Source: Apostichopus japonicus (Eukaryota; Echinodermata; Holothuroidea; Aspidochirotida; Stichopodidae). Taken from it: DNA of 64,000 bases. The stretch's first letter is position 1. Every line of letters starts with the position of its first letter. Positions 1 to 64,000 of the stretch are shown here, in pieces. The DNA lies in assembly GCF_037975245.1 (NCBI RefSeq), contig NC_092578.1:8540001-8604000 (forward strand), written 5' to 3'. The position numbers were made by a program, and so were the translations under genes. Under the pieces are notes generated by a model that saw only the letters and a list, made by a program, of their open reading frames with translations, ran no database searches and had not been told where the DNA came from.

Positions 1-448
1 AAGAACTTGACACGCACACATTTTGTGGTTTAAATTCGCTCAATTGTACGTTTGCATATGCACAGAACAATAAATACTTTGTGTCATTGCAGGGGCGTCA
101 ATCCGATTTGAAACGTGGGGGGGGGGGGGACGGAATCGATTCGAGTTTTCCGGCCGTAAGTACTATCTAAGCGGAGCGCCACCATCGGTTGGCGCGCAGC
201 GTACAAGAAAATTTTTCTTCTGGCAGACCCCTCAGATTGCAGGAAACGGCACTTCCCGTGCATTATGGCAGAAAGCAACACCCCTAAAATTGATAAAAAT
301 TTTCGGTAATTTTTTATTTTGGGAAATATTCTCGAAGGAAGTGATCGCCATTTATTCCTAAGTTTACCAATTCCTCGTCTCCCAGAAGCGCCCAACATTT
401 AAGATATCGAAACATTTTCGTGTTGGCTGATCCATGATCACCGCCCAT

Positions 449-1102
449 CAAGGGCGGCAGAAGCACTTTTAATCTGGGGGGGGGGGGGCACCGACATCAA
501 AGGGCACTTTGCAGCAATTCGATTGGACTGATGCAGCCTTATATTTAGTACCCTTTACAACTCTTATTGTATTATCTTATTTGTGTACACACATCACTCC
601 ATCAACGCCCCCCCCCCCCCCTCTCAAGGAAAATATGCATACTAGCACTGCAATATCCAATGTGCAAATTGGGAAACAAGGAACAAGTTTTCTTTTGAGA
701 CAAAATGAGGCGAAATCATGCTAATTGCTAATGTAGGAATCTTCCGAATTAGAGTTTATTTCTTGTTAATATCTTAACAAATTTGTTTCATTCGAAATAG
801 CTTTGAGTTTGACCCACAGAAATTCACTAAGAGTCAGAGGCGTAGCCAGGAGTTGCAAAGTTGTATGCACGACTATCTGAGCGGAGCGCCACCATCGGTT
901 GGCGCGGAGCGTAGTAGAAAATTTTTGGTTTTACAAACCCCTCAGATGGCCGGAAAAAGGCCCTTCCCGAGTGTTCATTCTGGTTCCCTGGCCTCTTGCT
1001 AACTTGAGACACCTCAATTTTTATGTAGAAAATGGGCACATTTTTAACCTGGGGAAAAGTGGGGGCACGTGCCCCCTGTGCCCCCCGGTTCCGCCGCCCT
1101 TG
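449..1102. mobile_element. Nested hAT-type non-autonomous element
   Basis: It starts CAAGGGCGGCAGAAGC and ends with the inverted GGTTCCGCCGCCCTTG. The flanks are CCGCCCAT (441-448) and CCGCCCGT (1103-1110), seven of eight identical. The same family in reverse orientation is at 34843-35597. It carries one copy of the shared GCGGAGCGCCACCA module at about 871-975 and homopolymer G and C runs near both ends. Confidence 0.8.
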
Positions 1103-1509
1103 CCGCCCGTGCCCGTGAGAAGTGGTGACTGGGTGAAGAAAAAGCCACGCCGTTTGAAAACATGGGCAGAAAAAGTGAAAGTAGCGAAACCTAAGGTAAA
1201 ACGCGCGATAACGAAGTGATTATTTTCCAGGTTAATTGAGACAGTATCAAACGCGATCTTAGGACAAACATATTCAAAGGTAATGGCATAACTAATCCCG
1301 ATATGTCGTCTTTGAGGTGTGTGGAAAAACCGCAACGACCATCAAAGAGCAATTGAATATTTAGTCTACTTTTCGATTTCGAAAACACTTTTTTTTAAAT
1401 TATGACAAAATTTTATGACACCTTTGATTTTTTTGGGGGGGGCCTGTGCCCCCCGGGCCCCAATGGGCACGACGCCACTGACCCCAGGGCCTCAGATATA
1501 GGCCCATTG

Positions 1510-1870
1510 CATGGGTGGGCAACCTTTTGAATGAATGGGCCAGATTTTAGGAGTGAAAGATTGACAGGGCCGCACCTAACCAACGGCCTGCTGCTGATTT
1601 CAAACCTTTGATTCCGAGGACGTTCAAGCAATAGGTGTGTGTACTTAATCTGTATTCACAAAACCATAATGTCAATACAGTCCTGTTGATAATTAATGGT
1701 GATAAAAGACCAACCTGACAGCATCATAAGTGCAGATAAATTCTAAGCAGCTAGCTCGTTTTTGGTGATGATGCAAAATAGATTGATTATTTTCTTTTTC
1801 TTGAGACATCTCACGGGCGGCAAAAAAATCACTGGCGGGCCGCATGTGGCCCGCAGGTTGCCCACCCCTG
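1510..1870. repeat. Nested hAT-like element with GGTGGGCAACC ends
   Basis: The left end CATGGGTGGGCAACC and right end GGTTGCCCACCCCTG are inverted repeats. The interior (GGCCGCA..., GCGGGCCGCATGTGGCCCGC) matches 60154-60517 in the opposite orientation. I could not find matching 8-bp duplications here, so the exact ends may be eroded. Confidence 0.7.
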
Positions 1871-2384
1871 GTCTATAGGAACGATGTCCCAAAATTTCCC
1901 CGGACATATAGGCGAAGGAAGCTATCCACCGCGACTGCATGTGAGTTTCTCGACTTTCTGTCCTGGGAGTCATACCACAAAATGGTGCATTTCCTCATAC
2001 GCCATTATTAATAATTTAAATAACTAACTAATAAGTCACAGCCCATATCCGAGTTCGTATATAGCGAGCTTAGCGCAAATTTGGCGCCAGCATGTTAAAC
2101 CAGGTTGCTAGGTCTACGAGAATACATTGACATGAAATTTGAAAACAATTAAGGATAGCAAGACAAACAACTTTTATTATGTTTGCAGGACCTCACACAT
2201 GCGCATGTATCGTCAGACTTAGAATAGGTCCCATGTGAGTGGTGGCTAAAGTGATGAAGGCATGAAAATAAATCAGTGGTTGTTCGTTGGAGTCCTCAAG
2301 CAAGTTACCTCGGTTGCTAGGTGGATTTGCATCTGGTTATCGGGTGAATTCTGGTCTGAGCGTACTATGTAACCACCATGTACC

Positions 2385-2938
2385 CAGGGACGTAGCTAAG
2401 GCCTGATGATTGGGGGGGGGGGGGTGTAGTGGCTGAAAATCGGTTTTGAAGCCAGAAAATTCCAACTGCTGCTTTGTACCCCCCACCCTCCCGCTACTCG
2501 TCAACGATACGGTCAGTGTCAGTCAGAAAACCCAATCTTTCGCGACTGCACTACTGTTACGAACTTGTTGCGATACATTTGTACCCACTGGCACTCATTT
2601 CAAAAACTTATTGCCCCCCCCCCCCCTCACCCCAACCAAATATTTTTGTGAAATTCGGGCAATATGCTGATAGCTTTTTGGATATAGATAGATTTTTGCA
2701 ATGTGTTTTTCAGTGGTTATACTGATATTATTATTACCCAACAATTATCACCAATACGGAAGGGTAATAAGACGGAAAATGATTGTATTCTATTTGCATG
2801 CGATGTAAAAACCGATGCATGCCTGTATGATATGCACATGATCATGTGTGATGAAAATTTTGGTTATATTTTTCGGGCAAGTCGTTACAACCCCCCCCCC
2901 CCCCCACAAAACAAATTGGGCTCCTACGCCTATGACGG
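2385..2938. repeat. Nested transposon fragment, ATTCGGGCAATATGCTG family
   Basis: It begins CAGGGACGTAGC after ATGTACC and ends near GGGCTCCTACGCCTATG. The internal phrases ATTCGGGCAATATGCTGA and TTTTCGGGCAAGTCGTTA are shared with 54220-54469 and in part with 18140-18550 and 35030-35240. It contains three C-runs of ten or more bases. The flanks do not match, so the boundaries are approximate. Confidence 0.5.
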
Positions 2939-3127
2939 TAGTTCTATTAGGCATTTTTTTTTGTAGTATTCAGAATCATAAGAAGTTTTGTACGGTGGAG
3001 TATAAGAATCGCGAGAAACAATTTCCCAAAGTGGCAAGGAAAACGTGGTAAATATGACAGGTTAAAGGTCAAAATTTTTTAGGTCATGCACAATCACAGG
3101 GATACATGAAAAGGCCTAGATAAACTA

Positions 3128-3162
3128 GAGTGCGACAGTCGGAAATTCCGACTGTCGCACTC
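3128..3162. repeat. Perfect 35-nt palindrome (17-bp arms)
   Basis: The arm GAGTGCGACAGTCGGAA is followed by one A and then its exact inverse. It lies just downstream, in coding sense, of the transposase fragment. It could form a hairpin in RNA or a cruciform in DNA. It may be a small nested palindromic insertion or a terminator-like structure of the host element. Confidence 0.85.
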
Positions 3163-3185
3163 CAATTTTCCAACTAGCGTCAGTT

Positions 3186-3566
3186 TTACCATGGCTTGGG
3201 GGTGAGACACACCCACACCCCCTCTAACGACGTCCCTGCGCGGTGAATATGGAACACGATCACATGGTTCAGCCTCTGCTGAGTCATGGTGCTCCGTAGC
3301 CTTGTCTTCAAACGCCTCAAAGCACTAAAAGATCTCTCGGCTTCCGTCGAACTGGCGGAGGAGACGAGGAGCAACCGCAAGAGAGCTTCGACTTCACCAA
3401 ACATAGCCCGTACCACTGGATTCATCAACTTGAATATTTGTCTATACCCTTCAACCGACGACGAATGGAACTGGCCTCGAAATAAAGGCAGACTAAGCTT
3501 AAGATTGTTGGAGAGCTCAGGGTACCAACTCACGAGATCTGGGTGGAATTCTCCATTCAGCAACAT
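3186..3566 (-). pseudogene. hAT transposase C-terminal dimerisation domain fragment
   Basis: The 126-codon minus-strand frame ends in a stretch typical of the hAT family C-terminal (dimerisation) domain. The key run is SSASSTEAERSFSALRRLKT followed by RLRSTMTQQRLNHV, as in ZMYM1-type hAT proteins. The preceding part (FHSSSVEGYRQIFKLMNPVV, EVEALLRLLLV) is the usual lead-in to that domain. The DDE catalytic core and BED zinc finger are absent, and a full transposase is normally 500 residues or more, so this is a remnant. It lies close to the right end of the 90-3736 element, with the transposase reading leftwards into the element, and so probably is that element's own gene remnant. Family assignment is secure; the exact subfamily is inference. 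Confidence 0.88.
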
Positions 3567-3744
3567 TGAGTGATATTCGAGGATATGAATCCTAAGATGT
3601 GTAAGCCGTAACCAAATAGAGCCACGACACTACTCTTTTTCCAAATGTGTGGGGGGACATTTGATATTGTTTCCCCCATCCATCGAAATGTGGGGGGACG
3701 TGTCCCCCCGTCCCCCCCCCTGGATTGACGCCCATGTGTCATTG

Positions 3745-5160
3745 CATTTCTAAGGAACCACACATAAATGAAAAACATACAGTTGAGTGATTTGGATTTT
3801 GCCCATAATAGAAATTGTTGATCAAATTCTTAAGTGCGTCAATTATGAACCCACCATGCTACTAGGCATATACGTGGGCCAGAGTTTTTTCTCTTCAAAA
3901 CGAGGCCGAGGGATAGCTGGCTCGGCCATTGTCCTCCAATTGTAAGTTAACTTAAATAAATGCTAGTATTGCCTGGGCCATATTGATCACATTTGCATAA
4001 AAAACTAGTTTCTCGTCCTTACTTTTCAGAAAAAGTGAGGGTGCAGGCAATTATTTAATAATAATTAGTGCGACCAGTAGGGGAATTTCTGTGGTAAAAA
4101 TTTGGCTAAATTGGTTGTTCAAATTTGAAAATTAAAAAAAGAAAAGAAAATTGACCCAGTGGGCAAAAGGATGCAAGCAGGACAAGAAACTACTAATTTA
4201 TACCTCGCCTTAATATTTCAAGTGTCCATTTTTATTGGGGCTCACAATATTCATAAATTTTTGCTTTAAGTGCAGAATGTACGTCTGCAAAAAGTCCACA
4301 AAACTGGTACAGTAGGCGTATCTGTAGGCCAGAGACTATGTGATCAGAAAGACAAGATTTTGACATGTAAAATATATGTCTCTTCCTTCTATCATTTCCT
4401 TTTTCAGGTATAAATGAATTGAACGATAAAACTGTTTTGTCTTAAAGGGGCCTATGCTAAGTCTATGTATGCATTTATCCAAAATATTAAAACCATAATG
4501 AACTTTCGATGACCTTTTGGTTTGGTAGTTGTTTGGCATAATAAAAATTGTTTGGTAATTTTGCATTGATACATTTTATATATTTCATCACTTTGCTGGC
4601 TCACAGCCAAATATCTGACCCGTGGTATTCATGTATCATTGTCAGGAAATGAAAAACCCCATTTCAAATGTTGATGTCTCGCTTGACCTTCACTGCCTGA
4701 TCACTGCAGAGTCTAAGTATTTGGTTGAGGAAAAACAAGGAAGAATACTGTTATGTATGAATGTTCTAAGTTTTTACATGAAATGACTACTGAAATGGCA
4801 TCATGACTAAAAGTTTATTCTGAACTGTTTAAAGTTGCAAGTTCATTTATTTTATGAGTGTGTATTTACGGCTATTATAAGAGAAAATATATGGTGCTTC
4901 ATGTGACGGAAATCCCACGTTCACATAATTTGTTTACTCTGGAATCTGGTCAGAGATGCTGTTAGCATGTGTGAGCTCAGCAGTCAGCAGTTAAATTACT
5001 TTCTTGTCCTGTCTAACTAAGGTTAGTACGACTTAGTACGAAGGTGTCACGGTCATATTCTGCATTGCATTTTCTTTGATTTGAAATGTCCCTGTCACAG
5101 TTAGGAATATATTACAATTACAGTCAGGAATAAATGGTACCTTTCCTTTTATTACTGTAG
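3745..5160. other. Duplicated non-coding DNA, no gene seen
   Basis: This is collinear with about 25630-26540 and 28310-28804 of unit B. At about 4660 it lacks the 1.78 kb that in unit B carries three exon-like segments of the SAM-like-domain gene, so either A lost them or B gained them. Nothing else coding is visible. Confidence 0.7.
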
Positions 5161-5463
5161 GAGGATGTTGACATAGAAGAAAACGCAAGGACTATCGATG
5201 TGGAAATGACGCCTCAGCCTTTTGCAGTGTGCAGAGGCACCCTCCTAACACCATCCCAGGCCTATGCTATTCTCGAGAGACATGCTCTGCCACAACCATC
5301 CCTACTCAAAGCAATAGATGTTAGCTTTAAAGGGTGTGAAGACTCGCGCAAAAAGAAACGTCTAATGTCGGCAATCTTACCAAGTTTCTGTACTAGTTTT
5401 TGTACCTTAATTTTGTTTACTTCTTTGCATGTTATCATTTTTCATAAACATGCACTGACTTGA
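5161..5463 (+). pseudogene. Isolated exon of uncharacterised SAM-like-domain gene, unit A
   Basis: An acceptor (TTTATTACTGTAG) precedes GAGGATGTTGACATAG at 5161. The frame reads EDVDIEENARTIDVEMTPQP, then FAVCRGTLLTPSQAYAILER and HALPQPSLLKAIDVSFK. I recognise this style from large uncharacterised invertebrate and fish proteins that carry a SAM-like segment upstream; no function is known to me. After SFK the frame runs into unrelated sequence starting GTGAAGACTCGCGCAAAAAG. That module also occurs at 15192, so the exon seems truncated there. The stop is at 5461. The partner exons seen in unit B (26835-27837) are missing here, so this copy cannot make the family protein. Confidence 0.6.
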
Positions 5464-6655
5464 TGTGACTTAATGTGAAACTTGTGAAAATTCATCTTAT
5501 CATTTTTTCGATAACGTGTGCACATTGATGTTGTTTTGATCCTGCTTATGACAGAGTTGAGGGTCTTTTTTAAGAAAAATGTACAGATCTGACTATTCTT
5601 GAGAAGGGAAGCAGGCAATCAAAAATATACACTATAACTACTAGGGATAGAGTTGAAACAGTTTTGTGATTGTCATGCTTTTTCATGCTGGATGCAATGT
5701 TTTACATTAAAATAAGTTTCAAAGAGGACTGGTTAGTGATTCATATTTGATATGTGTGAAAATTACTAGGTGCCTGTCAGCCTATTAAATATATAATCTT
5801 CGATATGTTTACAATGTGCATTGGCTTGAAGAATAAGGTAAACCTGCACCACCATTTTTTGTAAATTTCATATCATTATACTTACAAATTGTGCTCACAT
5901 TACAAACAATTAAGACATTAAATACATGAGAGGTTTGTACGTGTGATACCATGTGTGTTCCATTCAAGTTAGTTTGCATTGCATAGGTAATATGTTTAAA
6001 AAAGAAGAAAATGTGTAGTTGCACAAGACTGCTTATGTTGGAATTTAACCATTGACATATCATAAGTAGTAGGCCTACTCCCTTTCTAACATTGAGCCAT
6101 TTTTTTGCACTACTAGTTTTGTCTATAATAATTATCATGATATAATTATGAGGAATTGCCATTTCCTGTTGGACTTCTTGCTTCTGTGCTCAAACTTCTT
6201 GAGTGTCTAGTGAAAACAATCACCTATAACTGCATAAAAGGCTGTAAACAACACTTGTTACAAATTGGTCAGTGGGCAAGAACCAAACAAAGTTGTGTAT
6301 GTTCAGGTTAATTTTATCCATGAAGGGAATAAATTGTAGTTTCATGATGAAATTTTACGTCAATATTCATGTTCCAAGTCCTAGAAGCAAATTTGCAGAG
6401 CATACATTGAGGGTTAGATTTTTCATGATGAGCATATTGACGCAATATGATATAAAGTAAGTTAATAGATTACTGCAACCAACAATACCATGTTGCTAAA
6501 TTCTATGAAACCATTTTATGTGTTGTTAGTTCTAGCGAAACTTTTTGAAGCTGTTTTCATCAATAAATGAGATTTATTTTATTTGTTAATATTTTTAAAC
6601 CCTGGTGTCAACATTTTCAATTTAATATTGTAATACAATGTCCATTTAATTTCAT
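5464..6655. other. Duplicated non-coding DNA, no gene seen
   Basis: This is AT-rich and nearly identical to about 28980-30290. The open frames on either strand are short and not preserved between the two units. Confidence 0.7.
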
Positions 6656-6990
6656 TCATCGACCAATATTGGGTAACAAATTGCCCAACTAACTGTATCA
6701 ATCAACCAACATGGGATAAAAGCACTCCAATATAATTAGATTCATTAACCAATATTGGGTATCAAATTGCCCAACTAATTGTAACAATCAACCAACATTG
6801 AGTAAAAACATTCCAATACAATTTTATTCATTAACCAATCTTGGGCAACAAATTGCCCAACTAACTATATGGACTAACCAATAATGGGTAAATGCATTAC
6901 CCAACTGCTGTTGGGCAAACTTTGCCCAACTTTTGAGCTGTTTCATATGTACCCAGTGTTGGCTAAAAGTTGGTCAATATTTTTACCCAA
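6655..6990 (+). repeat. 86-bp tandem array with TTGGG/CCCAA palindromes, unit A
   Basis: About three to four units begin ACCAATNTTGGGYA, followed by CAAATTGCCCAACTAA. The unit is 86 bp by direct count of the first copy. Each unit contains the near-palindrome TTGGGTAACAAATTGCCCAA. The last part compresses into closely spaced TTGGGCAA/TTGCCCAA pairs. The array is conserved in unit B (30300-30665). Confidence 0.85.
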
Positions 6991-9139
6991 CTTTTTAATA
7001 GTGAACGAAGATATTTTTAAGAGCCCCCGGTATTCCGGTGGATCACTGAGTCAATATAGCAATTTATGCCACAATCATTCGCCTTTGGTATTACTGATGA
7101 ATATTGCAGCGAAATAGTACAGTTCAATATATCGTGCATGAGCGAATACACACCACTTAACAAAAGCCGTAGGTGTGACTCACGTGAAAAAAGAGTCGAA
7201 CAAGGTTTGTAGTATTACAAAAGCCAATATTTCGTTACCAGTCTCGGGGAAAGCAAGGGAGTTTTCATTACGTCAGGTGTGAAACGCTCAACCAATCAAA
7301 ATCGACTCGCCGCTTTAGAATATTGATATAATGTTATAATTTATAGCAGTTTTCTTATCATTTTGTCAAACACACTCTTTACGCCTGTTCGTTAAGAAGC
7401 TTGCATACCGGTACACAAGACAACTTCGAGGTTTGGTAAGTATAGTTTAATCCGTTCACGTATATATATATATATAATATATATAGGCATATATAGCAGT
7501 CATCATTACAGCGACAGACAATGTTTGTCCCTTGGGCCTTAACCGGTGTTCATTAATCATATGAAAATGCAGTATAACATTGGACTGTAAAGGTGAGAAG
7601 GAAGCACTAAAACTACTATGAGAAAGGATTTAGATGATAGGCCCAAATCTATTGCGTAGTATCATGTGCACTAACTATTTAACATAAAATGCAGTAACTC
7701 ATAAAGTGCAGTAAAAAAGTGCAGAAACTATTTAACACCTTTCGAAGGGAACCTTGAACGTAACACGCTGTGATAGTCTCATGCAGTGCAGTGTATGATA
7801 TCCATATAGCAGACGGTATCTATAAATTAAGCACACGCAGTCCTGAGACTGCGTAAGTTACGGTTTATGATATACCATGTATCACCCACGTATTAGGCCC
7901 ACCCGTGTTGTGGGATGGGTTTGAAATGAAGAGCTTTTAGTCCTCTTCCTCGTTCTAGACACACGCACACAGCGATTTCCAGATCGTAGACTGAGAAAAA
8001 AAAAATCATTTTCCTTCAGTAGGCCTACAGTATTTACGTATTAGTTTTTCTCTCAGCTCACTAAACATAAGAGAAATCAGAACTTTCGATATGATAATTA
8101 TAGAATAAGAATAATTCACGTGATGTCAGCTTGATATAATTTTACCTCACAGAGTCAAAGTTCGAGACCTCACAGTTGGGCTCATTGTGAAGGAAACTTT
8201 CTTCTTCCTTTATAAACAAATCTTTGCACATTTCTTTTTACTAACAGACGGTCGGTATTTTAATATTAGACATTCCTTGTATACCAGAAAGAAAACCAGA
8301 GACGTCAAAATATATATCTAAAAAAAATTGAAACTGTTTCCCCCCCCCCCCAACTTTGGCACTAATGAAATGTTCACGTTAAATTGAGATGTCTTAGTGA
8401 AAGCAAGGGTATTGATTTGCATGCCGACTAGACAGGGTGGGGGGGGGGGGGGGTAAGGGACAGTATATAGTGAAACAAATGAATGCATGTTTAAGTCCGA
8501 TGACAATTATCCAAATGTTCTGCTTTGTGAAGAATCTGTATGTGAAGGGAGTGCGCAGTTCAAAATTAACCGCCTGAACCGCCTCTTGCAAGGAGAGAAA
8601 CCAAATCAAACATCACGTTTGATCTAGTCTATGTGGTATAGGTATTGTCATGAAAAAACTTGCACCAACCCACCCCCCCCCCCTCCCCAAAATACAATCA
8701 GCTTTCGGGAGATATCACTGATTTAATGTCTCGTCATGCATACAAGATGAAAGACTTAATTAAGTTTAAATATAACATCATCAAGCTACATGTGCTTCAA
8801 TCTCTTATGTTTTCCTTTATTTATTTGTATAATGATGATATCGAAGCTGGATACAAGACATAACGATAGCTTTAGTCTCACGGTCATAACATCAGTTAAC
8901 AATTGGATTTTAAGATATCGAGATGTCGAGATATACTGAGATCTGAATATCTCATTATATCTAACCATCCAGATGTTGAGAAATGAAGATACAATATATG
9001 ATATTAAGAACTGACCCGTTTACGAAATTTTCTGTTTTGCCGTAATCTAAATATCGCACAGGCACCTTACAAACTCTGTAGTGAACTGAAGTATATATTT
9101 TTCTTTCGTGAATCAATTTTATTTTCGCAGATCATCACA
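6991..9139. other. Upstream region of the secreted-protein gene, unit A
   Basis: No coding region is seen. A short (TA)n tract is at about 7462-7485. Positions 7993-8690 are absent from unit B and hold poly-C and poly-G runs at about 8341-8350, 8440-8452 and 8674-8684. The sequence just before 9130 ends TTTTATTTTCGCAG, a good splice acceptor, so the first coding exon probably follows a 5' untranslated exon located somewhere in this stretch; that exon and the promoter could not be placed. Confidence 0.6.
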
Positions 9140-12100
9140 ATGGACGGAATAGCAAAGATTATTCTGGTATTCTTTGCTATCTTTAACTATTGTCTGGTTC
9201 CAGTTGCTGCATGTTGCCCCAAATGCCCGGTAAAGGGTACAATGGAACTAACTGACGATCAAAGAGACCTTATCGCTAATCCAGCCTCACAAGCAGAAAT
9301 TGCAAGGTAAGGCAGTATCATAAACCGCTAGTAAAATTAGCAGGAAAAGAGAAGATGAATGTGTGTTTGGGGCGGGGGGAAGAGGGGAGGGGTTGGTACG
9401 ACTCTAGCTAGCAACCCCCCCCCCCCCCCAATATGAAATAGAAGAAGATTGTAACCAGTGTACCTCTATTATCGTCGGTTTTATCTCTATTATTGACAAC
9501 TAATGGATGAAATCAAGAGAGCTTGTTGTGAAACTAAAGACTAGATTTAGAAGGAGCATTAGGATCAGTTGCATTATTTTTCTACATTTTAAATTTAACA
9601 TGTTAAGTTTACTTCGAAATATGGCAAACGTAAAAGTATCAACATTTGTTTTTGTTCCCTCGGTGGCTGTATAAAATAGGTAGCTATATAACTGTATTAA
9701 CTACATTTTGTCAGTGGCGTCCATACACGACGAGCCGGTGGGTGGGGGTGGGTGGGCGGGGGAGTGGGAGAAGTTTAGCCGGGCAATGTTTTAAAATGCA
9801 ATAGTATTTATTGGCACAACATTGCATGTAGACATCATTATAGGTTTATCTTATAGCCGAAGTCTGCCTCACAATGCACTTTCTAACGTCTAACCTTTTA
9901 TTTACTGAGTCCGCTCCAACGACCTCTTGCAGAACCATCCCATTTGCCCCGCTGCTGCTACCTGTTAATATATCATTTAAGGTATATTTCGACATTTTGT
10001 TTTAAGATAGATAGACAGCAATATTAACTTGATACTTGGCATGCGCGGATTCAGGGGTGTTGAGGTATGCTTCTCCCTCCCCACCCCGCTCCATTTTGAA
10101 CCACACACCAAAAATAAAAAGTATATATTTTCACAACCTTGCGTTGACCATATCTCGTCTAAATTTCTTCTTTGATCGGGGGGGGGGGGAGGGGGGCATA
10201 GCTCCTCCTAACACGACCCGCACGCGAATATTTTATTGCCAAACAGGTTTGCAATTACAGATTGCTCGTTACGTCAGCACCAATAATGACCATCGCTTGG
10301 AAGTTCGAAGACATACACTGAATAACACACTGACACTTAACTAAGTCTAGTTGAGTGCTTTCCCTGCAAACGCCCTAACTTAACTGTTAATGCTTGGATC
10401 ACATGGACCTTAATGATGATGCATATGCTACATTCCATTGGGTTCGTGTTTTCTAAGATTCGTGAGCCGTTCTATTGAAATTGGAATTCGTTTCGTGGAA
10501 TGGGTACGTTAAATCAACTTCACGACGCGAGTTCACGCGTCTTCAATGAATATATGCAAAGTATATAGTCTGCAGCATGATACATTTCCGTCACTGCACT
10601 GTTAACACAGTTATTATACATATAGGCCTAAATCACATGTTTGATGCACCCTTTACGAAACTTTCACTGTGCGATGTAAGCGATTAATGCCTTCTCCGAA
10701 AACTTCGACCAAACATCGATAGTAGATCATACATTCATAACAAACTAGTGTGCTAAATGTGATGATGACGTAACTTTTCCGGCCAATCACGAGCGACTAT
10801 TTACACACGATTGCAAACCTGTTTGGGAAAAAAAATCGCGACTCGCACTGCTTGAAACTTACCAGAAGTCTCTATGGGAAGCTGGTCACTTCGCCCAACA
10901 ACCATTTCGCCCGACTGCCATTTCGCCCAACCTTACCATTTCGCCCAACCAGCCTGGTCATTTCGCCCAACCAGCCTGGTCATTTCGCCCAACCAGCCTG
11001 GTCATTTCGCCCAACCTTGATTAAATATTATACTTCAAAAAGGAAACGTTCGGGAATTTATAACGTTACAGGATACGAACCGAATATTAAGGAAACTTGA
11101 GGATGGATCAGTGTTATAGGGGTTAGGTTTGATAGGTTTGATATAGTAAACGTTGGGGAGTTGTTAACGTTACCACTTGAAATGCCGCACCAGGGGCGAG
11201 AGAGGTGGCATGGGATGGATATATTTGTGTTTACCAAACTTACTGTAACATCAATTAAATTTATCTAATAACATTATTGAATCTTGTTCATAATGAATAT
11301 TAACGATTGTTATTAATCTAATTGGTGAGAACTTCTATAACACATCACATTTTCTTCATCGTTTACTTTTTTTTCATCCCATTTAGGTTACAGCAATTGA
11401 GTTTTGTAGATATAACACAGGAAACCGATCCCATTGTGGAATTTACGAACGACCAAGATGAGACGGTGATTGAGGAATTCCCGGAATACTTCAGAACATG
11501 TTCGAATGGAAATAGAATAGAGAATAACACACTTGATCCTGATATAGAATGCGAACCTGCACTCCCTCCTTTGCAGAATGAGAGGACAATCCAGCCGTTT
11601 AGAAAAAAGCGAAGTTCGGTTTCAATGTGTACTGCAAGTACTATTGCAACATGCACGCCTGTACAATCTTACGTACAAGCTATCTTCGCCTTTGATTTTC
11701 AAGGCAGAGTCGTTCAACTCTTCCAGGTGGGTAACTTATTCACATCTTATACTTAACCCCCCCCCCCACTTCTCCACCCCCTCTCTCTCTCCAATACTTG
11801 TCTCGTTGAACCTGTTTCTTTTATATATTTCTTAATTGTGATATAAATGTTGAGTAATCTATGGTCGGTATTTTCATGATTATTACAGGATTTCAGTTAA
11901 TATTGATGATCTCTAACTTTTTTTCAATTTGGGAAATGTTTCTATAGAAAAACCGGCATCTTCTTTCCCTTAGAGATGTCACATCGCTTAAAAGTGTGGA
12001 TATCACTAGAATTTATGTTTGGAAATGCAAATATAAGGAATTATTGGATTTTTCTTTAAAGGGGACACAAATCGATTCATTATATCTTTGGCATATAATG

Positions 12101-13584
12101 TGAAAAACACCTACCCCAAACAAGTTTAATTGGAAGTCGTGTGCGGACGTTGTCATTTTCTATATTCTGTGATATCACAGCTACATTAGGATCTTAAAAT
12201 ATTTTATTTTTACTTTCTGCTTGCGTTTCTTTTCATATTTTCAATGTAGAATCAACAGATAACAGTGTTGACGCTGAAACTAATGCTATCTTTAGGTCAT
12301 GTTAAGAGCTTCAAAACATTTAGATTCATCATTCACAAAACTCGTCATCATTACGGTAAAATAAAGGTTGCAAAGTTGCAATTAATCAAGAACAGAAGAA
12401 GACATTTAATCACATTTGGCTCGAGGACGTCATATTTAGACTTGATCAAGCCTCCAGCCGTGATATCTCTCAAATGGAAAATATCTTTCTTAGCTGTAAT
12501 TGGGAAGTTGTTAATGACAGCTTAACCATTATGGTTGGGTCTGTGTCTCCCTTTAGAAGAAGTGAACTTCAATAATCATGTTCATAAATCAGATAGTTAT
12601 ATTTTACTTTAATATTATTGGTCTTTCTGGGGATGTTTTTAAACGCCAGAAATTTGGCGATAATGATTAGTGAAGAAAATGTCAACACACATGTGAGTTG
12701 CCTATATCATCGCAAGATAACTTTGAGAAACAATTGCTTATGGGCCACATAAAAATTTGAAACTAAACATAACACTTGACCTTTTACTCAGTGAGCTTTG
12801 GCCTATTACCCCTCCCCAGTTACGGACTTCTCTTCAGAAGCATTAACTATTACCATGGCAACCGTTGCTACAGTAAGTGAGATTTCCGCGATAGGATCAT
12901 CTGACCGACGAACTACAATATTTCATCCTCTCTATACAGGAGCAATGAGAAAATAAATGTTAAGATAATTAGCTTCTTGTTTCAAGTGACGTTACACAGG
13001 ATAGCGATGGTAGCAAGTTACTCTGCTAACTTGTTCGGTCACCTAATTCAAGAAAGGAAAAAAAGGTGGCAGGACAAAGAAATACGGACAATCAGAACAC
13101 TAAATACTGATCTAATCTATTCGATGAATGATATTGTCGGTTTTATACCTACTGCATATAATACTCCCCAATAGATAAATTTGCGAAACTGATGACAAGT
13201 TTGATCTGTTCAACATCATGTGTAGGCCTATGCTCGATTACGTACCATGTTCATCCTTTTGTTTCCTGAAATGTTGACCTATACTGTTGGCATTCTATAT
13301 ACATAAATGCACCATATATCGTCTAACCGTCTTTATCATGCCTCTTTCTTTCACTGTTTTTTCTTCTTATCTTTTTATCTTCTCTACCGACACAGCCCAA
13401 TGGTATGTTCCAAATTACCATAGAAGAGACGTGCAGTAGCTCTTCTTCAGTTACAGGTACACCTTGTTGCGAGAGAGTTCGTTATGTATCAGCTGTTGTG
13501 GTTACTTTTACTCCATCTGTAGATATTAAAGTAATTGACATTCAAATATCATGTTGCACCGCGACACAATCACCACAGCCGTAA
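9140..13584 (+). CDS. Secreted cystine-knot-like ligand precursor, copy A (3 exons)
   Basis: Coding exons are 9140-9306, 11387-11726 and 13396-13584 (with stop), giving 231 residues. Splice sites are GTAAGG/TTTAG (phase 2) and GTGGGT/CACAG (phase 0). Residues 1-24 form a hydrophobic signal peptide. The pro-region (25-131) is acidic, has Cys at 25, 26, 29, 94 and 111, and an NNT glycosylation sequon near 102. RKKR at 128-131 is a furin-type site. The mature part (132-231) has seven Cys (137, 145, 182, 193, 194, 222, 223) in a C..C..ETC..CC..SCC order. Signal, pro-domain, dibasic cleavage and an odd-Cys C-terminal domain ending in SCC match the neurotrophin/Spaetzle cystine-knot plan; that class is inference from cysteine order and sheet-like spacing, not from clear sequence identity. 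An IL-17-like ligand is the main alternative. The copy at 32545-38467 is its duplicate. Confidence 0.82.
10880..11017 (+). repeat. 22-bp minisatellite in intron 1, copy A
   Basis: Tandem units of CATTTCGCCCAACCAGCCTGGT occur, with shorter degenerate units on the left (CATTTCGCCCGACTGC, CATTTCGCCCAACCTTAC). The array is within intron 1 of the secreted-protein gene and is preserved at about 35685-35815. Confidence 0.9.
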
Positions 13585-13599
13585 CTTTTGTACACCGAT

Positions 13600-16500
13600 G
13601 GCTAAATTTCAAATAACATATATATTGAAATTTTTACTAACATCACATATTAAAGGGTTCACATTTTTTGAATTTCAACTTTTCGGAGCTTAAAACATAT
13701 ACGTTTATGGGTGTCATTTTTCGGCGACTGTAGTATTCTAGGAAAATTTAAACAAAAAGATATCGATGTTTTGTTTAAGCAACCATATTTTTACAATTTA
13801 AATCAGTACTCTTACTTCAAGTTAAATATGATTATATGTAACTTAAAACTTAAAAATGATTTTGCATAAAGCTTTTAATAATTTTGTAGATATTTTCATG
13901 TTAATTAACAAATATTAGAAAATCAAGCATTTTGTTTCTTAATTTTAAATATAATCTATTTTTGAAAAAGATTAGGTCATTTCACACACCCTTTATAAAG
14001 TCTTTCTTATAAAGGGCTAATATCCAATGTGAGTTGCCCAAAATTACATGCATTTTTTATTGAAACTTTTCCACTTATGCGTTTTGGAGGTGACGTTAAC
14101 ATATTACATTTGTTTCGGAGGTGACAAAAATGTTTACAAGTTGTTATAAAAGCTTTCTTGCTAATAAAGAAGAAGTAAACACTTAATCTCAATGTATATT
14201 CATAACATCTTTAATCAAACACTGATTTAAATAAAAACATTTATGCCAAGTAGCAGAGAAAATACGTCAACGATACGTACAACTAGTGAAGCAAGCGAAT
14301 GAATACAGAACACAGAATACAATATGTTTATGTCATAAAAGATAGGTAACTGTCAGGTAAAGAAAGTGTGGTCATTTGAAAAGCAATTTTAAACATTGGG
14401 TTGAAGTCTCTTACTGAAGCACTCATATTGCAAATGATTATCTCACATAAAACATATTGTATACCTTCAGTCTCTTTTGTTTCGGAGGTGACGCTAAACG
14501 TTTACACAACCCATAAGGCTTGATTCATGCTCAAACACACAGACCTTACCTTGGAAAGTATGAAAAATATTAGTAGGATATGTTGATAATATTTTAATGA
14601 CATTAATGATCCTGGGACCATGACTGCTTTTGCTGCCATTCGTGATAACTTGGAGACAATACTGTATCCGTTCAATATCATTTGGTTAAAATTCACACTA
14701 TTTCGGCTAATTACATATGAAATATTATACCAATTGAAGAAATGATTAATGGCTAAATTAGTCATTCTGACGGCTAGTTACAGTATCATTTATATATGTT
14801 GGTCACACTTTTTGCAGTGAAACTTACTGCCACATTCCTGTAACCTTATACAAATTTGTAGAGGACATTCAGTCTAATATTCTGGAGAAAACACATCCTT
14901 AAGATGACCTACCACAGTCTATCGAAGTTTCAGTGAAAAGTTAGGTAACACTTGTCAAAAATTGACTAAAATGATTTGCTCACATTCCTGTCTAAAAACA
15001 TTTAACAGCAACTTAATTGGCTACTATGGCCTTGTTCACACTTAAGAATGCACATTTACTTCAAGTCCACAAGGGTTATTAATTCCCTTAGTGTTAACAT
15101 TCCCTTACTCATACTACAAGTCCGCGTGCAGTCTTAAGAATAATCCTCCTTTCTGGGGCTGCATTCAATCGCTCTTGAATTCTTAATCGGAGTGAAGACT
15201 CGGCAAAAAGAAACGTCTGATGCCGGTAATGTTAGTTTCGAATAAGATGTAACAGAGGTGTTAGAACCCACCATCGATCCCAGAAAATACACACACATGT
15301 TGCTACGGTCGGTAATTAGACACTAGTGTACAGTCAATACATGCAGCTACGGTCAATACCCACAACACAGTGTACATAGCAGCGACGGACATCTCAGCAG
15401 GGAGTTGTTATGGAACTCCCTGATCTCAGATCCAGATAAAAGGTAACAAGGTATCACGTTTTCAGTACTGTCTGCATTTTGTAGCGACAAGAAGAAACTT
15501 CACTTGCAAGCAACGGAAAGTTAACTTTTTTTCAGAAAGTTAACTTTTTTCGCAGGGCGGCACGCGGTTTGGGGCGAGTCTTCAATGCCTCTAATAAATG
15601 AAATGTGAACAGTCACGGACTTAATGGTGACCCGAGATTTCCGGTTCAGTTATGAAATATCCGATCTATCAAGTTGCAATTGGGCAGGTAGTACGTACAT
15701 GTATGTGTTTGTCAGACCATTGCCCTTCTTAACAGAAACACTACCAAATGATGCTATTCGTGAACCCAGTTTATTTTCTTTGAACCGATTTGACCAACAC
15801 TGCAGAAAAGCCGCGGTTACGGTTGTGAGACAACAAAAAACTGAATGACAGTCAACTTAAATCTAATATAACCTTAGATAAGTTATGCGCCATACTGACA
15901 GATGTTTGAAGAGCCCAAACTCGGCAATTTTATGGTTTCAAACGGATGATTTTGGGTTCGGTTGCTACGGAAGTTAGTAAAAGGTTTAAACCATTACGTC
16001 TGGCCTGGCCTATAATAAAGTTGCATTATCCTACTGTATACAATATACCTTACTAGGTCTTTAGACCTAACATTAAATGCCTTCAATGTTGGATTAGCCT
16101 CAAATGCGACACCATACAGTAAAACACTGACTAGCAAGATCGTTCGCTCATCCACTTGAAGGGTTTGGAAGAAATTCAAATCTGGGTTAACATGTTATGG
16201 TAATGCCAGTAAGGAATGGTTTGAATACCGTATACTGTTTATGTGCGATGATTGAACGTTGCCGTGTAGTGGTGTTTGGAGCAGTACGTACTAGTACAGC
16301 ACATCAGACAATGGCAAAGCACAGGTGGAATGTAAACAGCTGATATGGCCTTTTCACGCCTGAGCAGTATATATTAATTTCGCAAGCGGATGAAACTTAC
16401 TCGTTCTGAAATGTGAATGCGTCTTGTTCTAAACTAGTTGATCCTCCTCTCGGCCTTAATATCAATAATCGCCCAGGTTGCGTTAACAAGGCCTAAGAGA

Positions 16501-17424
16501 CCATCTGGAGCAACAAACTTGAGTTAAATGAGAGTTCACTCTATAAAGGTTAGTTGTTTGTAATTGGTTGTTAAGAAAAGAGAGAGGAATTCCCCTTTCA
16601 AATTTTATATATTTTTGGGAAATCTCTATTCAGATAATTTTTTGTGATAAACAACAGATCATTAAAGGAGCAATAAGATACTTTGTTATCTCTGCAAATG
16701 TTACAGAAGCAGGTCTATATTTTGCAAACAATGATATTCTGAACTTTTGTAAGATATTTACCTGGACCAATTTGTAATTTTGGGAATGATGCAAAATTGT
16801 GTGTACTGGTACAGTTCAACATGGTGCAAAATTAAATCCGTGAACATGTACCCAATAGCTTTGTAGAACTTACAGGAACAGTTCAGTATATATTTCATGT
16901 AAACAATCAATGTCACCTTCAAAACAATAGTAAAGACCACAGGCAGATTTAGCTAATATCTAATACATTTGTCCCATGTTAATAAAGTTTAAAAAAACTG
17001 CATATTTAGTGATTGTGATCTTTTTTGGTCATGTCTTCACAACTTTTACTCAAATATTACGGGTGGAGTGTGATATTTTTTAATAAGTTCAATATGGCTA
17101 TACTATTGTTTACATAAAACTCCAGCTGAAGAATGCTTTGTTTCGGAGGTGTTAACGGAAAAGTTAACATTATATTTGAAATTTACGCAAATTAGTTAAG
17201 AATTCCAAATGAAAAATATTTTAGGGCCCAGATATTAGACACATTAGTTATTGTAATAATGCAACCTTACTTAACAAAGTTTACACTGATTAACTAGAAC
17301 TTAGTTGCAGTCAAACTTAGGTACTAATTGTTCAAACGGAAAATGTCACCTCCGAAACGACAAAATCTAGCAACCGGTCATTGGAGAAGAAAAGGAAGGA
17401 AACCTGGAGAACACAGTTGCATAT
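13600..17424. repeat. 3' flank with dispersed TGTTTCGGAGGTGAC motifs, unit A
   Basis: No gene is seen in this region. The 15-mer TGTTTCGGAGGTGAC or a close variant occurs at 14081-14094, 14111-14125, 14478-14492 and 17139-17151 on the plus strand and at 17345-17358 on the minus strand. Several are followed by a GTTAAC-like phrase. The inverted copy at the far end suggests a degraded element bounded by these motifs, but no terminal repeats or target duplication could be fixed. Positions 15793-16518 are missing from unit B. Confidence 0.6.
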
Positions 17425-19275
17425 CAGGCGCGTATCCAGGATTTTCTAACCCGGGGGCGCGAATTACTATCTAAGCGGAGCGCCACCATCGGTTTGCGCG
17501 CAGCGTACATGAAAATTTCTGGTTTTGATACCCCCCAGATCACCGGAAATGACACTTCTCGGGCTTGAAAATGACCAACCTGATGTACACTTTTGCCTGA
17601 GAACCAAGTATTTCCCAATAGTTTTTTTCCCCCCATCCATAACCTTTTTGAAGATTGTCACCAGTCACACATCATGTTCGACCTCATCGCATCTCCTGTG
17701 GACCATTGCTTTTTGTAGTGGATTCTACGTCGCGGCCCACAATACCCGACAGCCCCACTTTTGAAGGTTTTAAGCCCATTTTTTGTTCAGAATTGCAAAA
17801 TTCACATTTCTCGTGATTAAACTCACTTCAAGACATACCCATAATGTTGCAAAAATTTTCATCTATGGACAACCAATATAGAAAAACCTCTTTGAACCCC
17901 TAACAGACTGGTCAAAATTGCACGAGTAGAGGGAAGTATGATGAAGAATGTTGGTCAGGAAATTTTCGAAAATTCAGACACAGTTAATTTATTGGTGTAC
18001 AAATATTGAAACCTCCTATAACGGCTATTATAAAACTTCGTTGAAGGAAATGAAAAAAATACCAGATATTTCCGAAACCGAACACTACACACATAGGTCA
18101 AGGAGGCGGGGCGGGGGGGGGGGGGCCTAACGAAATATTTCTTTCCGAAAATTCGGGCAATAGGCCTATGCTGAGAATTTTTCGGGCACCTATACTGAAA
18201 GGAAAATACATTGCAATGATGTAGCTAAAGGAAATGAATAGTTTAAAAATTATCTCCTTGGTAATTAAAATAAAGTTCTAAGCTTGGCCGACTAATTCGC
18301 CATTACTAATGTAAAAGAGAGTTTTGACATACTTGGACCTCCATGCTTTTTCTACATCTTCATAGGACAATTCGTTGTTTATATGAGCATCCCGCGGTAT
18401 ACTTCAGTGACCGTACGGTACATGATGGCATGTGATGTAATAACCGATGCTTGCTTATATGATATTGACTTTGACATGTTGAAAATGTTGGTTATATTTT
18501 TCTGGCAAGTCGTTACAGCTCCCCAAATCAAATTGGGCTCCTTCGTCTATGACTACACATAGACAGTTTTGAGGCTGTTCATCCATAGGTTGGCGCGAAG
18601 CGCACAAAAAAATTTTGCCTTCCAGATCGCTGGAAATGGCACTACCCAGGACCATTTGTTAGCGCGAAGCGTACAAGCAAATTTTGGCCGAAAATGTCTC
18701 CCAGATCGCTGGAAATGACACTTCCCAGGCCTTGTAAGTTGCCTCTAAGCACTTTCTATTTTGAAATTACTTAGCGATATCATTTAAAAAATGCTGAATG
18801 GGGGGGGGGGGGGGCGGGCGGTCGCCCCCATCCCAAAATGTTCCCCGACGACACGGTCGAGTTCGAGACCAGCCACAGTTGGTTTCATAGCACAATTCTA
18901 CACACGCGTTATGATAGACCATATATAGTATATATATAGATCATTAGTGAGAGAGGAAAATGGAAACGTCAAAAAATGGAGTTGTCGGTGTAGGGGTAAG
19001 GTGAGTCACACTTTTACGAAATCATTGATCCGTCACTGTTTACCCTTCAGCGCTGTAATGATGTCACTGTTCCTCTTTCTCTTCCCGGTGTCTTCGCGTT
19101 TTGCTTTTACTCCCTCTTTTTCTCCTTTTTCTCTCTTTCTTCTTTTTCTTTTCCCTTCCTTCCTCTCCTTCTCCTTTTTCCCCCTCTTTTTTCCTTTTCT
19201 CTTCTCTTTTTTTCTCTTCTCTTTTTCTTACCCGGGGGGCGCGCGCCCCCAACGCCCCCCCTGGATACGCACCTG
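17425..19275 (+). mobile_element. Long non-autonomous transposon, left copy (L)
   Basis: It begins CAGGCGCGTATCCAGG and ends with the inverted CCTGGATACGCACCTG. Its whole 1.85 kb is repeated, inverted, at 19846-22033. Shared landmarks are the GCGGAGCGCCACCA module (17470-17565), the ATTTCCGAAACCGAACACTA phrase (18067-18090), the AAAAGAGAGTTTTGACATA phrase (about 18311) and a 170-base polypyrimidine tract (19050-19228). No transposase is encoded; frames rich in Phe/Ser/Leu in the pyrimidine tract are low-complexity artefacts. The ends resemble hAT ends, but the flanks show only GCATAT rather than a clean 8-bp duplication. Confidence 0.8.
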
Positions 19276-19545
<270 letters not shown>

Positions 19546-19845
19546 TGGTCCTTCTCACAACCAGTGGTGTAACTTCAATATTGGCACTGATTGCTTTGTA
19601 ACTCAGTAACCAAATACCAAAAATTTGCCATTTGACCATCCTAAATGAAGTCTATCTTAGGTAGCATAACGAACTTTCTCGGTTTCTTCAGGGTGGATTT
19701 GCTGGCCTTAGATATGCTTAAAATATGCTAGTTCAGTCGTACACTCTCAACTACACTCTTTTTGTCAGAGCCTGTACTCTTTGGTTGAAGCTATTTTCCA
19801 GTTCTTATTTGGTTGATATTATGAACAAGTGTCCAAGCTAATATG
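19546..19845 (-). other. Segment inverted relative to unit B
   Basis: The last 55 or so bases (about 19791-19845, ending CCAAGCTAATATG) are the reverse complement of the sequence that follows TTGCATAT in unit B (about 41692-41740: CATATTAGCTTGAACACTTG onward). This piece should therefore follow 17424 directly, in the other orientation. The rest of the segment has no recognised feature. Confidence 0.82.
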
Positions 19846-22033
19846 CAGGCGCATATCCAGGGGGCGTCGGGGGCGCGCGCACCCCGGGTAAGAAAAAGAG
19901 GAGAGAAAAAGAAAAGAGAAGAAAAAAGGAAAAAAGAGGGGAAAAAGGAAAAAGAGGGGAAAAAAGAGGAGGAGGAGAGGAAGGTAGGGAAAAGAAAAAG
20001 AAGAAGGAGAGAAAAAGGAGAAAAGGAGGGAGTAGAAGATAAACGCCAAGACACCGGGAAGAGAAAGAGGAACAGTGACATCATTACAGCGCTGAACCCT
20101 ATTATATACACATGGCCGGGTAGCCAGTGACGGATCGAGGATTTCGGAAGGGGCGTGCGCCTAACCCTACCCCTTACACCGACAACTCCATTTTTGACGT
20201 TTCCATTTTTCCTCTCTCCCTAATGTATCTATATATATATATATATATACTTTATATGGTCTATCATAATGCGTGTGTGTGTATGGACGCCTTAAGCAAT
20301 TGTGCTATGAAACCAACTGTGGCTGGTCTCGAACTCGACCGAGTCGTCGGGGAACATGACGCATTTCGGGAATGGGGCGACCGCCGCCCCCTCCCCCGAG
20401 CATATTTTTTTTTTATGATATCGCTAGTAAATTCGAAATAGAAAATGCTTAGATGCAACTTACAAGGCATGGGAAGTGTCATTTCCAGCGATCTGGGAGG
20501 CATTTTAGGCCAAAATTTTCTTGTACGCTTCGCGCCAACTCGTGGTGGCGCTACGCTTAGATAGTTTGCCTACAGGCTTCGCCCTTCCTTGGCAAATTTT
20601 TCGCTACGCGCCTGTTCGAATTTGTTAAGCAAACAGCAGATATCACATCATATCAGTGAGCATGAAAATGGCGTTCCAGGATGCAAAGCCTCAAAACTGT
20701 CTGACTTGCCTGAAAAAATAACCAAAAATTTTCGCGCGCGGAGCGCGCGTTCAACGTGTTCATGTCAATATCATAAAAGCAAGCATCGGTTATTACATCG
20801 CATGCCATCATGTACCGTACGGTCCGTTCAAATTGCGCAGTATACCGCGGGATGCTAATGTAAACAACGACATGTCTCATGTAGATGTATAAAAAGCATG
20901 GAGGTCCAATTATGTCAAAACTCTCTTTTACATTAGTAATGGCGAATTAGGGCCTGGACCCCCGCCGCGCAGTGGCGGAGCGTCCATATGGTCAGGGGGG
21001 CGGATGCCCCCCCTGACGGACTCAAATGGACTGCTGGCGCCTTTTTCAGCTCTTTACCACTTTTTAATTATTCTAGATTATTGACTTTTTTATTGCGCTC
21101 TCATCTACTTATTGACATTTGTCACATTTTCTTGGTGTCATTTGGCGATGACACCTTATTCTTCGTTTATCTGCAAATTACCCAGGCCCGGAAAGGGTCA
21201 TTTCCGGCGATCTAGGGAGTATCTTTACTCAAAAATTTTCTGTACGCTACGCGCCAACCAGTGGTGGCGCTCCGCTTAGATAGTGTCGAAAGCGCCCCTT
21301 CAGACCATTCTCGCCACTCCTGACCAATACCCCTAGCTCCGCCACTGCCGCCGCGCCTCCTGCGCCTATGTGTGTAGTGTTCGGTTTCGGAAATATCTGC
21401 TATTTTTTCATTTCCTTCAACCAAGTTTTATAATAGCCGTTATAACAGGTTTTAATATTTCTACACCAATAAATTAACTGTGTCTGAATTTTCGAAAACT
21501 TCTGACCAACATTCTACATCACTTCCCTCTACTCGTGCAATTTTGACCGGTCTGTTAGGGGTTGAAGGAAGTTTTTTCTATATTGGTTGTCCATAGATGA
21601 AATTTTGTACAAGATTATGGGTATGTTTTGAAGTGAGTTTATTCACGAGAAATGTGAATTTTCAAATTCTGAACATATATGGGGCTTAAAACCTTGAAAA
21701 GTGGGGCTGACGGGTATTGTGGGCCGCGACGTAGAATCACCTACAAAAGCAAAGACCCACAGGAGATGCGATGAGGTCGAACATGATGTGTGCCGGGTTG
21801 ACAATCTTCAAAAAGGTTATGGATGGAAAAAAAAACTATTAGGAAATACTTGGTTCTCAGGCAAAAAGTGTACATCTGGTTGGTCATTTCAAGCCCGAGA
21901 AGTGCCGTTTCCGGTGATCTGGGGGGTTTCAAAACAAGAAATTTTCTTGTACGCTGCGCGCCAACCGATGGTGGCGCTCCGCTTAGATAGTAATTCGCGC
22001 CCCCCGGGTTTGAAAATCCTGGATACGCGCCTG
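19846..22033 (-). mobile_element. Long non-autonomous transposon, right copy (R, inverted)
   Basis: It begins CAGGCGCATATCCAGG and ends CCTGGATACGCGCCTG. It is the inverted counterpart of 17425-19275 over its full length. After removing the nested 378-bp element and one target duplication it is about 1.8 kb, the same as L. The polypurine tract at about 19890-20065 pairs with the pyrimidine tract of L, so the two copies form a potential hairpin with arms of about 1.8 kb around a loop of about 570 bp. Confidence 0.8.
20970..21347 (+). mobile_element. hAT-type MITE nested in R (copy 1 of 4)
   Basis: The terminal repeats are CAGTGGCGGAG and CTCCGCCACTG, with a perfect 8-bp duplication CCGCCGCG on both sides (20962-20969; 21348-21355). 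The L copy lacks it, so it inserted after L and R diverged. It contains the shared GCGGAGCGCCACCA module on the minus strand at about 21190-21285. Sister copies are at 22486, 44570 and 58489. Confidence 0.92.
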
Positions 22034-22485
22034 TTAAGGGAGGCAATTTCTTAATCCCCATCGAGACTGATGTAGGTAGGGGCAGGAACTTTTAAAGTAG
22101 AGCCAGATGCGAATGAAGGATTTTTATAAAGGACGGGTGTGGCCCTAGGGTCATTGTAGAGGACTCCCGTGTAGAGGGATGTGCATGGGGTCCTCTTTCA
22201 GGAAAGAGCAGACATTGGGAAATCAAATGATGCATTCTGAACTATATAAATTAGTGTGTAAATGTAGGAGGGCCTGACGATTCGATCCTAGCAGGATCTT
22301 CTTCAGAAGCTGAAGGAAGATCCTGCTATAGGATCGAAACGTCAGGCCCTCTTAGTTTTGTACATTCTTTACACAATCTCTTTAGTAGATGAGCAGTTTC
22401 CTAACAGTTTTGTTCTATATAAATTAGGTTTATAATTACGTCTAAACGAAAGGTTGTGCTAATAAATACTTGTGTCATTTTGAAA
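22034..22485. other. Non-coding DNA around a structured hairpin
   Basis: No gene is seen. The stretch contains the 84-nt inverted repeat described separately. Nothing here matches unit B after 41786, so this is the right flank of the rearranged transposon pair. Confidence 0.5.
22268..22351. other. 84-nt inverted repeat with hammerhead-ribozyme-like core
   Basis: The arms start GAGGGCCTGACG and end CGTCAGGCCCTC. On the plus strand CTGAAGGA (22310-22317) is followed by the stem AGATCC..GGATC and then GAAACGTC (22336-22343). On the minus strand CTGAAGA (22306 down to 22300) is followed by AGATCCTGCTAGGATC and GAATCGTC. The hammerhead consensus is CUGANGA, stem II, GAAA, then a cleavage triplet such as GUC. 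Each strand departs from it in one place: one extra G on plus, GAAUC for GAAAC on minus. Such motifs are known in Penelope-like elements and retrozymes. A decayed remnant is the likely reading; activity is not claimed. Confidence 0.5.
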
Positions 22486-22867
22486 CAGTGGCGGAGCCTC
22501 CATACAGTCAGGGGTTGGGCGGATGCCCCCCCCCCCTGATGGACTCAAATGGACTGCTGGCGCCCTTTTCAGCTCTTTACCACTTTTTAATTATTCTAGA
22601 TTATTGACTTTTTTATTGCGCTCTCATCTACTTATTGACATTTGTCACATTTTGTTGGTGTAATTTGACGATGACACCTATTTATTCTGCGTTTATCTGC
22701 AAATTAGCCAGGCCCGGAAAGGTTCATTTCCGGCGATCTAGGGAGTATGTTTACTCAAAATGTTTCTGTACGCTACGCGCCAACCAGTGGTGGCGCTCCG
22801 CTTAGATGGTGTCGAAAGCGCCCCTACAGACCATTCTAGCCCATCCTTACCATTACCCCTAGCTCCT
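22486..22867 (+). mobile_element. hAT-type MITE, right end truncated (copy 2 of 4)
   Basis: It starts CAGTGGCGGAGCC and follows the 20970-21347 sequence to CCCCTAGCTCC. The final GCCACTG of the terminal repeat is lost, and no matching target duplication remains. Confidence 0.85.
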
Positions 22868-25546
22868 GTATACCCGGAGGAGAAGTCTAATTATCACCCA
22901 ACTGAATGTGAGAAATGTTCCAACTGAACCAAGTGTTCTCTCGACAGGGTGGGAGAGGCCGGGTCACCTTTCACCCATCCGCAAATTTTGTAATAAAATA
23001 TTGTGACAAAATGGGAAATTTGTGATAACATACTCGAAATTTCGATATATAAGGCGAAATTTCGAGGTACTAGTCGAATATCTATGGCAAAAATTTGAAC
23101 TGATTTTACTATCAATATGTGGCATGGTACCCACCTAACTGGTACCCGGGCGGACCTCCTCGCCCCCGCTTAGGACGCCACTGACTCTAGTCCACCTGTT
23201 TCCAGCTTCAAAGTCCTCGTGGATAGACAAAAACGGCTCTCTCTCCGAACACATATATGCACCACCAGTCATTGGTATGAAAATGCTCCATTGTGGGCTT
23301 GCCTGTTCATGACGAAGCAGGGATATGTCGAAATATAAAACCGATCCCTGGTCGAAGATTGAAGGACAAATGGCTCCGTGCAGCTCCTTGCTGTCCTCTG
23401 ATCTGGAGGCGTTACATTGATGAGACTTCGTCTGGAAATAGGGTTGAGGAGAGTCTTTTAGTTTCTATTGATCACATCATCTTCTTTAAAAACCATCAAG
23501 TTAACCCAGTGGTGTACAGACTAATTTGGAACCTGGGGGCTAAGGAGTAGATGACCAGGCCCTAACTTGCGAGGGAATCTAACTATCGGGAGACCACACT
23601 ACCTCAATGGGACAGATACTCACCAGAAGTTTCCATTCTATAGTATACTGTCATTGAAATCACCATTCTCACAGAAATGCAAAAGTATTGATTAGTACAA
23701 AAGGTGCGCTAGCTTAGACCTAATTATAAATCTAAACATGCCTCAGAATGAAACATTGAAGTCAAAACTTTTCACCCCACCCCTCTTGACCCTAGTTTTG
23801 GGATGCTTTACATGAGGGCAGCGGCGACAGCAGAGGGTTCAAAATTGGAGTGAGCGGGTATGTGCGGGTAACGAAATCGCAAATAAATAGCTCCTGGCGC
23901 ATTTTCGTCACCGGTACGTGTTACTCAACTATGAGCCGTGTTCTGACCTATTTATGGAGGTTGTTGCCTTCCATACTATACTATAGTGAGTGTTCATAAT
24001 ATAGCCTAAGTATAATAAAATATTATAAATTGATCATTACATTTGTCAGTTCTTTAGAATTTTTCAGTGAGCGTGGTAATTAAAAGAAAAAAAAAATTAC
24101 ACTCTTAAAACGTTGGGCAAAAAGTTGTTGGGTACAGATGTTTTAAGAAAGTAATGGTTAATTCTTTAACCATTATGGGTAAAATATTGTCGTACAATTC
24201 GCACTGCAATGTGATTATTGCGTACATTCGTATACTAACTACGCTGGAGTACAGTTCTAGTGAAGGCATGTTGCGCGATGCGACGTGATTAACAGCACAC
24301 TTCTACTAGATACGGTACATACGGCCTTTCGGCTAAGATCATGTGTAGTATCTGTTCCCTTTCGAGGGGAATGGTGATGCACACCTGCCGATGATCACAC
24401 AGTCAAAGTCCCGATGCAAGGGGACTGGGGTTGAGAGCGGATTAGTCGTTTGGTAGTTTGGTTTTCATGCCCAGGTTCATTCCTGGTCGACTTTTCCTTA
24501 AAAAAAAACGATCAAATTGCAATAGAACATTATTTGAGTATATTCATGAGTTTATTTTGAATTATGTCGTTCTCGTCGCCGGTTGATGATGATGATGATG
24601 ATGATGTGTTGACACTTTTACGAAGATGGGGTAAAAGACTTGAAGGAAACATTTGAAGGTATAGTATTCATACCCCAAACTGGTCGGCTAGTATTACTTG
24701 GCCTAGCCTAACGTTAGGCTGTGTCCGTCTACAGACTCGGCAATTTCAAAACGTTAGGTCAACAGTATATATCGTGTTCGTAGCCCAGACTAGCCCGTGC
24801 GTAGGCTAGGCCTAACTCTGCTGCACAAGATAGAGCGCGCTTTACGTGTACGTTAGGCTACGCCAGTACGCTGGTCAAGTTCTAACGTTATGCCTGTGTC
24901 TGGTGTGGGATAAGTAATGTTGATGACACTTGTCCTACTCCTAGGCTCACATTTTTCAGTTTTCTGAAGAAAGTTTAGAAAACTATTAAGATGGCACTAA
25001 GGATAGCACTAACATAGTCCACCTCATACTAGCTTGTAGAAAATTGTTTTTGAAAACTGTAAGTGTCATATATTACAAGTAGGGTTGGCTAGATTAAGCT
25101 TGGCGTATCCAGGCTATCGTACCCTAGACCCACAGTACTAGCCTAAGTTGGCTAGCTTATACAGTAGGCCTATACTAGTATAGTAAAGGCTTCATAATTG
25201 ACGCAATTTCAAATATTACTAGCAACGATACAGCAGGCAATCTAAACTTTTTGCAGCGAAGCAGAGTTACATATTTAATGAGTTTAAATCCATTTCAGCT
25301 ATGTGCTGATCAATTTGTGATTTTTTTTTTAAGCTTTTAACACCCCCCCCCCCCCCCAGTTTTGCACGTATTTTTGGGTTTGGAAATCTTAATCCCTAAA
25401 AATAACCATTATTACCTCAGCATGATACCACTAGTCCCTGGGACCTGACCTGTCTGAGCTTAGCAAACAGCATTCAGAGTCAATTGATGTTACACAAAAG
25501 TTACAGTTATAGCTTATCGAGGAATGTGTCAATTTAGGGGTATGAA
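22868..25546. other. Spacer between the duplicated units, no gene seen
   Basis: No coding region could be supported. An 85-codon frame at 23293-23550 has no recognised domain and no splice context. A short (GAT)n run is at about 24583-24606 and a C-run at about 25344-25357. A SINE-like repeat lies at about 24345-24515. Confidence 0.6.
24345..24515 (+). repeat. Dispersed repeat, SINE-like, ending in A-run
   Basis: GATTAGTCGTTTGGTAGTTT, then TGCCCAGGTTCATTCCTGG and a CTTAAAAAAAA tail, match 47700-47860 (GATTAGTTAAGTCGTTTGG, GTGCCCAGATTCG, CTTAAAAAAG). Two copies sharing an A-rich 3' end suggest a retroposed short repeat. No clear A and B boxes were seen. Confidence 0.5.
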
Positions 25547-26834
25547 AGAACTTGACACGCACACATTTTGTGGTTAAATTTGCTCAATTGTTCGTTGCAT
25601 ATGCACAGAACAATAAATACTTTGAGATCATTACATTTCTGAGGAACCACACAAATGAAAAACATACAGTTGATTGATTTAGATTTTCCCTTAATAGAAA
25701 TTGTTGATCAAATTCTTAAGTGCGTCAATTATGAGCCCACCATGCTACTAGGCCGATACGTGGGCCAGAGTTTTTTTTTCTCTTCAAAACGAGGCCGAGG
25801 GATAGCTGGCTAGGCCTTTGTCCTCCAATTAAGTTAACTTAACTAAATGCTAGTATTTCCTGGGCCATATTGATCACATTTGTATAAATAAATTAGTTTT
25901 TCGTCCTAACTTTTCAGAAAAAGTCAGGGTGCAGGCAATTATTAATAATAATTAGTGCGACCAGTAGGAGATTTTCTGTGGTAAAAATTTGGCTAAATTG
26001 GTTGTTCAAATTTGAAAATTAAAAAGAGAAAAGAAAATTGACCCAGTGGGCAAAAGGATGCAAGCAGGACAAGAAACTACTAATTTATACCTCGCCTTAA
26101 TATTTCAAGTGTCGATTTTTATTGGGGCTCACAATATTCATAAATTTTTGGTTTAAGTGCAGAATGTACCGTCTGCAAAAATTCCACAAAACTTGTACAG
26201 TAGGCGTATCTGTAGGCCAGAGACTATGTGATTAGAAAGACAAGATTTTGACATGTAAAAATATGTCTCTTCCTTCTATCATTTTCTTTTTCAGGTATAA
26301 ATGAATTGAACGATTAAACTGTTTTGTCTTAAAGGGGCCTATGCTAAGTCTATGTTTGCATTTATCCAAAATATTAAAACCATAATGAACTTTCGATGAC
26401 TTTTTGGTTTGGTAGTTGTGTGGCATAATAAAAATTGTTTGGTAATTTTGCATTGATATATTTTATATATTTCATCACTTTGCTGACTGACTCGTGGTAT
26501 TCATGTATCATTGTCAGGAAATGAAAAACCCCATTTCCATTTAGAATGGGGTTATGGAGGGTGAAGTAGTTCTTCGAAAAAACATTTTTGGCCCAAAGTG
26601 TGTCATTTGGGTATCAAAACTGGTTGTAACTTTCTCCACAATAACCACATACAACCATGTAGATTTTAAGACTCTATCTGCTTACATTGAAAAACATAAA
26701 AAAATCACTATTTGACGAAGTTGCAACAATGTTTTTAATGAGTTCTGCACTCCCTTTATTGTTTATTGACAATGTTTATATTCAAATTTATGTTATTTTG
26801 TTTAACTGCTTGGTTTTTGTTGTTGTTATTTCAG

Positions 26835-28975
26835 AGAATGAGATAGACAATGTTGCATTGTCCTTGTTGGATGTGAAGGTACTAGAGCTCATACCAAAGA
26901 TTGGCTCAAGGATGAATTTTTTGAAGGGTTGGCGACAGAAGGTACTTTAAAGAAACTAAATGGGATATACATGTTTCAAGTGTCTCAGGGTTGTAGATGG
27001 CAACATAATATAAGGACTTATTTCGTTCTCTTGAAACATGCCCATGGCATTAATGCTCAACATAAGTGAAATATTATTTGTAGTCAGGGAAACTGTAAAT
27101 TACAATTTGGAACATGCTATGGTTACAAAAAGCATCTGCTCACAAAACATTGTTTGCCATCTGAATAAACAGTAAATGAACACAATGTTCAAAATATGAA
27201 CTTCAACAATTGGTGATATCAAAGATAGAGCTCTTCAAAATGACAAAAGTAATGACCTTACTGGAATTTTCATCGTGAGATTGAAAGCCTCAAATATACC
27301 ATCATCACTTGTGCAGACCTTTATTTGTGACACACAAGTATTGATAGGCAATTTTGTTGATGATGTGGAGAAACAGATATCATACATTTATAGTGATGAA
27401 TGTTCTTACCTAGAAAAAGAAGAAGTTAATAACCCATTTTATGTGCCAAAGAATTACAAAACCTATGAACCTATTTAAATTTGGCCTCGTTCCTATTACA
27501 GGTACTCTGCTCCAATTTATGTGCATGCAATGCGCTTTTGAGAAACGTTGCATGTTCTTAAGTAATACACACTAACTGGAACAGGGAAAAGGAGATAAGT
27601 AACAGGGAAACTAGATGAAAAGCTGTGGATGGCACTATTAAACCTTTGTTAAGAAAAATGACCCATAAAACTTAAGTACCTAACTACAAGCACTGGTAAT
27701 GTGATATGCTCTAATTCACATATCAAAAGAAGAACCTTGCATTCTTCATGCTCCCAATAATATTACGAGGTGTGAAGGGTAAAAGGGGCCATAGCTCGGC
27801 ACTGCAATCCATGAAAAGCTTCATCACTGTTCAGCCGGTAAGTAGTTTATTCAAAAAGGTAAACTTTGTTGGAATCATGCATGAATCAATGAATTTTGTG
27901 ATCTTAATTTGGAATTGCTTCATGATCTGATTCCCATTGCAAATTAGGAATATTTAATTTGACAGAGATCTTATGTTATTTGTGTTTCCCTTCTCATGAC
28001 CAACTTTTAAGAAACTTCTCCAGTTATGGGGTCTTTTGCGAAACTAAAAACTGTACACATTATCCTTTTTTGAAAGGGGAATAAAGAGACACAACAATTA
28101 AATCATAGTTTTTCAACACTGGGGTCATTGAGAATTATTTTCCTGGGTGTGGGGGGGGGTAGTGTGAGGGCAGATTGGTAAGCAGGGTTGCCAGCCATCC
28201 TGGAAAACGGGAGCAGAACCTTGAAAATTAGTTTACCTTTTTCCAGTCAGGGAAAGTTAGGGAATTTGAGGAGTTCTAATCCCAGTCGTGTCATACCAAA
28301 CCTGTTAGGCATGTTGATGTGTCGCTTGACCTTCACTGCTTGATCACTGCACAGTCTAAGTATTTGGTTGAGGAAAAACAAGTAAGATTACTTTAATGTA
28401 TGAATATTCAAAGTTGCTACATGAAATTACTACTAAAATGTCATCATGACTAAAATTTTATTCTGAATCTGTTTAAAGTTACAAGATCAATTATTTTATG
28501 AATGTGTACTTACGGCTACTATGAGAGAAAATATCTCGTGCTTCATGTGACGGAAATTCCACGTTCACATAATTTGTTTACTCTGGAATCTGGTCAGAGA
28601 TGCTGTTAGCATGTGTGAACTCAGCAGTCAGCAATTAAATTACTTTCTTGTCCTGTCTAACTAAGGTTAGTACGACTTAGTACGAAGGTGTCACGGTCAT
28701 ATTCTGCATTGCATTTGTTTTTATTTGAAATTTCCCTGTCACAGTTAGGAATAAATTACAATCACAGTCAGGAATAAATGGTACCTTTTCTTTTATTACT
28801 GTAGGAGGATGTTGACATAGAAGAATACGCAAGGACTATCGATGTGGACATGACGCCACAGCCCTTTGCAGTGTGCAGCGGCACCCTCCTAACACCATCC
28901 CATGCATATGCTATTCTCAAGAGACATGCTCTGCCACAACCATCCCTACTCAAAGCAGTAGATGTTAGCTTTTAA
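26835..28975 (+). pseudogene. Remnant of uncharacterised SAM-like-domain gene, unit B
   Basis: Four exon-like pieces fit one gene on the plus strand. (1) 26835-26941, acceptor TTATTTCAG, reads ENEIDNVALSLLDVKVLELI and PKIGSRMNFLKGWRQK, a SAM-like helix pattern. (2) About 27262-27478 reads LKASNIPSSLVQTFICDTQV and ends in a stop. (3) About 27748-27837, donor GTAAGT, reads LPIILRGVKGKRGHSSALQS then MKSFITVQP. (4) 28805-28975, acceptor CTGTAG, reads EDVDIEEYARTIDVDMTPQP and stops at VDVSF. The (3)-(4) junction is in phase. The order SAM-like segment, RGVKGKRG block, TPQPFAVC block is what I know from large uncharacterised metazoan proteins. Missing connecting exons, an in-frame stop in (2) and truncation of (4) make a working gene unlikely. 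Function is unknown. Confidence 0.55.
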
Positions 28976-30299
28976 GGGTGTGAAGACTCGCGCAAAAAGA
29001 AACGTCTAATGACGGCAATCTTACCTAGTCTCTGTACTAGTTTTTGTACCTTACATTTTTTTTACTTCTTTGCATGTTATCATTTTTCAGAAACATGCAC
29101 TGACTTTATGTGAAACTTGTGAAAATTCATCTTATCATTTTTTTTCGATAACGTGTACACATTGATGTTATTTTGATCCTGCTTATGACAGAGTTGAGGG
29201 TCTTTTTTAAGACAAATGTACAGATCTGACTATTCTTGAGAATGGAAGCAGGCAATCAAAAATATACACTATAACTACTAGGGATAGAGTTGAAACAGTT
29301 TTGTGATTGCCATACTTTTTCATGCTGGATGCAATGTTTTACATTAAAATAAGTTTCAACTTTGGTTAGTGATTCATATTTGATATGTGTGAAAATTACT
29401 AGGTGCCTGTCAGCCTATTAAATATACAATCTTCGATATGTTTACAATGTGCATTGGCTTGAAGAATAAGGAAAACCTGCACCACCATTTTCTGTAAATT
29501 TCATATCATTATACTTACAAATTGTGCTCAAATTACAATTAATTAAGACATTAAAGACATATGAGAGGTTTGTATGTGTGATACCATGTGTGTTCCATTC
29601 AAGTCAGTTTGCATTGCATAGGTAATATGTTTAAAAAAGAAGAATATGTGTAGCTGCACAAGACTGCTTATGTTGGAATTTAACCATTGGCATATCATAA
29701 GTAGTAGGCTTACTCCCTTTGTAACATTGAGCCATTTTTTGCACTACTAGTTTTATCTATAATAATTATCATGATATAATTATAAGGACTTGCCATTTCC
29801 TGTTGGACTTCTTGCTTCTGTGCTCAAACTTCTTGAGTGTCTAGTGAAAACAATCACCTATAACTGCATAAAAGGCTGTAAACAACACTTGTTACAAATT
29901 GGTCAGTGGGCAAGAACCAAACAAAGTTGTGTATGTTCAGGTTAATTTTATCCATGAAGAGAATAAATTGTAGTTTCGTGATGAACTTTATACGTCAATA
30001 TTCATGTTCCAAGTCCTAAAGCAAATTTGCAAAGCATACATTGAGGGTTGGATTTTTCATGATGAACATATTGACGCAATATGATATAAAGTAAGTTAAT
30101 AGATTACTGCAACCAACAATACCATGTTGCTAAATTCTATGAAACCATTTTATGTGTTGTTAGTTCTAGTGAAACTTTTTGAAGCTGTTTTTCATCAATA
30201 AAATGAGATTTAATACTATTTTATGTGTTAATATTTTTAAACCCTAGTGTCAACATTTTCGATTTAATATTGTAAAACACTGTCCATTTAATTTCATTC
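28976..30299. other. Duplicated non-coding DNA, no gene seen
   Basis: This is the counterpart of 5464-6655 with only scattered differences. The phrase GTGAAGACTCGCGCAAAAAG at about 28979 marks the breakpoint where the truncated exon ends. Confidence 0.65.
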
Positions 30300-30665
30300 A
30301 TAGACCAATATTGGGTAACAAATTGCCCAACTAACTGTATCAATCAACCAACATGGGATAAAAGCACTCCAATATAATTAGATTCATTAACCAATATTGG
30401 ATATCAAATTGCCCAACTAATTGTAACAATCAACCAACATTGAGTAAAAACACTCCAATACAATTTTATTCATTAACCAATCTTGGGCAACAAATTGCCC
30501 AACTAACTATATGGACTAACCAATAATGCATGGGTATATAATTTTCCCAACTACGTGGTAAATGCATTACCCAACTGCAACGTTGGGCAAACTTTGCCCA
30601 ACTTTTGAGCGGTTACATATGTATCCAGTGTTGGTTAAAATTGGTCAATATTTTTAACCAACTTT
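30300..30665 (+). repeat. 86-bp tandem array with TTGGG/CCCAA palindromes, unit B
   Basis: The same units as at 6655-6990, with one extra piece (CATGGGTATATAATTTTCCC) near 30529. Each unit contains TTGGGYAACAAATTGCCCAA. Confidence 0.85.
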
Positions 30666-31967
30666 TTAATAGTGAACGAAGATATTTTTTAGGGCCCCCG
30701 GTATTCTGGTGGATCACTGAGCCAATACAGCAATTTATGCCACAATGCCACAATCATATTCGCCCTTGGTATTACTGATGAATATTGCAGCGAAATAGTA
30801 CAGTTCGATATATCGTGCATGAGCGAATACACAACTTAACAAAGGCCGTAGGTGTGAGTTTTTGAGAGTCGAAGAAGGTTTGTACTATTACAATTAAAAG
30901 CCAATATTTGATTACCAGTCTTGGGGAAAGCAAGGGAGTTTTCATTACGTCAGGTGTGAAACGCTCAACCAATCAAAATCGACTCGCCGCTTTAGAATAT
31001 TGATATAATGTTATATTTTATAGCAGTTTTCTTATCATTTTGTCAAACACACTCTTTACGCCTGTTCGTCAAGAAGCTTGCATACCGGTACACAAGACAA
31101 CTCGAGGTTTGGTAGGTAAAGTTTAATACGTTCACGTATATAGGCATATATAGCAGTCATCATTACAGCGACAGACAATGTTTGTCCCTTGGGCCTTAAC
31201 CGGTTTTCATTAATCATATGAAAATGCAGTATAACAGTGGACTGTAAAGGTGTGAAGGAAGCATTAAAACTACTATGGGAAAGGGTTTAGATGATAGGCC
31301 CAAATCTATTGCGTAGTATTATGTGCAGTAACTATTTAACATAAAATGCAGTAAGTAATAAAGTGCAGTTTCAAATGTGCAGTAACTATTTAACATCTTT
31401 CGAAGGGAACCTTGAAACTTCTCTGAACGTATCACACTGTGATAATCTCAATGTTACGGGGACTGGCCTAGAGAGTGCAGGATCGACTCTGTTTGCTTTT
31501 CCTTGCCCAAGGTCGTTTCTTTTCAGGAAGTATCTAAAGTGCAGTGTATGATATCCATATAGCACACGGTATCTACAAACTTAAGCACACGCAGTCCTGA
31601 GACTGTATAAGTTACGGTATATGATATATCATGTATCACCCACGTATTAGACCCACCCGTGTTGTAGGATGTGTTTGAAATGAAGAGCTGTAAAACAAGA
31701 TTTAAGCGGGTATTCGTTTATAGTCTTCTTCCTCGTTGTAGACACACGCACACAGCGATTTCCAGATCGTAGACTAAAATCAGTTTTTGGGAGATATCAC
31801 AGGTTTAATGTCTCGTCATACATGCAAGATGAAAGACTTAATTAAGTTTAAATATAACATCATCAAGCTACATGTGCTTCAATCTCTTATGTTTTCCTTT
31901 ATTTATTTGTATAATGTTGATATCGAAGCTGGATACAAGACATAACGATAGCTTTAGTTTCACGGTC

Positions 31968-32272
31968 CAGGGGCGTCGGAAGCTATTTGGGATTGGTACG
32001 GCAGATCAGAGTGTGGCCATCCCATCGGGGGGGGGGGTAGGTCAAACTACGCTACGCGCTACCATGGTTGGCGCGTAGCGAAATGTAGAAAATTTTGAAA
32101 AAAATGCCTCCCAGATTGTAGGAAATGCCACCTCCCGAGCTTGAAAACAAGAACCCTGCCATGCCAGATTAGTCACATTTAGCCTACTTGCTTGTTTCAT
32201 TTTGGTTCTTTATTTTTTGCCATTTTATTTTCTTAGTTCTACTTTTTTCCTTCTTTTTTTTTTGGCCGTGAA
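31968..32272 (+). mobile_element. Insertion specific to unit B, hAT-like left end
   Basis: Unit A reads CACGGTCATAACATCAG without interruption at about 8879. Unit B is interrupted after CACGGTC by CAGGGGCGTCGGAAGC, and the shared sequence resumes near 32278. It contains the shared module (about 32045-32135, GCGCGCTACCATGGTTGGCG type). The right end is T-rich and lacks a clear terminal repeat, so the boundary is approximate. Confidence 0.7.
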
Positions 32273-32544
32273 TATTGGTCACAACATTAGTTAACAATTA
32301 GATTTTAAGATATCGAGATGTCGAAATCTGAATATCTCATTATATCTAACCATCCATATGTTGAGAAATGAAGATACAATACATGGTCTTAAGAACTGAC
32401 AGTTTATACGAAATTTTCTGTTTTGCCGTAATCTAAATATCTCACAGGCACCTTATAATCTCCGTAGTGAACTGTAGTGTTTGGTTTAACCTATTGTATA
32501 TATTTTTCTTTCGTGAATCAGTTTTATTTTCGCAGATCATCACA

Positions 32545-35500
32545 ATGGACGGATTAGCAAAGATTGTTCTGGTATTCTTTGCTATCTTTAGCTATTGTCT
32601 GGTTCCAGTTGCTGCATATTGCCCCAAATGCCCGGATACGTTGAAACTAACTGACGAGCAAATATACATGATCAATACTCCAAAAGCAAGAGCAGAAATT
32701 GCGAGGTAAGACAGTATCATGATACGATAGTAAAATTAACAGGATTGAAGAGAAGATGAAATGTGTCTGGGGGCGGGGGTGTGAAGTGGGAGGGGATTGG
32801 TACGACTCTAGCTAGCAACGACCTCTTGCAGAACCACCCATTTCCCCCCGCTGCTACCTGTTAATATTTCATTTAAGGTATACTTCGACATTTTGTTTTA
32901 AGATAGATTGACATGCAGCAATATTAACTTGATGCTTGACAGGTGCGGATTCAGAGGTGTTGAGGTCCCAGCAAAAATGTAACCTAATTTTACCGAGGTA
33001 AACTATTGTTAATGTGTGGTAAATAGGGTAAATGTCTGGTAACATTGTGTTAAAATCAACTGCGGTACATTTACCGCAGTTTTACCATGTTATTACCGCG
33101 GTAAAAGTATGGTAAAAGTGCGGTACATTTACTACGGTAAATTTACCACTGCAGGTTTACCATGGTATTACCGCGGTAAAAGTAGGGTAAAAGTGTGGTA
33201 CATTTACTACGGTAAATTTACCATAGTTTTACCATGATATTACTGGAGTAAAAGTAGGGTAAGTTTATATGGTACATAAACTACATAGGTGAAAATCCTA
33301 CAATTGTGCCATGATTAACCACAGTAAAAATAGGGTAAAACCATACAGTGCAATTATACTACGGTAAGTGTACCATAATTGTACCATGATTTTACCACAG
33401 TAGAACATATGTGATCACACTATGAAACATGATGGTACATTTACAGCAATTTTTCCATGATTTTGTCCCATATTTTTGCAATACTGATATGACAAACCTT
33501 TTTTTCTACTCATTTCTTCATGTTGGCAATATAAATTACCTGTGGATATGAGTTAAAGAAGAGAGACAAACTGCCATTCTTATATGTTATAGTATGCATC
33601 TCTTTTCCTAAAAAAACAAGCAGAGGATAGAAACATAGAGAATTCCTTCATGGGATCCCTGATATATTTGAGAGGAGACATCAATTATTTTTTTTTTTCA
33701 TTATTAGGGACAACCTAAAAGCCTTTAAAATGACACAAAGAACTATAAACTAGCACACATAAGGCAAAGCGTGGTAAAATATAGTAAATTGAGGTAAAAC
33801 TAAGGAAAAAGCGTGGTAAATATACGGTAAAATTGGGGTAAAAGAACGGTAAAACTGTGGTAAATTTGGGGTAAAAGTGTAGTAAAAGTATGGTAACACC
33901 GTGGTAAATTTGGGGTAAAAGTGAGTTAAAACCATGATAAATTTGTGGTAATTTACTGCGGTAAACCGCGGTTTACCGCGTCCATAGGGCCAAAACACCG
34001 CGGTAATGTACAACATATTTACCGCGTTTTTACCCCGGTTTTACCGAGGTAAAAGTGTGGTATGTTACCGAGGTAAATTTGAGGTAATTTTTTTCCTGGG
34101 GTATGCTTCTCCCTCCCCACCCCCGCTCCATTCAAGTTTGAACCACACACCAAAAATAAAAAGTATATATTTTCACAACCTTGCGTTGACTATATCTCGT
34201 CTTAATTTCTTCTTTGATCGGGGGGGGGGAGGGGGGCATAGCTCCTCCTTACACGACCCGCACGCGAATATTTTATTACCAAACAGGTTTGCTATTACAG
34301 ATTGCTCGTTACGTCAGCACCAATAATGACCATCGCTTGGAAGACATACACTGCATAACACACTGAAGTCTAGTAAAGTGGTTTCCCTGCAAACGCCCTA
34401 ACTTAACTTGTAATGCTTGGATCATATGGACCTTAATTATGATGCATAATCTACATTCCTTTGGGTTCGTGTTTACGTTTTCTAAGATTCGTGAGCCGTT
34501 CTATTGAAATTGGAATCCGTTTCGTGGAATGGGAAGCCTACGTTAACTCAACTTCACGACGCGAGTTCACGAATCTTCAATGAATATACGCAAAGTATAT
34601 AGTCTGCAGTATGTACATTTCCGTCACTGCACTATTTACACAGTTATTATACATATAGGCCTAAATCAAATGTATGATGCAACCTTTACGAAACTTTCAC
34701 TGTGCGATGTTATCGCTCAATGTCTTCTCAGAAAACTTCGATCAAACATCGATAGTAGATCATACAATCATAACAAACAAGTGTACTAAATGTGATGATG
34801 ACGTAACTTTTCCGGCCAATCATGAGCGACTATTTACACACGCAAGGGCGGCGGAACCGGGGGGGCACAGGGGGCACGTGCCCCCCCACTTTTCCTCAGG
34901 TTAAAAATGTGCCCTTTTTCTACATAAAAATTTCTAAATAAATAAAGAGATTACAAAGCGAAACCCACGTCGAATGAAATATTTCGGTGAGTTTTAAATG
35001 TTTACTACCACAGGAGTAGGAGCCCAATTTGATTTGGGGGGGGGGGGGGCTGTAACGACTTGCCCGAAAAATATTAGCAAAATTTTTCGCAAGCTACGCG
35101 CGCGTTCAACATCTTAATGTGCATATCATATAGGCATGCGTTGGTTATTACATCGCATGCCAATAACATACAATCATTTGCCGTGTTATAACCCTTCCAA
35201 ATTGGTTAGAATTATTGGCAAAGTCGTTACAATAATAATGATCATAATAATATCAGTTTAACCATTGAAAAACACAGAAAATTATTTTTCTTTCAGTATT
35301 TTGACATATTTCATTTGCTTTCATGCATGTATCGATCGCGTGTGCAGGGACTTGGACTTTATAATGATTTTCCAATTTCCCAATTTGCACATTAGATATT
35401 GCAGTGCTAGTATGCATTGTTTACTTGAGGGGGGGGGGGGGTGGCGTTGATGGAGTGATGTGTATACGCAAATAAGATAATACAATAAGAGTTATTAAGG

Positions 35501-38467
35501 GTACTAAATATCAGGCTGCATCGGTCCAATCGAATTTTTGCAAAGTGCCCTTCGACGTTGGTGCCCCCCCAGATTAAAAGTGCTTCCGCCGCCCTTGTAC
35601 ACACGATTGCAAACCTGATTGGGAAAAAAAATCGCGACTCGCACTGCTTGAAACTTACCAGAAGTCTCTATGGGAAGCTGGTCACTTCGCCCAACAACCA
35701 TTTCGCCCGACTGCCATTTCGCCTAACCTTACCATTTCGCCCAACCAGCCTGGTCATTTCGCCCAACCAGCCTGGTCATTTCGCCCAACCAGCCTGGTCA
35801 TTTCGCCCAACCTTGATTAAATATTATACTTCAAAAAGGAAACGTTCGGGAATTTATAACGTTACAGGATACGAACCGAATATTAAGGAAACTTGAGGAT
35901 GGATCAGTGTTATAGGGGTTAGGTTTGATAGGTTTGATATAGTAAACGTTGGGGAATAGTTAACGTTACCACTTGAAATGCCGCACCAGGGGCGAGAGAG
36001 GTGGCATGGGATGGATATATTTGTGTTTACCAAACTTACTGTAATATCAATTAAATTTATCTAATAACATTATTGAATCTTGTTCATAATGAATATTAAC
36101 GATTGTTATTAAACTAATTGGTGAGAACTTCTATAACACATCACATTTTCTTCATCGTTTACTTTTTTTTCATCCCATTTAGGTTACAGCAATTGAGTTT
36201 TGTAGATATAACACAGGAAACCAACCCCATTGTTATCTGGACGGAACAACAAGAGGAGACGGTGCTTGAGGAATTCCCGGAATACTTCAGAACATGTTCG
36301 AATGGAAATAAAGAAGAGAATAACACACTTGATCCTGATATAGAATGCGAACCTGCACTCCCTCCTTTGCAGAATGAGAGGACAATCCAGGATGGTGGAC
36401 CAGTTAGAAAAAAGCGAAGTTCGGTTTCAACGTGTACTGCAAGTACTATTGCTATATGCACGCCTGTACAATCTTACGTACAAGCTATCTTCGCCTTTGA
36501 TTTTCAAGGCAGAGTCGTTCAACTCTTCCAGGTGGGTAACTTATTCACATCTTATACTTAACCCCCCCCCCACTTCCCCACCCCCTCTCTCTCTCTCCAA
36601 TACTTGTCTCTTTGAACCTGTTTCTCTTATATATTTCTTAATAGTGATATAAATGTTGAGTAATCTATGGTCGATATTTTCATGATTCTTACAGGATTTT
36701 AGTTAATATTGATGATCTCTAACTTTTTTTCAATTTGGGAAATGTTTCTATAGAAATACCGGCATCTTCTTTCCCTTAGAGATGTCACATCGCTTAAAAG
36801 TGTGGATATCACTAGAATTTATATTGAGAAATGGAAATATAAGGAATTATTGGATTTTTCTTTAAAGGGGACACAAATCGATTCATTATATCTTTGGCAT
36901 ATATGTGAAAAACACCTACCCAAACAAGTTTGATTGGAAGTCGTGTGCGGACGTTGTCATTTTCTATATTCTGTGATATCACAGCTACATTAGGATCTTA
37001 AAATATTTTATTTTTACTTTCTCCTTGTGTTTCTTTTCATATTTTCAATGTAGAACAGATAACAGTGTTGACAATGAAACTAATGCTATCTTTAGGTCAT
37101 GTTAAGAGCTTCAAAACATTTAGATTCCTCACTCACAAAACTCGTCATCATTACGGTAAAATAAAGGTTGCAAAGTTGCAATTAATCAAGAACAGAAGAA
37201 GATATTGAATCACATTTGGCTCGATGACGTCATATTTAGACTTGATCAAGCCTCCAGCCGTAATATCTCTCAAATGCTGTTTGGGAAGTTGTTAATGACA
37301 GGTTTCTCTATTATATATAGCTTAACCATTATGGTTGGGTCTGTGTCTCCCTTTAGAAGAAATCCCAGGGGTTTTGAGTGAACTTCAATAATCATGTTCA
37401 TAAATCAGATAGTTATATTTAACTTTAATATTATTGGTCTTTCTGGGGTTGTTTTTAATGATTAGTGAAGAAAATGTCAACACACATGTGAGTTGCCTAT
37501 ATCATCGCAAGATAACTTTAAGGAACAATTGCTTATGGGCCACATACAAATTTGAAACCAAACATAACACTTGACCTTTTACGCAGTGAGCTTTGACCTA
37601 TTACCCTTCCCCAGTTACGGACTTCTCTTCAGAAGCATTAACTATTACCATGGCAACCGTTGCTACGGTAACTGAGATTTCCGTGATAGGATCATCTGAC
37701 CGACGAACTACAATATACCATCCTCTCTACAGGAGCAATGAGAAAATAAATGTTAAGATAATTGGCTTCTTGTTTCAAGTGACGTTACACAGGATAGCGA
37801 TGGTAGCAAGTTACTCTGCTAATTTGTTCGGTCACCTAATTCAAGAAAGGAAAAAAAGTGGCAGGACAAAGAAATACGGACAATCAGAACACTAAATCCT
37901 GATCTAATCTATTCGATGAATGATATTGTCGGTTTTATAACTACGCCATGATCCCCCTCCCCACCCCATTAAAAATGCTTTGATCTGTCCAAATATATTT
38001 GCAGTATTAATGGCGCATGCGTAATCAAGTAACATGGTGGAGTAGTCTGTCGGCGCCTACTGCATATGATACTCCCCAATAGATAAATGATGACAAGTTT
38101 GATCTGTTCAACATTATGTGTATACTTGATTTCGTCCCATGTTCATCCTTTTGTTTCCTGAAATGTTGACCTATACTGTTGGCAATCTATATACATACAT
38201 GCACCAATCGTCTAACCGTCTTTATCATGTCTCTATCTTTCACTGTTGTTTTCTTCTTATCTTTTTTTTTCTCCTCTACCGACACAGCCCAATGGTATGT
38301 TCCAAATTATCATAGAAGAGACGTGCAGTAGGTCTCCTTCAGTTACCGGTACACCTTGTTGCGAGAGAGTTCGTTATGCAAAAGCTGTTGTGATTAATTT
38401 AATAGCAGATGATGCACGTATTGAAGTTATTGAAATTCAACTATCATGTTGCACCGCGACACAATGA
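32545..38467 (+). CDS. Secreted cystine-knot-like ligand precursor, copy B (3 exons)
   Basis: Coding exons are 32545-32705, 36183-36531 and 38288-38467 (with stop), giving 229 residues with the same intron phases (2 and 0) as copy A. Residues 1-24 are a signal peptide differing from A at four positions. RKKR is at 129-132, preceded by a DGGPV insertion; the mature part is 97 residues with the same seven Cys in C..C..ETC..CC..SCC order. The NNT sequon is kept. Differences from A cluster in coding DNA: CPDTLKLTDEQIYMINTPKA against CPVKGTMELTDDQRDLIANP, and KAVVINLIADDARIEVIEIQ against SAVVVTFTPSVDIKVIDIQ. Both copies keep intact frames, splice sites, signal and cleavage site, so both are probably functional. 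Intron 1 is enlarged by the 32967-34100 and 34843-35597 insertions. The ligand class is inferred, as for copy A. Confidence 0.82.
32967..34100. mobile_element. Insertion rich in TTTACCGCGGTAAA motifs, intron 1 of copy B
   Basis: Unit A has the uninterrupted site GTTGAGGTATGCTTCTCC at about 10060-10077. In B the sequence between GAGGT and GTATGC is about 1.13 kb. The ends are CCCAGCAAAAATGTAACC and the roughly inverted GAGGTAATTTTTTTCCTGGG. The interior is packed with GGTAAA/TTTACC words in both orientations, including TACCGCGGTA, and a diverged tandem repeat of about 75-80 bp. The target duplication is only two or three bases. No coding capacity is seen, and I cannot assign a superfamily. Confidence 0.8.
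34843..35597. mobile_element. hAT-type non-autonomous element with empty site in unit A
   Basis: The ends are CAAGGGCGGCGGAACCGG and CTTCCGCCGCCCTTG. There is a perfect 8-bp duplication TACACACG (34835-34842; 35598-35605). Unit A holds the single TACACACG at 10802-10809. It is the same family as 449-1102, in reverse. The interior includes the TTGCCCGAAAAATATT phrase and G-runs at about 35036-35049 and 35430-35441. Confidence 0.95.
35685..35815 (+). repeat. 22-bp minisatellite in intron 1, copy B
   Basis: The same CATTTCGCCCAACCAGCCTGGT units and number as at 10880-11017, so the array predates the segmental duplication. Confidence 0.9.
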
Positions 38468-38479
38468 AATCCGTAACTT

Positions 38480-41400
38480 TTGTACACTGATGGCTAAAAT
38501 TTCAAATAACATATATTTTGAAATTTTTACAAACATCACATATTAAAGGGTTCACATTTCAACTTTTCGGAGCTAAAAACATATACGTTTATGGGTGTAA
38601 TTTTTCGGTGACTGTAGTATTCTAGGAAAATTTAAACAAAAAGATGTTTTTTGTAAGCAACCATATTTATACAATTTAAATCAGTACTCTTACTTCAAGT
38701 TAAATATGATTATAATGTAACTTAAAAATTAAAAATGATTTTGCATAAAGCTTTTAATAATCTTGTAGATATTTTCATGTTAATTAACAAATATTAGAAA
38801 ATCAAGCATTTTGTTTCTTAATTTTTGAAAAAGATTAGGTCATTTCACACACCCTTTATAAAGTCTTTCTTATAAAGGGCTAATATCCAATGTGAGTTGC
38901 CCAAAATTACATGCATTTTTTATTGAAACTTTTCCACTTATGCGTTTTGGAGGTGACGTTAACATATTACATTTGTTTCGGAGGTGACAAAAATGTTTAC
39001 AAGTTGTTATAAAAGCTTTCTTGCTAATAAAGAAGAAGTAAACACTTAATCTCAATGTATATTCATAACATCTTTAATCAAACACTGATTTAAATAAAAA
39101 CATTTATGCCAAGTAGCAGAGAAAATACGTCAACGATACGTACAACTAGTGGAACAAGCGAATGAATACAGAACACAGAATGCAATAGGTTTATGTCATA
39201 AAAGATAGCTAAATGTCAGGCAAAGAAAGTGTGGGCATTTGAAAAGCAATTTTAAACATTGGGGTGAAGTCTCTTACTGAAGCACTCATATTGCAAATGA
39301 TTATCTCACATAAAACATATTGTATACCTTCAGTCGCTTTTGTTTCGGAGGTTTTGTTTCGCTAAAAGTTTACAGGTTGTACAGTTTTGTACAGGACATT
39401 CAGTCTAATATTCTGGAGAAAAACACATCATTAAGATGACATAACCACAGTCTATCAAAGTTTCAGTGAAAAGTTATAGGTAACACTTGTCAAAAATTGC
39501 ATAAAATGATGTGCTGACATTGCTTTTTAAAGACAGTTAATATCAACTTGGCTACTATGGCCTTGTTCACACTTAAGAATGTACCTTTACTTCAAGTCCG
39601 CAAGGGCAATTAATTCCCTTAGTGTTAACACTCCCGTACTCATAATTCAAGTCCGCGTGCAGTCTTAATTAAGAATAATCCTCCTTTCTGGGGCTTCATT
39701 CAATCGCTCTTGAATTCTTAAAGGGAGTGAAGACCAAACACACGCAGCTACGGTCAATACCCACAACACAGTGTTCATATAGCAGCGATGGACATCTCAA
39801 CATGGAGTTGTTATGGAACTCCCGGATCTCAGGTCCAGATAAAAGGTAACAAGGATCACGTTTCATTACTGTCTGCAGAAGAAAACTTCACTTGCAAGCA
39901 ACGGAAAGTTAACTATTTTTTCGGAGGGCGGCAGGCGGTTTGGGGCGAGTCTTCAATGCCTTTAATAAATGTAATGTGAACAGTCACGGACTTAATTGTG
40001 ACCCGAGATTTCCGGTTAAGTTATGAAATATCGATCTATCAAGTTGGAATTGGGCAGGTAGTACGTACATGTATGTGTTTGTCAGACCATTGCCCTTCTT
40101 AACAAAAACACTACCAAATGATGCTATTCGTGAACCCAGTTAATTTTCTTTGAACCGATTTGAAGCAACAAACTTGAGTTAAATGAGATTTCACTCTATA
40201 AAGGTTAGTTGTTTGTAATTGGTTTTTAAGAAAAGGGAGGGGAATTCCCCTCTCAAATTGTATGTATTTTTGGAATCTCTTTTCAGATAATTTGCTGTGA
40301 TAAACAACAGCTCATTAACGAAGCAATAGGATACTTTGTTATCTCTGCAAATGTTACAGAAACAGGTATACATTTGGCGAACAAATATTCTGAAATTTTG
40401 TAGGATATTTACCTGAACCCAATAGTAGAGCCCTCCGTGGTAATTGTGGGAATCAAGCAAACTTGTGTGTACTGGTACAGGTCAACATGGTGCAAAATTG
40501 AATCCGTGAACATGTACCCAACAGCCCTGTAGAACTTACAGAAAGTAATGTACAACTGCAGCACAAATGTATGCACTATAGCAGAATTGTTCAGAAATAT
40601 GCTCGAACCAAGGAACAGTTCGGTATATATTTCCTGTAAACAATCAATGTCACCTCCGAAACAATAGCAAAGACTACAGGGAGATTAAGCTAATATCTGA
40701 TAAATTTGTCCCATGTTAATGAAGTTTAAAAAATACTGCATATTAAGTGATTGTGATCTTTTATGGCCAGAGCTTCTTTACTAATCAATCATTTAATTTC
40801 AGTATATTAATAACACTAATGTAAGCAATTGGCATGCAATCTCTTGTCCAGATTAGGGGAAAAGTGGCAAAAGAACACGTTTGTAATTTATCCATCAATT
40901 GTGCATATGAGAGTTTCGTTAATAGTTTCTTCATGTTGTTTTAATGTATTCTCAGGGAGATCAAGTAACCCATTAGCAGATTATGATACACAAACAGCAG
41001 AAATGTAAAAAAAAAATGTAGTGTTAACAATATTGTGTCACCTCCGAAACAATAATTTACAGTTTAATTCAAATTTAACATAATTAATAAAGGACCTTTT
41101 CAAAGATATTATCATACTGGTTGCTACACCTCTCAGAATTAATGTAATATGAGTTTTAGACGAGGAAGATGTTTATTGGATAAGTAGAGATCACATATTC
41201 CAACTAACCTGTTTCGGAGGTGACAAGGTGTTTCGGAGGTGACGCATGTTAACGGAAAGTTAAGAATCTCCCAGAAATTAAAACGACTGGTCATGTTTTT
41301 ACAACTTTTACTCAAATATTACGTTAGGGGGTGAGATATATTTTAATAAGTTCAATGTGCCTAGACTATTGTTAACATAAAACTCGGGCTGAAGAATGCT

Positions 41401-41690
41401 TTGTTTCGGAGGTGACGAAAAAGTTAACGGAAAAGTTAACATTATATTTGAAATTTACGCAATTTTTTTAAGAATTCCAAATGAAAAATATTTTAGGGCC
41501 ACGATATTAGACACATTAGTTATTGTAATAATGCAACTTTACTTAACAAAGTTTACACTGATTAACTAGAACTTAGTTGCAGTCAAACTTAGGTACCAAT
41601 TGTTAACGGAAAATGTCACCTCCGAAAAGACCAAGTCTAGAAACCGGTCCTCGGAGAAGAAAAGGAAGGAAATCTGGAGAACACAATTGC
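38480..41690. repeat. 3' flank with dispersed TGTTTCGGAGGTGAC motifs, unit B
   Basis: No gene is seen. The motif or a close variant is at 38944-38957, 38974-38988, about 39339-39352, 41210-41224, 41229-41243 and 41402-41416 on the plus strand, and at 40649-40662, 41037-41050 and 41615-41628 on the minus strand. Unit B thus has more copies than A, mainly in the B-only stretch of about 40760-41260. Confidence 0.6.
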
Positions 41691-41736
41691 ATATTAGCTT
41701 GAACACTTGTTCATAATATCAACCAAATAGGAACTG

Positions 41737-41739
<3 letters not shown>

Positions 41740-41785
<46 letters not shown>
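41740..41785. repeat. (AT)n microsatellite
   Basis: An uninterrupted AT dinucleotide run of about 46 bases at the right end of unit B. The corresponding run in unit A is the long one at 19276-19545. Confidence 0.97.
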
Positions 41786-41786
<1 letters not shown>

Positions 41787-41787
<1 letters not shown>

Positions 41788-44189
41788 TATTATTCTAGTC
41801 ATTTAGAGATTTTCTCGCATATCATGAACATAGTTTTATTCATATCTGTCTTGATGATAGAATTGAATTGACATACAAAAGTCCTGAAGCTGTTAATGTA
41901 TAACGTTGTAGCAATACACGTTACCAATTCAAGTACCTTTTTTATTTGATATGATGATATATACTTTAATGATATTTTATGGTAAAATCCCATAACATGA
42001 AGTATACAGTTAAAAAGTTTGAAATTTTCCAACAAGCACTTTACAAGTGATCAAAACGCACATCAGAAAATGACAAAACATGAAAGCATAACAATTGCTT
42101 TTAGAGTTTTTAGACCTGTAAGTTTATGATCAGTCCGTTGTTATTAGCTGCTGTAGTGTTCACAATTGTACGGGGTCTACATCCCCTTTTACCCTCACTC
42201 AAAAAATGAAGAGTATTTATTACCACAGAATTGCGTTTAGAACTAATTCAAGACCTAATTTAAAGTCTAAATTTGCCCTTTTCATATGTCTAAAATGTCA
42301 ATTTGTTCTGCAGGGGGGGGGGGGGGGGGCTGGGCGACCCCAGATCCCCTACATGGAAGTTTGCCTTCAATGGCCCAAGGGCAACAAATCCGCCTGGGAT
42401 AAAATCCTTCACCTCTGTCCCTTCAATAAAAGTTCAACCCCTACCTTAACCAGTCGTGGGAATATGGGATTTTGCCCACCCATATCCCACAGCTTTGAAA
42501 TCCCGTGTACGCCACTTGTCATAAGATAAATGAAAAACACCTTTGAGACACCATTCATAGCAATCGACCTGCTTTTTTTCCCCGTCAGGTTTTAGTTATT
42601 TCTTGCAGCACATAATTGTGAAGCCATATAAGCATATTGGGAGTAGGTCAATAACTTGTACCAAGTACTTTTCGTCGGGTTATTATCCAATCACAGTTGA
42701 GCTCATTTAAGAGTTTGTCTGGAAGACCACCCTTTCAGATGTGAAAACCGTGAATTGCTCCCTGAATGAAAACCACATTCACATCCTACTTTATTAGTAG
42801 CAGCTATAGGGCTGGAACACATGGACGACCTCCCCATATGTTAGGTTGCCTGGCTAAGTTGCTTCTATATATAACGATGCCATGCACATTTATCCACAAA
42901 TCCTTTGGATTATGATTTGTTTGAAACGGGTGAAAAGTTGATTAAGCTCTGGCGCATCATTGATCAATTTAAGATACATATGTATATCTAGAAAGCGAAG
43001 GAAAAGCTTTGATCCGTAATAATATTCCGTACCATGCACAGAGAGCAGCTGGCCAAAGCAAAAGAAGCATGACTCTCAGGCAGAGAGAACAACGTATGAG
43101 GAAACCTGTTATAATTTTTGAGGTAAGGAATGCATGATTCGGAAAATTGCTTTTCAAACCGATAGTATAGGTATGATGTAACGAATCTGTATAGTACAAC
43201 TGAAGCAAGACAAAGCCTTATTAAAGATCATCGGTACTTTGATTAATTTGCCCAAAGGTTTCGGGAGATGAGATCATGTCAACGCAGAGACGTATGAGGG
43301 TCTCTCTGATTGGATGAACGGGGTTTATAGGGGAAGGGGGAAACCGTTATTTTCGGGGTGCAAGGGGAATTCGTAATTAGAAGTGCCCTTTATTGTATGA
43401 TGAAAAAGGCACCCTTCCTTCATGTTATTTTTGCAAAGGCGGCCTGCCTTTATGAAACATATTTAGAAAACGTAATGAAAAGTACAGTTTTCTGTCGTTA
43501 ATGTTAAAAAAAGATTGTACTTAAAATGTATAACGGTTGTTGAAAACATCCAAATACTGGAATTTGTGACACTTAATACACTGATGTTTTCAATAAGTCG
43601 GAAGATTTTGATGTGTTTTGTGGTTTTCTTTTCTCAAATCAAAGTCATATGTCCCATTCACCCATCGAAGTTTCTTGCCCCCCCCCCGTACCTCAGGATC
43701 CCGACTGAACCCTCTTCATCCCCTTTGTGTGGTTCATTATGTAGAGGAGATGTTATGATGCCATCACAACTTGTTGCAATGTAACAATGGTTTAATATAT
43801 ATTTTCCCAGTATTCGCCATTTTGTTCCTTCTTTTTGCTAATAACGATGCCTTATGTGTTATTTTTCCTTCATTCTTATCATCCATTATTTCAAAGGAGA
43901 TGGGAAGCTGTCGATCCGTGCTAAAATTAAAATATATATAGAAAATACCTCAAATTATTCCATACGATTACTGATTGTGTATGAAATAAATATCTTCGGA
44001 ATATATGTCAGAATTCTGAACATCATGGCCATGAGATATTGTGAAAAGAAACGCTATAGTCTGCCGGCAATTTAATGAAAGTTATGATCTCATGTCCCAT
44101 CGCCTCATCGTCCTACCGTCCCGGCACGGTCCCATCACGCCCCACCATCCCACTGATACTGCCCCACCTTCCCAATCAACCTTAATACA
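41787..44189. other. Non-coding DNA, no gene seen
   Basis: No supported gene. Short frames have no recognisable domain or splice context. A transposon-like patch at 42163-42522 has a G-run and is described separately. Confidence 0.6.
42163..42522. repeat. Transposon-like patch with poly-G
   Basis: AAAAAATGAAGAGTATTTAT and the following ACCACAGAATTGCGTT resemble AAAAATAAAAAGTATATATT plus CACAACCTTGCGTT at about 10108-10144 and 34150-34190. It has a 17-base G-run at about 42304-42320. The right side ends CCCGTGTACGCCACTTG, a plausible hAT-like end. No matching target duplication was found. Confidence 0.45.
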
Positions 44190-44197
44190 TCCTATGT

Positions 44198-45278
44198 CAG
44201 TGGCGGCGGAACCGGGGGGGGGGGGGGCTTGGGGGGCACAGCCCCCCAATGAAAAAGTTGAGGGGGCAAATGCATGATAAGCCCCCCCAATATTTACCAA
44301 GGCTCCGAAACGTGCATCTGCCCATTTTTCAATGCGTACTTGTCGATCTGTCAGATGCACACGTATAATTTATAGGTGTAATAATTTTAGTATATGCTGG
44401 GGGACCCTCGGCCCGTCCCCTGGCTATAGACCACATTGTCACCCCAACCGCGTCTTCACGCCCCGTGAAAAGTGGAAGCAATGAGTGTGAGTACCGGTAA
44501 GCGCAACACAACTTCGTCTTAGGCCAATGACTTGCATCATTTCAGCCAGTTCTCCAACATCCCCTTACTCAGTGGCGGAGTGTCCATACAGTCAGGGGGC
44601 GGATGCCCCCTGACGGACTCAAATGGACTGCAGGCGCCCTTTTCAGCTTTTCACTACTTTTTACTTATTCGCGATTATTGACTATTTTATTGAGCTCTCA
44701 TCTACCTTTTGACATTTGCCATATTCTTTTGGTGTAATTTTTCGACAAAATGGCGACGACACCTATTTATTTTCCGTTTATCTGCCAATTAGCAAGGCCC
44801 GGAAAGGATCATTTCCTGCAATCTAGGGAGTATCTTTGCTCAAAAATTTTCTGTACGCTCCGCGCCAACCTGTGGTGGCGCTCCGCTTAGATAGTGTCGA
44901 AAGCGCCCCTACAGACCATTCTTGTCCCCCTGACCAATACCCCTAGCTCCGCCACTGCCCTTACTACACTCAAAAACGTCTTTGCGAGTACACTACGAGT
45001 AATAGGTACTCTCTTAAAACACCATCGAATATACAAATTACAATGTTTTTACAGACTTTTACGTGCAATCTGAGAAATTGCAGGCTTGAGACCCATATTT
45101 AAGGGCTAGGTATTCGCAGCATAAAACACTCGGGAAGTGCCATTTCCGGCCATCTGGGGGTTTGAAAAACCCCAAAATTTTCTTGTACGCTCCGCGCCAA
45201 CCGATGGTGGTGCTCCGCTTAGATAGTCTCCACACATTAGCCCCCCCCCCCAATAATTTTTCCGTTCCGCCTCGCCTG
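44198..45278. mobile_element. hAT-type non-autonomous element, host of a nested MITE
   Basis: It starts CAGTGGCGGCGGAACCGG and ends CCGTTCCGCCTCGCCTG, with a perfect 8-bp duplication TCCTATGT on both sides (44190-44197; 45279-45286). A 388-bp MITE is nested at 44570-44957. Its own copy of the shared GCGGAGCGCCACCA module lies at about 45125-45230 on the minus strand, separate from the one inside the MITE. Confidence 0.92.
44570..44957 (+). mobile_element. hAT-type MITE, complete (copy 3 of 4)
   Basis: The terminal repeats CAGTGGCGGAG/CTCCGCCACTG are intact, with a perfect duplication CCCTTACT (44562-44569; 44958-44965). At 388 bp it is the cleanest full-length example of the family in the window. 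The shared module is on the minus strand at about 44800-44900. Confidence 0.95.
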
Positions 45279-45286
45279 TCCTATGT

Positions 45287-46113
45287 TATATATATAACCG
45301 TGATTCTCAAAATGTATCACACCGACTGAGATGCCTTTTGGTCTACGGCAATTTATGATATACATCATATCTCATTAGTAGTCATTTAACTCCTTCATCA
45401 CACACACGTTATTTAAATTCTTTATGACGTCATATTTTTCCTGTCAGGATATCTCAATTTCAAGTTGATTAAAACATGCAGGCTAATTAACTGTAGCAAC
45501 TAAAAAATAGATAATTCCTAAGTTTTAAGCACCCCTCACAAACAACATTTGTTAAGGTGATGATCGAAGTTGACATCATCCTCGTGTGCGCGCATGTGAA
45601 GTAATCTACCAATCACTTTGTGTCACACGACATGGCACTTTTGGAATCATTCTCTGTGTTAAAACATCATGCAAATCACCTTTAATTAGTACTGTTTAAA
45701 GAACCATGAAATATAATTTCCCTTTCACTTTGTTGAAGTATCACCCTCTGTAAAAGCTATCATCGATTGTTGAGTTATTCTACATGACAGTCGTTTAACA
45801 TTTCAACCATTTTACGCTGTCAATTTAAAATAGGATAACTTTCAAGCAGATTGTAGGAACGCGAACTTTCTGTATGAGACCTAATTCAGAATCAGATACT
45901 GTACATATATATACATATACCCCTTTTTCCACTATTCGACAGAGGTAAAGCCTGTTCTTCGATTTGTTGTTAGCCTAACAGAGATGCTCAACCTATGGAA
46001 ATAGTTCCATGCTTATACAAAGCGCCAGCACTCTGATTCTGTATTGAGATAAGTTGAGCCAAATAGGATCATTCATGCCCTATAGTTCCCTTTAGAAGAT
46101 ACAGTGTCCTCAA

Positions 46114-46116
<3 letters not shown>
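45287..46116. other. Non-coding DNA, no gene seen
   Basis: AT-rich DNA upstream of the broken third gene copy. A first exon with a signal peptide like those of copies A and B was looked for here and not found. Confidence 0.5.
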
Positions 46117-46168
<52 letters not shown>

Positions 46169-46184
46169 TCATCATCATCATCAT
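46117..46184. repeat. (AT)n followed by (CAT)n microsatellite
   Basis: About 50 bases of AT dinucleotide directly followed by about six CAT units. Confidence 0.97.
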
Positions 46185-46403
46185 TACGAACTGCGTTACT
46201 AAAATTGCATCCAGTCCACTGAGTGACCCTTGACCTCAGGTTTTACCCTATGTATGACTGCGTCTACAGTTGACCACGGAGTATATACTACGGCACTTGC
46301 TCCATCTTGAGTCGATGGTCCTGCTGTACAGTTGCAATTTCCATCACCCAAAAAAGCTGTTCGTGCACCTGATATCAAGTATAAGTATTTCATTCTTTGC
46401 CAG

Positions 46404-47613
46404 TTTGACGAACTTGAGTTTGAAAGCGTTAACATTAGAATCCGAGCCTATACTGACACTCACAAAGAAACTAGAGGAAATGGTTATTCGTGAGTATCTG
46501 GAATACTTCAGAACCTACTTGGGTGTATATTAAATAGGATCCAGACTAAAAGAGGCAGTTAGCTTCCATGCTCCTCTTCCTCCTATGAGAAATGAGGAAA
46601 ATGAAATGGATTATTAGCAACCGACGGTTTCGATTGGACGCTAGCGAGACGCGCTACCAAGTTGCAGCGACAGTGGTGCTTATGTCTGCACACCGGTACA
46701 GTCTTATGTGCATCCAATATTTGCCACTGACTGGGAAGAAAACCTAGATCAACTCCTACAGGTAAGATATCTAGTACCCCCCCCCCCCCCCACTGGCTGC
46801 ACGCTCCAGTTGTCTTTAACGGATACACGCTGAAATTCTTAATATCAACTGACTGTTGACCGTGCGCTCTAATATGCTCATTTTCGAGATGTGTTTTAAG
46901 TTTACCCTACCCGTTCTTCTAACCATGGAGCTATAAAGCTTAAAGCTCCATGTGTCTGTTTATAGCTCCATGTGCTAACCAGGGAGCTGCTACTCTAACG
47001 TTAGAGTAGTAGCTCCCTGTTTTATCCACCTCTCTTCTTTACCCAGTCGGTTTTACTTGTGTGTTTGTAATCGGTGTGCGTGCGTGTGTGCGTGCGTGAA
47101 GGAGAGAGGGAGAGTGTGTCTAGCTGTTTAAATGTTGGAAGAGATAAATATCTGACCCTTATACGTTATGGTTGAAAAAAAGGAGTAAATCTTACAGTAG
47201 GATTGATGTTGAGAAGTAGTTGAGTGTATCTCAGACCATACTTTAATACTTTGGTAAAATAAAACTTTTTATATTACTTTTAATTATTCTCTGACGTCAC
47301 AACAGATAACCGTTTCTACATACATATATTGACCAATCAAAATTCAGCTTAAACTAACGTGTGGTATCTTTTGGATTTCTTTCCTTGCTCTGTCTTAGTC
47401 ATACCATGGAGGTCCATGGTCATACAGCCCGACTGTAATCTCCAAATTGTTACTGAAGAGACGTGCTCTGCTTACAAGACGATCGCGATGTTGCAATGTT
47501 TCTCCGGAACTTGTTTTGCTGTGAGAAACCTCGACTTGTCAGAGCTCTCGTTTTTAACATCCAGCAATCGAAGCAGCTCGAAGTTATTGAAATTCAAATA
47601 TCATGTTGCATAG
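46404..47613 (+). pseudogene. Third, broken copy of the secreted-ligand gene
   Basis: Exon 2 is at 46404-46761. It has an acceptor TTTGCCAG and donor GTAAGAT and begins in the same phase as copies A and B. It reads LTNLSLKALTLESEPILTLT and EEMVIREYLEYFRTYLGVY, then a stop (46531-46533). The frame is kept further but has two more stops (46615-46617 and 46642-46644), and it ends CSDSGAYVCTPVQSYVHPIF then ATDWEENLDQLLQ. No RKKR site survives. The exon 3 homologue starts at 47428 after ATACAG with PDCNLQIVTEETCSAY. Its end, LEVIEIQISCCI at 47577-47613, is in a different frame, so a frameshift lies between. No first exon was found. This is an older, dead paralogue. Confidence 0.88.
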
Positions 47614-48083
47614 CGAAAACTTTATCTCCTTAAAGATGATATAAACCAATCGATAAGAAAATGTCTCTAATGAAAATCGTGTGTGTACGTTTTATTCTCT
47701 TTCCAAGGGACTCGCGGTACTCACTTGACGTAACATCGTCATTTGAAAACGGTTATACAATCTCGAAGATAGGGGGCTGAGATTGAAGGTTGATTAGTTA
47801 AGTCGTTTGGTTTCGTGCCCAGATTCGTAATCTTGGATGAATTTTTCTTAAAAAAGTACATACATCCTGTGCACTATATGTAATGACTGCTTCATGTTCT
47901 TGTGGACTTTTTTTCCATCTCCTCCTTTACGACCTAAATGTTCTTGCCAGTTCATTGCTTTACAAGTCGTATCAATTCTAACAAGAATTGATTTTTTTCT
48001 TCACGAAAATAACAATCATAACACGCAAACGGAAAACATGCCTCCTCATTTTGTAATTGGTAAATTTCTAATGAATTGTGAAT
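47614..48083. repeat. Non-coding DNA with SINE-like repeat
   Basis: Positions about 47700-47860 match 24345-24515 (TTAAGTCGTTTGGTTTCGTG, then CTTAAAAAAG). The remainder shows nothing. Confidence 0.45.
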
Positions 48084-48091
48084 ATTGTAGG

Positions 48092-48999
48092 CATGGGCGT
48101 CAACAGGTGGGGGACGGGGGGGGGACATGTCCCCCCCACTTTCAAAAGTGGAGGGGATATCATATCGTTTGTCCCACCCACTTTTCAGAGCAGTTATTAA
48201 AAAAGTCACATGCATATGCGCGATTTTCTATTTAAGGTCAAGAAATCTGGACTCCCTGGGCCCCTGCTATCTATCACTTGCACCGTCATTAATCTCTCAT
48301 TCTCCCAATATCCTAAATCTGCCCATTTAATTCGTTCGGGGGGGGGGGGAGACCATTCGAAAGTGTATTGAATCTTGCACACATGTTGTTTGTATGGGTT
48401 CCAAGGGATTAGGTAAGCCATACAGGTAGATGGTGATGAGTTACTATGTTCATATCACTACCTCCAGTCCCTTGGACTGGACGGACGAATAGGGGTGTAG
48501 GGGTTAAGTAATTAAGGCTACATATATTCGCCGGATATGGTAGATCTTTATTGTTGAGTGCCGGCTAGGCGCTACACACGCTCTGCGCGCGGTGCCTTTT
48601 TCTGATTATTATTATTATTAAAGTACCTGGGCACATAACAACTGACGTCTCGCACCTACATGCATGTATTATATATACCACTCCACTCATCCCGGAGGTG
48701 ACGGCGCCACTTTTTCAATATTTCGTTTGAGATGGACGCTGTGTAATTCGTCTCCCTTGGTGTCAGAACGGCATCTTTCTACCAGTACTTTCTGTCGGTA
48801 TTTAGTTTTGTGAGACAAAATTTCTCCTCACAGATCTGGTTCTGATGTAACTAAAAACGACACAGGAAGGCCGTCTCCTGCGATCTAGGGGGTCTTATGT
48901 ACCCAAAATTTTCTGGTACGCTACGCGCCAACCAATCTTGGCGCTCCGCTTAGATAGTATAGTGTCCCCCTCACTTTCTGAAACCTGCTGACGCCCATG
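48092..48999. mobile_element. hAT-type element with CATGGGCGTCAACAGG ends
   Basis: The left end CATGGGCGTCAACAGG and right end CCTGCTGACGCCCATG are inverted repeats, with a perfect duplication ATTGTAGG (48084-48091; 49000-49007). The first ten bases equal the right end (inverted) of the 90-3736 transposon, so this is probably a non-autonomous relative. It contains the shared module on the minus strand (about 48860-48965) and an (ATT)n tail at about 48604-48619 that may mark a nested SINE-like fragment. Confidence 0.92.
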
Positions 49000-49007
49000 A
49001 TTGTAGG

Positions 49008-52000
49008 CCATGAATGTCTTACGCTTTTCTATAGGCTTTGATGTTACTCTTTTGAGGGATTGACTTAAAGAAGATTTTCTGGTGGCTGAAAGGTGATTGC
49101 TTGGCAAAGTTAATTGCTAAACATGTTTTCAATCTGAAGCGGAAACCACATCCTCATATATCGCAAAGATGTCATTCTTTTAAAACAAAATTGGTGACAT
49201 TTTGTAGGCTACATGTTTTATCATTGTCAAACTTATTTATACAAGATAATAAGAATATTCTACAAAAAAAGATACATTTTGATGAAAATTCTACGTGCAG
49301 AGAACTTTCACAACTAATCAAACATTCAAAATATATCAGGCTACAATTGGATTAATCAACAAAAATTTTAGGCAATCAAAATAGGTTACATTCTGTCAAC
49401 CATATCTCGTATTACGAGCTATTTATTCAGGCGATGGGGTTTGCACTTTGCACCTATAGCAGAATGGAATACTTTTCTCTTCAATATAAGTTGCAAATTG
49501 TTTGTCAGCAGAAAATCCTCTTAAGGGTCTTAATCATTGACAAGATCCAGCCACATTGATCGATGAGCCTATAATACTGAACTATATTCGTAGTCTATGA
49601 GGTTACTCGTAGGGACTTTAGCGTTGCTTGCAAAATAACAGTGACGTCATCAGCATTCTTTGGTCGAGTTTGTCACGAAATTAGTTTTTGTTTTCAGAGC
49701 TAAAATTTATAGTCCTTGGTTCCTACTTTTGATGACACGAGAACGTCCTTTCATCGTAACGATTTATCAAAATTTGAGTAAATATGTTTGTGAAAAGTGC
49801 CGGTCGCTATGATACATTCTATTATGTGGTAGTAGGTATAGGTAGACACCTTTCCCTCAATCTGAATCAACTATAACCTTCGCTAATCGCTAGTGTGGGA
49901 TTCTCATTCTTTGTTGCATGTTATTCATCGATGACTATCAGTGACAAATATATTTGATTATCCAAAGTATCCAATTGTTGAATTATACAGCCGCTATTCA
50001 CTCAACCATTTTTATTAATGCATGATTTTTGACGTTTGGATCAAATGGAACCCCCCCCCCCCCGCCCCTCTACAAATTGTGATTTCCTCAGTCAAAGCAT
50101 TTCAAAAGTTTAATTTAGTTTAGTAGAAGAAAGTTAACCTTAAATCCTCAGGCGAGGATCCATGGAGGAGGGGCTTGAGGTTAACCTGGGGTAGGATCCT
50201 ACCAGACCCACACGGGGATCTGTGTCAACGACCCCATGGTCACAATTTAAGACCCAAGTCAGCATAAAACGATACTCGCAGATAAAATAAAACTTAGCAT
50301 TCAATTGACATTTGACAATTCATAATCATGGACGTTAAATATGAATAAGAATGCAAGAGACTAACTTCGGTCAGCTTGCGGATTTGATAAGCCAATGAGG
50401 CTTCTTCGCGAGTTCCTGCTTGCAGTAGGATCTAAAATACATACATACATACAATATAATGTGGCATGGAACTTCGTTAATTGGATTTAATGCCGCCGAG
50501 TTATGCCATAAAAATAACGGACATCCGATTCACACACTTCTGTTGCAAAGGATACAAAACAGTTTGGTGCGCCCTGGTTAAATCCGTAAATTCAACTTTT
50601 CACCGCGAAGTCCAACTTTTGAAAAGCGTTCGCTCCTTAAGATTCAAACTTTTCAGCGTTGCGTAGGTTGGTTTAATTAATTGCGTCTAAATTTCAACGT
50701 AGTTAAGTTGATGCATATTCTTTGGAATCGAATGTAAAGTTGATGCGAAATACGTATCTCAGATCGCCTTTGATCTTTATACTGCTTAAGACGCAAAGTC
50801 AGTTACGCGAAAATTTGTACTGCGTACAGTACTAGTACTACAGCAGTAAATTACGTACTACTGTACCTAACTTACTGTAAACTACAGTAGGCTAGGTCTA
50901 ACTAGAATCTTTTGGCAGAGTTATACTTATAGCACAAGGGCAGAGGGATTTATTTATGCATTAGTAATTTCTAGTTAGAAGTTCATCGTTTTGTTTTTCA
51001 TGATCAGTTTAGTGCCAAGATTTGAATGTTAATCACTTATCACTCCATACACAGTCATGACATAATATTATAATAATAATAATAATTTATTTTGTAAAGC
51101 GTAAAATCCACAAAAGTGCTCTAAAATGTTATGTAACAGCAAATAAAAAAATATGTATATATGACACAAAATATGTAGTAAAAATGCAGAATAAAATACA
51201 ATATAAATGAGTATGAAAAATAAAAAGCATGCACATTTGAGTTTGTTGGAGTATTGCACATGAAAATAATTTAATACACAGTTTAAATATTGCAGTAATG
51301 CAGTCTAAAAAGGAAGGTTTTCAGCTTTGACTTGAATGTCGTGACTTGAATGACATGCACTTGTTATTGGTATAATGTTTTCTGAATTGCCCACTGTAGT
51401 CCTATAGTATAAGGAATATCTGATTGCTAAAATGCTAAAAAAAAGTAACTAAAAAATCATGCATGTGATAAACAAAAAAATAATGCAGTTGCACTAGTTC
51501 TTGCTCACTTCATTTAGTCAAATTGTTTGCTCATAATGTACTGAAAATGCTCTTCTGTTCAAACAGTTGTACAGTACATCTTTGTATTTGTGTAGCAACT
51601 TCTCCAAATGGTTTGCACATCATTTTGCTATACAGTATGTGATACAAAGTATGCTTTTCCCTTGAACTATGATTTACAGAATCCCCAATTCAACTTACTG
51701 TGAAAGTTACAATCTTTCAAGCTGTACATATTGTACAGTATCATATCACTTCAAAGTTACTCTTTGTTATATGCTACATACTGTACAGTAGCATAAATAC
51801 AAACAATTATCAGTAAAACTACATTTAAGTGTACATACCATATTATTTTAGCATAGGTTTAATTTTTTAGCATAGCCATTTAGTGTGTTTCACTATTTCT
51901 GTTTGCATATATATAAATGTTGCAATCTGAGTAAAGTTCATATCTGAATTATATACATCTTATGTCTTTCTGTAGACCTGTCATCATCCCTTTCATGATT

Positions 52001-52169
52001 AAACCTGATCCCTAACATTATTTATATATATTGTCACTGTAAACAAGCACAATCAAACTTTCAAACAGTTTGGGTCTTTACTGTCAGTGTCGTATTCCTA
52101 TAGTACAGCACTTACAGTATCTATCTTTTTTCATTAATTTCATCAGGATTAATATGTAATCATTAGCAG
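49008..52169. other. Region upstream of SMARCAL1, no other gene seen
   Basis: No coding region is supported. The splice acceptor CATTAGCAG immediately before the SMARCAL1 start implies at least one upstream 5' untranslated exon, which I could not place. A C-run is at about 50050-50063 and a retroposon tail at about 51064. Confidence 0.55.
51064..51360 (-). repeat. Retroposon-like 3' tail (SINE/LINE), reversed
   Basis: Read on the minus strand, GTGGATTTTACGCTTTACAA leads into AAATAAATTATTATTATTAT, a common 3' end of short retroposons with an (ATT)n tail. The 5' boundary is not visible. Confidence 0.45.
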
Positions 52170-52171
52170 GG

Positions 52172-55100
52172 ATGGCATCTTTGACTTCGGAACAAAAGCA
52201 TAGGATTGAGCAAAACCGTCTTCGAGCTCTTCAACTGAAAGCACAAAAACACCGGAAGAATAATGCTCCATCAGGACTAGTGGCACCATCAGCAGGACCG
52301 TTTACAGGGCCATCAACATCAATTGCAAACTCTTCGACTGTATCGTATAATGCCACTAAAACGTCTGCCAAGGAAAAGTGTACAAATTCAGATGTTGCAA
52401 GTTCATCTGGACAGTTCACAAAAAAGCAGACCACTGCACATGTTGGAGGGACTCTGTCAACAATGTCTGGCAATGGAGATTCCAAGACCAATGTACAGAC
52501 ACTCTCCACTGGGCAATTTCAATCAAGTAGAACTTCCTCCTCAGTGGCAAAGTCCTCAAACCATTCATCTTTCAGCAACATTGGCGAGGTGAATCAAAAT
52601 GCACACATGTCTGGAGAACGTAGGCCTTTGCCTGAGTCCAAGTCAAATCCCAGTTCAGTTAGTACCTTCACCTCTACAAAATCTGTATCTCAATTTTACA
52701 AAAAGCCTCTAATGACAGCCGGAGGTAATTCCACCAAAAGTTCAGGGCAAATACCGAAAAACTCATCGTTTGCATCTTTTGAAAGGTCTTCAGCATCGAC
52801 AAGTTCTAACAGTAATGGACTCTCACATAAGTATTCTGGAAGTTCTACGATTACTTTAACAAACTCTAGACAAGCATCCTCATCATCATCAAAGTCTTTA
52901 AAAATGTTTGGACAAAAGCAGTCGACAACTAGTACATGTGTGTTGGTTAGCAGTGATAGATTTGAGGTCAATATCCCATTTCGCCAAGATATTATTCAAT
53001 GTTTCCACAAGATGCAATCCAGAAGTTATGGTAAGTTTTTTTTCTTGTGTGTTTTTGTTACTTTTAGCAATCATTTTCTCTCTTGCTATATAGACGATAA
53101 ATCACCAACTTTAAAATTGAAATAAGTTAATGGTAGGCTATTCTTGTCTATGGGCATGTTGTTAAATTCTATCATCGGACAGTAGGGGATAGTTCTAGAC
53201 ATTGGAGCCAACTGAGCACTATTACCTGTACATTAAAAATTGCTCTTGATTAACTTTGTGCCACTTGGCCCACCTTTTTGTAGACGTGCTCTTACAATGT
53301 ATCTGCCCCTTCCCTCACAATTGTGAGGGATAGTTTTAAAACACTTTTAGTTGGAGCCCAAATGAAGGTCAAAATCAAATTATATATCTGAGTGGGAAAC
53401 AAAGGTAATGATTTCCATGTTATCAAACCATACTCTAAGAAACTTCCATTCTGCGAGCTGGATTGATTGGTTTTCTTTGAGAGGTGATACAGTCAAACAA
53501 ATGGCAGATCTGTAACTTTAACTATATCAAGTCAAGGACAACCAAGTGACAAGTGTTCTTCTTGACTATTGAAACTTCTGAGCTTTTATAGTTCAAAATT
53601 TGAAATGGATAGTTTTAACCAGGGATCTCTTTTCATCATGCATTGTGCATTAGTACTATATGACTGATCAAAAGTTTTTTTGGATTGGATTTTTTCTTTC
53701 TTTCCTGTCATAGATCTAGATACTGTGTACATGTACAGTACAGTATATTAAACTTTCGAGGTGCAGTATCTGTCTGATTCTAAACCAACATGTGACACAA
53801 AATGTAAATTTCATAAACTCATGGATTCATCTCAACTCCCAAAATCTCTGTATTTGCATTATATTTGCACAATATCATGTTCTGAAATTTATGAAGAAGA
53901 TCAGGAAGTAGATCTAGGAAATGCCGGCCCTCTAACTTTTCTATGTATTTATTTTACCTATACACACACGTAAATAAGGCATTTTGCACTTACTATAAAT
54001 ATTAAGAGCAATTCAAATGTTAACATCTTTTGTTCTTTCTTGGTTGCTTTTTCCTCCGACTAAATTGGCTGTTCATTTGAGAGATTGATATCTCAGCAAT
54101 GGAAGATGAAATGTCTGAAGCTGTTGGATTGATGTAAAATTTAATAATTCTGTTGTATACATTGGTACAGATCTTAATAACTTTTATTGTATATTGGAGA
54201 CTTCAATATTCTCAATGATCATAGGCGTAGGAGGCGGGGGTTGTGAAAATTCGGGCAATATGCTGCTCAAGAAGTTTTCGGGCACCTACTGAAAGAAAAA
54301 TAATTTGCAAAGTGTTTTTCAATGGTAAACTTATATTATTATTATCATTATTATTGTTACTACTTCCCCAGTAGTTATTACCAATATGCACATTAACATG
54401 TTGAACGGTTATATTTTCCGGGCAAGTCGTTAAAGCCCCCCCAAATCAAATTGGGCTTCTACGCCTATGTCTATGATACAGGGATCATGTGCCAATTTCA
54501 GATCTATTTGGGATTCATGCAACCCCCCAACAGGATTTTGATTTCCCATATTAATACTATCTCCAACATTTTCCCTCCAGATGCTGATAAAAGGAAATGG
54601 ACATTTGCAGTAACTGAGTATAGTGATTTAAGTAAGTGGGAACTTGTTTACTTTGAAGGGATATTTCGACGGTTGACAATGTAAAATGTACATTTGAAAA
54701 AGAGAAGAAACTCCACACTTTCAGTTGAAAACCCCATCTGAATATTGTTTGCCTGATTCAAGATGTGGTTGGTTAAATGTAATCTATTTTTGACTGACTA
54801 CACCCTCCCTTACCTCAGGCAGTGTATCACAGCACATGGTCTGTGATGTCACCATGTTAGGTCTCCTTCAATGGCTTTATCAATCTCTTATAATCCTCAC
54901 GTTTTGATTGTCCTTACATTGTGGGACATTTGGCATTGGGGCTTAGCTTCCAATGTATTTGGTAGTAAGAGATTCATAAAAAATATGCAGATTTTTTGTA
55001 GAATATTATTTACGCTGTTAGTTACTGTACATGATTTAGATTATAAAGAAAAACAGTTTTTAGGCAAATGCCATGATGACATCACTCAGTCTGTTGTTGA

Positions 55101-58100
55101 CAAATTATGCAATCACAAAATATCACAACATTTACAGATCCGCAGAAACTTTCCAACAATTTTTGAGTAATCTTGAATTAAAACGTTCACCAGAAAATCC
55201 CTGTGAATCAACTTGGTGTATACTCATTCATATTTTACTTATAATCAAACTCTCTCAATAGTTTGCATTAACACTACAGTACAGGAAATGTCATTTGTGA
55301 ACTCTAAAGGATCATAGTATCTGTTAGATATCTTTAATATTAGTAAATGACGCTAGCATCAAAATTTGATTCTTCTACGTACCTGTGTATGCTGAGTAGT
55401 CTAAGCTAAAGTAAATCATCTTAAAAAAAAACCAGACTTGGTGAGTTAAGATATTTGTTTGAGGGATTGACCAACCTTTTCAGTTGTTTTAATATCAATT
55501 TTTTTTCCAGGACTATTTATGCAACAAACCAACTTTGTATTGTGTTTAATTATAGTAATTTGGGTTGATGTGTTTTTGGAAAGCTTCCCTGATTATTAAA
55601 ATTACACACCTGTTGTGGCATTCATGTACAAAGTGGTTTTGTGAGCACTATATTTACACTACAGTACATTGCACTACATTGCATGGCTGGAAGTCGAATG
55701 TTACATTACATTACATTTTCATTGAACACACTTTTAATCGTTTTTTGGAATTTGTCAGATTCAGACTTGACAGTTCTCGTTGTACATGGTACAGTATGTC
55801 AGTATACAATCATGCTTAGGTACATTAGCTGTGTAATCCTGCTCAGCTAGAATGAATCAACATCAAACAATAGGGATTGTCTCTGAACAACTGTCTCACA
55901 CAATAGACTATGTCCTATGCAGCCTGGCTGCACCATGCTGCAGCCCCCTCAGCATCCCACTTTATACAGTCTACATAATGTATTCATCACCTTTGAGAGT
56001 TGATTTTCTTTGACTTGGATGCTATCTTGCACTCAAATCCCATAGCAATGTAGGTTAATTACCTTGACTAGTCAAGTTACATTTCAGATCATCAAATTTT
56101 AAGTTTTAAAATTGCAAACTTGATTTTCAATTGCGGTTTATGTTGTAATGAAATATGCTACCACAGATAGTCGATTGCTGAGGATTGAATCAAGTTATGT
56201 TAATAATTACTTGCTCAATAACTTTCAGTTGGCAAAAGACATATATACGCAGTACATAAGAGAGTCAAGATGTAGTCTGACAATTTTTTAATTTTTTAAG
56301 TTCATGTTTTGTAAAAACGTTCTAGGCAATAGGTAATTTAGTAAAATTAACGTTACTGTACATCATGCAAAAACCTACTGTAAGTTCATCAGATGGAGTT
56401 ACTGTAGCATTCTGAAATGTGTAAGGTTTGGAATGTTACCATTTTACCAAATTGGCCCATTGCTAGAAAATGAAGAAGTGAAGCATTCCTCAGCCTACTC
56501 AGGGCTTACTGTACTATCATAAAAACTAAAAATTCATTCCTTGTGACTTGAAATGTTCAAATTAAATATAAATCACTTTTACAATATTTCACTTTTTTAT
56601 GTTTACAAATACATGTACACTATTTTCCTCATTTTGTTTCTAAGAGCACTACATTTTTTATCTCAAAACATTTCCTCTACATAGTGAAGGCTCTTAGGAG
56701 TTTACAACCCCCAGTGGAGATGCAGCCATTACCTAGCTCCGTGGTGAAGCTTTTCTGTAACTCTACATCTCGCAACTCTGCCATCCAAGATGCTAATCTG
56801 GGGTCTATTGATCAAATACTCAGAGATGGGTTGCTGCCTTTCCAAAGAGATGGAGTCAAGTAAGTTTTCCTTTTATAGATTGACAAAGAAAGATGACAAA
56901 TCCCAACAATTTCACTTTCTCCAGTTTCCAACTGAAAATATTGAGTATTTCCATTTGTATTTGTAAAATTTAATTTTGTACAAATGTGAAAAACTGGTAA
57001 CATGTAATGCCAAAGAGAGTACCTACAACTCTGGTATGTTTTTTAGCATTAATACTGTACAGATGGAATGCTTACACACAGAGAAACATGAAATTTGTTA
57101 CTTGATAGCCTCAAATATGCATTCCAACACAAACACAAATGTACCAACCCCTAACTCTACACCAGGGCTCAAAATAATTTATGGGTGACAAGGGCTCTTT
57201 TCAGCACAAGCATATTTTTTACAAGGGCTGTTTTAGTGATGAAGGGGGCTCTTTTTGGTGTTGTGAGGGCAGTTTTTTCTGATACACAACACCTACTGTA
57301 GCTGAGAAAAAAAATACAAATACACGGGTGTGCGAAAATGGTCACAATATTTTTTTTAGCTAGCTAGGTGGTTGGCTGGCTATTGAGTGTAGGTTTTCAT
57401 ATTATGTAATTGACTAGACTATAGCTTATGTGTGAGGGAACGTACAAACCAGTGGCGTAGGAAGGTACTTTTGAGTGGGGGGGCTGAAGACTGATGGCCG
57501 GCCTGGGGGAGGGGTCTAAGGAGAGGGGGTGTCCCCCTCCCCTTTGGAATTTTTTGCATTTCCAGGTGGCCTCAGATGCAATTTGGTGCAATATAGCACA
57601 CTTCAACACCCACTCCATTTTGTAAACTTAATTTTGTATTTTCACCTGGCCTTAGATGCAATTTGGTGCTCCAAATGAGATTTTTTTTCTCATTTGGAAA
57701 TGAAAAAGGGGTTTTCAGACTTGCGGAGCGGGGGGGCGGAATGATACTTCCGCCCCTCCACATTTATCACTGGGGGGCTGGCGCCCCCCCAGCCCCCCCG
57801 GTTCCTACGCCCTTGGTACAAACCAAGCTGTTATAACAAAAAGATCGGCAATCGGAGTAACTTTTTTTCAGTGATATATTTCATAGTATTGTGTCATCTT
57901 TGTAAGCGTGCGGTGCCGGTTGACTGAGCAGTACATGTGGAGGGCCGTTTGAATGGTATTTGCATTTTTATTTGGCCCTCGTGATTTCTTTTCTGGGTCG
58001 ATTTTTCAACTTTGTAGGGCGAATCGCGCTTTGCCCCCATCTATTTTGAGCCCTGCTCTACAAGCTTTCTTGGTACAGTACTATTGTGTACAGTAGTTAA

Positions 58101-61100
58101 TATTTATCACACAGTCATGATGATGCAATCTTTCGCCAAACATGTTCAAATGGCTCATTCGCAGAAAAGAAGCGTATGTAGAAAGTTCAGACAATATTAA
58201 ATAATTTGTCCCTTGTCTGTCAACACACATTCAGTTCAAATATTAAATGGGCATATGCGCCAGCAAACATGCATAAAAAGGGTGTAATATGTATCAAGGA
58301 AACAAAATGTCATGGATTGGACTGCCAGCGAAGGACGAATGACTCGAGGATATTTGATAAATGTGTCCTTGGAAGGGCTCACTCTGCTACGGAAACAGAT
58401 ACGTTATTTGAGAGAGGTAGGGCGAGAGAGGTATTACGTACAGTAAAGTGATTATTCAGAAAAATTAGTCCAGCATACAACCTAATGACAGTGGTGGAGC
58501 TAGTGGTATTGGTCGGGGGGGGGGGCGAGAATGGTGTGTAGGGGTGCTTTGACACTATCTAAGCGGAGAGCCAAGATAGGTTAGCGTGGAGTGTACAGAA
58601 ATTTTTTGAGTAAAGATACTCCCTAGATCACCGGCAATGACCCTTTCCGGGCCTTGCTAATTTGCAGATAAACGAAGAATAAAACTGTGACAACACGGAA
58701 GTTTATATGGGTGTTGAAAATACATGCGCTTGGAAATAGTTTCGTACAACGGAAGTGCCGATAAATTAAAGACCACCACTAGAGCATTTTGTCAGAAAAT
58801 TACACCAACAAAATGGGACAAATGTCAATAGGTAGATGAGAGCGCAATAAAAAAGTCAATAATCGCGAATAAGTAAAAAGTGGTAAAAAGCTGAAAAGGG
58901 CGCCAGCAGTCCATTTGAGTCCGTCAGGGGGGGCATCCGCCCCCTGACTATATGGACGCTCCGCCACTGCCTAATGACCATTAAATACAGGCAGTAAGCT
59001 GAAGTCACATGATCAATTTTCAAAACTTGACCTTAACAACAGGTCAACCATTATCTGATCATCTATTGCAGGGTTACTCAACCTGGGGTCCGCGGACCCC
59101 TAGGGGGTCCGTGAAATCTATTTGGGGGTCCGTGAGGGCAAAGGGGTCCGCAGGGGGTCCGTGAAAAAATAAGGGTCCGTGAAAAAAATAAGGGTCCGCG
59201 AAAGCCGAAGAGGTTCGTGCAAAATGGAATGAGAGATATAGTCGAAGGAAGAAGTATGTATGCCTCTAGAAATCTAGGCTAGGCTAGCCGTCAATACGTC
59301 GGACCCTGATGATCAGACCGTATGGTCAGTAGTCGATAAATGTTGAATCGTGCGTTCCCCGATGAAAACAAGTAATATAGTTTCTCATTGGTATACATTC
59401 GGTGAGGTATGGATAACATGCCACCCGAGTGTTGTGTACGTAACTGGACACTATACATCCTAATATGCAGAGCAATAACTATATTTGATGCGTTGCTCAC
59501 TGTTGACACAGCGAAGCGCGGTAGTTATAAGGCTTTGGTGGAGGAAAAGTTATAACTAACTTGGATTTGACACAAAAAAACGGTGCCATTTGCAGCTATC
59601 TCTGACAAAGAAAACCCATAATTCTCCTGACCTCATGAAGAATCAACCAGTTTGTATCTGACAACTCATCGCTTCCAAATTAAAATTTAATTGGGAAATA
59701 TATAATTTGATTTCCAAGTAGGCCTATGCCTAGCAATATTTGCAGGTCTAGGAAAACTGCATTCCAGGCCCAGAAAAATGCATTGCTGATCATAAATTCT
59801 TGAACATAAATTTACTTCAAAAGTCACAAAATAATGCACCATTTCGCATCTAACCCTCAAATATTGAAAAAAAATCAAAAGGGGGGGACACCCCTCGCCT
59901 TATACCCCTCCCCCAGGCCGGCGGTCACTGTCCGGGGGTCCTCCAAACATTTCAGTTTATCTCAAGGGGTCCCTGGATAGAAAAAGGTTGAGAAACTAGG
60001 ATCTATTGATTAGTGACAGAAATATTTGTAATAGTTTCATACTTGTAGATATGAGATGTCCATTCTGGTGGCAGACCTCGCGTGTTTGCCAATTCTGACA
60101 AATTTTGACAAACCTGCTATGATCTCTAGGGAGTAAAGCTGGTTCCTTTAGAGCAGGGGTGGGCAACCTACGGCCCCCAGCCCACATGCGGCCCGCCAGT
60201 ATTTTTGCGGCCTGTGAGATGTCTTTAGAAAATGAAAGAAAATCAATCTATTTAACATCATCACAAAAATGGAGCTAGCTGCTTAGAATTTATCGGCAAT
60301 AATGATGCTGTCAGGTAGGCCTATTATCCCCATCAATTATCAACTGTACTGTATTGACAGTATATTTTTGTGAATACAGATTAAGTACACACCTATTGCT
60401 TAGAAGTCCTTAGAATCAAAGGTTTGAAATCAACAGCAGGTTGTTGGTTAGGTGCGGCCCAGTCAATTTTTCACTCCTCATATCTGGCCCATTCATTCAA
60501 ATGGTTGCCCACCCCTGCTTGAGAGCAATTGGGTCACTGATAATAATCTTGTTGACAGTTTTGTGTTTATTTATAATCTTTCACCTTAAGATGATCTAGA
60601 AGACTTTTTAAAGAGTTAGATCCCAAGTTGCAGATCCTCTGCTAGAATATTCTGCAAGACAAAATACCAGAATCAGTAAACTATTTGATAGCGTGTTCTG
60701 CATTTACATGTATACCATATTGTCAAGGCAAGTAACCACTGGGAGGGAGGTGGTCTTCACTCTTGTTGTTTCTTCCTGGTTTCTGTCTTTTTACCAATTT
60801 AGATTTAGTATGTTTTGCGCAAGGCTGTCAGCATTTGTGACTAATACTCTAAAGCCAAACATGGTCATAGGAGTGGTCTTACGGGATGGGGGAGGGGTGG
60901 GAGAGTGAGGGGGGTGAGGGGGACATTAGCATCAGGGCTGGTTAACAAAGTACAGTACAACAGAGTACAGGACCATTTTTAATATATAATTTGTCCCTTG
61001 TCTAAACATACCTCGGTCAAAAAAGCGATTGCATGGTCCTCCAAATTTTCAAAGTCTGTTTGCGACTTAATGCTAGTAATCTTTTCATCCTCTCCTTCCA

Positions 61101-61252
61101 GTTTTGTCATACATCACGGAGGACGAGCCTTAATAGCTGATGACATGGGACTAGGGAAGACTATCCAAGCAATATGCATAGCCTGTTATTATCGGACCGA
61201 ATGGCCTCTCCTGATCGTATCTCCTTCATCCATGAGGTACTCATGGGCAGAG
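52172..61252 (+). CDS. SMARCAL1: SMARCAL1 annealing helicase, 5' part (exons to Walker A)
   Basis: Coding exons are 52172-53030, 54581-54631, 56685-56859 and 61102-61252, all with GT/AG ends (phases 1, 1, 2, 0), giving 412 codons; the gene continues past the window. SMARCAL1 is an SNF2-family ATPase that rewinds RPA-coated DNA at stalled forks in the nucleus. Residues 4-27 ([20 protein letters not shown]) match the N-terminal RPA-binding helix. Residues 30-255 are a Ser/Thr-rich, poorly conserved linker. A single HARP domain spans about 262-310 ([17 protein letters not shown], then [20 protein letters not shown] across the exon 1-2-3 junctions); vertebrate proteins have two. FQRDGVNF at about 356-363 is the entry to the helicase core, and DDMGLGKT at 375-382 is Walker A. 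The start codon sits two bases inside an exon (acceptor CATTAGCAG). Confidence 0.95.
53031..54580 (+). other. SMARCAL1 intron 1 (between coding exons)
   Basis: The donor is GTAAGT and the acceptor TTTTCCCTCCAG. Read-through frames continue exon 1 by about 30 codons to a stop near 53123, so retention would truncate the protein inside the HARP domain. The intron holds the element at 54220-54469. Confidence 0.85.
54220..54469. mobile_element. Short hAT-type element in SMARCAL1 intron 1
   Basis: The ends are CATAGGCGTAGGAGG and CTTCTACGCCTATG. The flanks are TCAATGAT (54212-54219) and TCTATGAT (54470-54477), seven of eight identical. The interior ATTCGGGCAATATGCTG and GGGCAAGTCGTTAAAG phrases match 2385-2938. 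Confidence 0.8.
54632..56684 (+). other. SMARCAL1 intron 2 (between coding exons)
   Basis: The donor is GTAAGT and the acceptor CCTCTACATAG. AT-rich, with no supported gene or clear mobile element inside. Confidence 0.85.
57163..58055. mobile_element. hAT-type element in SMARCAL1 intron 3 (host of a nested element)
   Basis: The terminal repeats are CAGGGCTCAAAATAATTTAT and ATCTATTTTGAGCCCTG. The flanks are CTCTACAC (57155-57162) and CTCTACAA (58056-58063), seven of eight identical. It is interrupted by the element at 57450-57815. Confidence 0.88.
57450..57815. mobile_element. hAT-type MITE nested inside 57163-58055
   Basis: It starts CAGTGGCGTAGGAAGG and ends CCGGTTCCTACGCCCTTG, with a perfect duplication GTACAAAC (57442-57449; 57816-57823). 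It carries G- and C-rich blocks next to both ends. Confidence 0.93.
58489..58969 (-). mobile_element. hAT-type MITE in SMARCAL1 intron 3 (copy 4 of 4)
   Basis: The ends are CAGTGGTGGAGC and GCTCCGCCACTG, with a perfect duplication CCTAATGA (58481-58488; 58970-58977). The orientation is opposite to 44570-44957. At 481 bp it has about 90 bp of extra internal sequence (about 58690-58780). The shared module is at about 58553-58650. Confidence 0.94.
59069..60000. mobile_element. hAT-type element with GGGGTCCG repeats, SMARCAL1 intron 3
   Basis: The ends are CAGGGTTACTCAACCTGGGG and AAAGGTTGAGAAACTAGG (inverted, imperfect), with a perfect duplication ATCTATTG (59061-59068; 60001-60008). The left subterminal region repeats GGGGGTCCGTGA several times, and GGGGTCC recurs near the right end. 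The 'CTCAACCTGGGGTCC' type of end is widespread in animal hAT elements. Confidence 0.92.
60154..60517. mobile_element. hAT-type element with GGTGGGCAACC ends, SMARCAL1 intron 3
   Basis: The ends are CAGGGGTGGGCAACCTACGG and GGTTGCCCACCCCTG. The flanks are CTTTAGAG (60146-60153) and CTTGAGAG (60518-60525), seven of eight identical. The interior matches 1510-1870 in reverse. Confidence 0.87.
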
Positions 61253-61629
61253 GTTTGTTTTGTCATCAGTCATTCTTTCTGCTCTACTATATATATTCCC
61301 CCCGACCCTTAACTGACCCCAACCCCCACCCCCCCCCAAAAAAGAAAACCTTTTAGTTTAATTAAATGCCCACATCTGTTTCGCACAGACAAGTTATTCT
61401 TTACCAGATATATGGTTCCTTCGCTACTACACATATGGGATAATGTTTATGACACAGCCATTATGCATTGAAAGCATTTTTTTGGGATGGGGGAGGAGGA
61501 GAAGGGGTTGGGGGTAGGGATAAATTAAAAAGTAACTTGTCAGTAACATGAGATATGTCTTAGATAATTTCCAGATATATTGTAATTTTCGCGCAGTGCC
61601 AGAAGTTTGAGATTTTAAGCTTTACCTGT

Positions 61630-62150
61630 GCTGTGGCTGAATGAATAAAGGTGAAAGCATCTGAGCAATGAGTCTTAGCAATCGAGAGGTTCAAGGTTCG
61701 ATCCCCGGTCGGGTCAGAGTAAGGTGCATTTTAGTAATCTACGGTTTTCCCGATCTGAAATGACTTTCTAAATTGATGAGATTCCAAGTTTTGGGTTAAA
61801 ATGTTGAAGCCACCTGAAGTGAAAGTTGGAATCCATAAAGCCGGTCCGCCAGCTTCTCCCACAATCGTGGTCGCTTGAGTCTCTTAAATATAACTGCTTG
61901 ATTCTTGAGGTAAATTAATTGGTTTATGTGGTGTATGTGTTCCATATACTGTCTCTTGTTGTTTGTATTTTAAGTTAAAAGCAAATTCAGAGCTCTGCGT
62001 GTCAATACCGAATCACATACACTTCTTTTAGTTTGAGGTTACTGTACTATTGACTGACAAAGCTCTAGGTTTTTTTTCCCACATTCTAAAAAACGACCTC
62101 TGCGTAAAGTACGTTGTATTGTGTTCCCTACATGAATTGAATTGAATTGT
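61630..62150 (+). repeat. tRNA-derived SINE
   Basis: TGTGGCTGAATGAATAAAGG (near 61632) resembles an RNA polymerase III A box. GGTTCGATCC at 61695-61704 is a standard B box. The tRNA-like head is followed by an unrelated body and then by CATGAATTGAATTGAATTG, a short direct-repeat tail typical of SINEs. The right end is approximate. It is too degenerate to be an intact tRNA. Confidence 0.65.
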
Positions 62151-62930
62151 AAAGGTATGTTTATAGGAATTTGAATTGTATAGGTATATTATAACACAAA
62201 GCTAGTTTGTAGCTGAGAAAGGTGGGTAAGCAATTTCATTTCAGGTAGAAAATGTAGAACCAACCAACCATTTCAAAAAGAAAGAAAAAAAAAAAGAAAA
62301 TAAAATCTGACAAACATATCGGTATTCGGTAAGCAGCCAGTTAGAATTGGACAATTGCAAAGGTCGATTCTTTTGATTGATTTGAAATATCCATTGTACT
62401 TGAAAATAAATGAAGGCAATGTCGCGTGACTTTATAACCAGCTGAAAGTAACCAATATACAGTATATATAATGTATCTGTCAAAGCCATGGACTTACAGT
62501 TACTTAGTGTGATGTTTGCATTGGATATGACAAAATTCTTTTCTTTTGGTCCTGTCTGCTTGCTAATTATGTAAGAGAGTGTTGCTTAGTTGTTCAAGCC
62601 ATCCTCTGGCAGACACTGGTGTTACTTTTGTCTTTTTCTTGTTGATAAATTTGCATCCAGTCTAATAAATTATTAGCTTGTCTTCTTCAACTCATACTCT
62701 ATCCTCTGTCATACTGTATATTGATTTGCTTTATTTTTGGCTAACCTGCAGGAGCTGGGTCAGGCTTTTGCCCCTACCCCCTCTCATCCCCCTCCCCTTT
62801 CCCCTCCCCCAATCACATTGGTAAAATAATGGACTTCAGTACTGTTCAGTTCATTATGTTGTTTCCTTGGGCAATACACTTTAACCTTTGTGTACATTAA
62901 ATGCCACCTGTGAGGTAACATGTACAGTAT

Positions 62931-63182
62931 ATATTGCAGACTGTGTAGGAATATGGCTGCACCTTATGGGATGTTCCCCAGGAGATTCAGTAGATATGGT
63001 ACACAACACTTTATATATTGCAGAGTGTGTATGAATATGGCTTCACTGTGTGGGATGTTCCTCAGGAGATTCAGTAGATATGGTACACAACACTTTATAT
63101 ATTGCAGAGTGTGTATGAATATGGCTTCACTGTGTGGGATGTTCCCCAGGAGTTTAATTAGATATGATACATTGTGGTGACA
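62931..63182 (+). repeat. 84-bp tandem repeat, three units
   Basis: Units starting ATATTGCAGA lie at 62931, 63015 and 63099, exactly 84 bases apart. The third decays after CCCCAGGAGTTTAATTAG. Because 84 is divisible by three, a frame stays open across the array (MASLCGMF.. and FIYCRVCMN repeats), but it lies inside an intron and has no sign of being a gene. Confidence 0.92.
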
Positions 63183-64000
63183 CAGGAGCCACTGTTTGAA
63201 TTGTGTAGACTTGGGTGTGTGGGTGTGATAAGTTACCGGTGACTATCAGACTTTAAATGTTCCAAAGTCCTGGCAGAAGGAAGAATCTTACATGGCTTTG
63301 CTACAAGACTCAAAACTAAAACAATTATAAGTATAAAAATTAATTATGCCCTGAATAAGTTAGAGCAGATTTTGGTTTCAATGTTGGTAAACTTCCAAAA
63401 AATTATTCAAAATGTTATCATTGCAATTGACTAAACTATGTCATCCCTGCCCAGAGTCCCCACCCTCCTAAATGATAGATTTACTTTGCTCCTCTCTTAC
63501 CTGTCTCCCACTCCACAATTGCACTTTCCTATTTACCTAACTACACATTTGGAAACGTTCTAGCACTGCGCCCTCGCTCCCTGGGCCACGCCCACTAATT
63601 CCCCCTTCCGTATCGAATGAATTTGATTTGATCCTCAACAATTCATCACCTGGGTGCTTTTTCATCACTCTATGAAATGAGTGATCCACAATCATTTTTC
63701 ACAGGCAACCCAGAGACTAAAACTTTGCAAGTGAAGCACAAAGTCACCTTGATGGAACAGAAAAGATCAAGAGGAACCAAAAAATATTGTTTTTGAATCC
63801 TTTTCTGAAAGAAATCTATGCAATGGTGATGCTGATGGAGTGTGTATCAAAAGTAAACATGCGATTGGACAGTATACACTGATTTACATGAATATTCATA
63901 ATTTTATAATACTGTTCATTCAATCAAAGTTAAAATGGAAAGCCAAAATAAAAAAAATTCTGAACAATTGCTCATCGTTTTCTCCCAGCTTTTTCAGATT

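Follow-up and report, generated by a model that had tools for sequence, protein, structure and literature searches.

The window analysed here is a stretch of 64,000 nucleotides from the sea cucumber Apostichopus japonicus (C18:8540001-8604000 of the genome assembly). It carries two genes for secreted precursors, g1 and g2, and these raise the question of which class of ligand their cysteine-rich mature domains belong to. An original prediction had described two intact three-exon genes of a tandem family, with a precursor plan like that of the neurotrophin/Spätzle cystine-knot growth factors. The gene models hold: when reconstructed from the raw sequence, both genes are intact, consist of three exons and encode precursors of 231 (g1) and 229 residues (g2), with the same starts and ends as had been predicted (exons in Table 1). 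The four introns are all of the GT-AG type; in both genes intron 1 interrupts a codon after its second base and intron 2 lies between two codons. The exon junctions are predicted on the basis of these consensus splice sites and of the phase-0 intron that separates Cys I from Cys II and occupies the same site in six genes (g1, g2 and the paralogues g0, C13a, C13b and C13d described below).

The architecture of the precursors is also as had been proposed. Each begins with a signal peptide (judged by eye, as elsewhere in the family) and continues with an acidic pro-region, in which, between residue 25 and the cleavage site, Asp and Glu outnumber Lys and Arg by 21 to 11 in g1 and by 20 to 12 in g2. 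The RKKR site ends at residue 131 (g1) or 132 (g2) and is followed by a mature part with seven cysteines (137, 145, 182, 193, 194, 222 and 223 in g1; 138, 146, 183, 194, 195, 224 and 225 in g2). Chance does not explain this plan, since g1 and g2 are identical at 80% of their protein positions and g0 and the more distant C13 paralogues show it again.

Table 1. Positions of the genes, exons and duplicated segments (ranges without a contig name are window positions).
Feature	Location	Strand	Description
Segmental-duplication unit 1	3739..17427	+	carries g1; self-BLAST
g1 exon 1	9140..9306	+	signal peptide and start of pro-region
g1 exon 2	11387..11726	+	remaining pro-region, RKKR, early mature domain with Cys 137 and Cys I (145)
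g1 exon 3	13396..13584	+	Cys II (182), IV (193), extra 194, CC 222-223, stop
Segmental-duplication unit 2	25628..41697	+	carries g2; self-BLAST
g2 exon 1	32545..32705	+	signal peptide and start of pro-region
g2 exon 2	36183..36531	+	remaining pro-region, RKKR, early mature domain
g2 exon 3	38288..38467	+	Cys II, IV, terminal CC, stop
Broken third copy	46399..47630	+	stretches resembling exons 2 and 3, interrupted by stops and frame breaks
g0	C18:8527398 to about 8530630		upstream of the window; intact
C13a, C13b	contig C13		intact; two coding exons each, not three
C13c	about C13:14932088-14932359		pieces, one with a stop; exon 3 not found
C13d	near C13:14873761	-	both knot exons read; start not seen
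C8 exon	C8:33451199-33451333	-	exon 3 only
Classic neurotrophin	C1:6485324-6485629		Pfam NGF E 1.8e-24; one open frame of 254 aa, KRR site
Spätzle-like gene, C1 cluster	C1:290365-290493	+	
Spätzle-like gene, C1 cluster	C1:295462-295833	-	
Spätzle-like gene, C1 cluster	C1:305313-305630	-	

As judged from self-BLAST, g1 and g2 are tandem duplicates: each lies in one of two units whose blocks are approximately 82-95% identical and separated by inserts. Further along the window there is a broken third copy, whose best tblastn match (E 9.85e-16) falls in its exon-2 part and which has kept the Gln found seven residues ahead of Cys II in the other members. With this copy and the members found outside the window, the tandem family turns out to be larger than originally stated. 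The rest of the window offers a few minor observations. An open frame at 5161-5463, in a duplicated block (4668-7781 / 28311-31450), has no Pfam match; another, on the minus strand at 3186-3629, resembles the end of a hAT-type transposase. The plus-strand interval 52160-61312 holds open frames that we presume to be SMARCAL1-like, with a HARP domain at E 8e-4 (below the cut-off) and an SNF2 domain at E 1e-6. An Rfam scan of the window returned nothing.

Searches of the animal's own genome (671,581,487 bases on 35 contigs, with scoring limited to the best candidates) added at least five members to g1 and g2, namely g0, C13a, C13b, C13d and an isolated exon on C8, so that the family is spread over contigs C18, C13 and C8; the viral and prokaryote sequence collections contained no relative. 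Five of the six members in which it could be read (g0, g1, g2, C13b and C13d) have a furin-type site ahead of the mature part, C13a having none, and in those five the mature domain measures 92-101 residues.

The cysteines of the mature part, which number seven in g1, g2 and g0, six in C13b, five in C13a and four in C13d, are the main guide to the class of the family. Cys I, II, IV and V (145, 182, 193 and 223 in g1) are present in all six members, and the C8 exon shares II, IV and V. The I-II spacing amounts to 37 in all six, a value that the Spätzle chains of Drosophila and Aedes share, compared with 43 in NGF and 33-34 in the Spätzle-like genes on C1. The distance from IV to V, 29-31 residues in six members, is close to that of NGF (28) and Spätzle (31 and 30), with a shorter spacing of 23 in the C8 exon. 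In contrast, II and IV lie 11-13 residues apart in all seven members, a distance that measures 22 in NGF and 21 and 18 in the Spätzle pair. An extra Cys directly before V occurs in five of the seven and is missing in g0 and in C13d, where Cys II stands in an NRC context and the terminal motif is ETC. Lastly, Gln is found at -7 from Cys II in 7/7 members, in 6/6 neurotrophin and Spätzle chains and in the gene C1-1 of the C1 cluster, its place being taken by Lys in C1-2; this Gln belongs to the neurotrophin signature according to PMC2586362.

Two cysteines of the canonical knot are those that the family lacks. Cys VI (V+2) is missing in 7/7 members, where the residue is Ala in six and Gln in the C8 exon, the latter having Cys at V+4 and V+13 instead. 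Cys III is missing in 6/7; g0 has a Cys at II+8, which, in comparison with the III positions of Spätzle (II+7 and II+9) and of the C1 genes (II+7 and II+8), may be Cys III left without its partner VI. As g0 still has a Cys in the II-IV interval, the two cysteines were not lost together in every member. Because VI is absent from all seven members and III from six, the family would not be a canonical member of the neurotrophin/Spätzle group. The reading that we consider probable, with moderate confidence, is that it is a reduced offshoot of that superfamily, made up of secreted ligands in which the knot has gone from three to two intrachain disulfides.

The comparison with known systems makes this clearer. 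With Spätzle (PF16077; Drosophila Spz C-106 and Aedes Spz1C) the family has in common a pro-form with its cleavage site ahead of the knot domain, the Gln at -7, the I-II spacing, the cysteine register (I, II, IV, V) and the extra Cys beside V, the last being a Spätzle feature according to PMC2772990. It differs in the cysteines III and VI that Spätzle possesses and in the shorter II-IV stretch; where Spätzle ends in SCC-x-C, the pair CC is present in five of the seven members and the last Cys in none, the C8 exon having its own four residues after V and not two. Two further traits of Spätzle genes are described in the literature, furin cleavage in Spz2 and Spz5 (PMC9427763) and a characteristic intron inside the knot of Spz, Spz2, Spz3 and Spz5 (PMC8296651). 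The family has a knot intron as well, unlike Drosophila Spz6, which lacks the one found in the other Spz genes. With the neurotrophins (PF00243; NGF, BDNF and NT-3) it shares a signal peptide, a pro-region, a basic cleavage site, a similar length of the mature domain, the Gln at -7 and the register of I, II, IV and V, and it differs from them in the absence of Cys VI and of the RGID motif and in the II-IV distance.

The notion that the genes could simply code for a canonical Spätzle or neurotrophin orthologue, divergent in sequence only, has to be considered in this context. The precursor plan and the cysteine register agree with it, g0 retains a Cys near the III position, and a candidate orthologue exists in Sp-NT2 of the sea urchin, which PMC2772990 describes as a second neurotrophin encoded in several exons; it is, by that description, an echinoderm neurotrophin-like precursor whose coding part, like that of the family, is split. 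Against such orthology stand the loss of VI in all members and of III in six of seven, the lack of a Pfam match in the members scanned, and the fact that the genome already has one classic neurotrophin, a gene without the introns that interrupt the coding part of the family, together with a separate Spätzle-like cluster. We regard canonical orthology as highly improbable, and the reduced offshoot as the better description.

The profile searches that had been suggested against the Pfam neurotrophin, Spaetzle and IL-17 families gave no match above the cut-off in 5/5 members scanned (all but C13d and the C8 exon), no other Pfam family exceeded its cut-off in these five, and NGF (PF00243) produced no match even at E<=10. 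PDB chains, searched by sequence and by profile, offered no credible match to the family. The assignment depends instead on several agreeing tests of weak to moderate strength, which are described below and which suggest a link with neurotrophins and Spätzle.

In an anchor-free MAFFT alignment, five members have their cysteines I, II, IV and V in line with those of NGF, Spätzle and the neurotrophin of the same genome, and a global-style hhalign comparison with NGF reproduces the same register, though not significantly. Anchored blocks of five members, with blocks and anchors picked after the alignment had been seen, gave z scores of 2.95 against neurotrophins and 3.58 against Spätzle, as compared with 3.17 for the accepted neurotrophin-Spätzle pair; for the C13 genes alone against neurotrophins the score was 1.74 (93/2000 shuffles as high). 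A version of the block test with loose spacing was set aside, given that VEGF-A, which like TGF-beta1 and CGA served only as a control, scored equally well in it (z 3.89).

A different approach consisted in choosing four cysteines freely under spacing limits, with 424 admissible decoys. NGF, BDNF, NT-3 and Aedes Spz1C scored above every true decoy, the two decoys that scored higher being the window's own exon 3, while Drosophila Spz was reached by 10/424 decoys (8/422 true decoys) and by 104/2000 shuffles, a result that is weak when taken alone. TGF-beta1 and CGA had no admissible set, and VEGF-A was ordinary (37/424). For the three vertebrate neurotrophins the fourth anchor landed on Cys VI, and in Drosophila Spz it took the dimer Cys; the designation of the family's last Cys as V therefore relies on the MAFFT alignment. 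The decoy pools of this test and of the profile test that follows contained true family or C1 exons.

With a hidden Markov model built from neurotrophins and Spätzle together, g0 scored 16.2 bits (E 0.0029-0.0038), a value attained by 0/1000 shuffles with fixed cysteines and exceeded by five of 6345 decoys, all of them chunks of the Spätzle-like C1 genes of the same genome. For the other five members E values were 2.3-27, and 14-43/1000 of each one's own shuffles scored as high. When the two C1 genes were added to the model, E became 0.0012 for g0, 0.032 for C13d, 0.19 for C13b, 0.27 for C13a, 1.1 for g2 and 10 for g1. Narrower models performed less well: as many as 330/400 (g1) and 277/400 (g2) shuffles scored as high with Spätzle only, 171/400 (g1) and 125/400 (g2) with the C1 pair, and 69/400 with neurotrophins only in the case of C13b. 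Local hhalign placed the family within shuffle range both against Spätzle and against IL-17; its score against neurotrophins (1/200 and 0/200 shuffles as high) was discounted, as it paired positions 11-25 of the family with 76-90 of the neurotrophins, which is the wrong register.

Of the original proposal, therefore, the neurotrophin/Spätzle plan is sustained by the register of I, II, IV and V, the spacing of 37, the Gln at -7, the blocks and the g0 profile score, and the full cystine knot has to be given up, with VI in 0/7 members and III in at most one.

IL-17, which had been named for comparison, provides another possible origin, in that the family might be a divergent branch of these cytokines. 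The IL-17 cytokines possess a reduced cystine knot with two intrachain disulfides, as is proposed for the family, and they too are secreted and multi-copy in this genome, where 21 of 24 matches exceed the cut-off (three of these only when frame neighbours are counted). None of the 24 lies at a family locus, however, and PF06083 matched 0/5 members scanned. The C-x(4)-C motif and the terminal C-x-C of IL-17A are missing from the family, the spacing rule satisfied by neurotrophins leaves IL-17A without an admissible cysteine set, and the comparison of IL-17A with the family stays inside the shuffle range (32/200 full and 16/200 Cys-fixed shuffles as high). As motif, spacing and Pfam test all fail, an IL-17 origin appears quite improbable. 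Separately, four of the genome's IL-17 matches, with equal scores and 8-10 kb apart (C22:21628037-21654627), look like a recent tandem array.

The same genome contains full-knot relatives in the Spätzle-like cluster on C1, which is possibly a weightier finding than the genes of the window. Two of its three genes were read with Cys I-IV and SCC-x-C, and the third as its last exon only; Pfam Spaetzle matches them at E 2.6e-5, 0.0029 and 1.1e-4, all under the curated cut-off (27 bits), the best NGF value being E 1e-4, and C1-2 gave no credible match against the PDB. The motif CSSTSVF of a C1 gene corresponds to CPSTSVY in C13a. In the block test, the shuffles scoring as high for C1-2 were 2/2000 with the C13 genes, 85/2000 with all five members and 688/2000 with the C18 genes, counts which indicate that the bridge between the family and the C1 cluster goes via the C13 branch; for C1-1 they were 25/2000, 29/2000 and 126/2000, respectively.

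The rate at which the C18 genes have changed bears both on their class and on their role. Between g1 and g2, Ka is 0.118 (57.5/526.3 sites), Ks 0.082 (11.5/148.7) and intron divergence 0.045 (102/2259), figures which do not come from a second alignment method that gave lower divergence at the start of intron 1 and in a long stretch of intron 2. The excess of Ka over the introns is marked (P=1e-7), and Ka/Ks is 1.45, a ratio not significantly above 1 (P=0.36; the bootstrap includes 0). Amino-acid change is concentrated in exon 3 from residue 199, that is, in most of the IV-V stretch and the tail (Ka 0.327 over 29 codons), as compared with Ka 0.023 over 38 codons in the exon-2 part of the mature domain. 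Against g1 and g2, g0 has Ka/Ks of 1.10 and 1.17 for the mature part and of 0.85 and 0.97 for the whole; between C13a and C13b synonymous sites are saturated. These observations suggest that the C18 genes are under diversifying selection. Part of the contrast between Ka and introns may be due to gene conversion, because synonymous sites exceed the whole of the noncoding sequence in divergence (P=0.04; P=0.07 against introns) and intron divergence is uneven, from 0.009 to 0.174 by stretch.

Amino-acid change faster than intron change is typical of defence, toxin-like and gamete-recognition genes. This pattern, seen in g1 and g2, together with the weak profile support obtained member by member, is what would be expected of a new family of small secreted Cys-rich proteins whose likeness to growth factors is convergent. 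Convergence would have to account at the same time for the Gln at -7, the I-II spacing of 37, the Cys beside V, the block tests and the intermediate C1 genes, all of which coincide, and for that reason it is considered unlikely. The reduced neurotrophin/Spätzle offshoot is the reading on which the following proposal is based.

According to this proposal, a furin-like protease would cleave the precursor and the product would form a dimer that activates a cell-surface receptor. Disulfides I-IV and II-V would hold a neurotrophin-like beta-hairpin subunit, and the extra Cys before V, in the five of seven members that have it, would serve as the dimer bridge in the manner of Spätzle; PMC9427763 describes a central intermolecular bridge in the Aedes and Drosophila proteins. 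The idea that an odd number of cysteines could serve such a bridge thus gains from the position of the extra Cys, which fits that of the Spätzle dimer bridge. In the C18 genes only, Cys 137 and Cys 194 (g1 numbering) may form a further disulfide, given that both are present in all three of these genes and neither in C13a, C13b or C13d. Contact with the receptor could take place through the fast-changing stretch of exon 3, and the receptor would be of the Toll type if the ligands act like Spätzle and of the Trk/p75 type if they act like neurotrophins.

A role in defence or in another arms race would be in keeping with the tandem duplication and with the fast amino-acid change, which is strongest in exon 3 from residue 199; on the basis of rate of change and copy number, an immune or other use of this kind is favoured over a neural one. 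A broader proposal, which is doubtful at present, is that an echinoderm lineage evolved its own cytokines from Spätzle/neurotrophin ancestors, with the full-knot cluster on C1 and the knot-reduced family on C8, C13 and C18 acting as endogenous ligands of Toll-type receptors; were it true, a deuterostome would possess an axis in the style of Spätzle and Toll. If the proposed fold is right, the genome would show the neurotrophin/Spätzle scaffold losing a knot disulfide and giving rise to a fast-evolving multigene family, and would supply a short list of candidate ligands for echinoderm receptors of the Toll and Trk/p75 types. Among the matches listed in a search of titles and abstracts of the open-access literature, none described ligands of the Spätzle type or with a reduced knot from a sea cucumber.

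On the receptor side, the genome contains 13 matches to the TIR domain, seven of them inside 0.43 Mb on C9, and Toll-type receptors are therefore probably present. Those seven (C9:23380732-23804616), four of which lie in open frames of more than 1000 residues, are probably a Toll-type receptor array. Two last observations concern COX1. On contig C35, translation table 9 (the code of echinoderms and flatworms), compared with table 5 as the alternative, assigns Asn to AAA and Ser to AGA at conserved positions of the protein. Besides C35, C29:14745-31219 also carries pieces of COX1, which may be a copy in the nucleus or a second fragment of mitochondrial DNA.
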